This document shows, one piece after another, positions 1 to 64,000 of a stretch of 64,000 nucleotides of DNA. The stretch lies in NCBI RefSeq assembly GCF_021568705.1, contig NZ_JAKGTH010000011.1:248001-312000 (forward strand). Reading direction: 5' to 3'. The DNA comes from Gillisia lutea (GTDB lineage Bacteria; Bacteroidota; Bacteroidia; Flavobacteriales; Flavobacteriaceae). Under the pieces are notes generated by a model that saw only the letters and a program-made list of their open reading frames with translations, had not been told where the DNA came from and did no database searches. The position numbers were made by a program, and so were the translations under genes. Position 1 is the stretch's first letter; each line of letters begins with the position of its first letter.

Positions 1-1
1 A

Positions 2-610
2 GTGTATCAGGGTTACGATTCTAATTGCACCGACTTAAGTATTCTTGAGGTTAGTGGTGGAAGTGGAGAGTACACTTATGAATGGAGCACAGGTGAAACA
101 ACTCAGAATATCAATGTTTGTCCAACAGAGACTACAGAATATACTATTATAGTAACCGATACAAATGGATGTAGTATTGAAGGTGTTGTAATAGTAAATG
201 TAGAAGATGTTTCTTGTGGAGAAGGGCGATGGAACCAAAAAGTACAAGTTTGTTACAAAGGAAAATCACTTTGTGTTTCTAAATATGCCGTACCAGCACT
301 TTTAAGACATGGAGGTAAATTGGGTTCATGCGATGATAGTGGTGCTGATGTTGTAATAGAAAGAGTAGTGGCATTTCCTAATCCAACCAGAGGGCATACC
401 ACAGTTAGAATAACAGGAAGTGTGAATACGCAAGCCAATCTTTTAGTATACGATTTCAGAGGAAATGTGGTGCTGCATCAAAGAGTACACCTTAAAAATG
501 GTGTTACTGATGCTCGTATAAATCTAGGAAGATACCGTACCGGTCTTTACTTTGTAAAGGTTAAAGGTGATAACTTTGAAAGTGAAGTATTGAAAGTATT
601 GAAATATTAA
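2..610 (+). CDS. C-terminal part of a secreted protein with type IX sorting domain (5' end outside window)
   Basis: The frame is open to the left edge, so only about 200 C-terminal residues are seen. The first part is a beta-rich PKD/SprB-like repeat (SGGSGEYTYEWSTGETT, then TTEYTIIVTDTNGC), common in large flavobacterial adhesins and surface enzymes. A short Cys-containing linker follows (KVQVCYKGKSLCVS). The last ~80 residues form a type A sorting domain of the type IX secretion system: they open with FPNPTRG, contain the LLVYDFRGNVV strand and the GLYFVKV strand, and end in the basic LKVLKY. The protein is therefore expected to cross the outer membrane by the PorSS/T9SS and be anchored or released at the surface. 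Its catalytic or binding part lies outside the window, so no function is given. Confidence 0.85.
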   Translation: MYQGYDSNCTDLSILEVSGGSGEYTYEWSTGETTQNINVCPTETTEYTIIVTDTNGCSIEGVVIVNVEDVSCGEGRWNQKVQVCYKGKSLCVSKYAVPALLRHGGKLGSCDDSGADVVIERVVAFPNPTRGHTTVRITGSVNTQANLLVYDFRGNVVLHQRVHLKNGVTDARINLGRYRTGLYFVKVKGDNFESEVLKVLKY

Positions 611-630
611 AAAACCATTCTAATAAACTA

Positions 631-664
631 AAAAGGGTGTCTTACATGAGACACCCTTTTTTTA
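631..664 (+). terminator. Rho-independent terminator after the T9SS cargo gene
   Basis: A perfect 12-bp stem (AAAAGGGTGTCT / AGACACCCTTTT) with a 6-nt loop is followed by a T run, 20 bp after the stop codon. The A run on the other side would let it work also for proA, which converges on it. Confidence 0.88.
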
Positions 665-685
665 TTCTATAATATCTAGAGTTTA

Positions 686-1885
686 TTATTCCCTAATATG
701 CCCATCACCAAGCACATAATATTTATTGGTTACCAATTGTTTTAATCCAAGTGGACCACGGTGGTGGAGTTTATCGGTACTAATTGCAAGTTCTGCACCA
801 ACGCCCATTTGTCCGCCATCGGTAAAGCGAGTAGAGGCGTTATGATATACAGCTGCACTGTCTACTTGTTGCATAAATTCGGCGGCTTCCTCTTTATCTT
901 TTGTGATAATTACGGCAGAGTGCCCTCCAGAATATTTATTGATCTTATCTATAGCTTTTTCAAGACCGGAAGTAGTTCCCAGAACGATCTTCATCGCCAG
1001 AAATTCTTCGTACCATGTATCTTCATTAGGGATTAATGTTTCCTCTTTTAATACCTTTTGAGCTTCATCATTTACCAAAATATCAACCTTATGCTTCTTC
1101 AGCATTTCTTGTAATTCCTTCAGCTTATTTTCATAATCCGGAAGTTGAGTATCAATCAATACTTTGTCTAACGCATTACAGCCGGAGATCTTATCGGTCT
1201 TAGCATTTAATATCACTTTTTTGGCCGTGTCAAAATCTGCATCCTTAGATACATATAAGAAATTGTTTCCTCTTCCACTTATTAATACTGCACAGGTAGC
1301 ATTCTCTTTCACAAAGCCAATCAGTTTTTCACCACCACGAGGTACAATAAGATCCAGTTTTTCAGGCGGATTCTTTAAAAATTCTCTGGTGTCGGCTCTG
1401 TTCATATTCATAAGTCGAATCCAATCGGTCTCCAAACCATTATCTTTCAAGGCCTCATGCCAGCAAGCTTCTAATATCTTATTACTATTAAAGGCTTCTT
1501 TTCCACCTTTCAGAAGAATCTTATTATTTGCTTTAAAGGCAAGAACCGCTGCTTCAATAGTTACATCCGGTCTGGATTCATAGATAATCATGATAGTTCC
1601 AAAAGGAGCGGTTTTATTGGTAATATCCAATCCGCTGTCCAGAACTCTATGAGAAATGGTTTGTCCCACAGGATCTTCCTGCTGCATAACTTCCTTTACC
1701 GATTGTATCATGTCATCTACTTTCTTATCGTTTACGATCAATCTATCGTACATGGCGCCTTCATTTTCTCCAAAGGCTTCTAAGTCCTGCTTATTAGCTT
1801 CAATTATTTGTGCACGTTTTTCATCTAAGATATTGATCATAGATTGTAACACGTTATTTTTTATATCTGTTTTTATCAACTTCAT
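686..1885 (-). CDS. proA: Glutamate-5-semialdehyde dehydrogenase (gamma-glutamyl phosphate reductase)
   Basis: Second step of proline synthesis from glutamate: NADPH-dependent reduction of gamma-glutamyl phosphate to glutamate semialdehyde in the cytosol. The protein is 399 residues, close to the usual 400-420. It has the aldehyde dehydrogenase fold with IIYESRPDVT near residue 100, the VPRGGEKLI segment near 181, and the catalytic Cys in SGCNALD (about Cys236). The end (GPLGLKQLVTNKYYVLGDGHIRE) is the normal C-terminus of the family. It lies 45 bp downstream of proB as the last gene of a proC-proB-proA operon. Identification is secure. Confidence 0.96.
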   Translation of the reverse strand: MKLIKTDIKNNVLQSMINILDEKRAQIIEANKQDLEAFGENEGAMYDRLIVNDKKVDDMIQSVKEVMQQEDPVGQTISHRVLDSGLDITNKTAPFGTIMIIYESRPDVTIEAAVLAFKANNKILLKGGKEAFNSNKILEACWHEALKDNGLETDWIRLMNMNRADTREFLKNPPEKLDLIVPRGGEKLIGFVKENATCAVLISGRGNNFLYVSKDADFDTAKKVILNAKTDKISGCNALDKVLIDTQLPDYENKLKELQEMLKKHKVDILVNDEAQKVLKEETLIPNEDTWYEEFLAMKIVLGTTSGLEKAIDKINKYSGGHSAVIITKDKEEAAEFMQQVDSAAVYHNASTRFTDGGQMGVGAELAISTDKLHHRGPLGLKQLVTNKYYVLGDGHIRE

Positions 1886-1930
1886 TTTAAGATTTTTAGT
1901 TTTTCTTATTTCCCTTACTTAATTTTTTGG

Positions 1931-2725
1931 CTACGAGGTAAATTTTGTTCCTACAGGTTTTCCTTCCATAATATCAAGAATGATATTAGGTTTTTTACCA
2001 TTAGCTATATAGGTAGGAATATTTTTACGTGCCGTACTCTTGGCAATTTTAATTTTGGATTCCATTCCTCCGCGGCCTTGACCTTCACCTTTAGTAGATT
2101 CCTGAACATATTTCTCTACATTTTGATCTATCTGAACTTTATTCAGTTTTTCTGAATCGTCATCATCGGGGTGACCTGTGTACAGGCCATCTGTATCACT
2201 AAGAATGATTAGAGAATCGGCATTTATTAGTTCAGCAACTAAACTTGCCAGCTCATCATTATCAGAGAACATAGACATGGTTACCGAAACTGCGTCATCT
2301 TCATTGGCAATTGGAATAATTCCTTCCGATAATAATGATTCGTAGCAATTAATCATATTTTCCCGATGTACGCCAGGAGCAAAATCACGTTTAGTGGCAA
2401 GCACCTGTGCGCAACGCATTCCAAAATCATGGAATATGCTATAGTAATGTCTCATCATTCTAGGCTGACCAACAGAGGAGAACACCTGTCTTCGCATAGA
2501 TTCGTCTTTAATACTGATGTCACCTAATATTTCTTTTCCTGCAATAGCCGAACCTGAAGAAACCAGTACTACTAAAATATCCTGCTCATACAGAATCGAT
2601 ATTTGCTCTACCAGATTTTTCAATACTGGGCCTAAAATACGGTTGTCTTTGTTGGTCATTACATTCGTTCCAACTTTAACAACTATTCTTTTCTTTTCCA
2701 TTTTATTGATATTTTCAGGTATCAT
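1931..2725 (-). CDS. proB: Glutamate 5-kinase
   Basis: Phosphorylates glutamate to gamma-glutamyl phosphate, the committed step of proline synthesis. The amino-acid kinase fold is seen in RIVVKVGTNVMT near the start, VSSGSAIAGKEIL near residue 55, ANEDDAVS near 140 and LSDTDGLYTGHP near 180. At 264 residues it lacks the C-terminal PUA domain of the E. coli enzyme, a short form that is common in Bacteroidota. Two starts are possible: the ATG at 2725, which has an AAGGAAAA stretch ahead of it, or the ATG at 2701, which gives the more usual N-terminus MEKKRIVVKVGT. It begins one base after the proC stop, so translation is probably coupled. Confidence 0.95.
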   Translation of the reverse strand: MIPENINKMEKKRIVVKVGTNVMTNKDNRILGPVLKNLVEQISILYEQDILVVLVSSGSAIAGKEILGDISIKDESMRRQVFSSVGQPRMMRHYYSIFHDFGMRCAQVLATKRDFAPGVHRENMINCYESLLSEGIIPIANEDDAVSVTMSMFSDNDELASLVAELINADSLIILSDTDGLYTGHPDDDDSEKLNKVQIDQNVEKYVQESTKGEGQGRGGMESKIKIAKSTARKNIPTYIANGKKPNIILDIMEGKPVGTKFTS

Positions 2726-2726
2726 T

Positions 2727-3536
2727 TTATTTGTTTTCCTTTCCTAATTCTACAGCTCTGTCGAATGCTGCATAGGCGGCTTCTTTAATAAGTTCCTTTA
2801 CATTGTTATCTTCCATTGAATCTAAGGCAGCTCTGGTCGTTCCACCTTTTGAAGCCACTCTGTCCATCCAGGTGTTTGGAGAAAGATCAGACTGATTAAA
2901 GAGCTCAACCGCACCTTCAAAAGTTTGTGAAACCAGGACTTTTGAATCGTTTGCTGAAAATCCCATTTTAAGCGCCGCTTCTAACATAGACTGCATGAAA
3001 TAGAACACATACGCCGGTCCGCTTCCAGATATTCCTGTAGAGGCATCTATATAATTCTCATTTTCCACTCTAATAGATTCTCCAGTGGTATCTAGTAAAT
3101 TACGCACTGTGAGCAATTCTATACGGGATACCTCTTTAGATTCGGTATATGAAGTAACTCCTTTTCCTACCTGTGCAGGGAGGTTAGGCATAGATCGTAC
3201 TACTTTTTTAACCCCAAGAGAATTTTGGATCTTGTTAATGGTAACTCCCGCCATTATTGAAACGAAAATTTGATCCTGATGAACCAAAGGTTTGATCTCT
3301 TCAAATAAGGAATCGCAGTGATAAGGTTTTACACCTATAAATACTATATCGGCATTGGGTAGACAATCTTCAATATTATCGTATACATCGAAGTGGGAAA
3401 GTTTGCTCAAAGACACTACTAAATCTGGAGATTTATCATAGATCATTAATTTGTGTCTGCTCAAGAGGTCAGATTTCGCCATGCCTTCTGCATAGGTTAA
3501 TCCCATATTTCCTGCTCCAATTACTAATACTCTCAT
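2727..3536 (-). CDS. proC: Pyrroline-5-carboxylate reductase
   Basis: Last step of proline synthesis: NAD(P)H-dependent reduction of pyrroline-5-carboxylate to proline. The Rossmann motif VLVIGAGNMGLTYAEGM is at the N-terminus, and the family signature ISGSGPAYVFYFMQSMLEAALKMG lies near residues 170-193. The AALDSMEDN and ELGKEN ends are also typical. Length 269 matches the family. It is the first gene of the operon; the 407-bp region upstream holds its probable promoter (a TAATTTTA core at 3554-3547 on the minus strand) and a 17-bp inverted repeat at 3566-3582. Confidence 0.95.
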   Translation of the reverse strand: MRVLVIGAGNMGLTYAEGMAKSDLLSRHKLMIYDKSPDLVVSLSKLSHFDVYDNIEDCLPNADIVFIGVKPYHCDSLFEEIKPLVHQDQIFVSIMAGVTINKIQNSLGVKKVVRSMPNLPAQVGKGVTSYTESKEVSRIELLTVRNLLDTTGESIRVENENYIDASTGISGSGPAYVFYFMQSMLEAALKMGFSANDSKVLVSQTFEGAVELFNQSDLSPNTWMDRVASKGGTTRAALDSMEDNNVKELIKEAAYAAFDRAVELGKENK

Positions 3537-3943
3537 TCTATTCTTTTAAAATTAATATAAACGTCGATCAGCTGTTCTGATCATTATTTGTCTATATAGG
3601 CGCAAAGACTATGCGAGGCCAGGTTTTATTCCAAAAGATTTAAAAATGCAGAGTATTTCTAATTTATTTCTTTGTCTTCATATAGAAAAGGATGGGTGCT
3701 CTATACTGTAAGTATATCGAAAAACATGATGTTCCCTTAGAGTAGGACTCATAGGAGCTACGAGAGATAGGTAATGTTAGGTTTATAGGTAAGAATAGTT
3801 AAGATATAAAATGCTACAAGCCGCCCGAATTGTAATGATTTTTATTTTTAATTATTTTAACATCGCAAATTGTCTATATGGCGGAATTCTGCAATTATGG
3901 CAGTTTTAGTGTGGATTCTGTCAACCAGTCTACTATAATTTCA
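3537..3943. other. Intergenic region of 407 bp between proC and the stress island
   Basis: No open frame of useful length and no RNA gene is recognised. Near proC there is a perfect inverted repeat GATCAG-CTGTT-CTGATC (3566-3582) that overlaps the expected -33 position of a proC promoter whose core would be TAATTTTA (3554-3547, minus strand). Two similar 19-bp stretches built on TTGTCTATAT (3587-3605 and 3868-3886) occur in direct orientation. Either could be an operator, but nothing confirms this. Confidence 0.4.
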
Positions 3944-4366
3944 TTAATTAAGTTGTTTTAGTAGGGGAGTGCTGTACCGAATAATTCTAAATTTTAATTC
4001 TTCAAATTTCTCGGAGTCTTCTATCATCCAATTTGACAATTTTTTATGCCAACTCCTGTAAAAGGTATCACAACCTATGTCTTCACATTCCATCATTCCA
4101 CTTAGGTCATTTTTATGATGGCGAACCGCTAAAGTGAGATCTATCTTATCGGTATGAAGCTCTTCAAGCTTACTTTGAAACATTTGTAGTTTTTCGAACA
4201 TATTTGGAATATCCTGTTCAAAAATATTAGCACTTAATAAGTTCTTGTAAAATAGAAGTTCTTCCAAACTGGCCTGCAATACTTCATCCCAAAGAAGAAC
4301 ATCTTTTTGAAGATCTTCAATGCTTTGCTCATTGTAAGATTTGTTAAGAAGTTTAGAATCTGACAT
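3944..4366 (-). CDS. Small helical protein, member of an island paralog trio
   Basis: No known family is recognised. The 140 residues are almost entirely predicted alpha-helix, with no signal peptide or membrane segment. It is a paralog of the proteins at 6079-6477 and, more distantly, 5590-6039. The shared core runs LQKDVLLWDEVLQASLEELL, then a SANIFEQDIPNMFEKLQMFQSKLEEL stretch matching SSDIFEPSLPNLFEKLQLFLNKLES in the 6079 protein. It is the last gene of a likely five-gene operon read from the promoter at 6494-6542; the gap to the preceding gene is 98 bp, the largest in the operon, so a separate promoter is possible. A structural or adaptor role is only a guess. Confidence 0.75.
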   Translation of the reverse strand: MSDSKLLNKSYNEQSIEDLQKDVLLWDEVLQASLEELLFYKNLLSANIFEQDIPNMFEKLQMFQSKLEELHTDKIDLTLAVRHHKNDLSGMMECEDIGCDTFYRSWHKKLSNWMIEDSEKFEELKFRIIRYSTPLLKQLN

Positions 4367-4464
4367 GGCAATTAATTGTTTAATTATACATCAGTTTGCT
4401 TGAAGAATTGACTATGTTTAAGATACTATTTTTTCAGTCAATTTCATAAAATACGCGGTGGAAA

Positions 4465-5088
4465 TTAAGGTATAAGATCTTCTTTTTTTAATTGAGAAAG
4501 CAAAAGTTTTACATAGCTATGTACGGTGCTCTGTAAATTTTTAGGGTTGTGTAAATTAATGGCACCTCTCCATACTAATTCCCCGTTCCCTTTAGTAGTA
4601 AGATGATACAGGCCGGTTTCGGTATGAAATACCTTGTATGACTGTTCACTGTTATCACCATAAAAGATATCCTGGTTACTCAAATAGTCATCTTTGAAAC
4701 TATGAAATTCCCTGTTAAAATTTTTATAGGCATGTTTCGCCGTAATCCTGTTTTCTACGCGATTGATCTTACTTATAAGTACCGCATCATAGTTATTTTC
4801 CTTGAGTATAAGTTTTAGTTGTTCCAGTTCCCATTCCGATTTCTGATAAATGGTAAATAGCGGATCGAAGAACTCATAACTTTGCACGGCCATTATATTC
4901 TTTTTCTTAAATGCCTGCTGTAATTTATCTTCAAAAGATTTTCTGGCTTCATGATTGGAGGTAATACCAATTACAAGTATTTTTTTTAACTCGGGTGTTT
5001 CATTTAGTGTGGGTTTATAAGAATCTATCATGCGAGAGGAACTACATCCTGCAGCGATGAATAAAACTAGGAGCAATGCATATTTCAT
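4465..5088 (-). CDS. Putative lipoprotein
   Basis: The N-terminus MKYALLLVLFIAAGC is a lipoprotein signal with the lipidated Cys at residue 15. The mature part has an opening beta-alpha unit (LKKILVIGITSNHEARKSFEDKLQQAFKKKNI), then a segment with NYDAVLISKINRVENRI, and ends in a helical VHSYVKLLLSQLKKEDLIP. This resembles the overall plan of periplasmic or outer-membrane lipoproteins of the DUF4136/LpoB-like fold, but I cannot name a family. Its start overlaps the stop of the flavodoxin-like gene by 4 bp, so the two are translated together. It probably sits in the inner leaflet of the outer membrane. Confidence 0.75.
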   Translation of the reverse strand: MKYALLLVLFIAAGCSSSRMIDSYKPTLNETPELKKILVIGITSNHEARKSFEDKLQQAFKKKNIMAVQSYEFFDPLFTIYQKSEWELEQLKLILKENNYDAVLISKINRVENRITAKHAYKNFNREFHSFKDDYLSNQDIFYGDNSEQSYKVFHTETGLYHLTTKGNGELVWRGAINLHNPKNLQSTVHSYVKLLLSQLKKEDLIP

Positions 5089-5588
5089 TTGGTTCTATTT
5101 AAAATCTTATCAACCCTTAAAATGATCTCTTCTGTATATTCAGGTATCTTTTCTTTAATGGATTCTCCGGAAATTGCGTCTATTCCTTCAACATCGGGAT
5201 CGCCAGAAGTTGATAACACTACTAATTTGTCTTGTTTTCCTTTAGATTCTTTCAAAAATTCCATAACATTTTTAGAGGGAGTCCAGTATTGCCAGGAATT
5301 TAAAATAACTACTGCATCCCATTTTTCCAGATTAACAGAAAACAAACTATACACATCGATCACCTTTATATAAATATCCTCATCTTTATAATGGTCTACC
5401 ACGCCATTTACCACAGCCGTTTTTAGCTCACTGCCTTGTGTAGCAATAAGAAGTTTAGTTTCCAGTTTCGGGCTATTAACATAATAAGGAACACTTTGCG
5501 TCTTGGTATGGGAAAAATAATACCACACAACAACACCCAGTACCCCTAAAATTATAATGATCAGTATTTTATTTAAGTGCTTTAGCAT
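5085..5588 (-). CDS. Membrane-anchored flavodoxin-like protein
   Basis: One membrane segment (about residues 8-26, IIIILGVLGVVVWYYF) is followed by a soluble domain that reads like a flavodoxin fold: a first strand LLIATQGSELKTAVVNGVV, a middle strand KWDAVVILNSWQYW, and KLVVLSTSGDPDVEGIDAISG. Similar domains bind FMN or only keep the fold; the phosphate-binding loop (ATQGSELK) is not a classical TxTGxT, so cofactor binding is uncertain. The charge pattern suggests that the domain faces the periplasm. The gene lies one base after the preceding helical protein and overlaps the lipoprotein gene by 4 bp. A redox or envelope role in the stress response is inference. Confidence 0.7.
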   Translation of the reverse strand: MLKHLNKILIIIILGVLGVVVWYYFSHTKTQSVPYYVNSPKLETKLLIATQGSELKTAVVNGVVDHYKDEDIYIKVIDVYSLFSVNLEKWDAVVILNSWQYWTPSKNVMEFLKESKGKQDKLVVLSTSGDPDVEGIDAISGESIKEKIPEYTEEIILRVDKILNRTK

Positions 5589-5589
5589 A

Positions 5590-6039
5590 CTATTTTAATA
5601 ACCTTTTTTGTTTTAAATGTTTAAGTGCCTGGGATACCGTGGCAAAGATCTCTTTCTTCATTTTATTATAAACTTCGGTGAAACTATTTACTTCCTGTAG
5701 TAAGTTACGATGTTCTTCCTTATAAGCCCTCTCCTTTGCCGGTTCATCTTTTAAATCTACCAGCACTTCAATACCATTTTTATGGTTCTGAACATCCTTT
5801 AAAAGCGTGTCTACTTTCTTTTCTGAAGTGGTAAGCTGGTCGATGAGTACTTTAACCTGTGGGAATAAATTAGATTCTATAATTGGAAGTGTATATTCTT
5901 TCAGCATGTCTTTAAAAAAAAGATGCTCATCCTTAATGAATTTCATTTCTGAGATCCATTGATTGGTGGTGTGGTCCATTTCATCTGCACTTTTCCATTC
6001 CACATAACGAAATTTACTGGTGTTCTTTTTCATGATCAA
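5590..6039 (-). CDS. Small helical protein, divergent member of the paralog trio
   Basis: 149 residues, rich in Lys and Glu, predicted to be helical throughout and to form a coiled-coil bundle. No known domain. It shares with its two neighbours the pattern of an opening TxxWxxEMxFxxDEHLFFKDML helix, then a P-containing turn (TLPIIESNLFPQVKVLIDQL), and a third helix with a VQNHKNG stretch that matches AVRHHKNDL in the protein at 3944-4366. It is the second gene of the operon led by the gene at 6079-6477. The start is probably the second Met (MKKNTSKF) or the first; both fit. Function unknown. Confidence 0.72.
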   Translation of the reverse strand: MIMKKNTSKFRYVEWKSADEMDHTTNQWISEMKFIKDEHLFFKDMLKEYTLPIIESNLFPQVKVLIDQLTTSEKKVDTLLKDVQNHKNGIEVLVDLKDEPAKERAYKEEHRNLLQEVNSFTEVYNKMKKEIFATVSQALKHLKQKRLLK

Positions 6040-6078
6040 AGTTTTAATATAATTGATACTTATTTTGAATAGCCTGTT

Positions 6079-6477
6079 TTAAGATTTCTTGAGAAGATCT
6101 ATGGTACTGTTATAAATGTCTATTTTAAAATCGGAGAACCTTTCCACAAAATACCGCTGCTGTTTTCTAAGTTTAATATGATGTGCCCTATAAAGGGAGA
6201 TAGAATCTTTATTATTAAACTGGGCAAGTTCTTCTATTGCCACATCTAGTTTTTCTTTTGAATTTCTGAAACTCTCCAGCTTATTAAGAAAGAGCTGTAA
6301 TTTTTCGAATAGATTGGGAAGGCTTGGCTCAAAGATATCTGATGACAAGAAACTTTCAAGAAAGTCTATTTCTTCTGTGGCCAAATGGAGTTCACTTTTC
6401 CATTTAGCTACATCATTTAAATATTTAGTACTTACACCATTATTGGAGGAAGTGCTGTTTGAAGCTGAAGTTCCCAT
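6079..6477 (-). CDS. Small helical protein, first gene of the paralog operon
   Basis: 132 residues, no signal peptide. A Ser/Thr/Asn-rich N-terminus of about 17 residues is followed by helices. The region from YLNDVAKWKSELHLATEEI to PNLFEKLQLFLNKLESF is clearly related to the protein at 3944-4366 and marks an ancient duplication. It is the first gene after an FNR-like promoter whose predicted transcript starts 17 bp ahead of the ATG. The family is not recognised; four-helix-bundle scaffold or metal/cofactor-free regulator are open possibilities. Confidence 0.78.
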   Translation of the reverse strand: MGTSASNSTSSNNGVSTKYLNDVAKWKSELHLATEEIDFLESFLSSDIFEPSLPNLFEKLQLFLNKLESFRNSKEKLDVAIEELAQFNNKDSISLYRAHHIKLRKQQRYFVERFSDFKIDIYNSTIDLLKKS

Positions 6478-6493
6478 AATAGTCCTACTTTAA

Positions 6494-6542
6494 TTTTTCT
6501 AAATTAAAGATTCGATACAGCAATTAAAATGACAATTATCAG
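6494..6542 (-). promoter_or_regulatory. FNR-like class II promoter for the helical-trio operon
   Basis: Read on the minus strand: inverted repeat CTGATAATTGTCAT (6542-6529), then 22 bp, then core TAATTTAG (6506-6499). The repeat centre is 29.5 bp from the first core base, as in the eight other sites of the island. Predicted transcription start near 6494, 17 bp ahead of the ATG at 6477. Confidence 0.82.
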
Positions 6543-6569
6543 CTTGTTAAAATGAAATCGCAACCCGGT

Positions 6570-7943
6570 TTAGAACTTCAGGTTAACAACCTCATTAAGA
6601 TGTGGGAGATAAACGGGCCAATTGTAGGTATCCTTTATTTTTACTCGAAGCGTATCCCTTGCCATTTCTTCTCCATGTATTAAAAATATCTTTTGAGGTG
6701 TATTTTGTATGTTGCTTAACCAGGAAAGCAGTTCCTGCTGATCGGCATGTGCCGATAAACTTTCTATCTGGCGAACTATAGCTTTTACCTTATAATATTT
6801 CCCGGCAATTTTAATTTCATGCTGGCCTTCCTGCAGCTGCCTTCCTCTAGTACCCTCTGCCTGGTAACCCACCAGAAGTACGGTATTTTCAGGTTCTTCT
6901 AATGCGTAGCGTAAATAGGTTAACACTCTACCGCCAGTTACCATCCCACTTCCTGCAATCACAACTTTTGGGCGGGGATCATCTATAGTGTTCCAGGTGT
7001 CTCTATAGGAGGTAATTATGTTGAAATGATGTTTCATGGCTTTGTATTCGGAAAGACTTAGTTTGTGCCAGGAGCTGAAGGCCTCAAATACTTCAAGCAC
7101 CTCGTTTCCCATAGGGCTATCTACAAAAATTGGAATATTGGGTATCAGGTTTTTCTTATAAAGTTGCCACAGTTTATACATCAAGGTTTGAAGCCTTTCT
7201 ACGGCAAAACTTGGGATTATTAAATTTCCCCTTTTTTGAATAGTATTCTTAATAGCATCAATTAAAATATTATCGGCATCATCTTCAGCATGTAACTTAT
7301 TACCATACGTACTTTCCATAAAAATAAAATCGGCGCTTTCAGGTTTTTTAGGGGCTTCCAGTAAAGCATCGTTTTTCCTGCCTATATCTCCAGAGAAAAC
7401 AAACCGCTTTCCGAAGATATCCAGTTCAATAAAGGTAGAACCTATTATATGGCCATTCATTATAAACCTATATCGAATGTCTTTAGTAGCGGTATACCAG
7501 GTGTCTATTTCAGCAGATTCGAAATAACCTATAGTTCTTTTAGCATCTTCAACATTGTAAATTGGCAATGCCGGATCATGAATAGTATAACCTTCTTCAT
7601 TTGCATTTTCGGCATACTCTTCCTGGATCTTGGCACTATCCATTATAATTATTGTAGCAATTGCCAGGGTAGGAGCGGTAGCACGAACCGGGTTGTTATA
7701 ACCTTGAAGAACGAGTTTTGGCAGGTAGGCGGTATGGTCTAAATGCCCATGAGTGAGAAGTACCAGATCAATATTTTCTGGTGGAAAAGGAAAAGGTTCC
7801 CAGTTTAACTTGCGCAACTTTTTAAGTCCCTGAAACATCCCACAATCTATAAGGATGTTATAGTTGGGGGTTTCAATCAGAAATTTTGAACCTGTAACGG
7901 TTCCTGCAGCTCCTAAAAAATGTATTTTAACAGTTGTACTCAT
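6570..7943 (-). CDS. Beta-CASP metallo-beta-lactamase ribonuclease-like protein
   Basis: A metal-dependent RNase of the CPSF-73/beta-CASP group (COG1236 type), expected to cut RNA in the cytosol. Motif 1 (FLGAAGTVTGSKFLI) is at the start. The zinc motif HGHLDH is at residues 65-70, motif 3 at NGHIIGST, and motif 4 at FSGDIGRKN. The beta-CASP part shows PSFAVERLQTLMY, VDSPMGNEV and AGSGMVTGGRVL, then LSAHADQQELLSWL and FLIHGE at the C-terminus. All metal ligands appear present. 457 residues is normal. It follows the ATP-cone/nuclease gene by one base, so the two are almost surely co-translated, and the operon begins with a universal stress gene. RNA turnover during stress is the likely role. 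Confidence 0.88.
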   Translation of the reverse strand: MSTTVKIHFLGAAGTVTGSKFLIETPNYNILIDCGMFQGLKKLRKLNWEPFPFPPENIDLVLLTHGHLDHTAYLPKLVLQGYNNPVRATAPTLAIATIIIMDSAKIQEEYAENANEEGYTIHDPALPIYNVEDAKRTIGYFESAEIDTWYTATKDIRYRFIMNGHIIGSTFIELDIFGKRFVFSGDIGRKNDALLEAPKKPESADFIFMESTYGNKLHAEDDADNILIDAIKNTIQKRGNLIIPSFAVERLQTLMYKLWQLYKKNLIPNIPIFVDSPMGNEVLEVFEAFSSWHKLSLSEYKAMKHHFNIITSYRDTWNTIDDPRPKVVIAGSGMVTGGRVLTYLRYALEEPENTVLLVGYQAEGTRGRQLQEGQHEIKIAGKYYKVKAIVRQIESLSAHADQQELLSWLSNIQNTPQKIFLIHGEEMARDTLRVKIKDTYNWPVYLPHLNEVVNLKF

Positions 7944-7944
7944 T

Positions 7945-8784
7945 TTAATGATGTGATCCTATGCAAAGCATATTCATTTCCTTTAAAATTTTCTCTTTCC
8001 TTACTGCAGAAACCCCAAGGTGGTCCAGATAAAAATTATCGTTTATAAGTTCCTTGCATAGAACTACATCCCTGCTTAATAAAAACTGTTTTTCTCTATT
8101 AGTAAGAAGGGTTGAAACCGTTATTGGGTAAAGACCTGCAGTATCGATACGTTGTTTTAAACTATTGTTTGCCGGGTAATCCCAACTTAATAAGTATAGG
8201 TTTACGCATTTTCCATAGGCAATAGCATCTGCCGTAAACCTTGTGTTAGTAACCACCCATCCTTTTTTAAATTGAATTTTGGTCTGATTGAAATTTGCAA
8301 TATCCTTAAAGCGTGCATCTATATACAGAGGTATCTTTACATCGCAATTCCTACCTTGTTCGCCATGAAATTTACATTCTACTAGAAATTGTTCAGTATC
8401 TTTTAATACTACTACATCTACTTCATGTTTAACACATTTCCCTTGAAGAATCTTTCCTACTTTAGTATGATATCCACTATATTTTAGCAAGGCTGCTATA
8501 AACCGTTCAAAAGGAAATCCGGTAGGGCCTAATTCGTAAATGGCTTTTTTCAATTTGTATTTCGATGCTACCAAACCGTGCTTTTTCTTTAAAAGATTAA
8601 AAGCACGGTTATAGATTTGTTTTGTGGAGATACCTTCATATAGTTCATCTCCCAGAATTTGAATGATCTCCTGTATTACCGCTTCATTAGCTCCCGCTCT
8701 TCTTAAGGAAGAAGCTACCTTATCCATAGAGAAAAGTACCTTTTCCCCGGAAGCTTTTATTATATGTAAATTCTTGAATTGCAT
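7945..8784 (-). CDS. ATP-cone domain fused to an Mrr-like restriction endonuclease domain
   Basis: Residues 1 to about 90 form an ATP-cone (IIKASGEKVLFSMDKVASSLRRAG, then ISTKQIYNRAFNLLKKKHG), the nucleotide-sensing module best known from ribonucleotide reductases and NrdR. Residues ~95-230 resemble the PD-(D/E)xK nuclease fold of Mrr: FERFIAALLKYSGY, then HEVDVVVLKDTEQFLVECKFH, where the Asp of HEVD and the Glu and Lys of ECK are the catalytic triad. The tail has a short Cys-containing helix. There is no modification enzyme nearby, so a classical restriction role is unlikely. It lies between a universal stress gene (44 bp upstream) and the beta-CASP nuclease (1 bp downstream). A nuclease controlled by ATP or dATP level is the inference. 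Confidence 0.85.
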   Translation of the reverse strand: MQFKNLHIIKASGEKVLFSMDKVASSLRRAGANEAVIQEIIQILGDELYEGISTKQIYNRAFNLLKKKHGLVASKYKLKKAIYELGPTGFPFERFIAALLKYSGYHTKVGKILQGKCVKHEVDVVVLKDTEQFLVECKFHGEQGRNCDVKIPLYIDARFKDIANFNQTKIQFKKGWVVTNTRFTADAIAYGKCVNLYLLSWDYPANNSLKQRIDTAGLYPITVSTLLTNREKQFLLSRDVVLCKELINDNFYLDHLGVSAVRKEKILKEMNMLCIGSHH

Positions 8785-8828
8785 AAAAGCTTGGTTAAAA
8801 GGGTTAATAAGGAATAACTTAAACCAAT

Positions 8829-9686
8829 TTACGCTTTAATACTGTGCATTACCAGTATTGGAACCTGAGGCTTGTAGCCTATCTCTTCAATAAGAGATTT
8901 CGCAAAAATACTTGCAAAGAATCCGTGCTTTTTGTGAATGATGCCCAGTAAATTACTACCTCTACTTTCAATAAATGAATGAATTCCTGCCGCAACCTTG
9001 ATATTTGTAAGTGTGTGAAAGGTATGAACTACATTACTTAAATAATCTTCCAGCACCTCTTTATTACTTTCTTGTTCAGGAGTGAGTTTATCGCTTTGCT
9101 GTATATAGAGCACACGTATCGCTGCTCCGTAATGTTTAGCAAGCTCAATAAGTGGTGCAAGTTCATTATGCCTATAGTAAGTCTTGAAATTAGTGGCAAA
9201 CACGATCTCTTTTTTTGTTTCCTCTAAAAAAACAGCTTCTTCGGGCACCACTATAACAGGACATTGCTTAACCTTTTCCATCACGTTAACAGCATTACTA
9301 CCGTACAAGATGTTTACAGGGTTAGTTTCCCCTTTTGTACCCATAATTATCAAATCGATATCTTTTTCTTTTACCGTTTGTTTTACCGCTTCCAGAACCG
9401 GGCTATAGGTAGAGATCATTTCAAATTTATGATGGGGGTTATCAGACCTGAAGGCAATACCGTCAATCAGTTTTTCTAATCCCATTTCAGAATATTCTTT
9501 AGCCTTTTCGTATGCCGGTTCCCCCGGTTGAGGGACAATAAGTGTATCTGTTGTAAAGTGATAAAGCTGGAATGCATTTAATAAGTAAAACGTACAGGTT
9601 TCGTTCTTGTATAAGTTCAATGCATAGGTCAGTGCGTTCCAAGCATTCTTGGAGAAGTCGGTAGGTATTAGTATCTTCTTTTTCAT
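8829..9686 (-). CDS. Universal stress protein, tandem Usp domains
   Basis: Two Usp domains in 285 residues. The first (1 to ~150) starts KKILIPTDFSKNAWNALTYAL and carries the ATP-binding pattern GTKGET...GSNAV. The second (~155-285) starts EIVFATNFKTYYRHNELAPLI but lacks the G-x2-G-x9-G-S motif, so only the first domain is expected to bind ATP. Its second domain ends in the HKKHGFFASIFAKSL...PQVPILVM pattern shared with the other island Usps. It heads an operon with the ATP-cone nuclease and beta-CASP nuclease, and has an FNR-like promoter just upstream. It is a paralog of the three genes that follow on the same strand, and of the one at 18825. Confidence 0.93.
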   Translation of the reverse strand: MKKKILIPTDFSKNAWNALTYALNLYKNETCTFYLLNAFQLYHFTTDTLIVPQPGEPAYEKAKEYSEMGLEKLIDGIAFRSDNPHHKFEMISTYSPVLEAVKQTVKEKDIDLIIMGTKGETNPVNILYGSNAVNVMEKVKQCPVIVVPEEAVFLEETKKEIVFATNFKTYYRHNELAPLIELAKHYGAAIRVLYIQQSDKLTPEQESNKEVLEDYLSNVVHTFHTLTNIKVAAGIHSFIESRGSNLLGIIHKKHGFFASIFAKSLIEEIGYKPQVPILVMHSIKA

Positions 9687-9701
9687 TTCTTTAATTATTT
9701 A

Positions 9702-9750
9702 CAGGGTAAAATTAATTTCTTTACCAAGCTGAAAATATGACGACCGTCAT
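9702..9750 (-). promoter_or_regulatory. FNR-like class II promoter for usp/ATP-cone nuclease/beta-CASP operon
   Basis: Minus strand: inverted repeat ATGACGGTCGTCAT (9750-9737), 22 bp, core TAATTTTA (9714-9707). Predicted start near 9702, 16 bp before the ATG. This repeat is one of the most symmetric of the set. It falls in a 97-bp gap inside a run of same-strand usp genes and so splits them into two operons. Confidence 0.84.
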
Positions 9751-9783
9751 CAAGCTTCATATCTGTATTTTAAGTTGAAATTT

Positions 9784-10611
9784 TTAGGAAAGTGGTAAGA
9801 TAAGCACCGGAACTTCCGAATAAATTCCAAGATTTTCCTGTAATGGTTTGTTAAGCATTTTTTCTAAGACCGAATGTTTTTTGTTTACAAAGGCAATAAG
9901 ATCACTTTCCCTACTGGCAGTAAAACAATAGATACCTAAAGCTACATCGGGAATCTTAAGGGAGTGAAAGGAATGAGGGATAAAAGCTAATAAATTGGCT
10001 ATTTGGTGTTTATTCTTTTTATGCTCGATACTTAGTGATAAAGATTTATCTATATGTATTATCCGTACGGGAGCATTATATTTTAAACTAAGGTTTATAA
10101 GAAATTCGAAGTTCTTTTTGGTATGTGCACTGTTATAATCGTTAGCCAGTACAATTTCCTTAATCCCGGTAAAAGCTATGTCAGAGGGAACTATAAGTAT
10201 GGGCGCATGCTGGACTGTATCTACAATCTTTAGTGCATTACTTCCATAAAGCACCTCTTTAGCTCCTGTCGTCCCTTTTGCGCCAATAATAATAGTTTCA
10301 ATCTCATTTCCCTGCAACTGTAATTGTAGTGCTTCTAGCAAAGTATTTTCATTAGAGACAGGAATAAAACGATGGCCGGGAAAGGCATAGCTGGAAGTTA
10401 TAACTTCAATTAGTTTTTCCAGGTCATGTTCAGATTTGAGTTTTAGCTTAGTGGGGTCATTAAAATTTTTATCTACGCTAAATCTTGATATCTGTGTGTA
10501 AGCGTTTAACACTATAAATCTACAGTCTTCTTTTTTATACAAATTAACAGCGTACAGGAGCGCATTCCATGCATTTTGCGAAAAGTCTGTAGGCAGTAGT
10601 ACGGTTTTCAT
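9784..10611 (-). CDS. Universal stress protein, tandem Usp domains
   Basis: 275 residues with two Usp domains. The N-terminus KTVLLPTDFSQNAWNALLYAVNLY is nearly the same as in the neighbours. The first domain has the nucleotide motif GAKGTTGAKEVLYGSNAL. The second domain (from about IKEIVLANDYNSAHT) lacks it but keeps the FVNKKHSVLEKMLNKPL...VPVLILP ending. Third gene of an operon of three usp genes (10 bp behind the gene at 10622). Usp proteins of this kind are cytosolic and help cells survive starvation or low oxygen; the exact client is unknown. Confidence 0.92.
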   Translation of the reverse strand: MKTVLLPTDFSQNAWNALLYAVNLYKKEDCRFIVLNAYTQISRFSVDKNFNDPTKLKLKSEHDLEKLIEVITSSYAFPGHRFIPVSNENTLLEALQLQLQGNEIETIIIGAKGTTGAKEVLYGSNALKIVDTVQHAPILIVPSDIAFTGIKEIVLANDYNSAHTKKNFEFLINLSLKYNAPVRIIHIDKSLSLSIEHKKNKHQIANLLAFIPHSFHSLKIPDVALGIYCFTASRESDLIAFVNKKHSVLEKMLNKPLQENLGIYSEVPVLILPLS

Positions 10612-10621
10612 TACAACTGGA

Positions 10622-11464
10622 TTACTTTGCTGGAGGAATCACTAAAAAAGGAATTTTCACATGAAATCCAAGCTCGTTAATAACCGGACGGAAAAGTAAA
10701 TTCTCGAAGAAGGAATGTTTGTTGTTAATCATTACTAAAAGGTCTATAGGTTTATCGGTTTGAAAATCGTAAATAGCCAGTGGTACGCTTTTGTTCTCTA
10801 TGCTATAGAAAACATGCTTATTCTCTTTAAAATACGTAGCGAGAACCTTCTTAGATTTTTCTTGTTCAGGTGCTAAAGGTTTTCCGAAGAAAACATTCAT
10901 AATATGTAATTCGGAAGCATGCATCTCTATGAACCATTTTAGGAAGGTTAACTGAAGTTGAGTATAATCTATATCATAATCGGTAGGAAATAGAACGTCA
11001 TCAGGGTTTACATATTCAAAATTTGAAGGGATGGCCAATAGCGGGCATTTGGCTCTTTTAATTGCATGCACGGTTTGTGTACCAAATAAAATCTCATCGG
11101 CTCCTGTAGCACCCTGTGTTCCCATTATAATAAGGTCAATCTTTTTTTCATCTACCTGTGCTCTTATTTCCTCATTTAATAAGCTGAAGGAGGAAATATG
11201 ATGGAATGTATGTTTTGGATTAGGGAATGCTTTCGTGATCTTTTCTTGCACTCTTGCCAATCCTACTTGAGAGTTGTTTTTATAAACCTCGTTCAAGCTT
11301 AAATGTGATGGGGCGTATAAAATATACTCGGTATCGTAAAGAACAGGAGTATAAGTATTTAAAAGATAGAAGAGACATTCTTCATTTTTTAAAAGTTGTA
11401 CCGCATATTTAATAGCGTTATAAGCATTTTCTGAAAAATCGGTTGGAAGTAAGATCCTTTTCAT
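10622..11464 (-). CDS. Universal stress protein, tandem Usp domains
   Basis: 280 residues, two Usp domains. KRILLPTDFSENAYNAIKYAVQLL opens the first domain, which carries GTQGATGADEILFGTQTV, a full ATP-binding motif with Thr in place of Ser. The second domain, from VLFPTDYDIDYTQLQ, has no such motif and ends in INNKHSFFENLLFRP...KIPFLVIP. It is the middle gene of the three-usp operon, 24 bp behind the gene at 11489. Confidence 0.92.
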   Translation of the reverse strand: MKRILLPTDFSENAYNAIKYAVQLLKNEECLFYLLNTYTPVLYDTEYILYAPSHLSLNEVYKNNSQVGLARVQEKITKAFPNPKHTFHHISSFSLLNEEIRAQVDEKKIDLIIMGTQGATGADEILFGTQTVHAIKRAKCPLLAIPSNFEYVNPDDVLFPTDYDIDYTQLQLTFLKWFIEMHASELHIMNVFFGKPLAPEQEKSKKVLATYFKENKHVFYSIENKSVPLAIYDFQTDKPIDLLVMINNKHSFFENLLFRPVINELGFHVKIPFLVIPPAK

Positions 11465-11488
11465 GGCCAGATAATTTTAATTGTTATT

Positions 11489-12367
11489 TTATTGATTGTT
11501 TGCAAGTCCCGTTACAACATCTCTATGATAGTTTTGCAGGATCATAAAAGGGATTTTTGGATGCAAGCCAATTTTATCGATGGTATGTTTATGCAACATT
11601 TCCTCCAAAAATGTATGGTGAGAGTTTACCATGATAAGCATATCAATGTCCATTTCATCTATAGCGGTCTTAATGGCTTCTACACGATCTGTTTCTTCTA
11701 CCAGGTGAAATTTGAATCTTATTTCATAGAATTGCTCTTTTAAAAATAATTGATTGTCCTTTTGTCGAAAAGATTCCACAGGAAAATTAGAAACGTAGAG
11801 CATATGAATGGTAGTTCGAAAGGAGCGGGCCATGTCCACAATTAATTTTAGTTCCCTTCTTTGATAAGGAATCATATAATTAGTGGGGAACAGGATATTC
11901 TTCGGGGTTTTGTATTTGCAATCTGCCGGGATGCATAATACAGGGCACTGCACATGCTTAATTACCTGCAGGGTATTGGTTCCAAAGGTGATATTCTTAT
12001 CATCTGTCTCACCCTGAGTTCCCATTACCACAATATCGGCATTCTCACTATTTATAAGGTCATTAACCTCATCTACCAGGATCCCAAAGGCCGATAAACT
12101 TTTAACGCGATGTCTAGGATTTGGTGAATAGTCTTTTAATTGTTTTTCTATATGGGAAAGGGATGCGTTCGATTTTTTTAGAACTTCTTGTTTTAAGATT
12201 TCCAAGGCATCTTTATCTGGTAATCTCTGGGTGTTATAAACCTCATCTGCAAAAGCATGTAAAATTATAATTTCACTTATCTCATATTTAAAGAGATCCA
12301 CGGCGTATTTCAATGCATTAAATGCATTCTCTGAAAAGTCTGTAGGAATTATAATTTTTCTCATCAC
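11489..12367 (-). CDS. Universal stress protein, tandem Usp domains
   Basis: 292 residues, two Usp domains. First domain: RKIIIPTDFSENAFNALKYAVDLF and GTQGETDDKNITFGTNTL (ATP-binding pattern). Second domain: ILFPTNYMIPYQRRELKLIV, no nucleotide motif, ending VNSHHTFLEEMLHKH...KIPFMIL. The C-terminal 12 residues extend past the usual end. First gene of the three-usp operon, with an FNR-like promoter whose predicted transcript starts only 12 bp ahead of the ATG. Divergent from the WG-repeat gene at 12552, which has its own copy of the site. Confidence 0.92.
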   Translation of the reverse strand: MMRKIIIPTDFSENAFNALKYAVDLFKYEISEIIILHAFADEVYNTQRLPDKDALEILKQEVLKKSNASLSHIEKQLKDYSPNPRHRVKSLSAFGILVDEVNDLINSENADIVVMGTQGETDDKNITFGTNTLQVIKHVQCPVLCIPADCKYKTPKNILFPTNYMIPYQRRELKLIVDMARSFRTTIHMLYVSNFPVESFRQKDNQLFLKEQFYEIRFKFHLVEETDRVEAIKTAIDEMDIDMLIMVNSHHTFLEEMLHKHTIDKIGLHPKIPFMILQNYHRDVVTGLANNQ

Positions 12368-12378
12368 TTTAAATTTTA

Positions 12379-12427
12379 TCTCATAAAATTATAGGATCAA
12401 GTTTCTAAAAACTATGACAGATATCAG
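12379..12427 (-). promoter_or_regulatory. FNR-like class II promoter for the three-usp operon
   Basis: Minus strand: inverted repeat CTGATATCTGTCAT (12427-12414), 22 bp, core TAATTTTA (12391-12384), the same core as at 9714 and 22338. Predicted start near 12379. Confidence 0.83.
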
Positions 12428-12482
12428 GTTTTATAACAAGCGGCTAGTATTCTCTATATTTTTTGGCACATCTTTTTTAAAT

Positions 12483-12531
12483 ATGATTGTAGTCATTTTT
12501 TATCCCCGTTTTCTCAGTTACCTTTCAGTTT
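12483..12531 (+). promoter_or_regulatory. FNR-like class II promoter for the WG-repeat gene
   Basis: Plus strand: inverted repeat ATGATTGTAGTCAT (12483-12496), 22 bp, core TACCTTTC (12519-12526), which fits TAnnTTTR except at the last base. Spacing is the same 29.5 bp. Predicted start near 12531, 21 bp ahead of the ATG at 12552. Confidence 0.76.
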
Positions 12532-12551
12532 TAACGTAAAAATGCACTAAA

Positions 12552-13184
12552 ATGAAACAGATAGTTATAACACTAGCATTCCTGCTTATACCCATGTTCG
12601 AATATGCGCAGGTAATTAAAGACTTAGATAAAGTAGGGCCGTCAAACGAGGGTTACACAGCGGTTATGAAGGATGGTAAATGGGGCTTCATGAATGCTGA
12701 AGGAACCCTGGTTATAGATTTTAGGGACGACCTTATTGTAAACAAGAAAACATCAAAAGCTTTAGATCTTGGGGTAGCCACTCACAGATATCCTTCTTTT
12801 CAGGATAACAGATGTATAATTAAACAGATGAAAAATGGTGTTAATTACTACGGGTTTATTAATGGAAAAGGGGAAACCGTTATCGAGCCTATTTATTTGA
12901 ATGTTTCAAACTTCAATAACGAACTGGCACTGGCATTAAAAATAGATGAAGAGGAATTAGGCCGAAATGATATTTTAGATAAAAAAATAGTGTCATATCA
13001 GTACGATGTTGTGTTATTAGATAAAGAAGGCAAAGTTAAAAAATACCTGGCCGGCCCATTCCCGGTTACAATTTCAAGAGAGAAATTAAGGGATGCTCCC
13101 AAAATAGTGGCAAAACGAATATCTTCTAATACCATTTCAGTTAAAAATCCAAATGGTAAGTGGGATATACATACTTTAAAATAG
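12552..13184 (+). CDS. Exported WG-repeat protein
   Basis: A signal peptide (residues 1 to ~20, ending EYAQ) is followed by WG repeats: KDGKWGFMNAEGTLVIDFRDD near residue 40, NYYGFINGKGETVIEPIY near 100, and a worn copy NPNGKWDIHTLK at the end. Each repeat is a short beta-meander seen in many periplasmic or surface proteins of Bacteroidota. The protein (210 residues) is expected in the periplasm or outer membrane; its partner is unknown. It is a single-gene unit with its own FNR-like promoter and a terminator shared with hsp20. Confidence 0.85.
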   Translation: MKQIVITLAFLLIPMFEYAQVIKDLDKVGPSNEGYTAVMKDGKWGFMNAEGTLVIDFRDDLIVNKKTSKALDLGVATHRYPSFQDNRCIIKQMKNGVNYYGFINGKGETVIEPIYLNVSNFNNELALALKIDEEELGRNDILDKKIVSYQYDVVLLDKEGKVKKYLAGPFPVTISREKLRDAPKIVAKRISSNTISVKNPNGKWDIHTLK

Positions 13185-13195
13185 CACAAAAACAG

Positions 13196-13241
13196 TTAGA
13201 GAGCTAAGTATTTTTAGATACCTAGCTCTCTAATTTCTTTA
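13196..13241. terminator. Bidirectional terminator between the WG-repeat gene and hsp20
   Basis: Perfect 11-bp arms TTAGAGAGCTA (13196-13206) and TAGCTCTCTAA (13223-13233) with a 16-nt loop, followed by TTTCTTT. It lies between two converging genes 75 bp apart. Confidence 0.82.
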
Positions 13242-13259
13242 GATTTAATTTTAAATTCT

Positions 13260-13742
13260 CTAAGCTATTTTAATTTGTTTAGCTTTTGCTTTTAACTCTT
13301 TCTTTTTAGGAAGATCCAGGTGTAGAATACCATCTTTATAATTTGCTTTTACATCCTTAGATTCGTCTACACTTTCTGGTAAGCTCATAGATCTGGAAAA
13401 AGAATTATAGCTGAATTCTTTTCGAAGAAAGCCTTCTTTTTCTTCTTCTTTCTTTGTTTCTTTTTCGGCTGAAATATTTAGCATTCCATTTTCAATGGTC
13501 ACTTTAAAATCATCTTTCGCCAATCCTGGTGCAGCAAGTTCAATTTCAAAATTTGCATCACTATCCTTTATGTTTACAGCAGGGCTAAATGCATAACTTT
13601 TCAATGGATCACCATTAAAAATACGATTCAAATTAAAAATACCTCTTCTGGTATCTAAAATGTCTGAAAAGAAATCATCTTCAGGAAAAAAAGAATCAAA
13701 ACGCGCAGGAACTGTTGGTCCCCTAAATTTAATTAATGACAT
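13260..13742 (-). CDS. Small heat shock protein, Hsp20/alpha-crystallin family
   Basis: ATP-independent holdase that keeps unfolding proteins soluble; it acts as a cytosolic oligomer. 160 residues. The alpha-crystallin domain spans about residues 52-150: FSPAVNIKDSDANFEIELAAPGLAKDDFKVTIENGMLNI is its start (shown here in parts: PGLAKDDF and NGMLNISAE), then EFSYNSFSRSMSLPESVD and YKDGILHLDLPKK, which is the usual G-x-L-x-L/I signature. The tail has IKIA, close to the I-x-I motif used in oligomer formation. It has a single-gene FNR-like promoter, divergent from the TerB-like gene. Confidence 0.94.
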   Translation of the reverse strand: MSLIKFRGPTVPARFDSFFPEDDFFSDILDTRRGIFNLNRIFNGDPLKSYAFSPAVNIKDSDANFEIELAAPGLAKDDFKVTIENGMLNISAEKETKKEEEKEGFLRKEFSYNSFSRSMSLPESVDESKDVKANYKDGILHLDLPKKKELKAKAKQIKIA

Positions 13743-13780
13743 AATTTTAAGTTTTAAAGGTTAATAGTTTCCTTTTATTG

Positions 13781-13829
13781 TGTCCCTAAATTATGTTATA
13801 ACCCTGTTGTCTAAAATGATAAATGTCAG
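13781..13829 (-). promoter_or_regulatory. FNR-like class II promoter for hsp20
   Basis: Minus strand: inverted repeat CTGACATTTATCAT (13829-13816), 22 bp, core TAATTTAG (13793-13786), the same core as at 6506. Predicted start near 13781, 39 bp before the ATG, the longest leader of the nine. Confidence 0.82.
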
Positions 13830-13893
13830 TTACTTAAAATTATTTTAATGTAGTTTTAAAGTGGCTGCTTTATCTAAGTTTATAAAATAAAAG

Positions 13894-13942
13894 CTGATAA
13901 AAATCATTTTAAAACTTGTATCTTTCTACTACTTTGGAGAGG
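13894..13942 (+). promoter_or_regulatory. FNR-like class II promoter for the TerB/zinc-ribbon/ATPase operon
   Basis: Plus strand: inverted repeat CTGATAAAAATCAT (13894-13907), 22 bp, core TACTTTGG (13930-13937), a one-mismatch fit to TAnnTTTG. Predicted start near 13942, 21 bp ahead of the ATG. With the hsp20 site it makes a divergent pair inside 220 bp, each in register with its own gene. Confidence 0.76.
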
Positions 13943-13962
13943 TAATTTTTAATTATATAGAA

Positions 13963-14367
13963 ATGAATAAGCCATTAAATACCTGGGCCTCTAAAGAATT
14001 CTATCAAAGTATAGGAAAACTTTTTTATGCTGTTGCAGCAATCGATAAAAAGGTTAGAAAAGATGAGGTAGGGAAACTCAAGGAAATTATTAAAAAGGAG
14101 TGGGTGCCTGTGCATGATACTCTTGATGAATTTGGTACCGATACTGCCTATCAAATAGAGATCATTTTCGATTGGCTGGAAGATGATGAGCAAAATGCCA
14201 ATGAGGCTTTTTTGGAATTCCAGGAATACAAAAAGAATCACGAAAGCTTTTTTGAGCCACCAATTAAAAAATTGATATGGAAAACGGCCGATAGTATTGC
14301 GTCAGCATTTTCGGGGAAAAATAAATCGGAATTAATTGTACTGTCAAAATTAAAGTCTATTCTTTAA
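13963..14367 (+). CDS. TerB-like helical protein
   Basis: 134 residues, cytosolic, mostly helical. The segment FYQSIGKLFYAVAAIDKKVRKDEVGKLKEIIKKEW resembles the TerB/DjlA tellurite-resistance fold, in which the DKKVRKDE acidic loop often binds a metal. The rest, ending SELIVLSKLKSIL, also fits the final helix of that fold. No partner of the ter operon is nearby, so a tellurite role should not be assumed. It starts an operon with the zinc-ribbon protein (11 bp) and the P-type ATPase (75 bp). Confidence 0.7.
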   Translation: MNKPLNTWASKEFYQSIGKLFYAVAAIDKKVRKDEVGKLKEIIKKEWVPVHDTLDEFGTDTAYQIEIIFDWLEDDEQNANEAFLEFQEYKKNHESFFEPPIKKLIWKTADSIASAFSGKNKSELIVLSKLKSIL

Positions 14368-14378
14368 AAAATCATGTT

Positions 14379-14642
14379 ATGAAATATGCTTTATGTCAAA
14401 GTTGCGGAATGCCTTTAGTAGATGCTATTAAGGGTACGAATAGGGATAAGTCAACCAATAACGAATACTGCATGCATTGCTTTCAAAATGGTGAATTTAC
14501 CGATCATCATTTAACCATGCATAAGCTGGAAGTGAAAATACTGGAAATGGCTGAGGTACATAATGATCTCACTCTCGAGGAAGCACGCCAGGTAATTAAA
14601 ATCTTACCTACCTTAAAACGTTGGCAAATGAGTAATTTATAA
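14379..14642 (+). CDS. Small zinc-ribbon protein
   Basis: 87 residues. Two CxxC knuckles are visible: CQSCGMPL at residues 6-13 and CMHCFQNG at about 32-39, separated by ~22 residues; this fits the putative zinc-ribbon family whose members carry the CxxCGMPL motif. A helical C-terminal part follows (LEVKILEMAEVHNDLTLEEARQVIKILPTLKRW). The function of the family is unknown; protein or nucleic-acid binding is plausible. It lies between the TerB-like gene and the P-type ATPase in one transcription unit. Confidence 0.82.
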   Translation: MKYALCQSCGMPLVDAIKGTNRDKSTNNEYCMHCFQNGEFTDHHLTMHKLEVKILEMAEVHNDLTLEEARQVIKILPTLKRWQMSNL

Positions 14643-14717
14643 CCTGAGTAAAATAACTATGCGAAGCCTTCCTATTTATTTTCTTAACCTTAGTTCTTTA
14701 TACTTATACTGAAAAGT

Positions 14718-17222
14718 ATGAAGGAAAATCCATTCGCTTTTACAGGTCTTACAGATGATGAGGTACTTGCAGCTCGTCGAAAATATGGTACAAACAGCCG
14801 GGATACAACTGAAAACTATTTTTTTTGGCATATGTTAAAGGAAATAGTACAGGAACCTATGTTTCTTCTACTACTTGCTACCTCCCTCATTTATTTTTTC
14901 TTGAATGAAACTTCTGAAGGTTTCTTTCTTCTGGGAGCGATTGTAATTATTTCTACTATTTCGGTTCTTCAAACAGCCAGGAGTAATAAAGCTTTGAAAT
15001 CTTTAAAAGAATATACTCAAAAGCTCACTAGCGTTATAAGAAATAATACTACTGTAAAAATTAAATCGGAAGAAATAGTAATAGGAGATATCGTAGTTTC
15101 TGAAGAAGGAGAGTTAATAACAGCCGATGGCGTTATATTACAGCTTAATGATTTTTCAGTAAATGAAGCTATTTTAACCGGTGAAGCTTTTAGTGTTGCA
15201 AAAGAAATAGAAAACCCGACGAATAATAAGGTCTATCAAGGTTCTGCTGTAGTATCCGGCCAATGTGTATACAGGGTTACGCATATAGGAAATTTTACTA
15301 AACTCGGAAAAATAGATACCTCGCTTAGCAATTTAAAAAATCAGAAATCACCTCTTCAAATCCAAATCACATCATTTGTTAAGAAAATGGCAATTCTTGG
15401 CTTTGCTATTTTCCTGCTTATTTGGGGATTAAGTTTTTACAACTCGCAGAACTTAATGGGGAGTCTTTTAAAAGGTCTAACAATTGCTATGTCAGTCTTA
15501 CCAGAAGAGATTCCTGTGGCATTTACAACTTTTATGGCTTTGGGTGCCTACAGGTTAATGAAACTGGGCATTGTGGTTAAGCAAATGGGAACCGTAGAAA
15601 CTCTGGGCGCTGCCACCGCTTTATGTACCGATAAGACCGGAACCATCACTCAGAATAAAATGGAATTGCACAAGATATATTCTTACAAGAAAAAAAGTAT
15701 TACCACCCAAGATAACTGGAATACAGAAGATCTCTTCGAAATTATAAGCTTTGCAATGTGGGCCAGTGAAATTGTTCCCTTTAATCCCATGGAAATAGCA
15801 TTGCATGAGGTATATCAAAAACTTATTATTAAAGATGAACGCCCTGCATACCAGATGATTCATGAATATCCGTTGGGGGGACACCCTCCTATGATGACGC
15901 ATATCTTTAAAAACAAGGAAGGGGATAGGGTTATTGCTGTGAAAGGTGCTCCGGAAGGGATAGTTAAACATTCCAAAATTAGCGATTTAGAAAAGCAGGA
16001 GATACTGGACAAAGTTGATAAACTGGCCTCTGAAGGTTTAAGAGTATTGGCAGTTGGAAAGGTAGATTGGTTAAAAGATGAATTTCCAGCACACCAGCAA
16101 GAATTTGAATTTGAGTTTCTTGGATTGCTTGGTTTTTATGATCCTCCAAAAGATAATATAGTACATACGTTAAAGCAGTTATATGAGGCGGGTATTGATA
16201 TTAAGATGATTACTGGGGATAATACCTTAACAGCGGTATCAATTGCTAATCAGATAGAGTTTAAAAATAATACTCCCCCGGTGACTGGCAGAGAATTAAT
16301 GGAGTTAGATGAACAACATTTTGATGAACGTGTTTTGAATGGCTCCATTTTCACAAGGGTGTTTCCTGAGGTAAAGGTTAAGATCGTAAATAGTTTGAAA
16401 AAGCAACATCAAATTGTAGGAATGACCGGAGATGGTGTGAACGATGCACCGGCACTCAAAGCAGCACATATTGGAATAGCTATGGGCTTACGAGGTTCTG
16501 ATATCGCTAAAGAGGCATCTTCTTTAATTCTTACCGATGACGATTTTGGAAAAATGGTAGATGCGATTGCCATGGGGCGCAAAATATATCTGAATTTAAA
16601 AAAAGCCATTCAGTATATTATCTCTATTCATATTCCTATAATTCTTACTGTAGCAGTTCCCTTAATTTTAGGCTGGGTATATCCGGTAATTTTTACACCC
16701 GTTCATGTTATTTTTTTAGAGCTAATTATGGGGCCAACCTGTTCTATAATATACGAGAACGAACCGCTTGAAAAATACAGTATGCAGCGGGCGCCAAGAG
16801 CTATGGGAGAAACGTTTTTGAGATGGAAGGAACTCTCAATAAGCATTTTTCAAGGCCTTGCAATTACCTTAGGATGTTTATTTATATATCAGTTTACCGT
16901 AACTAAGGGGTATACGGAAGAAGGGACCAGAACGCTGGTGTTTAGCACTCTTATTTTTTCAAATGTTCTATTAACCTTAGTAAACAGATCATTTTACTTA
17001 TCAATTATAAGCACCTTTAAATATAAAAATCCCTGGATATGGGGAATAATAGGCATTAGTGTATTATTATTAATATTAATGATTTATGAACCTCATTTCT
17101 CAAAATTCTTTAAGCTTGAAAAAGTAAGTGGCTTTGAACTAATCTTCGCTTTTTGTATTGCATTTATAAGTGTGACCTGGTTTGAAGTTTATAAATGGTT
17201 ATTGAGAAACAAGAGGGCTTGA
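14718..17222 (+). CDS. PII-like cation-transporting P-type ATPase
   Basis: 834 residues, an inner-membrane ion pump. Visible landmarks are the N-terminal cation-ATPase domain (FTGLTDDEVLAARRKYG), the actuator loop LTGEAF near residue 154, the M4 motif PEEIP near 262, the phosphorylation site CTDKTGTITQNK (Asp near 304), the nucleotide-binding KGAPEG, and the hinge TGDGVNDAP near 570. The overall plan is that of calcium pumps. M6, where calcium pumps have N-x-x-T-D, reads FLELIMGPTCSIIYENEP instead, so the transported ion is uncertain. It is the last gene of the TerB/zinc-ribbon operon. A PII-type ATPase next to Usp genes is also found in dormancy regulons elsewhere. Confidence 0.92.
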   Translation: MKENPFAFTGLTDDEVLAARRKYGTNSRDTTENYFFWHMLKEIVQEPMFLLLLATSLIYFFLNETSEGFFLLGAIVIISTISVLQTARSNKALKSLKEYTQKLTSVIRNNTTVKIKSEEIVIGDIVVSEEGELITADGVILQLNDFSVNEAILTGEAFSVAKEIENPTNNKVYQGSAVVSGQCVYRVTHIGNFTKLGKIDTSLSNLKNQKSPLQIQITSFVKKMAILGFAIFLLIWGLSFYNSQNLMGSLLKGLTIAMSVLPEEIPVAFTTFMALGAYRLMKLGIVVKQMGTVETLGAATALCTDKTGTITQNKMELHKIYSYKKKSITTQDNWNTEDLFEIISFAMWASEIVPFNPMEIALHEVYQKLIIKDERPAYQMIHEYPLGGHPPMMTHIFKNKEGDRVIAVKGAPEGIVKHSKISDLEKQEILDKVDKLASEGLRVLAVGKVDWLKDEFPAHQQEFEFEFLGLLGFYDPPKDNIVHTLKQLYEAGIDIKMITGDNTLTAVSIANQIEFKNNTPPVTGRELMELDEQHFDERVLNGSIFTRVFPEVKVKIVNSLKKQHQIVGMTGDGVNDAPALKAAHIGIAMGLRGSDIAKEASSLILTDDDFGKMVDAIAMGRKIYLNLKKAIQYIISIHIPIILTVAVPLILGWVYPVIFTPVHVIFLELIMGPTCSIIYENEPLEKYSMQRAPRAMGETFLRWKELSISIFQGLAITLGCLFIYQFTVTKGYTEEGTRTLVFSTLIFSNVLLTLVNRSFYLSIISTFKYKNPWIWGIIGISVLLLILMIYEPHFSKFFKLEKVSGFELIFAFCIAFISVTWFEVYKWLLRNKRA

Positions 17223-17232
17223 AATAAAGAAA

Positions 17233-17259
17233 GGGTATGATAAATATCATTTCATACCC
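17233..17259 (+). terminator. Hairpin after the P-type ATPase gene, overlapping an FNR-like site
   Basis: Arms GGGTATGA (17233-17240) and TCATACCC (17252-17259), 11-nt loop. No clear T run follows, so termination is uncertain. The regulator site at 17237-17250 lies inside it. Confidence 0.45.
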
Positions 17260-17285
17260 GGTACTAAAGAAATAAATTTAGGTTG
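17237..17285 (+). promoter_or_regulatory. FNR-like class II promoter for the 70-aa/LOG operon
   Basis: Plus strand: inverted repeat ATGATAAATATCAT (17237-17250), whose two 5-bp arms are perfect, 22 bp, core TAAATTTA (17273-17280). Predicted start near 17285, 28 bp ahead of the ATG at 17313. Confidence 0.84.
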
Positions 17286-17312
17286 CAATAATGAACCTTA
17301 ACTTATTTCAAA

Positions 17313-17525
17313 ATGACTAGTATAGCAAATATCCTTACCCAAATTACGGAGCTAACTACCGATTTGGAAACAAACTATCCAGAGATATATAAATTCTTGG
17401 AGGAAGAACCCATTACCATTCCTGCCTTTGAGCATCCATACCTGAATAAAAAATTACTGAAGGATTATCTGGAGAGTTTAAAGGAGCTTATAATACATCA
17501 TAAGCAAACACACCAAATTCAGTAA
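17313..17525 (+). CDS. Small conserved-looking protein of unknown function
   Basis: 70 residues, acidic N-terminal half, predicted helical: ILTQITELTTDLETNYPEIYKFLEEEP, then IPAFEHPYLNKKLLKDYLESLKELI. No membrane segment or signal. It is judged real because it sits between a well-placed promoter and the LOG gene (11 bp downstream) and its codon use is like that of its neighbours. Function unknown. Confidence 0.68.
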   Translation: MTSIANILTQITELTTDLETNYPEIYKFLEEEPITIPAFEHPYLNKKLLKDYLESLKELIIHHKQTHQIQ

Positions 17526-17536
17526 TTTCTCAAGTC

Positions 17537-18292
17537 TTGAAAGGAAATAAAAATAGTAAAAAGCTTCCCGTTCTGTCAGAAGAATATAGTTTTTTCTCTG
17601 GTCCATGTGGGAGATTAAAAGAATTTTTATTTATTATAAAAGTAGGATGGAATTTTATCAAGGCATTTAGAAAGATGCATTTTTTAGGGCCATGTGTTAC
17701 TGTATTTGGATCTGCAAGATTTAAGGAAACCAGCATCCATTACCAACATGCTGAAAAAATAGGAGCAGCGCTTGCCAAACTCGGTTTTACGGTAATGACC
17801 GGTGGCGGACCGGGAATTATGGAAGCAGCTAATAAAGGGGCTTATGAGGCCGGGGGATATTCAGTGGGCTGTAATATTGTTTTACCGTTCGAACAACGTC
17901 CTAATCCTTATCTGCACAAATGGATCAATATTCCTTACTTCTTTATTCGAAAAGTGTTGTTGGTAAAGTATTCCTATGCTTTCATAGTCTTACCCGGTGG
18001 CTTCGGGACACTGGACGAACTTTTTGAATCCCTGGTACTTATTCAAACCAAGATCATTGAAAAGTTTCCTGTAATTTTATTCGGAAAAGAATATCATAAA
18101 GAATTGTTGGAGTATATCGAGTTAATGAAAGCTGGAAAGACCATTCATGAATCAGACCTTGAAAATCTTTTAGTCACCGATTCGGTGGAGGAAATGAGCA
18201 CCTATTTAGAAAAATTTTCTATAGAAAAATTCGGATTGATAACTAAAAGGGCTCGAGAAAAATGGTGGTTGGGCGAACGAAAAACCTCTTAG
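17537..18292 (+). CDS. LOG-family nucleoside 5'-monophosphate phosphoribohydrolase-like protein
   Basis: Family TIGR00730/LOG, whose members split base from ribose 5-phosphate in cytokinin nucleotides or AMP. The motifs are GGGPGIMEAANKGAYEAGG near residues 92-110 and PGGFGTLDELFE near 154-165, both complete. 251 residues from a TTG start at 17537; the N-terminal ~50 residues (LPVLSEEYSFFSGPCGRLKEF) look coding, so the TTG start is preferred over the internal ATG at RKMHFLG. It shares the island promoter at 17237, which suggests a role in nucleotide recycling under stress rather than hormone synthesis. Its stop overlaps the convergent gene by 4 bp. Confidence 0.88.
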   Translation: MKGNKNSKKLPVLSEEYSFFSGPCGRLKEFLFIIKVGWNFIKAFRKMHFLGPCVTVFGSARFKETSIHYQHAEKIGAALAKLGFTVMTGGGPGIMEAANKGAYEAGGYSVGCNIVLPFEQRPNPYLHKWINIPYFFIRKVLLVKYSYAFIVLPGGFGTLDELFESLVLIQTKIIEKFPVILFGKEYHKELLEYIELMKAGKTIHESDLENLLVTDSVEEMSTYLEKFSIEKFGLITKRAREKWWLGERKTS

Positions 18293-18795
18293 AACTGCTG
18301 GGGGTTAAACCCTAATTTTCTTTTAATGATTGGGACTTCCCATTTAATAATTTCCTTTAAGAATTCGTCTATCATCTCGACCACTAATTTTTCGGTAATT
18401 GAATGTGGAGGGTAGGTACCAAGATCTACTACGTCGTCTTCCTCATGAGCAAGATTCTCTACAAACGGAAATATTACAAATACATTAATATCTCCGTTAT
18501 GCATTTGTGTAAAAATAAGGGATCCTCCTTGTATAAATTGATAGGTAGGTATTTGATTGGTCTTTTCAATTAAGTCTGGTGGGAATGTATCGAAGGTAAT
18601 ATTAACAGCTTCGTTAATATGTACCCATTTCAGTTCCTGCACACGCCAGCCAATTTTATAACTTTCTTCGGCATCTTTTAATACTTTAAGAATGAGTGGT
18701 TTCTTTTCTAAATTCCAAAGAATTCTCTTTTCAATTACTATTTGTATTGAAGCCTTGTACTCATTGATTCTTTCTTCTAAATATTCAATTTTCAT
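18289..18795 (-). CDS. Hypothetical cytosolic protein of the stress island
   Basis: 168 residues, no signal or membrane segment, no family recognised. It opens with a helical, charged part (KIEYLEERINEYKASIQIVIEK), then a mixed alpha/beta part with WVHINEAVNITFDTFPPDLIEK, a beta hairpin GGSLIFTQMHNGDINVFVIFPF, and a helical end VVEMIDEFLKEIIKWE. It follows the universal stress gene at 18825 by 29 bp and is probably co-transcribed with it. The 4-bp overlap of its end with the LOG gene on the other strand is unusual and rules out a terminator between them. Confidence 0.75.
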   Translation of the reverse strand: MKIEYLEERINEYKASIQIVIEKRILWNLEKKPLILKVLKDAEESYKIGWRVQELKWVHINEAVNITFDTFPPDLIEKTNQIPTYQFIQGGSLIFTQMHNGDINVFVIFPFVENLAHEEDDVVDLGTYPPHSITEKLVVEMIDEFLKEIIKWEVPIIKRKLGFNPQQF

Positions 18796-18824
18796 AGCTT
18801 CTAATATTGAAAAGGATCATAAGG

Positions 18825-19667
18825 TTAATAACAGGTTTCTTTGAAACTCAATAAAGGAGTTTTAATATTGGCATACATGCGTTTTACGAAATCCCGATGT
18901 AATAGTCCGGTTAAATTATTCTTTCTCTTACGATTGTACATAACCAGCATTTCCGGTTGGTATTCATTTATAAAAGTTACTAGTGACTCGAATACTGTAT
19001 TAGAATAGATAAGTTTTGACTGGATTTTATTACCGGGAATCTTTTCTTCTAATACTTCCTGGAACTTCTCTAATTTTTGTTTGGTAGCAGCCTCGTCTTC
19101 TGTAGAGATATGTACCAGAAGAATTGATATATCCATAGGTGCAAGAATCTTGGTTAATTCAAGAATATTGCAAGCATCTTTCTTTTCAAAATCGGTAGTA
19201 TAAAGTATTTTTTGTATCCCACTGAACTCGAAGTCGGCAGGAACCGTAAGTACAGGGAACGGAGAGAGGTCCAACATTTCGGTGGTGTTATTACCAAGAA
19301 GAAGCTCTTTTAAATTTCCGGCACCTCTGGCTCCCATAATTAGCATATGGATATTCATATCTCTAATAAATTTCATAATTGCACTGGGAACATTGGTGCC
19401 TTTACGCACTGCTGCCGTTATTTGTAATTCGTCAAAATCTTTTTTTAGATGTAGACTGCAAAAATTTTTAAGTCGCTTGTTTTCATTTATTATTACCTCT
19501 TTCACATCCAGCTTTAAATTAGATGCGGTTTCATTTTTATGATTATGAATGTGAAGCACAATAAGATCGTAGCCCAAGATCTTACTAACCTTATAAGCAT
19601 ACTTTAGTGCTGCTATGGAATTCTCTGAATAATCTGTGGTATGAACTATCTTTTTCATAATTCTCAA
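18825..19667 (-). CDS. Universal stress protein, tandem Usp domains (divergent paralog)
   Basis: 280 residues, two Usp domains. The first opens KKIVHTTDYSENSIAALKYAYKVS and has GARGAGNLKELLLGNNTT, where Asn replaces the usual Ser/Thr after the last Gly. The second starts ILYTTDFEKKDACNILELTKIL and ends MYNRKRKNNLTGLLHRDF...IKTPLLSF, a weaker match to the ending shared by the other four. It is thus the most distant of the five Usps. The alternative start is the Met at the third residue position of the frame (MKKIVH). First gene of a two-gene unit with its own FNR-like promoter. Confidence 0.92.
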   Translation of the reverse strand: MRIMKKIVHTTDYSENSIAALKYAYKVSKILGYDLIVLHIHNHKNETASNLKLDVKEVIINENKRLKNFCSLHLKKDFDELQITAAVRKGTNVPSAIMKFIRDMNIHMLIMGARGAGNLKELLLGNNTTEMLDLSPFPVLTVPADFEFSGIQKILYTTDFEKKDACNILELTKILAPMDISILLVHISTEDEAATKQKLEKFQEVLEEKIPGNKIQSKLIYSNTVFESLVTFINEYQPEMLVMYNRKRKNNLTGLLHRDFVKRMYANIKTPLLSFKETCY

Positions 19668-19680
19668 TTTTTATAATTGA

Positions 19681-19729
19681 CTTCTTAAAAGTACCACCAC
19701 ATAGGCGGAGAAAGAATGATATTCATCAT
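19681..19729 (-). promoter_or_regulatory. FNR-like class II promoter for the usp/hypothetical pair
   Basis: Minus strand: inverted repeat ATGATGAATATCAT (19729-19716), 22 bp, core TACTTTTA (19693-19686). Predicted start near 19681, 14 bp ahead of the ATG. Confidence 0.83.
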
Positions 19730-19788
19730 CTTAAGCTTAGATTTCTGCAAAATTTAAAAGCTGGCTATTGTTGTTTTTGTTCTTTTTT

Positions 19789-20751
19789 TTATTGTCGTTC
19801 CAGTTTTCTAAAGTAACCTCTGAATAAAAAATTATGTTTTAAGGCTTCCATATTCTCGTTGAACTTTATACTTGATTCGTCAATATTCCTAACGGTGTTA
19901 TTTAAATGATTAGAGAAGGAGGTATCGTTTAAAATGAGATTTAGAGTGCCATCACTGGTGTTTAGCGAATTAGAAAATTGAGTGATATTAGCAGAGATAT
20001 CTTTTATCTCTGTAGCCGACTGATCTAAGCTTTCAATGATATTGGTTATTTTTCTAGCCGATAAAGAATCATTCAGCAATACATTTACGGCACTTTCTTT
20101 ATAGTTTAAAGAGGAAACAATTTCGTTTAATTTATTAATGGTCGACAGGGCATTTCTACTCATAACCTGAAGATTAGAAATGCTTTGTTTTATATCTCCT
20201 GCCATGGTTTCGTCTTTTAACAGCGCGCCTAACGTACCTTCCCCATTGTTTAAGGAGTTGGTTATTTTAAGCAGATCGGCCGTTAATAAAGCAGCGTTCT
20301 CGTTGGTAGTATTTAGTGTGGTAAGCATATCTGCTGTGGCGATCTTGCTTATAGAACGTAAAGTGTCACCTTCTTCTACGGTCGCAGAACCTCCGTTTTC
20401 CTCGGGAAGTATATTTAAGATCATACTTCCTACCAAACCATCGGTGTTTATAGTTACAAGAGAATTCTTTTTTATTAGTTGAACAGCTTTATTATCGATA
20501 ATCATGTCTACACAAATACTGGTATCGCTTACAATGGTTATTGCTTTTACCGTTCCTACATTTACACCGGAGTAGCGAACGTTATTTCCCAGCTGTAAGC
20601 CATTTACATTCTTAAACACCGAACTGATTTTTGTGGTGTTGCCAAATAAATTCTGTTTATTACCAATAAAGTAGATAGCCAGCACAAAAATAATGAGTCC
20701 AACAACTACGAATATTCCTAACCAAAGGTTGTTTGAAGATCTTTTTTTCAT
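19789..20751 (-). CDS. MlaD/MCE-domain periplasmic lipid-binding subunit
   Basis: The substrate-binding part of an Mla/MCE phospholipid or lipid ABC transporter. One N-terminal membrane segment (about residues 9-28, LWLGIFVVVGLIIFVLAIYF) is followed by a single MCE domain (about 37-120: SSVFKNVNGLQLGNNVRYSG, VNVGTVKAI, VGSMILNILPEE). The rest is a long helical tail with NNGEGTLGALLKDE and SDGTLNLILNDTSF repeats typical of flavobacterial MCE proteins. 320 residues. Third gene of the operon permease-ATPase-MCE, 8 bp behind the ATPase. Confidence 0.9.
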   Translation of the reverse strand: MKKRSSNNLWLGIFVVVGLIIFVLAIYFIGNKQNLFGNTTKISSVFKNVNGLQLGNNVRYSGVNVGTVKAITIVSDTSICVDMIIDNKAVQLIKKNSLVTINTDGLVGSMILNILPEENGGSATVEEGDTLRSISKIATADMLTTLNTTNENAALLTADLLKITNSLNNGEGTLGALLKDETMAGDIKQSISNLQVMSRNALSTINKLNEIVSSLNYKESAVNVLLNDSLSARKITNIIESLDQSATEIKDISANITQFSNSLNTSDGTLNLILNDTSFSNHLNNTVRNIDESSIKFNENMEALKHNFLFRGYFRKLERQ

Positions 20752-20759
20752 GGTCTATT

Positions 20760-21527
20760 TTATTTAAAGAATGCCTGCACTTTAGGATCCTTAGAACTGG
20801 ATAGTTCTTTAAAGGTGCCTTCAGCATAATTAATCCCGTTGAGCAGTAATATCATTCGGTTAGAGATTACCCTGGCACAATCTACATCGTGAGTAATTAT
20901 GAGAGATGAGGTTTTATATTTTTTCTGTATACTCATCATTAACAAGATTATTTCCTTTGCGGTAATTGGGTCTAAGCCGGTTGTAGGTTCATCGTACAAT
21001 ATTATTTTTGGTTTCAAGATTAGCGCTCGTGCCAGAGCAACCCTGCGTTGCATTCCTCCGGAAAGTTCGGCCGGCATAAGGTCAATGGCACTTGCGAGTC
21101 CTACACTTTCTAGTGCTTCCAAAACCAATTCATCTGTATTTTTAAGATCAACTTTATTGGTATGCCTACGCATAGGAAACTCAAGATTTTCTCTTACTGT
21201 CATTGAATCGTATAGGGCACTGCCCTGAAAAAGAAACCCTATCTCGGTTCGCAATTCATCCAGTTCTTGTTGTTTCAACTTCAAAATATCATTTCCTAAC
21301 ACCTCTATACTTCCGCTATCAGGTTCCATCAATCCTATAAGGCATTTTATCATAACCGATTTCCCTGAACCGGATTTGCCCATAAGTACAAGATTTTCTC
21401 CTTCCATCAATTTTAAATTGAAGCCATTCAGCACCTTGAGATTTCCAAAACTCTTATAAAGATCTTTTATCTCAATCACCGGTCTGGGATCGGGGTTTTG
21501 GCTAATATGTTCCTTTGTATTATTCAT
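20760..21527 (-). CDS. MlaF-like ABC transporter ATPase
   Basis: Cytosolic ATPase that drives the lipid transporter. Walker A MGKSGSGKSVMIK near residue 50, Q loop FLFQGSALYDSMTVRENLEFP, signature LSGGMQRRVALARAL near 155, Walker B IILYDEPTTGLDP and the switch His in ITHDVD. The SALYDSMTV Q-loop context is characteristic of the MlaF group. 255 residues. It starts 2 bp after the permease gene. Confidence 0.93.
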   Translation of the reverse strand: MNNTKEHISQNPDPRPVIEIKDLYKSFGNLKVLNGFNLKLMEGENLVLMGKSGSGKSVMIKCLIGLMEPDSGSIEVLGNDILKLKQQELDELRTEIGFLFQGSALYDSMTVRENLEFPMRRHTNKVDLKNTDELVLEALESVGLASAIDLMPAELSGGMQRRVALARALILKPKIILYDEPTTGLDPITAKEIILLMMSIQKKYKTSSLIITHDVDCARVISNRMILLLNGINYAEGTFKELSSSKDPKVQAFFK

Positions 21528-21529
21528 AA

Positions 21530-22309
21530 CTACTCGTAAAAAATGTCAGATATAAAAACAGCAATGAAATCAATAACAAATAAAAGCATAGAAGTATAAA
21601 CTACTGCAGCATTGGAAGCCTGCCCAACCCCGGCGGTACCTTTTTTACTATTATAACCTTTGTAGCAGCCTATTAGACCAATTGCAAAACCAAAAAAGAA
21701 TGTTTTTATAGTGGCGGGAACAATATCACTGAAATTAAGTGAGTCAAAAACCTGATTAAAATAAAGCTGAAATGAAACGCTTCCCTTTATATATTCTACA
21801 AGGGCTGAACCTAATAAAGCAATAAAATCACCAAATATTACCAATATGGGTAACATTAAAGTAGTGGCAAGTATTCGGGTAACCACTAAAAATTTAAAGG
21901 GATTGGTGCCGGAAACCTCCATGGCATCTATTTGTTCGGTCACTCGCATAGATCCTAGTTCAGCTCCAATTCCCGAACCTATACGGCCGGCACAAATAAG
22001 AGCTATAATTACGGGGCCAATTTCCCGCACTATAGATATACTTACCATAGAAGGCATCCATGCTGCGGCACCAAATTCCAGTAGGGTTGGTCTGGACTGC
22101 AGCGTGAATACCAGTCCTAAAATAAATCCCGTTACTCCCACAAGTAGTAGGGACCTGTTTCCCATATTATAACATTGCCTTAATAACTCTTTAAATTCAA
22201 ATGGGAGCGAAAAAACTTCTCTAAAAAACCTTCCGGCAAATTTGGTCACTTCTCCCACTTCTGTGAAAAAAGAAATCATGCCTTTAGTAAATCGAGATGA
22301 CTTTAGCAT
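21530..22309 (-). CDS. MlaE-like ABC transporter permease
   Basis: Inner-membrane permease of the MlaE/DUF140 family, 259 residues with about five membrane segments. The family core REIGPVIIALICAGRIGSG, then GAELGSMRVTEQIDAM, lies around residues 95-130; GCYKGYNSKKGTAGVG near 215-230 is the conserved C-terminal loop. First gene of the operon with the ATPase and MCE subunits. Its promoter carries the same FNR-like site as the stress genes, placing envelope lipid transport in the regulon. Confidence 0.92.
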   Translation of the reverse strand: MLKSSRFTKGMISFFTEVGEVTKFAGRFFREVFSLPFEFKELLRQCYNMGNRSLLLVGVTGFILGLVFTLQSRPTLLEFGAAAWMPSMVSISIVREIGPVIIALICAGRIGSGIGAELGSMRVTEQIDAMEVSGTNPFKFLVVTRILATTLMLPILVIFGDFIALLGSALVEYIKGSVSFQLYFNQVFDSLNFSDIVPATIKTFFFGFAIGLIGCYKGYNSKKGTAGVGQASNAAVVYTSMLLFVIDFIAVFISDIFYE

Positions 22310-22325
22310 ATAAACAGTTTAGTAA

Positions 22326-22374
22326 GTGACTAAAATTAATTTAGATGCAGACCTAAAAAAATGATGTACATCAG
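22326..22374 (-). promoter_or_regulatory. FNR-like class II promoter for the Mla-type operon
   Basis: Minus strand: inverted repeat CTGATGTACATCAT (22374-22361), 22 bp, core TAATTTTA (22338-22331). Predicted start near 22326, 17 bp ahead of the ATG. This is the last site of the island. Confidence 0.84.
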
Positions 22375-22497
22375 TTTTAGAGAGAATAGTGGTGGGGTAT
22401 AAGTAAATTTAGGTGTTTTTGAATTTATATACCCTGCTTATAATCAAATTTTTAAGAGAGGAATTACAGGGTTTTCATAGAAACTGAAAAATAATTA

Positions 22498-22571
22498 ACA
22501 ACGAAATCGTTGTATTCAAAAAAATATTTTTTAAAGTTGTTTTTTATGTCAAAAAATCACATACATTTGTT
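22498..22571 (+). promoter_or_regulatory. Housekeeping-type promoter with upstream inverted repeat for the small lipoprotein gene
   Basis: TTGTTTTTT at 22537 as -33 and TACATTTG (22564-22571) as -7, matching the Bacteroidota consensus TAnnTTTG. A perfect repeat ACAACGA-AA-TCGTTGT (22498-22513) lies 24 bp ahead of the -33 element and might bind a regulator. Confidence 0.6.
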
Positions 22572-22600
22572 GCTTCAAATAACATAATTCTTTATTTAAA

Positions 22601-22813
22601 ATGAAAAAATCATTTTTCGCTTTTGCTGCAATCGCATTGGTATTAAGCTTTACTTCTTGTAAAGAAAACGCTTCAGAAACTGAAGAAGTGGAAATCATGG
22701 AAACTGAAACTCCTGCTGAAGTTATTGAAACTCCAGTTGTAGAAGAAGTTGATTCTACTAGCCAAGATACTTTGAAAGTAGAAGAAAATATGAATGAAAC
22801 TGCTGTAAACTAA
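22601..22813 (+). CDS. Small acidic lipoprotein
   Basis: 70 residues. The signal MKKSFFAFAAIALVLSFTSC ends in the lipidated Cys20. The mature 50 residues are very rich in Glu, Thr and Val (ETEEVEIMETETPAEVIETP) and lack any fold signal, so they are probably disordered. Small acidic lipoproteins like this are common in flavobacteria; no function is known. It is a single-gene unit with a consensus promoter, and a clear terminator follows. Confidence 0.83.
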   Translation: MKKSFFAFAAIALVLSFTSCKENASETEEVEIMETETPAEVIETPVVEEVDSTSQDTLKVEENMNETAVN

Positions 22814-22835
22814 TACAGAATTTCTTAAATATTTA

Positions 22836-22874
22836 AATGGGCCTGTTCTTGAAGATCAGGCCCATTCTCTTTTT
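22836..22874 (+). terminator. Terminator after the small lipoprotein gene
   Basis: Arms AATGGGCCTG (22836-22845) and CAGGCCCATT (22857-22866) with an 11-nt loop, followed by CTCTTTTT. It lies between converging genes and ends just before the tamL stop. Confidence 0.86.
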
Positions 22875-22891
22875 AACAAGTTTGAGTAATG

Positions 22892-25192
22892 TTAGAAGGG
22901 ATATCCTATGGCTAGATTAAATACCAGGTTCTCCTTTCTCCAGGCACGGTTACCAAAATCTATTTTATCTAACACCCATCTGTTGCCATCAGGTAAATAA
23001 GGTTTCCTGATTGGAAATGCCAGGTCTGTTCTTAGTATAAGAAAAGAAAGATCAAACCTTAGCCCTGCACCTGTACCTACAGCCAGTTCTTTTAAAAAAT
23101 CTTTACTCAGTTTCGCGCCGGGTTTTTCCGGGTCTTCGTTCAATAACCACACATTTCCTGCATCAATAAATAGGGCTCCTTCAACAATACTAAAAAGATC
23201 TGTCCTTAGTTCAGTATTCAATTCTAATTTGAGGTCCCCTGTTTGATCTGGTAAAAAAGTCGCTGATTCCACCTCTGGATTATAACTTCCGGGACCAATA
23301 GACCTTGCTCTAAAAGCTCTTATGCTGTTAGTTCCTCCTGAAGAAAACTGTTTTATGAAGGGTAGTTTGGTAGAGTTGCCATAAGGAAGTCCCGCACCAA
23401 TCATAATTCTGCTGGCAAGCTGAGATTTATTACTTAATTTGAAGTAATGCCGGAAGTCACTTTCTAGTTTTACATATTGGCTAAAAGCTACCCCTAATAT
23501 TTCTGATGGGTTTCCGGATTCAATGTCTGCACCCGTAACGAGTCCTGTGATATTTCCTGCCAAGTCGGCCTTTCCTTGATAATAAAAAGTTGATTTCTTA
23601 GCCGTTTCCATTGTATTGGTATACGTGTAAGAGTAGGTGGGGCCAAAGATGAGTTGTTTTTGTGTGACCTCTCCTAACGAAGGATTTTCAGCAATTTGTT
23701 CTTTATAAAGATCGGTAATGCTAAACGGACTCACATAAGTAACATCAAAAACATTAAGTTGATGCTCTTTTCTAATATTCTCTTTCCATAGATAACCAAA
23801 GGAAGACTTAAAGGAATTTAATCCATATAACTGAGACCTTGTCTGATATTCATAACTAAGCGTAGCCTTGGTTCTTGGTACAAATGCACTGGGAGAATTT
23901 ATGTTGAAGGGCGTTAAGAGTTTGGGCCAGGTAAGTGCCGCTTCAGCACCAATTTTAAAGATATTATATCCTTGATTTTGTCCTGATGCTTGTATTTCGA
24001 AACCTCCGAAACCTTTTATAGTTAGCAGTTCTGCACCTCGTAGGGCATTCCTGTTACTCCAGCTTAAATTTATTTCAGATCCCGCATAATTAGCAGAATT
24101 TGTTTTGCCAAGAAGTTCTAAACGGATGGATTTTTTAGGAAGAGGAGTGAGATAGTAATAAGCATCTAAGGTGTTTTCCAAGGAATCGGAAGTCCGAAAC
24201 TGATTTTTTACAAATTTGAAGGTACCTAAGTTAACAAGCCTGTTCAGAGATTTATTATGATCGGTTCTGTTATAAAGATCCCCTTTCTTAAATCGAAGGG
24301 AGCGTTCAAATACCTGAGGTTTATATTTATTTTCGGGATCTACTATGGTGAAATCTTTATATATAGTTGCAGCAGCAGAAGTAGTAGAGAGCGTGTCTTC
24401 TGTAATGGAATAATCGGCATAGATGTAAATATTATTAATAGTATAGGTTTGCCGGGCTTTTTGAGGAGTTTCTTCTTTCAGTTTTACATTCAGGTTAACT
24501 TGATGTGTCCCCACCGTACTATCTACCTGAATCAATACATAATCAGGATTAAAATAGTAATAACCTTCTTCTTTTAAGTTAGCATCAATACGTTCTCTTT
24601 CGGCTTTAATTATGTCCAGATCATATGCTTCTCCCTGTTTAAGAAAGCTTGCAGTGCGGGTATTGTTGATAGCCGCAGTGAGATTGCTGGAGTCTTTCGG
24701 AAAAGTAATTTCTTTTATCAAATATTGTATTCCCAGATCTATGTTATATTCAGCAGTTACCTTGCGGTTTCTTTCTGTAGAATCGGCTGTAGTTTTAGCA
24801 TTAAAGTAGCCTTTATTCTCTGAATAATTTTGAAGTAATGAAGCATTATATTCTAAATCTACCTGACTAAATAATACGGGCGGTTCTCCCATTTTATTCT
24901 TCAGCCAATATTTGAAGCCTTTTTCTTTCTTCGGAGTACCAGCAATATTGTAGAAATAAAGCTTGGGACGTAAACCTAAAAACGTAGAATTTGGCCTTGG
25001 TCTTAACAAAGTTTCTAATTTTATACGAAGCGCTTTTTCTTTGTTCTTTGAGATGCTATCACTTTCAATATTCACTTTTCCTCCAGTATAAAGAAATTCC
25101 CCCTCTGGAAGGTATTTTAGATTACTGCATCCTTGTATCAAGAATGCAAGCATTATCATAAAAATGCCAGATTTACTAAGTGATATCGTCAT
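22892..25192 (-). CDS. tamL: TamL-type outer-membrane BamA/TamA family lipoprotein
   Basis: Outer-membrane insertase of the Omp85 superfamily; in Bacteroidota the TamA equivalent is a lipoprotein called TamL. The signal ends in QGC (Cys22). About 350 residues of POTRA-like periplasmic repeats follow (EYNIDLGIQYLIKEITFP, GEAYDLDIIKAERERIDANLKEEGYYYF). The barrel covers the rest, with the Omp85 loop-6 motif in SSGGTNSIRAFRARSIGPGS. The protein ends with VFNLAIGYPF, a C-terminal barrel strand ending in Phe. 766 residues. It lies 12 bp behind tamB, an order that supports a joint TAM complex. Confidence 0.92.
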   Translation of the reverse strand: MTISLSKSGIFMIMLAFLIQGCSNLKYLPEGEFLYTGGKVNIESDSISKNKEKALRIKLETLLRPRPNSTFLGLRPKLYFYNIAGTPKKEKGFKYWLKNKMGEPPVLFSQVDLEYNASLLQNYSENKGYFNAKTTADSTERNRKVTAEYNIDLGIQYLIKEITFPKDSSNLTAAINNTRTASFLKQGEAYDLDIIKAERERIDANLKEEGYYYFNPDYVLIQVDSTVGTHQVNLNVKLKEETPQKARQTYTINNIYIYADYSITEDTLSTTSAAATIYKDFTIVDPENKYKPQVFERSLRFKKGDLYNRTDHNKSLNRLVNLGTFKFVKNQFRTSDSLENTLDAYYYLTPLPKKSIRLELLGKTNSANYAGSEINLSWSNRNALRGAELLTIKGFGGFEIQASGQNQGYNIFKIGAEAALTWPKLLTPFNINSPSAFVPRTKATLSYEYQTRSQLYGLNSFKSSFGYLWKENIRKEHQLNVFDVTYVSPFSITDLYKEQIAENPSLGEVTQKQLIFGPTYSYTYTNTMETAKKSTFYYQGKADLAGNITGLVTGADIESGNPSEILGVAFSQYVKLESDFRHYFKLSNKSQLASRIMIGAGLPYGNSTKLPFIKQFSSGGTNSIRAFRARSIGPGSYNPEVESATFLPDQTGDLKLELNTELRTDLFSIVEGALFIDAGNVWLLNEDPEKPGAKLSKDFLKELAVGTGAGLRFDLSFLILRTDLAFPIRKPYLPDGNRWVLDKIDFGNRAWRKENLVFNLAIGYPF

Positions 25193-25204
25193 TTATTGAT
25201 TTTT

Positions 25205-28200
25205 TTATTTCTTCTTTTTAGTGAACAGTTCTTTGAATTTGTTATAATCCATAGTAATTATAAAAGCTACACCGGTTTCAATTATTTGTCCTTGTAATGC
25301 TACTTCATATTGATTCTTGCGGTATGCGCGAAGCATATATCTTCCATCTTTTGAAAGTTGATAATCTACAGCAATATCTCCTGCGATGTTATTAGCCTGC
25401 TGATTCGTTTGCTGCGGACCTTCTAGGCCAAAACTGCTACCAATAGTAACTTTTAATCTATCATTGAGTAATTGTTTTGAAAGTCCAACATTAAGATCGG
25501 TCTTATTTTCTAATTGTCCTGTCGTGTAATCTTCTGTAGATTCCAGGTCAAAGTTCAATTCAACCCCATTAATAAGATCAGAAGCCAGATCATTTAATTG
25601 TTGGGATAAAATCTTACTCACACTTTGTCTTGCAATTGCACCTGCACCACCTCCCCCTGCTTCACTCGAAAAAGGATCTTCTCCTATAAATCGATTCAAT
25701 AATAAAAGTGCAAATACCTGCTTGTTCAGCTCAGAAGGTTGCTCTCTGAGTTGAGCCAGCTTGATATTTGTATTATTTATGATCTCGGTAGAAACGTTGT
25801 AGTTTCCATCAGGTAATTTTATATCGAAACTTATTTCAGGTTGCAGTAATTCACCCTTCATTTTGAGAAGGGTTTGAAATGGTAATTTTTGTTTATAGGT
25901 ATTTCTAACCTGAGGAGAAACACTTCCTAGTTGATTATCTAAGAGGTCAATGGGGGCCGTTTGCGTAGTATAAAAAGCAGTAATATTCACTTCTGCAGAA
26001 GTCGGTTCTCCAAGAAACAGTAAATAACTTCCTTTTTCGATCTCGAATTTCCTACGGATAAAGTTAAATGACATTTCATAGGCTCCTTCATCAAGTTCGT
26101 ATCTTCCTGTCAAACTTGTCTTTCCTGATAAGTCGATTCCTGCATTTAGTTCAGCATCTCCTTTTACATTTAAAAAATCTCCGTTTCCTTCATCTATAAT
26201 AAGGGTAAGTTCTGCTTCTTTATTCACTTTAATATTTACCGATATATCCATTCCTTGCAGTTCTGAAGAATTTAGGTCTTCTTGCAGGCGCTTTATATCG
26301 GCTTCCAGTTTACTTTGCTCATCAATGAATTCAACAATTCCTTCTCTATCAGCAATAGAAGGATCTTGTTGTGGAAGAACCACCGTGAGCTTAGTGTCTT
26401 TATCTACAGCGATATTTCCAGTAATTACGGGAGCTTCCAGTGCTCCTGTAATTTTAAGATCGGTGTCGAGAAAAAGGTCCCCGTAGTACAGTTCATTATC
26501 CTTTGCTGTAGAATTCATCGCCTTGAAATTGGTTGAATTCACCTTAAGATCGAAACCATAACTTAAATAATCGGAAGTAAGCACAGCACCGTTAATGTTC
26601 AGCTTATTAGTGTCTTCATCAAAAACTTTAAAATTATTAAGTGTAATTCCCTTTTCATCAAATAGCAAGGCGTCATTTATATTCTGAAAATAGGCATTAA
26701 GCTGATTGACCCTAAATCCTATTTCATTGAATTTCAGCTCTCCTAAAATGGCGGGTTTAGAGGTTGTTCCCTGGAGTTTTAGACTGCCGGAGAGATACCC
26801 ACTGCTTTCAGAAATCCCTCCAAAACTAAACCCCTGGATACTTTTAAGATTTAATTTTTCTATAGCCAGATCCATATTCAGTCCGGTGTCAGCGATATTA
26901 TAAACTCCCGATAGGTTTACCTGGTTTCCTTTTCCGGTAATACTCACATCGGCATTCAATCTATCAATAACCTCATTATTCACTTTTAGACTTATATTTC
27001 CAATAGTATCTTTTTTGAAATTAAAATCGTTAACAGTCAGATTAGAAGTGAATTTAACAGCGCTGGTAAGATCGTGAACTACAACCTGTCCGTTTATTTT
27101 TCCACCTGCAAGCAAGGTGTCTTTTGAAACCATTGCACTTATGGTCTCTATGTCGAAATTCTCAAAATCGATATTTAAAGGAGCACTCCCAGATTTTTCG
27201 GGAGAATTTATTCGAATGGTGTTCTGATTGTTACTTAGCTCAAAATTATTTGCCCAAACTCCTGTGGGAGCTATTGCAATTGTATTATCGGCTGGGATAT
27301 TCCAACTCTTATAATTCAACAATAAACTTTCAGGATCTAATGAGAATTGAGTTGAATTCTCTTTGGTGGCCTGCATATTCCCTGCTAAGCGGTAATGAGG
27401 TTGATCTTTACTATCATCTATTTCAAGATGATAAGAAATAGTGTTATTTTGAATAGCTCCTGAAAGTGCTGTATTGAATATTTTAAGTTGCGGACTATCT
27501 ACATCGGCAATATTTAGATCATAGGTCAAAGCTTCATCTTTCGGGATCATGCTAAATGCAGTGTTTGTTACCTGATAATCGAGATACTTGAAGCGTGGCA
27601 GTTCTGCATTTATCACTATACTATCTCCAACACTGTTAAATCTACCATTCATTGAAAGAGGCTCCTGAACCATCAATTCGGGAACAAGTTTTTGTAAAAT
27701 GGGGTCATTCGTTAATACAAGATCAAATGAAAAGCTTTGGGGAGAAATAGTGTCTATTGAAGTAGCTGGTGGATTTATACTGTAATACTTAGAAAAAGAT
27801 GAAGTAAGTGCAGCCCCCACTTTGGTTAACTGATATTTTCCTTTTAAATGAGCTTTTAGGAACTGAGATCTTAAATTAATAGTGCTGCTATCAGCAGTAG
27901 CAGTTGCCGTCAGATTAATAGAATCTAATGGATATATTTTTGAACCGTTGGTCACAATGAATTTACTTAGGATAACTTTTCCATTTAGAAAATCCGGATC
28001 TGCTGTAGTTAAATCAGCTTTTAATTCTCCACTAAACCTTAGGGGGTGGTTGTAAAGTTTTAGCGAATCAAGGGCTATATTATTCAAGCTGGCTGTAACT
28101 ATGGCTTTAGGATATTTCTCTTTGAAACTTCCTGCGGCGCTTACATCGAAATCGATATTTGGATCCTGCATCTTGGCAGAGAGATCGAAATCACCTTGAG

Positions 28201-30166
28201 TAATTGTCCCATTAAAATTCAGGTCTTTATAGGTATAACTATTATACACCGCTTTTGTGAGAGTACCTGATGCAGATGCTGTAGCCGATTTAGGATTAAA
28301 ACCGATGCCATTGAACTTAGCCGATAAACTCACTTTACCTATCGAGTCGTTACTGATAAATTTTCCAAGATCTAATTCTTGCATGCTTACACCTCCCCTA
28401 TATTTTTCGGCATCAACTTTTCTCAAGTCTATACCGGCATCAATATTAGCATTTCCAGAGCTGCTTTTTAACTGAAGTTTTGTATCGAAATTTTTGGTAG
28501 TACCTTTAAAATTACCAGTTAACGATAGCGCTTTTGGAAGCTGGATATTTGAAGGAATACTGCCTTTTGGAACAAAGCTATTAAGGTCTTGAGCGCCTGA
28601 ACTGAAGTTTCTAATATGCAAATTATAAACAGCACTTTCAACATCCGGGAGCCCTTGTATCGTTCCCGCTAATGCTATTTTGGTATTCCCAATTCCTGAA
28701 GCTTCAAACTTGGAAATATTTAGTGCACTGAGTTTTCCCTCAACTTTACCGTCTATTTGCAAAATAGCATGAGGATGGCTTACAAAAGGCGGAATTTTGG
28801 AAAGATCTGGTGACAGCAATAATATATCGCTAAAGGCCACCTTACTATTTTCTAAGTTTGCATCAACATACAGATCTTCTAGATTTTTCTGAAGACTCGC
28901 TAAAGATGGATATTCAATTTGGATACGATCCTTTATAACAGTTTGTGGAGTTTCCAGATAAAGATTCTTTAAATAAGCCGATTTATCCGAGTATAAAAAG
29001 TCGGTTCTAAATTCCTTGAGTTGTAAACCGCTTTTCTCCTGAAAGCTAAGGGTTTTGACATTTCCTGAAATGGAATCTAAACTATAATAAATGTTTTTTG
29101 CATCGATGTTTAAATTACTAAAATCCAGATTTCCATAATCTAAGCCTGTCGCTATAGGTTTGCTATTTTCATCAACGTACGAAAACGCCATATCCTTCGA
29201 ATTGATAGTTCCAAGGTTCACTTTCCAATTAGGAGTGGAGGAATTAGTTATGGTATCTTTTCCAACACTTTTAACTTCATCTTTTAGAATACTTATATCT
29301 CCACGAAAGCCCTTAAGGTTTACTTTTTCAAGATTGATGAATTCTTTGGTTAAGTCGAGTTCGTTAAATTTCAGATCTAACTTATTAAGAAACAGATCAG
29401 CATTCATTTTTGCCTGTTCACTTTTAAAATAAATGCCAATATTTGACAGCGTAATATCACCAAGATCTAATTCTAATGGCTTTTCTGAGGATGAAGTCTG
29501 ACTGGTATTGACTGAGTTATTTAATATTTCAGTTAACTTTCTTTGTTCCATTTCAAGATACAATCCATCGATATTAATGTCCGGAATTCCAAAGGACATA
29601 TTATCAAGATCGAATCTATTAATATGTGTATCGAAATGATGTAGTTTAAGGTCGATATAGTTTTTAGAGATCTCGTCCTTGAACCTGAATTTGATCTTGT
29701 CAAGATCAATGGTGTTAATTGAAATAGTTGTAGTAGCAGTAGTATCTTGAGGAGGGGGAGAAGCGAAGGCTTTTACAATATAATCGAAATTGAAAACTGA
29801 ATCCTTATCTCTGCTAATATTTGCAACCGCTCCTTCTAATTCAATAGAATTGATCTCTACGTTGCTGCGTATAAGTTTAAAAAGACTGATATCTATTGCC
29901 AAACGATCCCCGGCTACTAGAGTGTCTTTATTCTGATCTTCAAAATAAAATCCTTTTAGAACGATCTTCTTGGGAAGACCAATTTCTAAGCTTTCAATTT
30001 TTACAGGAGTTTGGATTTTACCTTCAATAAAAGAAATGGCCTTTTTCTTTACCACATTTTGAACAGCGGGGAATTGAAGGAGAAGAATAATTAGCAAAAG
30101 GAGCGCTATTAGGCCTCCTAATATCCATAATATGATTTTTAAGGATTTTTTAAAGATGTGTTTCAA
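25205..30166 (-). CDS. tamB: TamB-like translocation and assembly module protein
   Basis: A very long (1653 residues) inner-membrane-anchored periplasmic protein that bridges to TamL and supports outer-membrane protein insertion or lipid movement. An N-terminal membrane segment (about residues 10-30, IILWILGGLIALLLLIILLL) is followed by AsmA-like beta-strand repeats and a C-terminal DUF490 domain. In this last part are GRYELDEGAYEMSFNFIRRKF, then VFALLLLNRFIGEDPF and the end TDLNVGLSKQLLNDRL...GLEGP. Length is at the upper side for the family but normal for flavobacteria. It is the first gene of the operon; no FNR-like site is present upstream. Confidence 0.93.
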   Translation of the reverse strand: MKHIFKKSLKIILWILGGLIALLLLIILLLQFPAVQNVVKKKAISFIEGKIQTPVKIESLEIGLPKKIVLKGFYFEDQNKDTLVAGDRLAIDISLFKLIRSNVEINSIELEGAVANISRDKDSVFNFDYIVKAFASPPPQDTTATTTISINTIDLDKIKFRFKDEISKNYIDLKLHHFDTHINRFDLDNMSFGIPDINIDGLYLEMEQRKLTEILNNSVNTSQTSSSEKPLELDLGDITLSNIGIYFKSEQAKMNADLFLNKLDLKFNELDLTKEFINLEKVNLKGFRGDISILKDEVKSVGKDTITNSSTPNWKVNLGTINSKDMAFSYVDENSKPIATGLDYGNLDFSNLNIDAKNIYYSLDSISGNVKTLSFQEKSGLQLKEFRTDFLYSDKSAYLKNLYLETPQTVIKDRIQIEYPSLASLQKNLEDLYVDANLENSKVAFSDILLLSPDLSKIPPFVSHPHAILQIDGKVEGKLSALNISKFEASGIGNTKIALAGTIQGLPDVESAVYNLHIRNFSSGAQDLNSFVPKGSIPSNIQLPKALSLTGNFKGTTKNFDTKLQLKSSSGNANIDAGIDLRKVDAEKYRGGVSMQELDLGKFISNDSIGKVSLSAKFNGIGFNPKSATASASGTLTKAVYNSYTYKDLNFNGTITQGDFDLSAKMQDPNIDFDVSAAGSFKEKYPKAIVTASLNNIALDSLKLYNHPLRFSGELKADLTTADPDFLNGKVILSKFIVTNGSKIYPLDSINLTATATADSSTINLRSQFLKAHLKGKYQLTKVGAALTSSFSKYYSINPPATSIDTISPQSFSFDLVLTNDPILQKLVPELMVQEPLSMNGRFNSVGDSIVINAELPRFKYLDYQVTNTAFSMIPKDEALTYDLNIADVDSPQLKIFNTALSGAIQNNTISYHLEIDDSKDQPHYRLAGNMQATKENSTQFSLDPESLLLNYKSWNIPADNTIAIAPTGVWANNFELSNNQNTIRINSPEKSGSAPLNIDFENFDIETISAMVSKDTLLAGGKINGQVVVHDLTSAVKFTSNLTVNDFNFKKDTIGNISLKVNNEVIDRLNADVSITGKGNQVNLSGVYNIADTGLNMDLAIEKLNLKSIQGFSFGGISESSGYLSGSLKLQGTTSKPAILGELKFNEIGFRVNQLNAYFQNINDALLFDEKGITLNNFKVFDEDTNKLNINGAVLTSDYLSYGFDLKVNSTNFKAMNSTAKDNELYYGDLFLDTDLKITGALEAPVITGNIAVDKDTKLTVVLPQQDPSIADREGIVEFIDEQSKLEADIKRLQEDLNSSELQGMDISVNIKVNKEAELTLIIDEGNGDFLNVKGDAELNAGIDLSGKTSLTGRYELDEGAYEMSFNFIRRKFEIEKGSYLLFLGEPTSAEVNITAFYTTQTAPIDLLDNQLGSVSPQVRNTYKQKLPFQTLLKMKGELLQPEISFDIKLPDGNYNVSTEIINNTNIKLAQLREQPSELNKQVFALLLLNRFIGEDPFSSEAGGGGAGAIARQSVSKILSQQLNDLASDLINGVELNFDLESTEDYTTGQLENKTDLNVGLSKQLLNDRLKVTIGSSFGLEGPQQTNQQANNIAGDIAVDYQLSKDGRYMLRAYRKNQYEVALQGQIIETGVAFIITMDYNKFKELFTKKKK

Positions 30167-30252
30167 ATGCTAACTTTTAGTTTCAAAGATAATATGTTAG
30201 CTTTCTAATAATGTTAAATTTAAGCGAAACAAAATCGGCAATTTAAAAAGAA

Positions 30253-30296
30253 AACGGTCTATTTAAAATTGCGAAATGCACTTTAAATAGACCGTT
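30253..30296 (-). terminator. Terminator after the M3 peptidase gene
   Basis: Arms AACGGTCTATTTAAA and TTTAAATAGACCGTT (15 bp, perfect) with a 14-nt loop; read on the minus strand it is followed by TTTTCTTTTT. Confidence 0.85.
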
Positions 30297-30319
30297 AAAA
30301 TGAGATTTATATTTTGATT

Positions 30320-32518
30320 TTATTCTTCTGTCTTTTCTGTTTGTTGAGTTTCGGGAACTGGAAATCCACGGTCACGCATTAAAGCATCAATGGTAGCATC
30401 GCGGCCTCTAAATTTTTTGTATGCCTCTGCCGGATCCATAGAATTTCTTGGTGCGAATAAATATTTCACTAATTTGGCAGCTACCTCTTTATCATAAAAC
30501 CCGCCCGGAGATTCTGCAAAGGCTTCCGCAGCATCAGAGGTTAACACATCAGCCCATAAATATCCGTAATATCCGGTTGCATAACCTTCTCCTGAGAACA
30601 CATGTCCAAATTGTGGAGAGCGGTGACGCATTACTATTTCTTCCGGCATATTTAACTCCTTCAAAGATTCTTTTTCAAATTCTCTAGGTTCAATATCCTT
30701 AGGATCTGTAGTATGATATTTCATATCCATTAATGCAGAAGCCAGGAACTCGGTAGTAGCAAAACCCTGATTGAAAGTTGAAGCTTTTTTGATCTTGGCT
30801 ACTAGATCTGCCGGAATTGGTGCTCCTGTTTCATGGTGTAGTAAGAACTGGTTAATCACTTTATCTGTAGACAACCAACGTTCTAATAGTTGTGATTGGA
30901 ATTCGGTATAATCTCTTACCCCACCATTCAAGGTTGGATATTTAACGTTGGATGATAAGAAGTGAAGAGCATGCCCAAACTCATGGAAGAAGGTATTAGC
31001 ATCATCCCAGGAAATTAGCGCAGGTTCTCCCGGAGCAGGCTTTACAAAATTGGAATTATTGGAAGCTAATACGGTCTCTTTACCATCGAAGGTAGTATGA
31101 CTTCTATAAGTTGTGGCCCAGGCACCAGAACGTTTTCCTTTTCTGGCATAAGGATCAAGATACCATAAACCAATATGTTCTCCCGAAGTTTTATCGGTAA
31201 CTTCCCACACTTTTACATCTTCATGAAAAACAGGAACGCTTCCCTCTTTTACCGGGTTGAAGTTATAATTGAATAATTCTCCGGCAGTAAAAAATAATGC
31301 CTGAGTAAGATTATCCAGTTGCAAATATTGTTTTACTTCATCAGAGTCAAGATCATATTTCTCTTTTCTAACTTTTTCAGCATAATATCTATAATCCCAA
31401 GGTTTAATAGTAATATCTGCACCTTCAGCATCTGCTAGGTTCTGCATATCTTCTACTTCTTCTTCAACACGTGCAAGGGCTGCAGGCCACACCGCATTCA
31501 TTAAAGCCATAGCATTCTCCGGATTTTTAGCCATTCTATTTTGCAGTCTCCATTCCGCATAATTCTCATATCCTAGAAGTTCTACCCGCTCATCACGGAG
31601 TTTTAGAATCTTAGTGATATTCTCGTTATTATCGAATTCATCATTATTATCTCCTCTGGAATAATAGGTTTTCCAAACTTTCTCCCGTAATTCACGTTCA
31701 TTCGAGTAGGTAAGGAAAGGATCCATAGAAGATCTGGTATTGGTAATGGCATATTTTCCCGGTTCCCCTCTATCGGTAGCAGCTTTTGCCGCAGCTTTCA
31801 CAAAAGATTCCGGTAGTCCGCCAAGTTGACCTTTCTCTAAATAAGTAACATAGTTCTCTTCATCGGCAAGAACATTATTAGAGAAAGAAGTATAAAGTTG
31901 CGCCAGTTCTTTGTTTATTTCAGCATATCGCTTTTTTGCTTCCGCATCCAGATTAGCACCTTCCATCGCAAAATTTTCATAGATAAGCTGAATTACTCTT
32001 TGCTGATCTGCCGGCAATGGCTTTTTTAAGGAAGCATCATAAATTGTTTTGATGCGTTTGAACAGCTTTTCATTTTGAGAAATTTTAGAAGAATATTCAG
32101 ATATTTTAGGGGAGAGTTCATTTTGAATATCTCTAAATTCGGGAGAAGACATATTGCTACTCCATATACCATAATAAGTAAATGCACGATCCAGCGGCTT
32201 TCCAGCTTTTTCCATCGCTACTATTGTATTCTCGAATGTTGCAGGTTTCGTATTATTGGCAATCTTATCTATCTCCATCAAATGCATAGACATACCTTTT
32301 TCTATTGCCGGTTGTAATTCTTCAAGAGTCATTTTATCAAAAGCAGGAACTCCTCCGTAGGGACCGGTCCATTTAGACAATAAAGAATTGTCGGTTTGCT
32401 TAATATCTGTCATTGCGGTTTGCGATTGTGAGGTACTTTGGGCGTTTAAATTGCTGTATGGTGTGACTCCAAGAGAGAGTATTACAGCGAAGCTTAATGT
32501 TTGCTTTTTGTAATTCAT
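30320..32518 (-). CDS. M3 family metallopeptidase (peptidyl-dipeptidase Dcp / oligopeptidase A type)
   Basis: Zinc peptidase that degrades short peptides. The signal peptide (about residues 1-26, ending LNAQ) predicts periplasmic or envelope location. The zinc motif HEFGH lies at about residues 511-515 inside FFHEFGHALHFLSS, with the distal Glu in the following helix region. The N-terminal part (GGVPAFDKMTLEELQPAIEKGM) and the C-terminal ATGYYGYLWADVLTSDA segment match the Dcp group. 732 residues, with a Gln/Glu/Thr-rich tail. A single-gene unit between two regulatory regions. A 14-bp TTGAT...ATCAA palindrome lies upstream but not in the island's register. Confidence 0.92.
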   Translation of the reverse strand: MNYKKQTLSFAVILSLGVTPYSNLNAQSTSQSQTAMTDIKQTDNSLLSKWTGPYGGVPAFDKMTLEELQPAIEKGMSMHLMEIDKIANNTKPATFENTIVAMEKAGKPLDRAFTYYGIWSSNMSSPEFRDIQNELSPKISEYSSKISQNEKLFKRIKTIYDASLKKPLPADQQRVIQLIYENFAMEGANLDAEAKKRYAEINKELAQLYTSFSNNVLADEENYVTYLEKGQLGGLPESFVKAAAKAATDRGEPGKYAITNTRSSMDPFLTYSNERELREKVWKTYYSRGDNNDEFDNNENITKILKLRDERVELLGYENYAEWRLQNRMAKNPENAMALMNAVWPAALARVEEEVEDMQNLADAEGADITIKPWDYRYYAEKVRKEKYDLDSDEVKQYLQLDNLTQALFFTAGELFNYNFNPVKEGSVPVFHEDVKVWEVTDKTSGEHIGLWYLDPYARKGKRSGAWATTYRSHTTFDGKETVLASNNSNFVKPAPGEPALISWDDANTFFHEFGHALHFLSSNVKYPTLNGGVRDYTEFQSQLLERWLSTDKVINQFLLHHETGAPIPADLVAKIKKASTFNQGFATTEFLASALMDMKYHTTDPKDIEPREFEKESLKELNMPEEIVMRHRSPQFGHVFSGEGYATGYYGYLWADVLTSDAAEAFAESPGGFYDKEVAAKLVKYLFAPRNSMDPAEAYKKFRGRDATIDALMRDRGFPVPETQQTEKTEE

Positions 32519-32552
32519 TTATGAGAATTTATTAAATTATGTTTTATTTTAC

Positions 32553-32566
32553 TTGATAAACATCAA
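32553..32566. promoter_or_regulatory. FNR-box-like palindrome upstream of the M3 peptidase gene
   Basis: TTGATAAACATCAA matches the textbook FNR consensus TTGAT-N4-ATCAA at every fixed base. Its centre is 20.5 bp from the likely peptidase core TAATTTAA (32539-32532, minus strand), so it covers the -33 region. That suits repression, or chance, better than class II activation. Confidence 0.4.
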
Positions 32567-32758
32567 AAAATGAAAGGTACAAAATGTATCTTTCTTCCGA
32601 AGTGAAATTTTTAGAGCTCTTTGTGTTAAAATAAAGAGGGATTATGTTAAAATGCATCCTGCTAATCTTTACTTCAACCGATAAAATTATTATTTTTACG
32701 GTTATTTTGAATATGAAATTTGTTTAAGCATTTTTCATTTTTGTTACATTATTTAGAT

Positions 32759-35700
32759 ATGATCGATTCCCAACAAGAGGAACTAGCCGCAGGTTCTGAA
32801 AAGCTTACTAACTCTTCCAGAATAATTGCCGTGGGAGCTAGTGCCGGTGGATTAGAAGCTTTAAAGTCATTTTTTCAAAATATTCCTGAGGATGATAATA
32901 ACACTTACGTTGTTATACAACATCTTTCACCGGATTATAGAAGCATGATGGGAGAATTACTGGAAAAATCCACACCACTTCCAATAGAGAAAATTGTAGA
33001 TGAAATGGAAATACTGCCGGGGAGAATTTATTTGATCCCTCCGGTAAATAATTTGGTGATTGAAAATGGCAGACTACATTTACTCGAGAAGCCTAAAAAT
33101 CAAAAGCTAAACCTGCCCATAGATATGTTCATGGAATCTTTGGCGGAATATATAGGTGAAAAGGCTATAGCTATAATACTTAGTGGGACCGGAAGTGATG
33201 GTACTCGTGGTATTAGAGCCATAAAGGAGCACGACGGATTGGTAATGGTGCAGGAACCGGAGCAAGCAAAATTTGATGGTATGCCACAAAGTGCCATTAA
33301 TACCGGCTTGGTTGATTATGTGATTCCTGTTGAAGAAATGGGAAAAGAACTTACCAAATACATCAATGCTCCGGTTATTTTACCTTTGAAAGAGGAAGAT
33401 CTAGAATATAATGAGAAAACCTTAATTAAAATATTAGATCTTGTTGATGATAGCACAGGACATGATTTTAGAGAGTATAAATTTTCTACTTTAGTTAGAC
33501 GAATTGCTAGAAGAATAAATGTTTGTAACTGCAAATCTCTGGAGGAGTATCTCAATTTTTTAAAATCACATAGAACCGAAATTCCAATACTTTGTAGAGA
33601 ATTCCTGATAGGGGTCACTAAATTTTTTAGAGATACTCGTGTTTGGGAGATATTAGAGGATACCATTATTCCGAAACTTATTACCGAGGCACAGCCTGAA
33701 GAGACATTAAAGATTTGGGATGTGGCCTGTAGCTCTGGAGAGGAGGCATATTCTCTGGCAATGCTCTTGAACGAAGAGATGGAACGCCAGAATAAGAAAG
33801 TAAGTGTTAAAATTTTTGCCACCGATATTTCTGATAAGCATTTGAATATTGGAAGCGAGGGAGTTTACGCTGAAAGTATTATTGCTGATATAGAACCTTT
33901 ATTATTAAATAAATATTTTGTCAGGAAAAGTGAGGGATATCAAATTGTAGACAAATTGCGAGGAATGGTTATTTTCTCTCAACACAATGTTCTTAAGAAT
34001 CCACCTTTTAGTAGGATGGATATGATCTTCTGTAGAAATCTACTTATTTATTTTCAACCTTCTATTCAAAAGAAAGCTCTTTCGGTACTTCACTATGGAT
34101 TGAAGTTGAATGGAATTTTAGTTTTAGGAACCAGTGAGAGTGTTAATTCGCATAGAGAGAATTTTGAAGAAATTAGTCGTAAGTGGAAAATCTACCAGAA
34201 TGTGCATCCCACTAAACGATTAAAATCAGAAACTTTGCACTCGTCAACTAACAGAATGCCTGCTAGCAACCCATCTACTCTAAAAAGGGATTTACCTCCA
34301 CAAATTAACAACACAAAACAAAAATTTGCCAGAGAGCTAAGTATGGCTATTCTCGAGCAATTTGGTGGAGCTAGCGTTGTTATAGATTCAGAATTTGATA
34401 TTCTTGATGCTATTGGCGATTTTAAGAAGTATGCCAATTTACCTGATCAGGGTTTTTCTACGAATCTCACAGACATGCTGGATACCGATTTAAAACATAT
34501 AGTCCAGTCGGCAGTTAGAAAATCTCAAAAGGAAAATAAGCCTGCCAGTTATAAAGATGCTATTTATAACCATAAGGGTACCACTCATAGTTTAGATTTG
34601 CTTGTAAAACCATTCAGACAGCATAATCTTGATAATGAAATAACCTTTGTAATCACCTTTATTGAAAAGGATATCAAAGTTAATAATTCAATAGCAATAG
34701 AGCCAGTTACCTTATCCAGTCGTACCAAGGAATATATTCAGGAACTGGAAGAAGAATTGAAAAAAACCAAAGAGGAATTGCAAACCTCTTTAGAAGATAT
34801 AGAAACCAGTAATGAAGAGTTGCAGGCAGCAAATGAGGAGTTACTGGCATCTAATGAGGAACTGCAAAGTACCAATGAGGAATTGCAGAGTGTAAATGAG
34901 GAGATTAATACAGTGAATGCAGAGAATATCCAAAAGATGGAAGATCTTGCAGCCTTGAATGCCGATATGAATAACCTACTGGAAAGTACAGATATTGGTA
35001 CCATCTTTCTGGATGATAATCTTCGAATTAGAAAATTTACGCCTGCAATAAAGAAACACTTCAGTCTTATAAGCTCTGATGTGGGACGACCTATAGATAA
35101 TTTTACTACCAATTTCGGAGTTAATAGAGGTCGCGGTTTGGTTGCAAGGTGTAAGAAAGCCTTAAAAACCGGGAAAACTATTGAGCGTAATATCGTGTCA
35201 AAAGAAGGCCGAAATTATTTACAACGTATATCTCCATTTAATAACTCGGCTAGGGATATTGATGGAGTTGTAATTTCATTTATAGATATTGAATCTCTTC
35301 ATTTAGCTAAAGAAAGATTGGTGGAAAGTGAGCGTAGGTTCAAATCTTTTTATGAAGACGATCCTGTAATGCATTTTAGTGTCGATCCACAAACCTCACT
35401 AATAGTGCATTGTAATGAAAAGGCAGTAGAGAAATTAGAATATACTTCAAAAGAAGAGATTATAGGCAGACCTATTTTCGATCTTTATGAAGATGAAGCA
35501 CAACTTAAAGCACTGCGGTTAAATAAACTTTTTCAGGAAAAAGGAGAGCTTAGTAATGTAGAGCAGGAAATGGTTACCAATACAGGGAAAATAATTCCTA
35601 TAATCTTGAACTCTACCGTAGAGCTAGATGAAAATGGAAATATTGTTTCCAACCGACTTACCTGCGTAGATATTTCAGAATTAAAAGTAGCTCAGGAGAA

Positions 35701-36403
35701 ACTAAAAAGACAAAAAGCTGATCTTGAAAGAGTAAATAAAGACCTGGAGCAATTTGTTTCTATTTGTTCCCACGACTTGCAGGAACCTTTGGCCACGATA
35801 AAATTTGGTAGTGATATTCTTGGTAAGATCTATGCCAATCAGTTAGATGATAAGGCGAAGGAATATATTTCATATATAGATGAGGCTTCAACACGTTTAG
35901 CGAATCAAATTAAGGCATTGCTGGAACATTCCCGTATCGGACGTGACACCAAAAAAACACTGGTAGATACCAAAGAGCTTGTTGAGGTTGTTAAATATGA
36001 TCTTGGTAAGAGGATACGTGATACAAAGGCCAAGGTGCATGTTGGAGCACTTCCTAAAATAAAAGCATACGAAATAGAATTAAGATTATTATTCCAGAAC
36101 TTATTAAGCAATGCTTTAAAATACACTTCTAAAGACAGAGTGCCAGAAATTAGAATCTCGGCGTTTAAGGAAGGGGAATTTTGGGTGTTTTCTATTATGG
36201 ATAACGGAATTGGTATTTCGGAAGAGGATCAAAAGAATATCTTTACTATATTTAATAGGGTGAGAACTCAGGAAAAATATGAAGGAACGGGAGTAGGCTT
36301 GGCACATGTTGAAAAAATAGTGCAATTACATAACGGTACAATTTGGGTAGACTCTCAAGTTGGAGTAGGAAGTACCTTCTACTTTAAAATAAAAACCAGA
36401 TAG
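32759..36403 (+). CDS. CheB-CheR-PAS hybrid sensor histidine kinase
   Basis: A 1214-residue fusion. Order: CheB methylesterase (GASAGGLEALK at ~26, IQHLSPDY, GTGSDGTRG: the Ser, His and Asp of the triad are present), CheR methyltransferase (~215-475; DVACSSGEEAYSLAM at ~320; FCRNLLIYF), a coiled coil of repeated NEELQ units (~658-730), two PAS domains (~740 and ~860), HisKA (SHDLQEPL, His at ~1004) and HATPase (NALKY, DNGIGIS, GTGVGL). No receiver domain. The ATG at 32759 is chosen over a TTG 39 bp upstream because MIDSQQEEL gives a normal N-terminus. It is joined by 3 bp to the phytochrome gene, so both kinases are expressed together. Confidence 0.92.
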   Translation: MIDSQQEELAAGSEKLTNSSRIIAVGASAGGLEALKSFFQNIPEDDNNTYVVIQHLSPDYRSMMGELLEKSTPLPIEKIVDEMEILPGRIYLIPPVNNLVIENGRLHLLEKPKNQKLNLPIDMFMESLAEYIGEKAIAIILSGTGSDGTRGIRAIKEHDGLVMVQEPEQAKFDGMPQSAINTGLVDYVIPVEEMGKELTKYINAPVILPLKEEDLEYNEKTLIKILDLVDDSTGHDFREYKFSTLVRRIARRINVCNCKSLEEYLNFLKSHRTEIPILCREFLIGVTKFFRDTRVWEILEDTIIPKLITEAQPEETLKIWDVACSSGEEAYSLAMLLNEEMERQNKKVSVKIFATDISDKHLNIGSEGVYAESIIADIEPLLLNKYFVRKSEGYQIVDKLRGMVIFSQHNVLKNPPFSRMDMIFCRNLLIYFQPSIQKKALSVLHYGLKLNGILVLGTSESVNSHRENFEEISRKWKIYQNVHPTKRLKSETLHSSTNRMPASNPSTLKRDLPPQINNTKQKFARELSMAILEQFGGASVVIDSEFDILDAIGDFKKYANLPDQGFSTNLTDMLDTDLKHIVQSAVRKSQKENKPASYKDAIYNHKGTTHSLDLLVKPFRQHNLDNEITFVITFIEKDIKVNNSIAIEPVTLSSRTKEYIQELEEELKKTKEELQTSLEDIETSNEELQAANEELLASNEELQSTNEELQSVNEEINTVNAENIQKMEDLAALNADMNNLLESTDIGTIFLDDNLRIRKFTPAIKKHFSLISSDVGRPIDNFTTNFGVNRGRGLVARCKKALKTGKTIERNIVSKEGRNYLQRISPFNNSARDIDGVVISFIDIESLHLAKERLVESERRFKSFYEDDPVMHFSVDPQTSLIVHCNEKAVEKLEYTSKEEIIGRPIFDLYEDEAQLKALRLNKLFQEKGELSNVEQEMVTNTGKIIPIILNSTVELDENGNIVSNRLTCVDISELKVAQEKLKRQKADLERVNKDLEQFVSICSHDLQEPLATIKFGSDILGKIYANQLDDKAKEYISYIDEASTRLANQIKALLEHSRIGRDTKKTLVDTKELVEVVKYDLGKRIRDTKAKVHVGALPKIKAYEIELRLLFQNLLSNALKYTSKDRVPEIRISAFKEGEFWVFSIMDNGIGISEEDQKNIFTIFNRVRTQEKYEGTGVGLAHVEKIVQLHNGTIWVDSQVGVGSTFYFKIKTR

Positions 36404-36406
36404 AGA

Positions 36407-38638
36407 ATGGGATTACAACCCCGAGTATACCCACAAAAGATTGATGTTACCAATTGCGACAGAGAACCTATTCATATAATAGGAAAATCTCTCGCACACG
36501 GGGTAATAGTAGTTTGTGAAGCTAGTTCGTTAAAAATTGTCCAGTGTACGAATAATATTCAGCAACTACTAGGCTTTCCTTTAGACCAGCTTTTAAATAA
36601 TGAGTTGAACAGCCTGTTGCCAAAAGAAATAGTCGCGGCAATTGAGGCAGAACAGGCTGAAGGAGCAGCTTTTCAATCTCATGAAGTTTTATTTAATGGA
36701 AAGAAATTTATTGTTATTCCGCATATTTCCGGTTCCAGTTTATTGCTAGACATTGAACCAGCAGGAGACCATATCAACCCCATTCTATATCAACAGCAAC
36801 TGTCAAAAATTCTCAATGAGATCAATGCTTCACAAACCGTAAAAGATATAGGGCAACAAGCAGTAGCCCTTGTAAAATACCTTTATGATTACGATAGGGT
36901 AATGTTATATCAGTTCGATGAAGATTGGAATGGGGAAGTAGTTGCTGAGGTTAAAAATAAGGATATGAATAGTTGGTTAGGATTACATTATCCGGCTACC
37001 GATATTCCAAAACCTGCCAGAGAATCTTTTTTAAAACAGGGAATACGAATTATAAGTGATGTGTATTATGAGGCAGCTCCTTTAGTGCCGCAGATTAATC
37101 CTTTCACAAATTTACCCGTCGACCTTTCGAAATCGGAATTAAGAGCTGTTTCTCCTATTCATATCGAGTATTTAAAAAATATGGAGGTAGGAGCATCCCT
37201 TACTGCTGCTATTATTCTTAACGGTCAATTATGGGGGTTAATGGCATGTCACCATAATACTCCAAAATTTATAAGCTATCACCAGCGGCAGTCCTGTAAA
37301 TTTTTAACACAGGTAGTATCCAATCAATTGGCATTAAAGACTGCCAATACTTTTTTAGAAAAAAAGGAAGAGAGTTCAAAGATTAGAAAACGATTGGTGC
37401 ATCAAATGAACACAAAGAAAAATCTATGTGTTTCACTTATAAAATCTGAAACCAAGTTTACAGATCTTTTGGAATGTGACGGAGGAGCCTTGGTGCGGGA
37501 TGGTGTTGTTTACCTTTACGGAGAAACTCCTACTAAAACAGAGGTAAAACAAATCGTTGAAGAGGTACTTAATAAAAAAGATGACGTCCTCTTTTCTACC
37601 AAACATCTATCTAAAGAGTTGTCTGAGGCATTTGCCTATAAAGATGTTGCTTCCGGATTACTGAGCATTAAACTTGGTAATACCAATAAAGACTACCTCA
37701 TGTGGTTTAGACCTGAGATCTTAAAAACTGTACATTGGGGGGGGAACCCTGAAAAGAAAGCCGAAATTAAGGATGGAGTTCAATATTTGAGTCCGAGGAA
37801 ATCATTTGAAAGATGGTCGCAAGAAGTTTCAGGAGTTTCAAAGGCCTGGGAAAAATATGATCTACAAGGGATCAACTACTTCCGTGAAAATTTACTTCAT
37901 TTCATTCTACAGCAACAACAAGAAGAGATCAAGCAACTTAATAGAGATTTACTAGAGGCAAATAAGGAGTTGGAGACCTTTAGTTACAGTGTTTCCCATG
38001 ATTTACGAGTACCGCTAAGAGGAATTCATGGGTATGCAAGGATTTTGAAAGAGGATTATTTAGGCCAGCTAAATGAAACGGCTAAGAAAGCTGTCCAAAC
38101 AATTATAAAATCTGCTGAAGAAATGGAAATTCTTATAGAGGATATTCTTTCTTATTCAGGTGTAGGACAGGGAAAAATTAAGAGATCAAGTATCGGTGTT
38201 CAGGAACTAAGTTTACAAATAGTAGATTTTCTAAACGTTGACAAGCATTATCCTAAGAGCACATTTAAAATCGACAAGAATATTCCTAACCTGCATGCCG
38301 ATAAAAGAATGCTTTATCAGCTTTTAAGTAACCTGATAAGTAATGCTTTCAAATATTCTGATAAAGTAGATACACCTATTATAGAGGTTGGTTTTTTATC
38401 TGATAAAAATAAAATCGTATATTTTGTAAAGGATAATGGGGTAGGTTTTAACCCCAAAATGGGCTCTAAAATCTTTGAAGTTTTTACGCGGTTAGTAGAT
38501 GAAGAATTTGGAGGTTCAGGAATTGGCCTGGCTATTGCTAAGAAAGTGGTAGAAAAACATAATGGAGAAATTTGGTTTGAGAGTGCAGAAGGGAAAGGAG
38601 CTACTTTTTATTTCACACTAGATTCTAATATAGAATAA
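36407..38638 (+). CDS. bphP: Bacteriophytochrome histidine kinase
   Basis: Red/far-red light sensor kinase, 743 residues. Biliverdin attaches to an N-terminal Cys, here Cys17 in TNCDREPIHI. PAS domain to ~120; GAF domain with the PATDIPKPARE motif near 195 (usual PASDIP); PHY domain with the tongue motif PRKSF near 462; HisKA with SVSHDLRVPLRGIHGY (His ~530); HATPase with NLISNAFKY, DNGVGFNP and GSGIGLAI. The loop after the Cys reads GKSLAHGVI in place of the common GSIQPHG. All features of a photoactive, kinase-competent phytochrome are present. Its own receiver and heme oxygenase follow at once, so the module is self-sufficient for chromophore and output. Confidence 0.95.
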   Translation: MGLQPRVYPQKIDVTNCDREPIHIIGKSLAHGVIVVCEASSLKIVQCTNNIQQLLGFPLDQLLNNELNSLLPKEIVAAIEAEQAEGAAFQSHEVLFNGKKFIVIPHISGSSLLLDIEPAGDHINPILYQQQLSKILNEINASQTVKDIGQQAVALVKYLYDYDRVMLYQFDEDWNGEVVAEVKNKDMNSWLGLHYPATDIPKPARESFLKQGIRIISDVYYEAAPLVPQINPFTNLPVDLSKSELRAVSPIHIEYLKNMEVGASLTAAIILNGQLWGLMACHHNTPKFISYHQRQSCKFLTQVVSNQLALKTANTFLEKKEESSKIRKRLVHQMNTKKNLCVSLIKSETKFTDLLECDGGALVRDGVVYLYGETPTKTEVKQIVEEVLNKKDDVLFSTKHLSKELSEAFAYKDVASGLLSIKLGNTNKDYLMWFRPEILKTVHWGGNPEKKAEIKDGVQYLSPRKSFERWSQEVSGVSKAWEKYDLQGINYFRENLLHFILQQQQEEIKQLNRDLLEANKELETFSYSVSHDLRVPLRGIHGYARILKEDYLGQLNETAKKAVQTIIKSAEEMEILIEDILSYSGVGQGKIKRSSIGVQELSLQIVDFLNVDKHYPKSTFKIDKNIPNLHADKRMLYQLLSNLISNAFKYSDKVDTPIIEVGFLSDKNKIVYFVKDNGVGFNPKMGSKIFEVFTRLVDEEFGGSGIGLAIAKKVVEKHNGEIWFESAEGKGATFYFTLDSNIE

Positions 38639-38692
38639 TCACCTAAACCAATTAATTCAGAAGATCTCTTCAGGGAGTGTAAAAGATAGTAC

Positions 38693-39250
38693 ATGATAAC
38701 AACAGCTTTACGAATATTACTGGTAGAAGATAAAGTCACTGATGCCGAGTTAACCATAAGAATGATTAATAAAATTGCCTTGAAAGCAGAGGTGAAGGTG
38801 GTTGATAATCTATCTGCCTGTGCAGATGCTTTGCGGTCTTTCGTTCCAGATGTGGTGATCTCCGACTATAATCTCCCTACCTGTTCCGGCCTAGAGGTCC
38901 TAGAATTGGTGAAGTCTAAAGATAGTACCATGGAATTTATATTCCTTACAGGGACGATCAACGATGAAGAGGTTGCTGCAAATACAATACTTTCTGGAGT
39001 TTCAGGATTTGTATTGAAAAAACATATGAATACGTTAGATGAAAAACTTCGACCCCTGTTAAAGAAGATCGTTTTTAATATGAGCGAGCGAGAAGAGGTA
39101 CGATTAAAAATTAGAGAGAATAAAATAGCGGTTAATGAGATCTATGATTTTTTAGATAGTATTAATTCCGATAATTCTGAACAGAAAGTGAATATTAAAG
39201 AGATTCGGGAAAAGATTAAAAAAGATAAAGAACAGGATGATGCTGAGTAA
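38693..39250 (+). CDS. Response regulator (receiver only) paired with the phytochrome
   Basis: 185 residues. A receiver domain fills residues 1-130: ILLVEDKVTDAEL acidic pocket, phospho-acceptor Asp in VVISDYNLPTCSG (~57), Thr in IFLTGTIND, Lys in GFVLKKH. The remaining ~55 residues are a charged helix (REKIKKDKEQDD) without DNA-binding domain, so it acts by protein contact or as a phosphate sink. It is 54 bp behind the phytochrome and overlaps the heme oxygenase gene by 14 bp, which ties the three together. Confidence 0.9.
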   Translation: MITTALRILLVEDKVTDAELTIRMINKIALKAEVKVVDNLSACADALRSFVPDVVISDYNLPTCSGLEVLELVKSKDSTMEFIFLTGTINDEEVAANTILSGVSGFVLKKHMNTLDEKLRPLLKKIVFNMSEREEVRLKIRENKIAVNEIYDFLDSINSDNSEQKVNIKEIREKIKKDKEQDDAE

Positions 39251-39785
39251 ATTAAGGGAGGCCACACATCAGTTGCATAAGGAGATTGAAAAAGATAATT
39301 TGGCAGATTTAATTATTTCCCATGAAATAACCTTAGACCAGTATAAAAAGCTGTTGCTACAAAATCATACCGCTTATAGAATCGTTGAAGCCGAAATCAC
39401 TAAATATATTCCCGAATATACCTCGGAAAAAACTGTTCATCTTCAAAAAGACCTTGATTTATTAGAACTTGAGAATCCATATTTGGAGGAATACACCTTG
39501 AAATTTAAGTGTACTTCGGTGGCTCAGGCTATAGGAGCCAGATATGTTATTGAAGGATCTTCATTAGGGGGAATAATGATCGCAACGCATTTAAAGGATT
39601 GTGCCAATTTGCAGGATTTGACAAAGCACAACTTTTTTAATGGAGACAGGGATGGGGTAATGAGTTGGAATAAATACTGTAAAGATCTAAAGAAAATAGA
39701 TTTTACAGCTGCTCAGGAAAAGGAAGCCATACAAAAGGCTATGGACACTTTTAATTTCTTTGGAAAAGTTTTCCGGGAGATTTAA
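39237..39785 (+). CDS. bphO: Heme oxygenase (biliverdin-producing)
   Basis: Opens heme to biliverdin, CO and iron; biliverdin is the chromophore of the adjacent phytochrome. 182 residues. The proximal heme ligand is His14 in LREATHQLHKEIE; the distal helix is seen in ARYVIEGSSLGG (~105-116). This is the bacterial BphO/HemO form. The start is ATG at 39237 or 39240; both overlap the receiver gene. A CO or redox link with the FNR-like island is conceivable but has no support in the sequence. Confidence 0.9.
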   Translation: MMLSKLREATHQLHKEIEKDNLADLIISHEITLDQYKKLLLQNHTAYRIVEAEITKYIPEYTSEKTVHLQKDLDLLELENPYLEEYTLKFKCTSVAQAIGARYVIEGSSLGGIMIATHLKDCANLQDLTKHNFFNGDRDGVMSWNKYCKDLKKIDFTAAQEKEAIQKAMDTFNFFGKVFREI

Positions 39786-40363
39786 ATGAGCTTAAAAGAA
39801 CCTACTTCTAATACGTCTCCCGATTGCAGGTTATTTAAAAATTCGTTTCCTATTCGAATTCTTACCAATCTTAACGTAGGGTAGCCAACTGCAGCAGTCA
39901 TTTTTTTAACCTGCCGGAATTTACCCTCAGTTAAAGTAATGGAAACCCAACACGTAGGACCATGTCTTTCATCTCTAATCTTTTTTGAACGCTGAGGAAA
40001 TCCCGGAGCCTTATCTAATTTAAAGGCTTTACAAGGTTTGGTAAGATATTTTTTACCATTAATACCTATTTCTACACCATTATTTAAGAGTGCTATGGCT
40101 TGCTCATTTATGATGCCATCTACCTGTACATAATATTCCTTTTCAACCTCCTTGCTTCTTACGTCTTCACTCATCATTCCACTGGTGGTTAAAAGCAATA
40201 AACCTTCAGAATCTTCATCTAATCTCCCAATTGCCATGGTATCATCAGGGAAATTATATAAGTCCCCAAGTAGCTTCTTATTTTTCCTTGTGGTCTGATT
40301 ATTTATAAATTGACTGAGATACCCATAGGGTTTATAAATTTTGAAATGCTGATACTTAGACAT
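39782..40363 (-). CDS. 23S rRNA pseudouridine synthase, RluE-like
   Basis: Isomerises a uridine in large-subunit rRNA or similar RNA. 193 residues with the RsuA/RluE/RluF-family catalytic motif GRLDEDSEGLLLLT (Asp ~45) and the segment KYLTKPCKAFKL; the short length without an S4 domain, and the opening FKIYKPYGYLSQF, point to RluE. Its end overlaps that of the heme oxygenase gene by 4 bp on the other strand. It lies 11 bp behind the methyltransferase. Confidence 0.88.
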   Translation of the reverse strand: MSKYQHFKIYKPYGYLSQFINNQTTRKNKKLLGDLYNFPDDTMAIGRLDEDSEGLLLLTTSGMMSEDVRSKEVEKEYYVQVDGIINEQAIALLNNGVEIGINGKKYLTKPCKAFKLDKAPGFPQRSKKIRDERHGPTCWVSITLTEGKFRQVKKMTAAVGYPTLRLVRIRIGNEFLNNLQSGDVLEVGSFKLI

Positions 40364-40374
40364 GTTCTAACAAC

Positions 40375-40998
40375 TTACTTTTCGAATATGAAGGATATTA
40401 AACGAGGAATATTTTTTCTATTATCCTCATCAAACCATTCCTTAATTTCTAATAGTTTGAATCGGTGCTTATTTGCCGCCCACAGATAATCGGACATATG
40501 ATGAATGAATACTTCTAGTTCCTGAATTTCTTTACCATTATCAAATCTTGCTTTACTCCCTGTATATTGTTTAAATGGATGAAGTTCGCAAATATAGAAT
40601 TTTCCTTTTGGAATTAGGCGGTTACTAGCCTGTTCGAATATAAAGTTCAGATCTTTAATATGTTCCAAAACAAGGCTGCAGGTAATTAAATTGAATTGAT
40701 TAGCAGGAACCGGCCAGGCTTTGGTTAAATCAGTTTGCAAAAATTCTACGTTTTTTGAACGAACCTTATTTCTTGCGATTTCCATCATCTCTAAAGAAAA
40801 ATCCAGACCGGTTATGGATACAGCTTTTTTAAGCATCCATTGAATGTTCTTCCCGGTTCCGCATCCCAACTCTAAAACTTTCCCTTTCAGATGCATATTT
40901 AAAGTTGATTTTGCAGCAAGCATTTCAATATCACGTGTTTTATTTGGCATATCATCATAGGTCGCTGCCCAATCATTATACGCTTTACTGATACTCAT
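40375..40998 (-). CDS. Class I SAM-dependent methyltransferase
   Basis: 207 residues. Motif I VLELGCGTGKNIQWM (~40-54), then LDFSLEMMEIARNKV, FLQTDLTKAWP and NLITCSLVLEHIKDL, all in the order of a Methyltransf_11/25 domain. Substrate unknown. The C-terminus FDEDNRKNIPRLISFIFEK is common to a flavobacterial subgroup that I cannot assign a product. Probably in one unit with the pseudouridine synthase downstream. Confidence 0.86.
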   Translation of the reverse strand: MSISKAYNDWAATYDDMPNKTRDIEMLAAKSTLNMHLKGKVLELGCGTGKNIQWMLKKAVSITGLDFSLEMMEIARNKVRSKNVEFLQTDLTKAWPVPANQFNLITCSLVLEHIKDLNFIFEQASNRLIPKGKFYICELHPFKQYTGSKARFDNGKEIQELEVFIHHMSDYLWAANKHRFKLLEIKEWFDEDNRKNIPRLISFIFEK

Positions 40999-41152
40999 AG
41001 AATTTAATTTTTGAAGGAATTTGGCAATATATAATAATTCAAATATAAGGTCTTCTCACTATTTGGGTAGAATTACAATAATAAGTTTCTATTCCTATTT
41101 TTAGATTATTGTTATAACAAGTTCTGTTTTAGTAAAACTGATGTTTAAAATA

Positions 41153-41160
41153 TATATTTG
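41153..41160 (+). promoter_or_regulatory. Probable -7 element of the antiporter gene
   Basis: TATATTTG fits TAnnTTTG; a weak TCTG/TTTT-like -33 lies about 26 bp upstream. The transcript would start about 20 bp ahead of the ATG at 41181. Confidence 0.5.
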
Positions 41161-41180
41161 TTCAACAGCAAAATTTTTCC

Positions 41181-42425
41181 ATGGATTATTTTTTGATCAT
41201 TACCGTATTAGTCACGCTCTCTGCAATTTTTGGTTACATCAACGTGAGATTTTTAAAATTACCAAATAGCATTGGCTTAATGTTGATAACAATATTATTT
41301 ACACTTGCAGTATTTGCACTTAGTTTTTATGATGCAACCCTACTAGAAGCAGAAAAGAAGATCATCAACCAAATTGATTTTCAAAAAGTACTATTAGATG
41401 TAATGTTAAGCTTTCTGCTTTTTGCCGGAGCCTTACACACCAATTTTGAGCAATTAAAAGTTCAGCGATGGCCGGTTTTGGTATTTGCAACCTTAGGAAT
41501 TATGGTTTCAACTTTTTTGGTTGGAACGGGTATGTATTACATTTTGCAGCTCTTAGGGCAGGAGGTAGCTTATATTTATTGTCTTTTATTCGGGGCTTTA
41601 ATATCTCCTACCGATCCTATAGCCGTGTTGGGAATTTTAAAGAAAGCCGGTGTTCCTAAAATGTTGGAGACCAAAATCGTCGGGGAGTCTTTATTTAATG
41701 ATGGAGTAGGAGTAGTTATATTTTTGACTATTTATAAAATTGCAGATTCAGAAACAGGGAATATAGAATTTTTACCCATAATGGAGCTATTTGGTATGGA
41801 GGTGATTGGCGGGATTTCTTTAGGCTTGTTATTGGGATGGATCACATACAGGCTCATGAAATCTATTGACGACTATGATATTGAAGTAATTATAACACTT
41901 GCAGCAGTAATGGCGGGTACTGCAATAGCTCAATATTTTCATTTCTCGGCTCCATTGGCCATGGTAACTGCTGGGCTGGTTGTTGGAAATGATACAGTTC
42001 GAGCCTCGACCATGTCGGAGATCACAGAAAGTTATGTGGATAAATTTTGGGAATTGATAGATATATTACTTAATACTATACTGTTTGTTTTAATAGGAAT
42101 GGAAATGCTGGTACTTTCCTTTACAGGGCACTATATTGTAGCTGGTTTATTAGCTATTCCTGTTGTTCTGTTATGCAGATATACCTCCTTATTACTTCCT
42201 ATAAATTTCTTTAGTAAACGATTAGATTTTGTTCCCAATACTAATTTAATAATGACTTGGGGTGGTTTACGGGGAGGTATTTCCATAGCCTTGGCACTGA
42301 GCCTAACTGGAGAAATGCATAGAGATCTTTTTCTGGTAATTACCTATTTGGTAGTGGTATTTTCTATCCTTGTTCAAGGGCTTTCTGTAGGGAAGTTAGT
42401 AAAGAGACTTGGCAGTGCTAAATAA
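41181..42425 (+). CDS. CPA1-family cation/proton antiporter (NhaP type)
   Basis: Inner-membrane antiporter exchanging Na+ or K+ for protons; keeps pH and sodium balance, a common need in marine bacteria. 414 residues with about 12 membrane segments. The cation site SPTDPIAVLGILKKAG (with the T-D-P unwound helix) lies near residue 138, and the KIVGESLFNDGVGVVIF motif (N-D of the CPA1 group) near 160-177. The C-terminus MTWGGLRGGISIALALS is also typical. Confidence 0.93.
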   Translation: MDYFLIITVLVTLSAIFGYINVRFLKLPNSIGLMLITILFTLAVFALSFYDATLLEAEKKIINQIDFQKVLLDVMLSFLLFAGALHTNFEQLKVQRWPVLVFATLGIMVSTFLVGTGMYYILQLLGQEVAYIYCLLFGALISPTDPIAVLGILKKAGVPKMLETKIVGESLFNDGVGVVIFLTIYKIADSETGNIEFLPIMELFGMEVIGGISLGLLLGWITYRLMKSIDDYDIEVIITLAAVMAGTAIAQYFHFSAPLAMVTAGLVVGNDTVRASTMSEITESYVDKFWELIDILLNTILFVLIGMEMLVLSFTGHYIVAGLLAIPVVLLCRYTSLLLPINFFSKRLDFVPNTNLIMTWGGLRGGISIALALSLTGEMHRDLFLVITYLVVVFSILVQGLSVGKLVKRLGSAK

Positions 42426-42479
42426 ATTTAGGCACACAATATTATCAAAGCTTTACTATAAAAAGGTTTAACAGATTGT

Positions 42480-42512
42480 TTTGAGTTGCTTTTGTATTCT
42501 TATGTAAATTTA
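42480..42512 (+). promoter_or_regulatory. Promoter of the APC permease gene
   Basis: TTTG (42480-42483), 21 bp, TAAATTTA (42505-42512). Predicted start near 42517, 13 bp ahead of the ATG at 42530. Confidence 0.6.
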
Positions 42513-42529
42513 AGCATCGAAAAGTTGGT

Positions 42530-44260
42530 ATGGCTAAAAAATTAAATCAATTAGAAGCTACCGCCATTTGCGGTAATGATATTAGTTCTTCTTGTCTTTA
42601 TGTATCGGCGCTCGCTATTTTTTATGCAGGACAATACGCCTGGATTTCACTTTTGATAGTTGCCGGAGTTCTTTTTCTTTTTCGGAGGATATATGGGGAA
42701 GTTGTGGGAGCATTGCCTTTAAACGGAGGAGCTTATAACGCTTTATTAAATACAACAAAAAAATCTACAGCCTCGCTCGCTGCATCTTTAACGGTATTGT
42801 CGTATATGGCTACCGCTGTTATCTCTGCCAGTGAAGCAGTAAAATATGCTTACAGCATATGGAATGATATTCCAATTCTACCGGTTACCATTGGCTTACT
42901 ATTATTGTTTATGGGCTTGGTAATTATTGGGATAGGCGAATCATCTAAAGTGGCAATAGCCATCTTTATATTTCATTTGGTGTCGCTCACCTTGCTGTGC
43001 GGATTTTGTTTATATTATTTCTTTTCTAATGGATTCGACACATTACTTGCAAATTTTGAGATACCTGTAAAAGGGAGCATCGTTCAGGCATTATTTTTTG
43101 GTTTTTCTGCCGCGATGTTAGGAATTAGTGGATTCGAAAGTTCTGCCAATTATGTGGAAGAGCAGAAGGAAGGTGTTTTCCCGAAAACTCTTAGAAACAT
43201 GTGGATTGTAGTAAGCATTTTTAACCCTCTTATTGCCTTTCTTGCATTAGCTCTTATTCCCATGAATGTGGTAAGTGCCAATCAGGAAGCTTTACTTTCA
43301 TATCTGGGTGATATATCTGGCGGGAATTGGCTGTCGCTACTGGTTGGAATAGATGCGGCGTTGGTTTTAAGTGGGGCTGTATTAACATCTTTTGTTGGAG
43401 TTGGCGGACTTATGGAACGAATGGCTCTAGACCGAATTCTTCCAAAATTTATTCTTAAAAGAAATAAGAGCAATAGCCCGTATTTAATTTTTATTCTCTT
43501 TTTTATTCTGTGTACTTCTATTCTTTTGGTTACCGGAGGAAATTTAGCTGAACTGGCTGGAGTGTATACCATAGCTTTTCTCTCAGTAATGGTGCTTTTT
43601 GGATTGGGAAACCTTCTTTTAAAAGTTAATAGAGGACAGTTACCTCGCCCGGAGCGAGCTAGCTGGATAGCATTGTTTTTAGCAATTGCATCGGTTGTTG
43701 CTGCAATTATAGGAAACATAGTCCTTAATCCCGATTACCTAATCACTTTTATTGAATATTTAATCCCGGCACTGGCAGTGGTATTCTTTATGCTCTATAA
43801 AACATACATATACAAGGCATATCTTTTAATCTTAGCGAAGATATTTCCTAGCGAGAACAGGCTCTTTCGAACGCTTAATTATGTTATTAAATCGAAATTA
43901 GCAAAGATGAAGGATCAACAATTCGTGTTCTTTACCAACCACGATAATGTAGAGAATTTGAATAAAGTGATGCAGTATATTACAAAAAATGAAACTACTC
44001 GTAAACTTAAGATTGTGGCTGTATTGGATAAAGATTCTAAAGTGGCTTCAAATTTAAGATCGGATATTGAGGTCCTTGATAGAGCTTACCCAGAAATACG
44101 TATCGAATTTATTGAAGAACCCGGCGTATTTGGACCAGAGAAGATTAAAGAGTTATCAAACCGCTGGAATATCCCAATAAACTTTATGTTTATAGGAGCC
44201 CCGAGTGCAAAATTTAAATATAGAGTTCAGCAATTAGGGGAAGTAAGAGTTATTATTTAA
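42530..44260 (+). CDS. APC-superfamily amino-acid permease with C-terminal Usp-like domain
   Basis: 576 residues. The first ~430 form 12 membrane segments of an APC permease; EATAICGNDISSSCLYV at the N-terminus and PLNGGAYNALLNTT near 65-78 resemble the substrate-binding turns of this group, and FGFSAAMLGISGFESSANYVEEQ near 190-212 is a strong family segment. The last ~120 residues (QQFVFFTNHDNVENLNKVMQYI, LKIVAVLDKD, IRIEFIEEPG) are cytosolic and alpha/beta, similar in plan to Usp domains, without a nucleotide motif. Substrate unknown. Confidence 0.87.
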   Translation: MAKKLNQLEATAICGNDISSSCLYVSALAIFYAGQYAWISLLIVAGVLFLFRRIYGEVVGALPLNGGAYNALLNTTKKSTASLAASLTVLSYMATAVISASEAVKYAYSIWNDIPILPVTIGLLLLFMGLVIIGIGESSKVAIAIFIFHLVSLTLLCGFCLYYFFSNGFDTLLANFEIPVKGSIVQALFFGFSAAMLGISGFESSANYVEEQKEGVFPKTLRNMWIVVSIFNPLIAFLALALIPMNVVSANQEALLSYLGDISGGNWLSLLVGIDAALVLSGAVLTSFVGVGGLMERMALDRILPKFILKRNKSNSPYLIFILFFILCTSILLVTGGNLAELAGVYTIAFLSVMVLFGLGNLLLKVNRGQLPRPERASWIALFLAIASVVAAIIGNIVLNPDYLITFIEYLIPALAVVFFMLYKTYIYKAYLLILAKIFPSENRLFRTLNYVIKSKLAKMKDQQFVFFTNHDNVENLNKVMQYITKNETTRKLKIVAVLDKDSKVASNLRSDIEVLDRAYPEIRIEFIEEPGVFGPEKIKELSNRWNIPINFMFIGAPSAKFKYRVQQLGEVRVII

Positions 44261-44276
44261 CACGATCTGCATATTT

Positions 44277-44705
44277 TCAATTCTTATTTTTTCTTTTTAA
44301 TTGGCGTATTTTCTTAACATGTTTGCTTTTGGCAACCACAGCTAAGCTAAGAGATACCAAAACAGAGATACTTGCCGAAGTTCCCAACGCTCCTCCATAT
44401 CCGGTGAAAAATGAACTTGTATTAAAGTAAATGATTGAGAATATAATACCCGAAATTACTATAAGCAAGTATTTGGAAATCACTTTAGAAGATACCATTC
44501 CTATAAAAGAGGCACCAATAAATACGATAGGAATGTTTTTGGTGAGGTAGTCATTAAAAAGATATGGGAATAAGTAAAAAAAGATCCCAACGATTAGCGA
44601 TAATAAAGCTGATGCTCTTACTCCTCCTTGTTTTAAGTTATTATTAAGTATAAATGTAGCAAGTGCCGATATTATTCCTGTAAGTATAATGATAAATGAA
44701 TCCAT
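44277..44705 (-). CDS. Small integral membrane protein, paired with its upstream paralog
   Basis: 142 residues, four predicted membrane segments. FIGASFIGMVSSKVIS in the middle and FTGYGGALGTSASISVL near the end correspond to segments of the upstream gene product (GAFVGMTAPAVA and FNGFGGKLGTIAFGGVAF), so the two look like paralogs. The tail is basic (KHVKKIRQLKRKNKN). Family not recognised. It starts 2 bp after the stop of its partner; a hetero-oligomer is likely. Confidence 0.72.
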   Translation of the reverse strand: MDSFIIILTGIISALATFILNNNLKQGGVRASALLSLIVGIFFYLFPYLFNDYLTKNIPIVFIGASFIGMVSSKVISKYLLIVISGIIFSIIYFNTSSFFTGYGGALGTSASISVLVSLSLAVVAKSKHVKKIRQLKRKNKN

Positions 44706-44707
44706 AA

Positions 44708-45283
44708 TTAAAAGAAAAGATATAGCAGCAAAGAAGTAAAGGCCACACCGCCAAAGGCTATTGTTCCAAGTTTACCGCCAAACCCGTTGAAAATATTTTT
44801 TGATAAAATGAGGAATGCACCGGTCATAAATGCAGCGAATATTATAAATCTGAAATCCTCTGCCACAGCAGGAGCAGTCATTCCCACAAAGGCGCCACAG
44901 TATATAGAGGCAGGAAGTTCTCTTAAAAACTCATTTCTTTTATTGAATTCAGGGATAAAGGAGGCTATAGTTCCGATTAATCCGGCTGCAATTACAGGCC
45001 CTAACTTAAATTCTACACTTAAATAATACGTGCTTAAAGCTCCTGTAACCACGTATAAAATCACATATAAATCTTCTATAAAATGAGCTTCTTCATCTCG
45101 TGGAGCATTAAAGTAGGCATGGGTAATTAAAGCTGATATAAACAATAAAAATCCAATGATCAACGGGGTGTTTATTCGCTCAAAGAATATTGCCAATAAA
45201 AATGAGAAGTGAACCAGAACTAATATGAAAAAAGCAATTCGCCTAAGTAATTTAGTCATATGTGCTTTTTTAAATGAATTCAA
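44708..45283 (-). CDS. Small integral membrane protein of unknown function
   Basis: 191 residues with six predicted membrane segments, no signal peptide. Segments GPVIAAGLIGTIASFIPEF, SIYCGAFVGMTAPAVAEDFRF and FNGFGGKLGTIAFGG are the most distinct. Related to the next gene at the GM and GG-x-LGT positions. No known transporter signature. It shares the 240-330 bp upstream region with the divergent hybrid kinase gene. Confidence 0.72.
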   Translation of the reverse strand: MNSFKKAHMTKLLRRIAFFILVLVHFSFLLAIFFERINTPLIIGFLLFISALITHAYFNAPRDEEAHFIEDLYVILYVVTGALSTYYLSVEFKLGPVIAAGLIGTIASFIPEFNKRNEFLRELPASIYCGAFVGMTAPAVAEDFRFIIFAAFMTGAFLILSKNIFNGFGGKLGTIAFGGVAFTSLLLYLFF

Positions 45284-45613
45284 AATTGGTTATAAACGCG
45301 AAAATAAAGAAAATAGATGTGTTAATACTCTATTTTAAGACAGGTTTAAAACTTAGGATACTTGAAAATATTAGTTCTAAGGGTTATGTTTATTTAAAGC
45401 CTAAAAAGCATAAATCTATTTAATAGATTGCAGGAATATTATATTTTCTAATTTCCATTTTAATTGAATGCATAATTATTGGAAAATATAAATGATTGTG
45501 CTTTTTTTATATCGTAGTGGGAATTGTTTGTAATTTTGAAGTTATTGAATTACTTTGATAGGTGGAACAATTTCAATATTAAATTTCACTCACAGTTTGC
45601 AAACTTTTTAAAT
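45284..45613. promoter_or_regulatory. Divergent regulatory region ahead of the hybrid kinase gene
   Basis: No gene here if the kinase starts at 45614. It holds a perfect 8-bp inverted repeat AATCTATT-T-AATAGATT (45413-45429) and a -7-like TAATTTTG (45531-45538) that would start transcription near 45543, downstream of the alternative TTG start at 45524. This supports the ATG at 45614. No good -33 element is seen. Confidence 0.45.
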
Positions 45614-48600
45614 ATGCCCCAATTGAATAGTTACCTACAATCTGAATTTTATGAGCTTCTTAAAAATGATCCCTCAGTATTTAAATGGTTAAGCGGCAAT
45701 GTAGTTGATGGAATTTGGTATTGTGACCTTGAAAACAAAGAAAATGTTTGGATAAGTGAGAATTTCTGGGATACGCTGGGATATTCAATATCACAGGATA
45801 AAAATGTAGAAAGTAACTGGAACGAAATTATGCTAGCCTCAGATAGGCCTTACGTTCTTAGTTTGGTTACAGAAGCTGCAATGAACCCTGATAAGCCATT
45901 TGAAACGGTTTTCAAATCAAAGCACACCGATAATAAAATGGTGTTGTTAGGAGGGAAGGGTTACATTACTTCCAAGGAAAATGGCGTGAAATCACGACTG
46001 CTTTTAGTATTTCATAATGTAAATAGAGATGATAGCGAGAACTTACAGCTTTTATCCGAAAATAAATATCTTAAAAAATTAAATGAGGTTTTTAATGAAG
46101 CCAACGAGCTCACACGTATAGGGGGATGGGAAATGGATTTGGTAAATCACAAATTAACGTGGACCAAAGTAACCAAAGATATACATGAGGTAGATCAAGA
46201 TTATGAACCAGACCTTAATACCGGTATCAATTTTTATAAGAAGGGTGAAAGCCGAGATAGAATAGCCGAGCTTTTTAAAGCTGCTGTAGAAGATGGAATT
46301 CCGTTTAATGAAGAATTGCAAATAGTAACTATTAAGGGCAATGAAGTTTGGGTGAGAGCCTTTGGTAAACCTGAAATGAAAAATGGAAGATGTGTTAGAG
46401 TATATGGAGCATTTCAAGATATTAATCTAAAGAAAAATAGAGAACTGGAGTTAAAGTTAAGCCAGGACAGATTTCAACAAATATTTCACAACTCTTCTAT
46501 TGGGATTGTTTTGGTGAATCCGGACAATACTTTAGTAATGATTAACCCGGCCACATTAAACATTTTTGGATATGAAAATGCAACAAGAGAAGAAACTCTA
46601 GGTTTAACTTTTCGTGATGTAACGCATCCTGATGATCTAGCAACGGCACACGATTATAGAACAAGATTGCTTTCAGGTGAGATCAATAATTATAAATTAC
46701 AGGGTAGGTTCATAAAGAGAAACGGAGAGATTATATGGTGTAATATTAATACCTCACTTATAAAAAATGACGACGGATCGCCCAGCTTGATAATTACTCA
46801 GGTGGAAGATATTACCTTTAGGAAAGAACTGGAAGCTAAAGCTCAGGAAAGCGCCAATCAATTTAGAAGCGCGTTCGAATTTTCTCCTAACGGTATGGCA
46901 ATGGTTGGATTAAAAGGTGATTGGTTAAGCGTTAACCGTACGTTATCTCAAATGGCAGGTTACCCACATAAAGAATTCTTAAAGATCAGTTTTCATGGGC
47001 ATACCCATCCTGGTGATAGAACAATTGATGAAGAACTCGTTACTGAGCTACTGAGTAATAAGAGAGAGGCCTATACCATTGAGAAGAGATACCTCCATAA
47101 AGACGGAAGTATCATCTACGGTTTACTAAATGTTTCTCTTTTAAGGGATGAAGAATCCAATCCATTATACTTTATCACACAAATAAATGATATTACCGAA
47201 AGCAGGTTAGCCAAAGAAGCCTTACGGGACAGTTTACATGAATTACAATCTGTAATGGATGCTACTACCCAGGTGTCATTAATAGAAGCTGATTTAAGTG
47301 GAACGATTAGAAAGATAAATAGAGGTGCAGAAAATTTATTAGGTTATACATCTGAAGAGTTAATAGGTAAAGAAAATGTTATTCTTTTTCATGATGAGGA
47401 AGAAGTAGAGAAGCGAGGAAGAGAACTTTCAGAAAAATATGGTAGGCAAATAGGCGGTTTTGATGTGTTCATTCAAAAAGCAAAGGATGGGAAATTTGAA
47501 TCTCGGGAATGGACTTATGTTAGAAAAGATGGGTCGCGTTTCTCAATTCAATTAGTGGTAACTGCAGTTACCAACGATCAAGGTGAAATTATCAGTTATA
47601 TAGGAGTTGCATCTGATATCTCTTATTTGAAGAATATTGAAATGGAACTTCGTGAGAGCCAGCAACGATGGAAATTTGCTTTAGAAGGTTCTGGAGATGG
47701 AGTGTGGGATTGGGATATTCAAGAAGGCAAACAATACTTGTCCAATCATGCCAAGAACATGCTTGGTTTTGATTCTGATGAAGCTTTGACAGATATTAAG
47801 GATTGGGATGATAGAATTCATCCAAATGATAAAGAAAAATCTAATAGAGCGGTAAAAGATTATTTTGATAATAAAGTTCCATTATATAACGTAGAAAAAA
47901 GGGTTAGATGCAAGGATGGTAGTTATAAATGGATTTTAGACAGAGGTAAAATAATAGAATGGGATGAAGATGGAAATCCTGTTAGAATGATTGGAACTCA
48001 ATCAGATATTACCGAGCGTAAAAATGCAGAACAGCTTATAAAAGAGAATGAACTTCGATTTAGATCTTTATATGAACTTTCCCCAATTGGAATTGGTCTT
48101 ATAGATATTGAATCAGGAAAGTTTATTAATGCCAATATTGCACTTTTAGAATCTGTGGGTTACGATTATGACGAAATATTAGATATTACATATAGGGAAT
48201 GCATTCCACAGGGAGAAGATCAAGATATCGAAAAGCTTGAACACTTTCTTCAGTTTGGAACAGACGATCCATTCGAGCATGAATTCATTAGAAAAGATGG
48301 AAGAAGTGTTCCGGTTCTGGTGAACGGCGTAAGAATGAAAGACGCCTCCGGAAAGAAAATAATTCTCTCCACAATTGAAGATATCACCAGTAGAAAGGAG
48401 ATGGAAAATTCTTTGGTAAAGGCTAAGATTAAAGCTGAATCGGCAAATAAATCTAAATCAGAATTTTTGGCAAATATGAGCCATGAGATTCGTACTCCCC
48501 TAAATGGAGTTATTGGGTTTACCGATTTATTGATGAAAACGGAACTTAATCCAAGCCAAAAACAATACATGAAAACCGTTTATAATTCGGCAAATTCATT

Positions 48601-50353
48601 ATTAGACCTTATAAATGATATACTTGACTTTTCAAAAATAGAGGCCGGAAAACTAGAACTGAGTGAAGAAAGGACAGACCTTATAGAACTCTGCGGACAG
48701 ACAGTAGATATTATTAAACATCAGGCGCATGAAAAGAATCTGGAAATTCTATTGAATATTTCTCCTGATGTTAACAGATATATTTTTGCAGATCCTGTTA
48801 GAATAAGACAAATACTTACCAACCTTTTGGGGAATGCTGTAAAATTTACAGAAAAGGGGGAAGTGGAGCTCAAAATAGAAGCAAAACTCCTTAATGTTGA
48901 TTCCTCAGAAATGCAGTTTACTTTTACTATACGAGATACGGGAATAGGAATTGCTCCTAATAACCTTGCAAAGATTTTTAATGCCTTCGATCAGGAAGAT
49001 TCTTCAACCACCAGGAAATATGGAGGAACTGGCCTAGGGCTTACCATTAGCAATAAATTATTGGAATTGATGGATAGTAAATTAAAGGTGGAAAGTACTT
49101 TGGGAATAGGAAGTGAGTTTTCTTTTAATGTTACTCTAGAAACAGAAAAAGGACATTCTAATTTTAAAGAATCATCAAAGGAAATTCAGAAGGTACTTGT
49201 GGTAGACGACAATGAAAACAATAGAATAATCCTTCAGGAAATGCTTGCTATTTCTAACATTGAAACCCACCTTGTTGCCAACGGGATTGAGGCTCTTCAA
49301 ACTCTGGAGGTAGAAAACGACTTTGATCTGGCCATTGTAGATTACAATATGCCCTATATGAATGGAATTGAGCTTATAAGCCATATTAGACAAAAGCTTT
49401 TAGTTACGTCTGATATTCTCCCAATTATTTTATTGCATAGCTCAGCAGATGATGATAAGATACATCAAGCTTGCAAAGATTTGGAAGTACAATTTAATGT
49501 TACCAAGCCTATTCAAATCGATCAGTTATTCCGAATGTTGAAAAATATAAAGGTTCCATTAGAAGATTCTAATAATTATATTAAAGAGTCGGCCAGTAGT
49601 GAAACCAGCGAGATTTACACTATTTTGGTAGCCGAAGACAACCCGGTAAACAAATTTTTGGCCAAAACTATTATTTTAAAAGCACTTCCTAATGCTAATA
49701 TATTAGAAGCCAACGATGGGTTAGAAGCAGTGGAAACTTATAAAACCAAGCAGGTAGATCTTATTTTCATGGATATTCAAATGCCTCAAATGAGCGGTTT
49801 TGAAGCAACAACTGAAATTAGGGCGTATGAGAACAAAGCGATGCATGTTCCTATAATCGCCTTGACCGCGAGAACTGTAAAAGGGGAAGAGGAGCGATGT
49901 GCCTCATACGGAATGGATGGTTATATTACTAAACCGGTAATTTTTGATACCATTAACGACATTATTAAATTATATTTAATTGAAAAAGATGAGCCACCTA
50001 AAGCTTTAGAAACCCCTGAAAAAGCTACCGACTTAAAGCTTCATTATGATAGAAACGAATTATTTAGTAAATTTATGGGTAATGAGGAGGATGTAGCTGA
50101 ACTAATGAAAATAGTTACTTCAAATCTTAACAAACTTTCAGCTAGTTTAGCTGATGAAATTGCGAAGGAAAATTTAGATAACATTAAAAAAGTAGCTCAT
50201 AGCATTAAAGGAACTGCTTTGAATTGCAATTTTAACATCCTCAGAGACTTAGCAATTGAACTGGAAAGTATACAATCATTCAAAAAAGATGTACTTTCGC
50301 AATACGAACAGAAAATAAATGATGAAATAAAATTTCTTATTAATATTATTTAA
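45614..50353 (+). CDS. Hybrid histidine kinase with seven PAS domains, two receivers and an HPt domain
   Basis: 1579 residues, no membrane segment, so a cytosolic sensor. Seven PAS/PAC units follow one another (openings such as VVDGIWYCDLENK, IGGWEMDL, SSIGIVLVNPD, SPNGMAMVGLKG, TTQVSLIEADLSG, SGDGVWDWDIQ and SPIGIGLIDIES). Then HisKA with NMSHEIRTPLNGVIGF (His ~956), HATPase (NLLGNAVKF, RDTGIGIAP, GGTGLGLTIS), receiver 1 (VVDDNENN; Asp in VDYNMPYMNG ~1241), receiver 2 (AEDNPVNK; Asp in MDIQMPQMSG ~1385), and HPt (AHSIKGTALNC, His ~1528). All phospho-sites are intact. A TTG at 45524 would add 30 residues; the ATG is preferred. It leads a run of signalling and polysaccharide genes. Confidence 0.92.
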   Translation: MPQLNSYLQSEFYELLKNDPSVFKWLSGNVVDGIWYCDLENKENVWISENFWDTLGYSISQDKNVESNWNEIMLASDRPYVLSLVTEAAMNPDKPFETVFKSKHTDNKMVLLGGKGYITSKENGVKSRLLLVFHNVNRDDSENLQLLSENKYLKKLNEVFNEANELTRIGGWEMDLVNHKLTWTKVTKDIHEVDQDYEPDLNTGINFYKKGESRDRIAELFKAAVEDGIPFNEELQIVTIKGNEVWVRAFGKPEMKNGRCVRVYGAFQDINLKKNRELELKLSQDRFQQIFHNSSIGIVLVNPDNTLVMINPATLNIFGYENATREETLGLTFRDVTHPDDLATAHDYRTRLLSGEINNYKLQGRFIKRNGEIIWCNINTSLIKNDDGSPSLIITQVEDITFRKELEAKAQESANQFRSAFEFSPNGMAMVGLKGDWLSVNRTLSQMAGYPHKEFLKISFHGHTHPGDRTIDEELVTELLSNKREAYTIEKRYLHKDGSIIYGLLNVSLLRDEESNPLYFITQINDITESRLAKEALRDSLHELQSVMDATTQVSLIEADLSGTIRKINRGAENLLGYTSEELIGKENVILFHDEEEVEKRGRELSEKYGRQIGGFDVFIQKAKDGKFESREWTYVRKDGSRFSIQLVVTAVTNDQGEIISYIGVASDISYLKNIEMELRESQQRWKFALEGSGDGVWDWDIQEGKQYLSNHAKNMLGFDSDEALTDIKDWDDRIHPNDKEKSNRAVKDYFDNKVPLYNVEKRVRCKDGSYKWILDRGKIIEWDEDGNPVRMIGTQSDITERKNAEQLIKENELRFRSLYELSPIGIGLIDIESGKFINANIALLESVGYDYDEILDITYRECIPQGEDQDIEKLEHFLQFGTDDPFEHEFIRKDGRSVPVLVNGVRMKDASGKKIILSTIEDITSRKEMENSLVKAKIKAESANKSKSEFLANMSHEIRTPLNGVIGFTDLLMKTELNPSQKQYMKTVYNSANSLLDLINDILDFSKIEAGKLELSEERTDLIELCGQTVDIIKHQAHEKNLEILLNISPDVNRYIFADPVRIRQILTNLLGNAVKFTEKGEVELKIEAKLLNVDSSEMQFTFTIRDTGIGIAPNNLAKIFNAFDQEDSSTTRKYGGTGLGLTISNKLLELMDSKLKVESTLGIGSEFSFNVTLETEKGHSNFKESSKEIQKVLVVDDNENNRIILQEMLAISNIETHLVANGIEALQTLEVENDFDLAIVDYNMPYMNGIELISHIRQKLLVTSDILPIILLHSSADDDKIHQACKDLEVQFNVTKPIQIDQLFRMLKNIKVPLEDSNNYIKESASSETSEIYTILVAEDNPVNKFLAKTIILKALPNANILEANDGLEAVETYKTKQVDLIFMDIQMPQMSGFEATTEIRAYENKAMHVPIIALTARTVKGEEERCASYGMDGYITKPVIFDTINDIIKLYLIEKDEPPKALETPEKATDLKLHYDRNELFSKFMGNEEDVAELMKIVTSNLNKLSASLADEIAKENLDNIKKVAHSIKGTALNCNFNILRDLAIELESIQSFKKDVLSQYEQKINDEIKFLINII

Positions 50354-50396
50354 TTAATATTTATCTAGATCAGGTATTTCCCCAAATCACCGAATC

Positions 50397-51155
50397 ATGG
50401 AAAATTCTACTTATGCCCCAAGCAGAGGTTTTACTATTTTATTGGTAGAAACTAATATTATTGAACAGGAAAAGTTCAGCCAAATTGCTATATCTGAAGA
50501 ATGGAATTTGGTTTATTGTAAATCTGGAATAGAAGCTATTCAATGGCTGCAGAATAATAGCACCGCTGATCTACTTGTTATTCAGGAAGATTCTCTTCCC
50601 TTAAATGGCTTTCAAACTGCCGATTATATAAAGTCTGAACTTGGTTTAGCGCTTCCCGTTCTAATTAGTGTGGACAACCAACTTACCGAGGTGCGCCCTC
50701 GAGTTCATTCTTATGTGGAAGGCTTTGTTAAAAAGCCCTTTCATAAACAAAGCCTTATAGAGGATATTAATGCTGTCTTTTCTAAATCTATTGAAATTGC
50801 CCCTGCTCAAAATAATAGGTATTCTCTAAATTATCTTAACGAGATTTTCGACGGAAACGAGAGTATTATTATGGAATCTCTAGGTTTGTTTCAAACTTCA
50901 GTAGATTCGGAACTTAAAAGCTTGAATAATGTGCTTACTCACCGTGATTTTACCAAGATTAGAGAAATAGCTCACGGTATAAAGCCTTCATTTGCTATGC
51001 TGGAAAGTGAAACAGGTGAAACCATTTGTCACTTAATAAATAATGAAGCTAAAGATGAAGAAATGGCTTATCTTATCGGCGAACTTCAACAAGAATTTAA
51101 TATCATTACAGAACAATTAAGTCGGGACTTTCCTGAGCTAAATTCAGAGGTATGA
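50397..51155 (+). CDS. Degenerate receiver domain fused to HPt domain
   Basis: 252 residues. Residues 1-125 have the receiver fold (TILLVETNIIEQEKF, VLISVDNQ, GFVKKPFHKQSL) but the acidic pocket has lost one acid (VETN for VEDN) and the phospho-acceptor place in IQEDSLPLNGF, four residues before the Pro, is Glu instead of Asp. The Lys of KKP is kept. Residues ~140-252 form an HPt domain with REIAHGIKPSFAML (His ~189). It is thus a phosphotransfer protein with a receiver that probably cannot be phosphorylated normally. It starts 43 bp after the hybrid kinase and overlaps the next receiver gene by 4 bp. Confidence 0.85.
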   Translation: MENSTYAPSRGFTILLVETNIIEQEKFSQIAISEEWNLVYCKSGIEAIQWLQNNSTADLLVIQEDSLPLNGFQTADYIKSELGLALPVLISVDNQLTEVRPRVHSYVEGFVKKPFHKQSLIEDINAVFSKSIEIAPAQNNRYSLNYLNEIFDGNESIIMESLGLFQTSVDSELKSLNNVLTHRDFTKIREIAHGIKPSFAMLESETGETICHLINNEAKDEEMAYLIGELQQEFNIITEQLSRDFPELNSEV

Positions 51156-51514
51156 AGAAAATTTTAGTGATTGAAGATAACCCAATGGTAATTAAATCTT
51201 TGGAATTTAAATTAACCAAAGACGGTAATGATGTTCACATTGCGCATGATGGTAGAGAGGCCATGAAATTTTTAAAAGAAGGTGAGTTCGACTTGATTCT
51301 AACCGATTTAATGTTGCCTTTCGTTACCGGGAATGAGCTAATAAGCTATATTAAAAAGGTATATCCACAAACTCCCATTATAGTACTGTCTACATCAACC
51401 CAAGAAACAATTATAATGGACGCTTTTAATATGGGTGTGGACGATTTTATAACCAAACCTTTTAGCCCAAACGAACTTTCACTAAGAGTGAAACGCCTTC
51501 TTGCCAAATCCTAA
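51152..51514 (+). CDS. Single-domain response regulator
   Basis: 120 residues, receiver only. ILVIEDNPMVIKSLEF acidic pocket, Asp in LILTDLMLPFVTG (~52), Ser in VLSTSTQE, Lys in DFITKPF. The likely last member of the phosphorelay from the seven-PAS kinase through the HPt protein. Without an output domain it must act by contact, perhaps on the membrane proteins encoded just after it (97-bp gap). Confidence 0.92.
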   Translation: MKKILVIEDNPMVIKSLEFKLTKDGNDVHIAHDGREAMKFLKEGEFDLILTDLMLPFVTGNELISYIKKVYPQTPIIVLSTSTQETIIMDAFNMGVDDFITKPFSPNELSLRVKRLLAKS

Positions 51515-51611
51515 GGCTTAAACTTTACGTAAGCATTAAAAAGGGTTGCTATATATCGTTGGCTCCGGGCTATACATTTATCAATTAATTACTTCACCTT
51601 ATTTATAATTC

Positions 51612-52694
51612 ATGATTCAGATGAAAGATGTTTTACATAACGTCACTGCTTATTTCCCTGAGGAGTGGGCATGGATTATGAAAATTAATGCGCTTTTTAT
51701 TTTACTTTTCTTATTGCTTACCATAGGTTTAATAGGTTTCATTATTTTTCTAAGAGTTGAAAAAAATATCCGAAATGATAAAAAACAGGCACAGCAATTA
51801 CTTTTAATAGACTTCTTAAATTCATTTTTATTTGAGGAAGATTTTGATAAACTAAAGGAAATTGAGGATTTTAGAACAGATCACCTTAAAACTCCGTTAG
51901 AAATTAAAGTAACCATAAAAGAAATCCTGTTATTCCACGAAAACTTAAAAGGGGAGTCGGCAATTGCTTTAGAAGAACTTTTTCTTCAATTACAACTAGA
52001 TAAATTTGTTTTAAATGATTTAAAAAAAGGTAATTGGTTTACCGTAGCCAGAGCTATTTATGCCCTATCAGAATTAGGAATTGAAGTGTCTGCTAAAAAG
52101 ATAGAGCCCTATTTGAACGACCCGAAGAATGAGGTAAGGCAGCAATCGCAGCTTTACTTTTTAAAAGTGGCCAAAGACAATCCACTGCAGTTTTTAGATA
52201 AAACAGAACGACCTTTAACTACGTGGCAGCAAATATATATTGAAAATGCCCTTAAGAATTTTTACCAGGGGCCTGCACCAGATTTTTCTATATGGCTAGA
52301 TCATAAATTGGATACCGTTGTAGAATTTTCAATTAGGATGATTGCCAGATACAATCAATTTGAGAACATTCCTAAACTTCTCCCATTTTTAAAAAATGAA
52401 AAAGAAAGCATACGAAAGGAAGCAATTCATGCTCTATGCAGTTTGGAGTACATCGAGCTTTTAAATTTGATATTACCTACTTTTAAGCAGGAGAGCATTA
52501 GTATAAAAAAGGAGATTTTGAGAAGCGTGGAACAATTGGGAACATTTGATGATCTAAAGGAAATAAAACCTATGTTAGCAGCTCAAGATTGGGAATTAAA
52601 AATAAAATATTTTAATATTGAAAAATATTTCTTTCCAAACAAAAAAGACGAGATACATATGCAATATTTGCATGAACAGGAGATGGGACTTTAA
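51612..52694 (+). CDS. Membrane protein with HEAT-like repeats
   Basis: 360 residues. One membrane segment near the N-terminus (about residues 25-47, INALFILLFLLLTIGLIGFI) and then a cytosolic part of helical pairs resembling HEAT repeats: ARAIYALSELGIEVSAKKIEPYL, EVRQQSQLYFLKVAKD, ESIRKEAIHALCSLEYIELL, ISIKKEILRSVEQLG. HEAT arrays bind proteins, so this may link the receiver to the glycosyltransferase. The stop codon overlaps the ATG of the glycosyltransferase gene by one base, which indicates equal expression of the two. A start at MKDVLHNV (four residues later) is also possible. Confidence 0.82.
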   Translation: MIQMKDVLHNVTAYFPEEWAWIMKINALFILLFLLLTIGLIGFIIFLRVEKNIRNDKKQAQQLLLIDFLNSFLFEEDFDKLKEIEDFRTDHLKTPLEIKVTIKEILLFHENLKGESAIALEELFLQLQLDKFVLNDLKKGNWFTVARAIYALSELGIEVSAKKIEPYLNDPKNEVRQQSQLYFLKVAKDNPLQFLDKTERPLTTWQQIYIENALKNFYQGPAPDFSIWLDHKLDTVVEFSIRMIARYNQFENIPKLLPFLKNEKESIRKEAIHALCSLEYIELLNLILPTFKQESISIKKEILRSVEQLGTFDDLKEIKPMLAAQDWELKIKYFNIEKYFFPNKKDEIHMQYLHEQEMGL

Positions 52695-54127
52695 TGACAC
52701 CAATTTTACACCAAGTTACAGAAATAGCCAGTTGGCTTTTTTTAATTTATGGCTCTATTATATGTGCGGGTTATATTTTTTCTGCCGCTTTTTCATTAGT
52801 TGAAATTAGGGATTATAAAAGAAGAAATAATTTTGAAGATGAAATTGCCTTACTTCAATCTTTGAATCTTCCTGCGATCTCTATTTTAGCTCCAGCCTTT
52901 AACGAAGGCTTGAATATTGTAGAGAATGTTCGCTCACTTCTTACCATAAATTATCCATCCTTCGAAATTGTTATTATTAATGATGGTAGTAGTGACGATT
53001 CTTTAGCCAAACTTATTGAAGAATACGAGCTGGAAATAGAGCAGGTGCTTTATCATAGCTACATTCCAACTAAAAAGGTACGTGGTATCTATAAGTCCAG
53101 AAATAAGGCCTTTAAGAATTTGACGGTTGTCGATAAAGAGAATGGAGGAAAAGCAGATGCCTTAAATACAGGTATTAATATTTGTAAGAATAATTTAATA
53201 TGCTGTATAGATGTAGATTGTATTCTTGAAAATGATGCAATGCTTAAGCTTATTAAGCCATTTCTAAATGATGAAAAAAAGGTAATTGCTTCAGGTGGTG
53301 TAATAAGGGTAGCCAATTCGTGTATCATAGAAGATGGGAGAATTATTGAAGTTAAACTTCCAGAAAAGTTCATTGCAAGGGTACAAGTACTGGAATATTT
53401 CAGAGCATTTTTAATGGGGCGTATGGCTTGGTCTCGTGTAGATGGACTTTTACTTATTTCCGGCGCATTTGGAATGTTTGATAAGGATATTGTTATTCAG
53501 GCAGGCGGCTATAATATTCATACCGTGGGAGAGGATATGGAATTACTTGTGAGAATGAGAAGGATGATGCGGGAAAGAGATGAGCCTTATAGTGTTGGTT
53601 TTGTACCAGATCCGCTATGTTGGACCGAAGTTCCTCAAAGCTGGAAGATCTTACAGCGACAACGCAATAGATGGACTAGAGGAACAGCCGAAACCTTATG
53701 GATTCATAGAAAAATGATATTCAATGCTAAGTATGGAGTGTTAGGAATTTTAAGTACCCCATTCTGGTTCTTCTTTGAATGGCTCGCACCATTGATCGAG
53801 TTTTTTGGGATTCTATTTTTTTTATTCTTGTTGTTATTCGGGCAAATTAACTGGTTAATCTTTGGAACATTTTTTACGGCAGTTTATAGTTTTGCCTTTC
53901 TCTTTTCCATAACAGCACTTTTCTTTGAAGAGTACTCCTTTCAGCAGTATAAGAAGCCAAAATATATTTGGAGGTTAATTGGTACAGCTCTATTAGAGCC
54001 TGTTATATATCATCCGGTTATCATGTGGTCAGCTGTTATGGGAAATATAGATCTCATCCGAGGAAAGAAAACCTGGGGAGCCATGAGCCGCGCAGGTTTA
54101 ACCAATCCAGAAAAGAAAAAAGCTTAA
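52694..54127 (+). CDS. Processive family 2 glycosyltransferase (BcsA/PgaC-like membrane synthase)
   Basis: 477 residues. An N-terminal membrane segment, then a GT-A domain with NDGSSDDS (~97), DVDCIL (~173; DxD metal site), GEDMELLVRMRR (~279; catalytic Asp) and QRQRNRWTRG (~318-327; the QxxRW motif of processive enzymes), then three to four membrane segments. This is the plan of synthases that make and export beta-linked polysaccharides such as poly-GlcNAc or cellulose. No PilZ domain is seen, so control would come from the HEAT partner and the phosphorelay upstream rather than c-di-GMP. Polymer identity cannot be told. Confidence 0.9.
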   Translation: MTPILHQVTEIASWLFLIYGSIICAGYIFSAAFSLVEIRDYKRRNNFEDEIALLQSLNLPAISILAPAFNEGLNIVENVRSLLTINYPSFEIVIINDGSSDDSLAKLIEEYELEIEQVLYHSYIPTKKVRGIYKSRNKAFKNLTVVDKENGGKADALNTGINICKNNLICCIDVDCILENDAMLKLIKPFLNDEKKVIASGGVIRVANSCIIEDGRIIEVKLPEKFIARVQVLEYFRAFLMGRMAWSRVDGLLLISGAFGMFDKDIVIQAGGYNIHTVGEDMELLVRMRRMMRERDEPYSVGFVPDPLCWTEVPQSWKILQRQRNRWTRGTAETLWIHRKMIFNAKYGVLGILSTPFWFFFEWLAPLIEFFGILFFLFLLLFGQINWLIFGTFFTAVYSFAFLFSITALFFEEYSFQQYKKPKYIWRLIGTALLEPVIYHPVIMWSAVMGNIDLIRGKKTWGAMSRAGLTNPEKKKA

Positions 54128-54136
54128 ATGATTGTG

Positions 54137-55549
54137 TTACTTTCCAATACAGAAGTTGGCAAAAATATTCCCTAAAAGGTCGTCGTTGGTGATTTCTCCC
54201 GTGATCTCCCCAAAATGATGAAGTGCTTCACGTATATCTATGGCGAGAAGATCTCCTGAAAGATTATTATTTAAACCTTGTTGTACATTATTTATGTCTT
54301 CTAAAGCGCTTAGAAGAGAGTTGTAATGCCTGCTATTGGTAACAATTGTGTTATTGTTTCGAAGCTCTCCTGTACTAACGAATTCTAATAATTTTGATTT
54401 CAATTCTTCCACGCCAATACCATTCTTGGCAGAAAGCAACTGGAGAGATGCACCATTAATATCACTCAGGGAATTTCTTAGTCTTTCAATATCGGCCTCA
54501 GAAAGTTGATCGATCTTATTAACTACTATTACTAAAGGTTTCAGTGGAAACTGATTCTTTATTTTTTCCAATTCCACATGTACCTCGTGCAGTCGGTCGC
54601 TTTCGGAACTTAACTTAGAACTATCAACTAAATACACTACTACCTGTGCCTGGCTGATTTTTTCGAAGGTTTTCTTAATCCCTAGGCCTTCAATTATATC
54701 TTCGGTTTCGCGTATTCCCGCGGTGTCAATAAATCGGAAGCCAATCCCGCCAATAGAGATCTCATCTTCAATTGTATCTCTCGTTGTTCCAGCAATATCT
54801 GAAACTATCGCGCGTTCTTCATTTAAAAGTGCATTTAATAAGGTAGATTTACCAACGTTAGGCTCACCTACAATAGCCACAGGGATTCCATTTTTCAATA
54901 CATTTCCTACTGCAAAGGAATCTATCAGCTTTTTTAATACTTGCTGAATTCGACTTACCAAACTCTTAAATTCATCTCTGTTCGCAAACTCTACATCTTC
55001 CTCGGCAAAATCCAACTCAAGTTCAATAAGAGAGGCAAAATTCAATAATTCCTGACGCAATTTCTGGATCTCATTACTGAATCCCCCGCGCATTTGTTGC
55101 ATGGCCATTTGATGGGAAGCCTGATTTTCACTTGAAATAAGATCGGCAACGGCTTCTGCCTGACTCAAATCCATTTTCCCGTTCAAAAAAGCACGTAAAG
55201 TAAATTCTCCAGCTTCAGCCGATCGCGCTCCATGTCGTATCAATAACTGAATGATTTCTTGTTGAATATACTGGCTCCCATGACAGGATATTTCAATAGT
55301 ATTTTCTCCGGTATATGATTTTGGCCCGTGAAAAATGGACACTAAAACTTCATCTAAAATACGTTCTCCATCTACAAGATTTCCCAGATGTAGTGTATGG
55401 GTAGGCTGATCTTTTAGGCTCTTTTTACTTTTCGCCTTAAATAATGGAGAAACTATAGTAATGGCATCAGGCCCCGAAACTCTTATTACTGCAATTGCAC
55501 CGGCCCCAGATGGCGTGGCCAATGCTACAATACTATCATTTATTATCAT
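54137..55549 (-). CDS. mnmE: tRNA uridine-5-carboxymethylaminomethyl modification GTPase
   Basis: With MnmG it modifies the wobble uridine of several tRNAs. The ATG at 55549 is chosen because MIINDSIVALATPSGAGAIA is the conserved N-terminus; the longer frame adds a hydrophobic 30-residue stretch with no match. 470 residues. The N-terminal formyl-THF-binding domain ends near 120, a helical domain follows, and the G domain has GEPNVGKSTLLNALL, SDIAGTTRDTIED, DTAGIRE and NKIDQL. The protein ends in the CIGK motif whose Cys is needed for activity. Confidence 0.96.
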   Translation of the reverse strand: MIINDSIVALATPSGAGAIAVIRVSGPDAITIVSPLFKAKSKKSLKDQPTHTLHLGNLVDGERILDEVLVSIFHGPKSYTGENTIEISCHGSQYIQQEIIQLLIRHGARSAEAGEFTLRAFLNGKMDLSQAEAVADLISSENQASHQMAMQQMRGGFSNEIQKLRQELLNFASLIELELDFAEEDVEFANRDEFKSLVSRIQQVLKKLIDSFAVGNVLKNGIPVAIVGEPNVGKSTLLNALLNEERAIVSDIAGTTRDTIEDEISIGGIGFRFIDTAGIRETEDIIEGLGIKKTFEKISQAQVVVYLVDSSKLSSESDRLHEVHVELEKIKNQFPLKPLVIVVNKIDQLSEADIERLRNSLSDINGASLQLLSAKNGIGVEELKSKLLEFVSTGELRNNNTIVTNSRHYNSLLSALEDINNVQQGLNNNLSGDLLAIDIREALHHFGEITGEITNDDLLGNIFANFCIGK

Positions 55550-55664
55550 GTTGCAAAGATATAAAAGAAAAAACAGAGGATTTAATGTATTAACTGTAAC
55601 ATATAAAAGAATAAGTGCACTAATAAATAAAGCAGTCACTTAAATTCTAAAAAGTAGGTATAAA

Positions 55665-56006
55665 ATGATGAGAGAAGATAAACAAATGCTAATTATAATG
55701 CATCTAAGTCAGTTACTGGACCTTGTTACCGGGGTAGGAGGATTCATTGTTCCTCTTATTTTATGGCTAACTCAAAAAGATAAGGTTTATGAAATGGATA
55801 TGCACGGAAAAATGATCATTAACTTCCAGATTAGCTTATTTATCTATTCCTTAATATGTATTCCGTTAATTATTTTATTCGGATTGGGAATTTTATTATT
55901 GATAGTAATTGGACTGTTGGCCTTGGTTTTCCCAATTATCAATGCCATAAAAGTGAGTAAAGGAGAGATGCCTAGTTACCCTTTCAGTATTCAGATATTC
56001 AAATAA
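55665..56006 (+). CDS. DUF4870 membrane protein
   Basis: 113 residues, three membrane segments: LSQLLDLVTGVGGFIVPLIL, then QISLFIYSLICIPLIILFGL and LLLIVIGLLALVFPIINAI. The W-L-T-QKDK loop and the HGKMIINFQISLF stretch match the DUF4870 (Tic20-like) family. Function unknown. It is a single gene with a strong terminator. Confidence 0.88.
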   Translation: MMREDKQMLIIMHLSQLLDLVTGVGGFIVPLILWLTQKDKVYEMDMHGKMIINFQISLFIYSLICIPLIILFGLGILLLIVIGLLALVFPIINAIKVSKGEMPSYPFSIQIFK

Positions 56007-56026
56007 AAAAACTGTTTTATACAAAT

Positions 56027-56061
56027 AATAAAGCCCGATTGAATTTCAATCGGGCTTTATT
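56027..56061. terminator. Bidirectional terminator between the DUF4870 gene and dnaN
   Basis: Perfect 17-bp arms (56027-56043 and 56045-56061, core AAAGCCCGATTGAA / TTCAATCGGGCTTT) with a single-base centre, A-rich on one side and T-rich on the other. Serves both converging genes. Confidence 0.9.
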
Positions 56062-56081
56062 TATATAGTTGAATGCTTCTT

Positions 56082-57200
56082 TTAATTGTTAAGCATTACC
56101 GGCATAACAAGCATTGTGATTTTTTCACCTTCATCTAAACCATCCACAGGAGTAAGGATTCCTGCACGATTTGGCAAGCTCATTTCTAATTGCACTTCAT
56201 TTGCATTAAGGTTGTTCAACATTTCGGTTAAGAAACGTGAATTAAAGCCAATTTGCATATCGTCTCCTTGGTATGAACAAGTAAGTCTTTCTTCGGCTTT
56301 ATTGCTGTAATCAATGTCTTCTGCGGAAATATTCAATTCTGCACCGGCAATTTTCAAACGTACCTGATGAGTGGTTTTATTTGAGAAAATGGAAACCCTT
56401 TTTACAGAACTTAAGAACTGACTTCTATCTATAACCAATTTATTTGGATTCTCTTTTGGAATTACCGCTTCGTAATTAGGATATTTTCCATCAATAAGTC
56501 TACAGATTAACTGAGTATCTTCAAAAGTAAATTTTGCATTAGACTCGTTATATTCAATTAGCACATCAGTTTCACTTCCTGCTAGAATCCCCTTCAAAAG
56601 ATTTAAAGGTTTTTTAGGCATGATAAATTCTGCTGCTTGGGAAGCCGAAACGTCTTCTCTCGAATATTTCACCAATTTGTGAGCGTCGGTTGCAACAAAG
56701 GTCAGACCTTCTGTAGAGAACTGGAAGAAAACTCCGCTCATAACAGGCCTAAGATCATCGTTACCAGAAGCAAATATAGTTTTACTGATAGCGGTTGCCA
56801 GAACATCTCCTTGTACAATAGTACTGCTAGGTTCGTTCAATTCTACTGCATTTGGAAATTCTTCCCCATCAGCATACGCCAAAGCGTACTTACCATGGTT
56901 AGAACTCAGCTCTATAGTGTTGTTGTCTTCAACAACAAAAGTTAAAGGTTGCTCTGGAAAAGTTTTTAAAGTCTCTAAAAGCAAACGGGCTGGTACAGCA
57001 ATGGCTCCTTCAGAATCTGATTCTACTTTTAATTTAGCAGACATGGTAGTCTCTAGATCTGAAGCAGAAACAGTTAATTCATCCTGTTTTAATTCAAATA
57101 AAAAATTATCTAAAATTGGAAGAGTGTTATTGTTGTTGATAACTCCTCCCAAAATTTGAAGCTGTTTCAGCAAATAAGTACTGGATACAATAAATTTCAT
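56082..57200 (-). CDS. dnaN: DNA polymerase III sliding clamp (beta subunit)
   Basis: Ring-shaped clamp that tethers the replicative polymerase. 372 residues in three repeated domains: FIVSSTYLLKQLQILGGVINNNNTLPILDN is the usual opening (only parts cited: LLKQLQILGG, TLPILDNFL), then ALAYADGEEFPN near 115, RPVMSGVFFQ near 155, LICRLIDGKYPNYEAVIP near 235, and the C-terminal LVMPVMLNN, matching the conserved M-P-M-R/L end. It is not next to dnaA, as is common in Bacteroidota. A TATATTTG core lies about 30 bp upstream. Confidence 0.97.
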   Translation of the reverse strand: MKFIVSSTYLLKQLQILGGVINNNNTLPILDNFLFELKQDELTVSASDLETTMSAKLKVESDSEGAIAVPARLLLETLKTFPEQPLTFVVEDNNTIELSSNHGKYALAYADGEEFPNAVELNEPSSTIVQGDVLATAISKTIFASGNDDLRPVMSGVFFQFSTEGLTFVATDAHKLVKYSREDVSASQAAEFIMPKKPLNLLKGILAGSETDVLIEYNESNAKFTFEDTQLICRLIDGKYPNYEAVIPKENPNKLVIDRSQFLSSVKRVSIFSNKTTHQVRLKIAGAELNISAEDIDYSNKAEERLTCSYQGDDMQIGFNSRFLTEMLNNLNANEVQLEMSLPNRAGILTPVDGLDEGEKITMLVMPVMLNN

Positions 57201-57227
57201 GGACGTATCGATTAGTTTTAATCACTA

Positions 57228-57235
57228 CAAATATA
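57228..57235 (-). promoter_or_regulatory. Probable -7 element of dnaN
   Basis: Minus strand TATATTTG (57235-57228), a full match to TAnnTTTG; the predicted start is about 23 bp ahead of the ATG. No clear -33 at the usual spacing. Confidence 0.5.
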
Positions 57236-57393
57236 TCTTAATCATTCAAAAACGGAAGAACATCCCGGGATAATTTATTAACATTAAAATCTGTTGATTT
57301 TACAGTAAATCCCTGTTTTTAAAGGGCTTTTAAAATGCATTAAGCTAAATTTTGTTAATATTTATTCGGAATTATAAAAAAGCGAAGATCCAC

Positions 57394-59064
57394 TTACTTT
57401 TTAAGATAACGTTTTTTTCTAAAGTAACTAAAGAGTATAGCTCCTAGGCTCAACAATACAAGGGGGAATAGAAGATTTATTAATTGCCATTTTATGCGCT
57501 CTTCTGAAGCTTTTTCGGTATCTAAGAAAGCAATGCTCACTTCTTTGGATCTAATACTGATGAGGCCGGAATCGTCTAAAAGATAGTTAACTGCATTTAG
57601 CAAGAATTCCTTGTTTCCGTAGGTATTACCTGTGTAGCGATCAAATCCGAGTTCTTGAGGCTCTCCTCTGGAAACTTGATTTTTAATGATATCTCCGTCG
57701 GATATCACGATCATTTTAGTGCTTTTACTATCATCTTTAGCTGCTGTACCAAAAGGTTTTATTCTATTTTTATATACCGATTTGAACTTACCTTCCAAGA
57801 GTACTGCTAATGGTTGCTCTCCCGAAGTATAACTGGCAATATCGGGCGGTGTATTTAAAATATTCAAACTTATCTCGCGAGGAGTACCTTCGATCTTTGA
57901 TTTAGGGGAACTGCTTAATAAGATTGTCTTTTTAAGACTGTTCTTTAAAGTATCTATTTGGTTGGCCCACTCAAATTTTACAGCTTCAATATTATTTATA
58001 ATAGGATGCGTGTTAGGCGAGGTTGTTAGCGGACTGTAAAACCAAGGGTAGGGGCTAAATTGGGTGTCACTGCCGTTTCCACTGGCTAGTATAATTGGAG
58101 CGGAGTAAATGTCATTTATCAATACCGGATTGATCCTTATTCCATAGGAGAAAAAGAAGTCACTTAAATTAAGGTCTCGAGGTAAAGCAAAAGCACTTCC
58201 TGTTGGATTGAAAAGACTATCGGTTTCCATTGCCACATTTTCTTGCAACCACAAGGCTTTTCCTCCATTCATTATATATTGGTCCAGAACAAATTTCTCC
58301 TTTTCGGTGTACGCTTCAGTAGGTTTGGCTTCTACAACAAGATCGAATTCTTTTAAATCTTCAAGAGTTTTCTGAGGATTAACATCTGTAGAATCTAAAG
58401 TAAAGGGCGCTACAAAGTAGTAAGGACGTATGGTTTTGATGAAATCGGCAATTTGCGAGTCAGGCAGCTCTCCATTTCCACGCATGATTGCCACTTTCTT
58501 TTTACGAGGAGTAACTAGCTGGTTAATTGCATTTATAAATGCATATTCCAACTGTTGTACCGAGTTGTTCACACGTTCTTCATCGGTAGCTCCCAGTTTA
58601 TTTTTTAAGAGAGGGATCTTTACACTCTGTTCATTAAAGCTTGCCATTGCCCAGGGGAAAATTAGGGTTTCGCTTGCTTTTCCATTTTCCATAACACTTA
58701 CTCTGGCAGGCGTCATTCCTAATTTATAGAATTCTTCTGCAATTGTGTTGGCATTATCACCTTCAGCTAAAGGGTCTATTAAATTGAAATGAATGTTTGA
58801 ATTATAGGCAGTAAGTTCTTCCAGGAACTGCTGTGTTTCGTTCTGGAGTCGGCGAAATTCCGGAGGAAAACTCCCTTTCAAAAAGACATCTATTATAACC
58901 GGGCTTTTTACATTATCTAAAATGTTTTTCGCTGCGGGTGATAGGGTATATCGCTTATCTTGAGTAAGGTCAAATCTTTGATGATATTTTGAAGAAATAA
59001 AATTGACTAGCACCAAGCTTGTAGCTAAAATAAGAATGAACTTATATGTAGAGCGTTTTTTCAA
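57394..59064 (-). CDS. gldG: Gliding motility ABC transporter substrate-like protein GldG
   Basis: Partner of GldA/GldF in an ABC transporter needed for gliding in Flavobacterium. 556 residues. An N-terminal membrane segment (ILILATSLVLVNFISS), an ABC-type periplasmic part with LTQDKRYTLSPAAKNILDNV at its start, PRKKKVAIMRGNGELPDSQI near 190, MIVISDGDIIKNQVSRG near 460, and a C-terminal membrane segment before a basic tail (YFRKKRYLKK). All are characteristic of GldG. It starts 3 bp after gldF. gldA is not in the window. Confidence 0.92.
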   Translation of the reverse strand: MKKRSTYKFILILATSLVLVNFISSKYHQRFDLTQDKRYTLSPAAKNILDNVKSPVIIDVFLKGSFPPEFRRLQNETQQFLEELTAYNSNIHFNLIDPLAEGDNANTIAEEFYKLGMTPARVSVMENGKASETLIFPWAMASFNEQSVKIPLLKNKLGATDEERVNNSVQQLEYAFINAINQLVTPRKKKVAIMRGNGELPDSQIADFIKTIRPYYFVAPFTLDSTDVNPQKTLEDLKEFDLVVEAKPTEAYTEKEKFVLDQYIMNGGKALWLQENVAMETDSLFNPTGSAFALPRDLNLSDFFFSYGIRINPVLINDIYSAPIILASGNGSDTQFSPYPWFYSPLTTSPNTHPIINNIEAVKFEWANQIDTLKNSLKKTILLSSSPKSKIEGTPREISLNILNTPPDIASYTSGEQPLAVLLEGKFKSVYKNRIKPFGTAAKDDSKSTKMIVISDGDIIKNQVSRGEPQELGFDRYTGNTYGNKEFLLNAVNYLLDDSGLISIRSKEVSIAFLDTEKASEERIKWQLINLLFPLVLLSLGAILFSYFRKKRYLKK

Positions 59065-59067
59065 ATT

Positions 59068-59805
59068 CTAAGCTTTATTTTTTGGGAGTATAATTTTTAA
59101 ATAGGTCAGGCTTAAAAAGAACCCGATCAGGCTTATAAAATAAATAAGGTCTCTTGTATCGACTACTCCACGACTTATGCTTTTATAATGATAGCTCATT
59201 CCTAAATACTCCATTCCGTAATTGGAATTTTCCAACATTTGAACATTCCCTAAACCTTCAAATGCGAAGAAACAAAGAAAGCAAAGGAATAATGAGATTA
59301 TAAATGCCGTAATCTGATTAGTTGAAAGGGAAGATGCAAATAAGCCAATCGCAGTATAACTCGCTGCAAGTAAGAATAAGCCAATATAAGAGCCCATAGT
59401 CGCTCCTGTATCCAGATTTCCTGTAGGTGCTCCCAATTGATAAATTGTGAAAATATATATTATAGAAGGCAGTAAGGCAATAAAACTAAGGAGTAATGCT
59501 CCCAAAAATTTTCCAATAACTAAGTGCTGTGTGCTTATAGGTTTGGTTAACAAAAGTTCCATGGTACCTTGTCTTTTTTCTTCAGAAAAACTACGCATAG
59601 TAATGGCTGGAATAAGGAATATAAAAATCCAGGGGGCCAGATTAAAGAACGGACTTAGATCGGCAAAGCCATTGTCAAGAATGTTATAAGCTCCATTAAA
59701 TACAAATAGAAATAACCCGCTTATGGTCAAAAATATTCCAATCACCAAATATCCTACAGGTGAGGAAAAAAATGAATACATTTCTTTTTTTAGGATTGCT
59801 ATCAA
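59068..59805 (-). CDS. gldF: Gliding motility ABC transporter permease GldF
   Basis: Six-segment ABC-2 type permease of 245 residues: FFSSPVGYLVIGIFLTISGLF at the start, MRSFSEEKRQGTMELLLTKPI near 65-85 (the conserved cytosolic helix), and later STNQITAFIISLFLC. The pair with gldG is diagnostic. It begins the gldFG unit; a 34-bp gap separates it from the monooxygenase-like gene. Confidence 0.93.
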   Translation of the reverse strand: MIAILKKEMYSFFSSPVGYLVIGIFLTISGLFLFVFNGAYNILDNGFADLSPFFNLAPWIFIFLIPAITMRSFSEEKRQGTMELLLTKPISTQHLVIGKFLGALLLSFIALLPSIIYIFTIYQLGAPTGNLDTGATMGSYIGLFLLAASYTAIGLFASSLSTNQITAFIISLFLCFLCFFAFEGLGNVQMLENSNYGMEYLGMSYHYKSISRGVVDTRDLIYFISLIGFFLSLTYLKIILPKNKA

Positions 59806-59839
59806 GATCTTTTATTTAATTCGTTTAATAGTTAGGTAA

Positions 59840-60145
59840 TCAAGCCAGACTCTCTAATTTATCTACACTCCAGGCTTCGGGTTTCTGATTGAAATGAATT
59901 TTAGTGTTCGCCCATATATTATTAAAAAGATCAGAATTTCTGTATTTTTCAAGAGCAGCTTCATCCTTCCAATAACTATACGTAAAAAATTGATTGGTAT
60001 TGCTCTTGTCTCTGTAAAGTTCTAGGAAGAGGCAGCCCTCAAAACCTCGAATTTTCAATTTTTGATCTTCAAAATTTTCAAGAAATGTGGCTATAGCTTC
60101 AGGTTTAAATCCCAACTTTACAATTCTAACAAACATATTATTCAA
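59840..60145 (-). CDS. Antibiotic biosynthesis monooxygenase (ABM) family protein
   Basis: 101 residues with a ferredoxin-like ABM fold: VRIVKLGFKPEAIATFLENF, then GCLFLELYRDKSNTNQFFTYSYW and SDLFNNIWANTK. Small proteins of this type are often oxygenases without cofactor or simple heme/quinone-binding dimers; the substrate is unknown. It overlaps the SAM hydrolase-like gene by 8 bp. Confidence 0.85.
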   Translation of the reverse strand: MNNMFVRIVKLGFKPEAIATFLENFEDQKLKIRGFEGCLFLELYRDKSNTNQFFTYSYWKDEAALEKYRNSDLFNNIWANTKIHFNQKPEAWSVDKLESLA

Positions 60146-60974
60146 ATTTTACGGTAATGGTATCTCTTAATTCTAAACCAAAAAGGGTAGAAGCACTCCC
60201 CACTGTGCTGGGATTGCTTTTATAAACCGCCAACTCTATATATCCGGCAGAATTGAAAATAGCTAATTTTTTACCATCTTCTTCTCTTTTTTCCTTTTCC
60301 AATTTGAAATTGATAGCATCGCTATAGGTTTCGTATATCTGTTGAAATCTTGCAGTACGAGCAGTAATGGTGAAATTTCTTCCTTTTCCGGTGTTCTCAA
60401 AAAGTTTACGGTTAATGTTAGTAACCACATTTCCGTAGTTATCTATATAAAGAACATGACCAATTATCTGGTTTTTTTCAGAATTTAAGTAGGGCTCAAT
60501 TTCCTTTAAATATCGTAAATTTTCTATGGTCTTACCAATCACTTCCAATGTGCCTCCACGGGCAATATGGCATGCAACTCTTACAAATACATCAAGTACG
60601 GGAAAGTTAGATTCTACGGTGTTATGAATATTAATTTCTACAATTTTCTCCGGCTTTATTTCTGAAGCTATTAGAGTTAGAATTCCGTTATTGGCACAAA
60701 TAAAGTAATGATCATCTAATAAAATGGCCAAATGCTTATTCTCTGGAGTTAACTCTGAATCAATTCCAATAATGTGTATACTGCCTTTAGGAAAGCATTT
60801 GTAAGCATTTTTAATTATATAGGATGCTTCCGTAATATGAAAAGGTGAAATAGAATGTGAAATATCAACAATACGAACATCATCCATTTCCGAATAGATT
60901 GTCCCTTTAACTGCCCCGGCGAAATGATCTTTCTCTCCAAAATCAGTTGTTAAAGTGATAATAGCCATAGGCAA
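60138..60974 (-). CDS. SAM hydrolase / SAM hydroxide adenosyltransferase (DUF62)
   Basis: Splits S-adenosylmethionine to adenosine and methionine in the fluorinase-like family. 278 residues. ITLTTDFGEKDHFAGAVKG at the start carries the conserved Asp; VDISHSISPFHITEASYII, FICANNGILTLIA and HVLYIDNYGNVVTNI follow in the usual order. The N-terminus may be at residue 1 or 3 (MPMAII). It is divergent from phoH with 202 bp between. Confidence 0.9.
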   Translation of the reverse strand: MPMAIITLTTDFGEKDHFAGAVKGTIYSEMDDVRIVDISHSISPFHITEASYIIKNAYKCFPKGSIHIIGIDSELTPENKHLAILLDDHYFICANNGILTLIASEIKPEKIVEINIHNTVESNFPVLDVFVRVACHIARGGTLEVIGKTIENLRYLKEIEPYLNSEKNQIIGHVLYIDNYGNVVTNINRKLFENTGKGRNFTITARTARFQQIYETYSDAINFKLEKEKREEDGKKLAIFNSAGYIELAVYKSNPSTVGSASTLFGLELRDTITVKFE

Positions 60975-61176
60975 TTGTTAATATTTTTTTAAGGTGGTGG
61001 CGTGTTATTTTCCGTAAGTTTGTATAGCAGGCTAAGATAATTTTATTTCATCCATATTCTGCGAAAAAATAGCAATTATATCTGCTCAAACCTAGATAGC
61101 AAAATTAGGATTTGTATTGGTGAAAGCAAATAAAATGTCAACTAGTATCGAAAATTAATCTTAATACTTTCAGCTT

Positions 61177-62130
61177 TTGAACGAACTCATCATTGAACTT
61201 TCAGAAATTAATCCAAGAGAATTTTTTGGACAACAAAACGAACACATTGAACTTCTTAAAAAGTATTTTCCAAAACTCAAACTAGTAGCTCGCGGAAGCA
61301 AGATCATGGTTTATGGAGATGAAGATATGCTGGAAGAATTCGATAAGCGATTCACCATGCTCATGGATCATTTTGTAAAGTTCAATAAACTTGATGAAAA
61401 TGATATAGAACGGGTTTTAACTAGCACAAGTCAGGACGATTATTCTACCTCTGCTGAAAGCGGTCAAATTTTATTGCATGGTGTAGGAGGGAAGTTGATA
61501 AAAGCTCAAACCGCGAATCAGCGTAAGTTGGTGGAGTTGAGCAAAAAGAATGATATGATATTTGCTATAGGCCCAGCGGGAACAGGGAAAACCTATACAG
61601 GGGTCGCACTTGCTGTAAAAGCCTTAAAGGAAAAGCAAGTAAAGAAAATTATTCTTACCAGACCCGCAGTTGAAGCTGGTGAAAACTTAGGTTTTTTACC
61701 GGGAGACCTTAAGGAAAAACTCGACCCTTACATGCAGCCATTATATGATGCGCTTAGAGATATGATCCCTCATGAAAAATTAGAAGTTTTTATTGAAAAA
61801 GGTGTTATACAAATTGCGCCTTTAGCCTTTATGCGTGGACGAACCTTAGATAATGCTTTTGTTATTTTAGATGAAGCTCAAAACACTACTCATGCCCAAA
61901 TGAAAATGTTCTTAACCAGAATGGGAAAGAACGCTAAATTTATTATTACTGGCGATCCTGGACAAATCGATTTGCCACGCCGCGTGATATCTGGGCTTAA
62001 AGAAGCTTTGTTGGTTCTAAAAGATGTAAATGGGATAGGGATGGTTTACCTTGATGATAAAGATGTGATTCGTCACCGATTGGTAAAACGAATTATTTCA
62101 GCGTATAAAAAAATTGAACATACCGAATAA
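61177..62130 (+). CDS. PhoH-like ATPase
   Basis: Cytosolic P-loop ATPase of the PhoH group, thought to be an RNA helicase-type protein. 317 residues from a TTG start at 61177, which gives the usual N-terminus NELIIELSEINPREFFGQQN. Walker A GPAGTGKTYTG near 131, Walker B FVILDEAQNTT near 228, and the sensor region FIITGDPGQIDLPRRVISGL. The N-terminal 100 residues form the KH-like part (LVARGSKIMVYGDEDML). It precedes purC by 65 bp. Confidence 0.93.
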   Translation: MNELIIELSEINPREFFGQQNEHIELLKKYFPKLKLVARGSKIMVYGDEDMLEEFDKRFTMLMDHFVKFNKLDENDIERVLTSTSQDDYSTSAESGQILLHGVGGKLIKAQTANQRKLVELSKKNDMIFAIGPAGTGKTYTGVALAVKALKEKQVKKIILTRPAVEAGENLGFLPGDLKEKLDPYMQPLYDALRDMIPHEKLEVFIEKGVIQIAPLAFMRGRTLDNAFVILDEAQNTTHAQMKMFLTRMGKNAKFIITGDPGQIDLPRRVISGLKEALLVLKDVNGIGMVYLDDKDVIRHRLVKRIISAYKKIEHTE

Positions 62131-62195
62131 AATATTTAATAGCACTATTCAACTAATTTATAAACCATATTCCTTATTCAGGATTAATAGTTACT

Positions 62196-63152
62196 ATGAA
62201 GAATACCATAATTGACACTAATTTTAATTTTCCCGGTCAGAAATCTGTTTATAAAGGAAAGGTTAGAGAAGTATATCAACTTGAAAATGATATGCTTGTA
62301 ATGGTAGCCACCGACAGACTTTCTGCTTTTGATGTTGTAATGCCAAAGGGGATACCCTTTAAAGGACAAATATTAAACCAGATAGCAACAAAAATGATGA
62401 AGGATACTCAAGACCTAGTGCCAAACTGGCTAACGGCAACTCCAGATCCTAATGTGGCTGTGGGATTAAATTGCGATCCTTTTAAAGTGGAAATGGTAAT
62501 ACGTGGCTATTTATCTGGTCATGCGGCTCGTGAATATAAAGCAGGAAAAAGAATACTTTGTGGGGTAGAGATGCCTGATGGTATGAAGGAGAATGATAAA
62601 TTTCCTACTCCAATTATTACTCCTGCAACAAAAGCTGAAATGGGAGATCACGATGAGGATATCTCTAAAGAAGATATACTTAAGCGTGGTATTGTATCCA
62701 AAGAAGATTATGAGATTTTAGAGGATTATACACGTAAATTATTTCAACGAGGTACCGAGATCGCTGCCTCAAGAGGCTTGATTTTAGTAGATACAAAGTA
62801 TGAATTTGGTAAAACTAAGGATGGTAAAATAGTTTTAATAGACGAAATTCATACCCCAGATTCTTCCCGATATTTTTATGCCGACGGCTATAAAGAACGA
62901 CAAGAGCGAGGGGAGGTTCAAAAACAGTTATCTAAAGAGTTCGTTAGACAATGGCTTATAGAGAACGATTTTCAAGGACTGGAGGGCCAAACTGTTCCTG
63001 AAATGAGCGATGCTTACATTCAAACTGTTTCTGAAAGATATATTGAACTATATGAGAAGATAACGGGATCAGATTTTATTAAGGCTGATGTTAACGATAT
63101 TCAAAATAGGATTGAAAAAAATGTTTTGGAGTATCTAAATACGAAGCAATAG
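62196..63152 (+). CDS. purC: Phosphoribosylaminoimidazole-succinocarboxamide synthase
   Basis: Joins aspartate to CAIR in purine synthesis. 318 residues, the long form found in Bacteroidota and yeast rather than the ~240-residue E. coli form. Landmarks: [29 protein letters not shown] (cited in part: [17 protein letters not shown]) near the start, [14 protein letters not shown] near 100, [13 protein letters not shown] near 145, [21 protein letters not shown] near 210 and HTPDSSRYF. All ATP- and substrate-binding segments are present. Confidence 0.96.
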
Positions 63153-63174
63153 CAATTTTCTTCACTTTGCTATT
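63148..63174. terminator. Weak hairpin at the junction of purC and the GH16 gene
   Basis: Arms AATAGCAA (63148-63155) and TTGCTATT (63167-63174) with an 11-nt loop, T-rich in one direction. It overlaps the two converging stop codons. Confidence 0.5.
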
Positions 63175-63953
63175 TTATAATAACGTATATAGTCGATGTA
63201 AAATTGGGTTGGAAAGATAGAATCATCTACTTCTCCGGCCCATTTTCCTCCTAAGGCTAAGTTAATAACCAAGTAAAATGGCTTTCTAAAAACGTTTTTT
63301 CTACCAAAACGTTTTGCGTCGTCAATATTAAAGGCGAAATAGTGATCGCCGTCAACAAAATAATTGATTTCATGCTTATTCCATTCAATACTGTAAACAT
63401 GAAATTCATCTTCCGTGGAGGGTAAAATGTAATTATCGGAAACAGAGTCAATATTATTTTCTCTATCAATTGGATAATGAATTGCTCCATGAACTTCACC
63501 GGGGACCTTTCCTACAAATTCCATAATATCAATCTCTCCGCAGTAGGGATAACCCACCTTTTTGTGATTTGCACCTAACATCCAAATGGCTGGCCAGGTA
63601 CCTTTTCCCTGTGGTAATTTTGCTCTTACTTCAATTTTCCCATATTTAAAATGCTTTTTATCCAATGTATTTAACCGAGCCGAAGTATAATTAGCATCTT
63701 CATAATGTTGTTTATGGGCTTCAATAATAAGTTTTTCATTTTCAATTCGAGCATTTTGTTTTGCAGACCTGTAATGTTGCAGTTCATTATTTTTTCCGAG
63801 CCCATACTCAAAATTCCAATACTTTTCATTTATTTCGGGACTGGTAAATTCATCAGACCATTCTAACTGATAGTTCTGAGCTTTTGTATAATAAGGAATG
63901 AGCATGATAAGGGCTGCTATAAGGGTGTAAATTGATTTTAAATGTAAAGTCAT
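63162..63953 (-). CDS. Secreted glycoside hydrolase family 16 beta-glucanase
   Basis: Probable laminarinase-type endo-beta-glucanase, 263 residues. Signal peptide to about residue 26 (ending TKAQ), then a GH16 jelly roll: LEWSDEFTSPEINEKYWNFE, KIEVRAKLPQGKGTWPAIWM, and the catalytic motif GEIDIMEFVG (E-x-D-x-x-E; nucleophile Glu and acid/base Glu around residues 139-144), followed by VYSIEWNKHEINYFVDG. There is no extra binding module or sorting domain, so it is likely periplasmic. It would let the cell use algal glucans. Confidence 0.93.
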   Translation of the reverse strand: MTLHLKSIYTLIAALIMLIPYYTKAQNYQLEWSDEFTSPEINEKYWNFEYGLGKNNELQHYRSAKQNARIENEKLIIEAHKQHYEDANYTSARLNTLDKKHFKYGKIEVRAKLPQGKGTWPAIWMLGANHKKVGYPYCGEIDIMEFVGKVPGEVHGAIHYPIDRENNIDSVSDNYILPSTEDEFHVYSIEWNKHEINYFVDGDHYFAFNIDDAKRFGRKNVFRKPFYLVINLALGGKWAGEVDDSIFPTQFYIDYIRYYKIAK

Positions 63954-64000
63954 ACCGCAAGGTTATTAATCATTTTTTTAATATACCAGTAGTTGAAAGC

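Follow-up and report, generated by a model that had tools for sequence, protein, structure and literature searches.

Gene content and repeats of the island

The window, the whole 64,000-nt stretch of Gillisia lutea DNA analysed here, contains an island of nine units, each facing an inverted repeat (Table 1). The 23 genes counted in an earlier, sequence-only reading are 22 ORFs of at least 80 aa and the 70-aa ORF of unit 7. Three genes of unit 1 (6079, 5590 and 3944) appear to be distant paralogues that encode helical bundles. Gene 5590, the one member of the unit for which a structure model was used, has a weak match to DUF2935, below the cut-off, and a fold search with its helical-bundle model returned nothing at E <= 0.001. 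The window has no Rfam match at the gathering score and no tRNA.

Table 1. Units of the island and the putative operators that face them (window coordinates)
Feature	Position	Strand	Core	Predicted start
Unit 1: five genes (6079, 5590, 5085, 4465, 3944)	3944..6477	-
Operator CTGATAATTGTCAT	6529..6542	-	TAATTTAG (6506-6499)	6494
Unit 2: universal stress protein, ATP-cone + Mrr_cat protein, metallo-beta-lactamase/beta-CASP/RMMBL RNase-like protein	6570..9686	-
Operator ATGACGGTCGTCAT	9737..9750	-	TAATTTTA	9702
Unit 3: three universal stress proteins	9784..12367	-
Operator CTGATATCTGTCAT	12414..12427	-	TAATTTTA	12379
Operator ATGATTGTAGTCAT	12483..12496	+	TACCTTTC	12531
Unit 4: WG-repeat protein	12552..13184	+
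Unit 5: Hsp20 small heat-shock protein	13260..13742	-
Operator CTGACATTTATCAT	13816..13829	-	TAATTTAG	13781
Operator CTGATAAAAATCAT	13894..13907	+	TACTTTGG	13942
Unit 6: 134-aa uncharacterised protein, zinc ribbon (PF12674), P-type cation ATPase	13963..17222	+
Operator ATGATAAATATCAT	17237..17250	+	TAAATTTA	17285
Unit 7: 70-aa ORF (17313-17525), LOG-type (Lysine_decarbox) protein (17537-18292)	17313..18292	+
Unit 8: universal stress protein (18825), uncharacterised protein (18289)	18289..19667	-
Operator ATGATGAATATCAT	19716..19729	-	TACTTTTA	19681
Unit 9: MlaE-MlaF-MlaD-like transporter genes	19789..22309	-
Operator CTGATGTACATCAT	22361..22374	-	TAATTTTA	22326

The nine repeats are TGAY-N4-RTCA palindromes in a single register before a TAnnTT core. 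Read toward the gene served, all are MTGAYNNNNRTCAT; as first reported, the gap from repeat to core is exactly 22 bp at 9/9 sites on both strands, which places the palindrome centre 29.5 bp from the core. The window contains 12 matches to TGAYNNNNRTCA (3.39 expected), and the three palindromes beyond the nine (32554, 33606 and 63343) lie off register. The composite TGAYNNNNRTCAT-N22-TANNTT occurs nine times against 0.02 expected and none of 100 shuffles reaches nine, in agreement with the earlier judgement that the shared register is not due to chance. The core, previously described as TAnnTTTR-like, conforms to TAnnTTT in six of the nine sites; those at 6529 and 13816 have TAATTTAG and that at 13894 has TACTTTGG.

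At class II CRP/FNR promoters, the activator site is centred at -41.5 and overlaps the -35 region. In Flavobacterium psychrophilum, the sigma-A box TAnnTTTG is reported to span -12 to -5 relative to mapped transcription starts (PMC9723704); by that placement, the palindromes of the island are predicted to be centred at -41.5.

A genome-wide set of sites

The scan of the whole genome proposed with the sequence-only reading, using the repeat, 22 bp and the core, yields 31 on-register sites against 0 for the reversed control. The register is the genome-wide peak: among 21 gaps allowed, a single one holds 25 of 49 matches and every other at most 4, the reversed pattern reaching 25 summed over all gaps. 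Nine sites lie in the island and nine at scattered places; the other thirteen belong to a second cluster of stress genes, at 258-306 kb of C7. The claim that the units account for every gene from 3944 to 22309 and none outside is thus true of the window and fails for the genome: with 22 of the 31 sites beyond the island, a regulon confined to it is ruled out.

Of the 30 sites (among 31) covered here, 29 lie outside ATG-ORFs of at least 120 aa (random, 18%), and at 29 an ATG-ORF of at least 60 aa begins -3 to 250 nt past the predicted start (random, 42%). One site, on the same register, precedes hemN (TIGR00538, above cut-off), and another precedes a 71-aa ORF followed by the cbb3 oxidase gene ccoNO (NF011053, above cut-off); both are classic low-oxygen genes. 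Universal stress proteins, an MBL-rhodanese protein with a peroxiredoxin, and a P-type ATPase are encoded behind other sites outside the island, and the C7 cluster also holds PfkB and a short-chain dehydrogenase.

The flank asymmetry noted earlier is real, but it is the opening of a T-rich tract. Over 24 of the 25 strict on-register sites of the genome, the upstream flank is A in 15, C in 8, G in 1 and T in 0, and 23 have T as their downstream flank; the tract continues at offsets 14-17, the predicted -33 to -30.

Candidate regulators

The search for a CRP/FNR-family gene proposed at the outset reveals six Crp-like proteins, of which two are the best candidates. These are paralogous response regulators (C7:259159-260217 and C6:174026-175069) in which a receiver is joined to a cNMP-binding fold and a Crp-type helix-turn-helix (cNMP_binding and HTH_Crp_2), hereafter REC-Crp, and each gene adjoins one for a PAS histidine kinase. 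In an alignment of 20 REC-Crp rows, the phospho-acceptor aspartate D52 and lysine K104 are invariant, as expected of a response regulator, and so are E318 and R322 of the recognition helix, the residues of an FNR/FixK-type helix (E209 and R213 in E. coli FNR). Most rows have Ile or Ser just before the helix arginine. Both regulators lack the FNR cysteine motif (P0003 has one cysteine; P0001 has three, at 51, 190 and 338), and a cysteine occurs within the first 20 residues in 0/20 rows.

REC-Crp proteins are neither FixJ nor FixK proper. They fall far below the cut-off of the NCBIfam FixJ model, which matches the receiver part only, and their output is not a LuxR-type helix-turn-helix; the FNR-like part lacks the cysteine motif, as in FixK, yet is fused to a receiver. 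No on-register site with up to three mismatches faces the kinase-regulator genes of this genome, which gives no indication of autoregulation. Near the C7 kinase gene, a one-mismatch on-register site points in the opposite direction, away from it.

In the C7 kinase, which has a kinase core, the first PAS domain resembles FixL and DosP, both of them heme oxygen sensors. Most of this domain's 18 PDB matches are FixL and DosP, with the histidine column aligned; the top match is a kinase whose ligand is unstated. Against the NCBIfam model of rhizobial FixL, the protein scores 108 bits (cut-off, 850). The proximal-position histidine is kept, as read by eye, in 21 of 22 kinases neighbouring REC-Crp genes, some of which have several PAS domains. 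A histidine at this position is no proof of heme.

The four further Crp-like proteins are P0005 (C7:610.8 kb), P0006 (C8:255 kb), P0007 and P0008; there is also a weak HTH match at C6:54619. P0007 and P0008 carry a PESLSR helix, and P0005 and P0006 lack, by eye, the glutamate of the FNR-like helix. None of the six has a CxxC near its start, and the one match here to a cysteine FNR (E = 6e-30) is of a strength that REC-Crp proteins also reach.

Neighbourhoods and distribution in relatives

Around REC-Crp homologues, 20 hand-picked loci (8 from the family of Gillisia, 12 from others) hold 42 on-register sites against 22 over 19 other registers, adjoining many of the same genes as here; 33 of the 42 fall in the 8 loci of the same family, and 5 of the 20 have none. 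In several relatives, hemN(-like) or ccoNO genes lie near the REC-Crp gene. A contig search gave at least 80 loci; as the queries were two receiver-domain peptides, 69 of the 80 listed match little beyond the receiver and 11 match nearly the full query. Of 11 further loci, six have no on-register site. Around the ATP-cone/Mrr gene, 30 loci have 5 on-register sites, 2 of them from this genome, against 6 over 19 registers, and the operator is not conserved before this gene beyond near relatives. The gene nevertheless co-occurs with REC-Crp (22 of 30 holders vs 75 of 158 genomes; Fisher p = 0.002).

REC-Crp is present in 75 of 158 genomes, the discovery genome included, and absent from 83, in which a motif excess persists on average (ratio 2.7). 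The excess tracks REC-Crp and, separately, an FNR-like protein (E <= 1e-41, a cut set after viewing the match list). Genomes with both have 11.43 on-register sites each against 1.95 per off-register gap (gaps 25-29), those with REC-Crp only 5.59 against 1.37, and those with the FNR-like protein only 4.92 against 1.50. Genomes with neither, a class that includes some with weak matches (E 1e-24 to 1e-32, among the matches listed), are near background, at 1.49 against 0.97 (ratio 1.53). Eleven genomes of uncertain class (4 with REC-Crp, 7 without) were kept apart. Since genomes are not independent, a family-paired comparison is a partial remedy: those with REC-Crp exceed those without in 14 of 18 families (Wilcoxon p = 0.0012; sign test p = 0.031). 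The six FNR-like proteins inspected for cysteines (from relatives G029, G068, G142, G017, G025 and G107) have invariant C4, C7, C53 and C106 and share the recognition-helix Glu and Arg with REC-Crp, and these cysteine FNRs are located near ATGAYNNNNRTCAT-like sites.

Interpretation and alternatives

The nine repeats are probably class II operators, centred at -41.5, of one CRP/FNR-superfamily activator governing a low-oxygen and stress regulon of about 31 promoters, the activator being one or both REC-Crp proteins under a FixL-like kinase. The mechanism that we infer would run from a heme-borne oxygen signal to DNA contact and activation: as oxygen falls, the PAS kinase would phosphorylate the REC-Crp receiver, and this would switch on the Crp-type DNA-binding part. 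The FixL to FixJ to FixK cascade would thereby be shortened to a FixL-like kinase and a fused FixJ-FixK.

The regulator may be rightly named and the signal be something else, such as NO, redox state or energy charge, with the island a general stress block. This is a possible, if doubtful, reading. Universal stress proteins, Hsp20, MlaEFD and P-type ATPases are not oxygen-specific, and the multiple PAS domains of some kinases are compatible with it. However, ccoNO and hemN(-like) genes either have the operator, as here, or are neighbours of the REC-Crp gene, as in several relatives, and when oxygen is limiting F. psychrophilum is reported to raise cbb3 oxidase and heme synthesis (PMC9723704).

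It is improbable that the operators belong to P0005, P0006, P0007 or P0008, with REC-Crp as passengers or minor partners. The existence of these proteins, the PESLSR helix of two of them and the excess kept by genomes devoid of REC-Crp speak for such an assignment. However, an FNR-like protein of the same helix (six examined) accompanies much of that excess, which shrinks where both are absent, on-register sites cluster near REC-Crp genes, and two of the four lack the helix glutamate.

Control by a true oxygen-sensing [4Fe-4S] FNR, suggested by the wording of the sequence-only reading, is very unlikely. Such control would suit the operator core, the class II spacing and the targets hemN and ccoNO, and relatives have a cysteine FNR near similar sites; however, the six Crp-like proteins here lack the N-terminal CxxC and the single cysteine-FNR match does not stand out from those of REC-Crp. 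What stands of the "FNR-like activator" is a probable superfamily member at class II spacing, and not FNR proper. A register produced by chance or composition, for all the AT-richness of core and flanks, is refuted by the window counts and shuffles, the minor share of every other gap and the loss of most of the excess in genomes with neither regulator.

On a wider scale, the balance tips slightly towards a fused FixJ-FixK being present in a large part of the class (the 75 genomes above) and sharing its ATGAYNNNNRTCAT operator with the cysteine FNR of relatives. If both proteins read one operator, heme-kinase and iron-sulfur sensors would be interchangeable or stacked, occurring singly in some genomes and jointly in others: the oxygen sensor would have been swapped and the operator left unchanged. 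The open-licence literature says little about low-oxygen sensing in this group, and we found in it no account of a Crp-type response regulator governing oxygen genes in Bacteroidota. For a Chitinophaga, FixL-FixJ is predicted in a genome note (PMC5646412), and another study assigns the Crp/FNR homologues of its own Flavobacteriales and Saprospiraceae genomes a predicted role in carbon sensing (PMC8510549). The preferred reading would provide a testable operator, promoter position and named regulator, and would bring helical-bundle paralogues, ATP-cone/Mrr proteins, a beta-CASP RNase and MlaEFD under low-oxygen control.

Comparison with known systems

The low-oxygen-activated (lxa) locus of Burkholderia cenocepacia is described as encoding six universal stress proteins, a heat-shock protein, a metallo-beta-lactamase protein, phosphofructokinase and acetoacetyl-CoA reductase (PMC6127331). 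As far as that description goes, it resembles the island (universal stress proteins, Hsp20, beta-CASP) and the C7 cluster (PfkB, short-chain dehydrogenase). The likeness is one of gene content alone; phylum, promoters and further genes differ. Under hypoxia, mycobacteria use the heme kinases DosS/DosT and the response regulator DosR to switch on universal stress proteins and a small heat-shock protein; the output of DosR is LuxR-type, whereas that of REC-Crp is Crp-type.

Proteobacterial FNR/FnrN and the cysteine FNR of relatives share with the present system the operator core, the predicted class II position, helix Glu and Arg, and cbb3/hemN-type targets, which are among those of FNR. Unlike FNR, the candidates here have no N-terminal CxxC, and a receiver occupies the place of the iron-sulfur sensor.

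A close parallel is the rhizobial FixL-FixJ-FixK or hFixL-FxkR-FixK cascade, with its heme-sensor-related PAS kinase, receiver and FNR-like activator of ccoNO; rhizobial FixK is described as a cysteine-less FNR-like activator of fixNOQP-type genes at a TGAT-N4-ATCA core (PMC7888657). The operator flank is A/C...T here and TTGAT-N4-ATCAA in rhizobia, which is also the form of the FNR operator; its upstream outer T occurs in 0/24 sites. Unlike the rhizobial cascade, there is no LuxR-type FixJ output: the receiver and the FNR-like DNA-binding part form one protein, so that a separate fixK promoter step would be unneeded.

Operator and promoter

The nine inverted repeats that a sequence-only reading had placed before the units of the 23-gene island are real, all being oriented MTGAYNNNNRTCAT towards their own genes, and the spacing is identical in all nine: 22 bp from the repeat to the TAnnTT core. 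Palindrome, gap and core are together expected 0.02 times in the window, and nine occurrences were reached in 0/100 dinucleotide-preserving shuffles. A T-rich stretch falls at predicted positions -33 to -30, presumably the place of the Bacteroidetes -33 element, so that the flank asymmetry remarked on in that reading is probably a promoter feature rather than an operator feature. If the sigma-A box spans -12 to -5 (PMC9723704), the operator would be centred at -41.5, the class II place.

The genome scan with the composite motif that the reading had proposed (3.18 Mb, of which the window is C11:248001-312000; palindrome to TANNTTT, 21 gap values, reversed pattern as control) gave 49 matches against 25, with 25 of the 49 at the 22-bp gap and at most four at any other. 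With this gap and a looser core, 31 sites were found against none for the control. The register is therefore strong, though the regulon is not confined to the island: nine sites lie there, 13 in a second stress cluster and nine elsewhere. Of the 30 sites in fetched sequence, 29 lie outside ATG-ORFs of at least 120 aa (random positions, 18%). For 29, an ATG-ORF of 60 aa or longer begins between -3 and +250 nt from the predicted transcription start (random, 42%), mostly 15-41 nt after it. As predicted elements, operator and register are near certain.

Genes behind the sites

The count of 23 genes is correct once a 70-aa ORF is included. The island encodes five universal stress proteins (USPs), Hsp20, a beta-CASP RNase-like protein, an ATP-cone/Mrr protein, a P-type ATPase, MlaEFD-like genes, LOG-type and WG-repeat proteins and several unknowns. 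Elsewhere, sites precede more USPs, a P-type ATPase, a dehydrogenase E1 component, and a metallo-beta-lactamase/rhodanese protein with a peroxiredoxin downstream. They also precede hemN (TIGR00538, 415.6 bits, cut-off 325), the ORF of which begins 75 nt downstream of the predicted start of transcription, and the fused cbb3 oxidase gene ccoNO (NF011053, 1340.7 bits, cut-off 1080). Both are hallmark low-oxygen genes of FNR and FixK regulons.

Coordinates of features in the window and elsewhere in the genome
Feature	Location	Remarks
Operon	window 3944-6477	three genes (6079, 5590, 3944) look like diverged paralogues; model of 5590 a helical bundle, no fold match at E <= 0.001
beta-CASP protein	window 6570-7943	NCBIfam type VII CRISPR Cas14 MBL/CASP 397 bits, far under cut-off 800
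70-aa ORF	window 17313-17525	
E. coli-like FNR palindrome TTGATAAACATCAA	window 32554-32565	two bases off register; between M3 peptidase and CheB-CheR-PAS kinase genes
Second stress cluster	contig C7, 258-306 kb (L043-L045)	one REC-Crp + kinase gene pair; USPs, PfkB, short-chain dehydrogenase, PEP-synthase-like gene, AcrB-like pump
71-aa ORF	L051:13618-13833	between site and ccoNO; by eye looks like ccoS

Candidate regulator and kinase

Profile searches of the genome found HTH_Crp_2 four times and cNMP_binding six times above cut-off. Two proteins combine REC, cNMP_binding and HTH_Crp_2 (REC-Crp), each adjoined by a PAS histidine kinase gene. Both REC-Crp proteins lack the N-terminal cysteines of FNR. 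Across 20 homologues there is no variation at the phospho-acceptor Asp52, at Lys104 or at helix residues Glu318 and Arg322. The AlphaFold model (pLDDT 83, pTM 0.54) matches structures of the CRP family.

PAS1 of the C7 kinase matches the PDB 18 times at E <= 0.01, mostly to FixL and DosP heme domains, and the proximal His is aligned in the FixL/DosP alignments inspected. Read by eye, 21/22 neighbouring kinases have His at this position; the exception, G033b, has none within the 260 residues inspected. No NCBIfam kinase model was passed by a margin wide enough to identify the kinase (rhizobial FixL, 108/850 bits). From these alignments we infer that the PAS domain may bind heme; oxygen sensed through heme is somewhat favoured as the signal, and another signal may act instead.

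Sites in relatives

In 20 hand-picked 20-kb loci around REC-Crp genes of relatives (8 of the window's family, 12 others), 42 sites are on-register against 22 over 19 off-registers together; 15/20 loci have at least one, the window's family supplying 33/42. Eleven further loci gave 12 against 5 over 19 registers, with none on-register in six. Many of the neighbours recur from the island: beta-CASP RNase and ATP-cone/Mrr genes, together with USPs (L116, L117) or with Hsp20 (L121). In several other loci ccoNO or a hemN-like gene lies near REC-Crp. On-register sites accompany USPs, hemN-like and ccoNO genes in Aquimarina sp. (L164), and Mrr, beta-CASP RNase and USPs in a Flavobacteriaceae MAG (L166). 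REC-Crp is probably the operator's binder, although the operator before the island's ATP-cone/Mrr gene is not kept outside near relatives, and another Crp-like protein of this genome may bind instead.

In the 12 loci outside the family, there are nine palindrome pairs less than 60 bp apart; six are spaced by 22 bp and the other three by 23 bp, and they would sit at -41.5 and about -63.5. Such pairs occur in L128-L133, L135, L140 and L172, and in none of the eight own-family loci or own-genome stretches.

Full-length REC-Crp (E <= 1e-55) is held by 75/158 class genomes. The genomes that hold it have on average 8.04 on-register sites and the others 3.52, while off-register sites per gap average 1.59 and 1.30. 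Within families, genomes holding it are higher in 14/18 (Wilcoxon p = 0.0012, sign test p = 0.031). The six relatives examined have a cysteine-type FNR that shares the helix of REC-Crp; four of them lack REC-Crp (G029, G068, G142, G017), whereas G025 and G107 have both proteins. With 11 genomes of uncertain class set apart, on-register sites per genome and off-register sites per gap are 11.43 and 1.95 with both regulators (30 genomes), 5.59 and 1.37 with REC-Crp only (41), 4.92 and 1.50 with FNR-like only (37), and 1.49 and 0.97 with neither among the matches listed (39). Much of the site excess without REC-Crp is explained by FNR-like proteins.

At the cysteine-type FNR genes (L244-L249), a TGAYNNNNRTCA site lies within ~120 bp of the gene start in 5/6 loci, but no strict core stands in register in the direction of the gene. 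A P-type ATPase-like gene adjoins in 5/6. Autoregulation, possibly negative, is a guess.

Comparison with known systems

As a working explanation, which we consider likely as a whole, low oxygen would act on the kinase, the kinase would phosphorylate REC-Crp, and phosphorylated REC-Crp would activate. REC-Crp itself falls outside FNR, FixJ and FixK proper, as each is defined. The proposed chain would work like FixL-FixJ-FixK, as described in PMC7888657, with the last two steps fused here.
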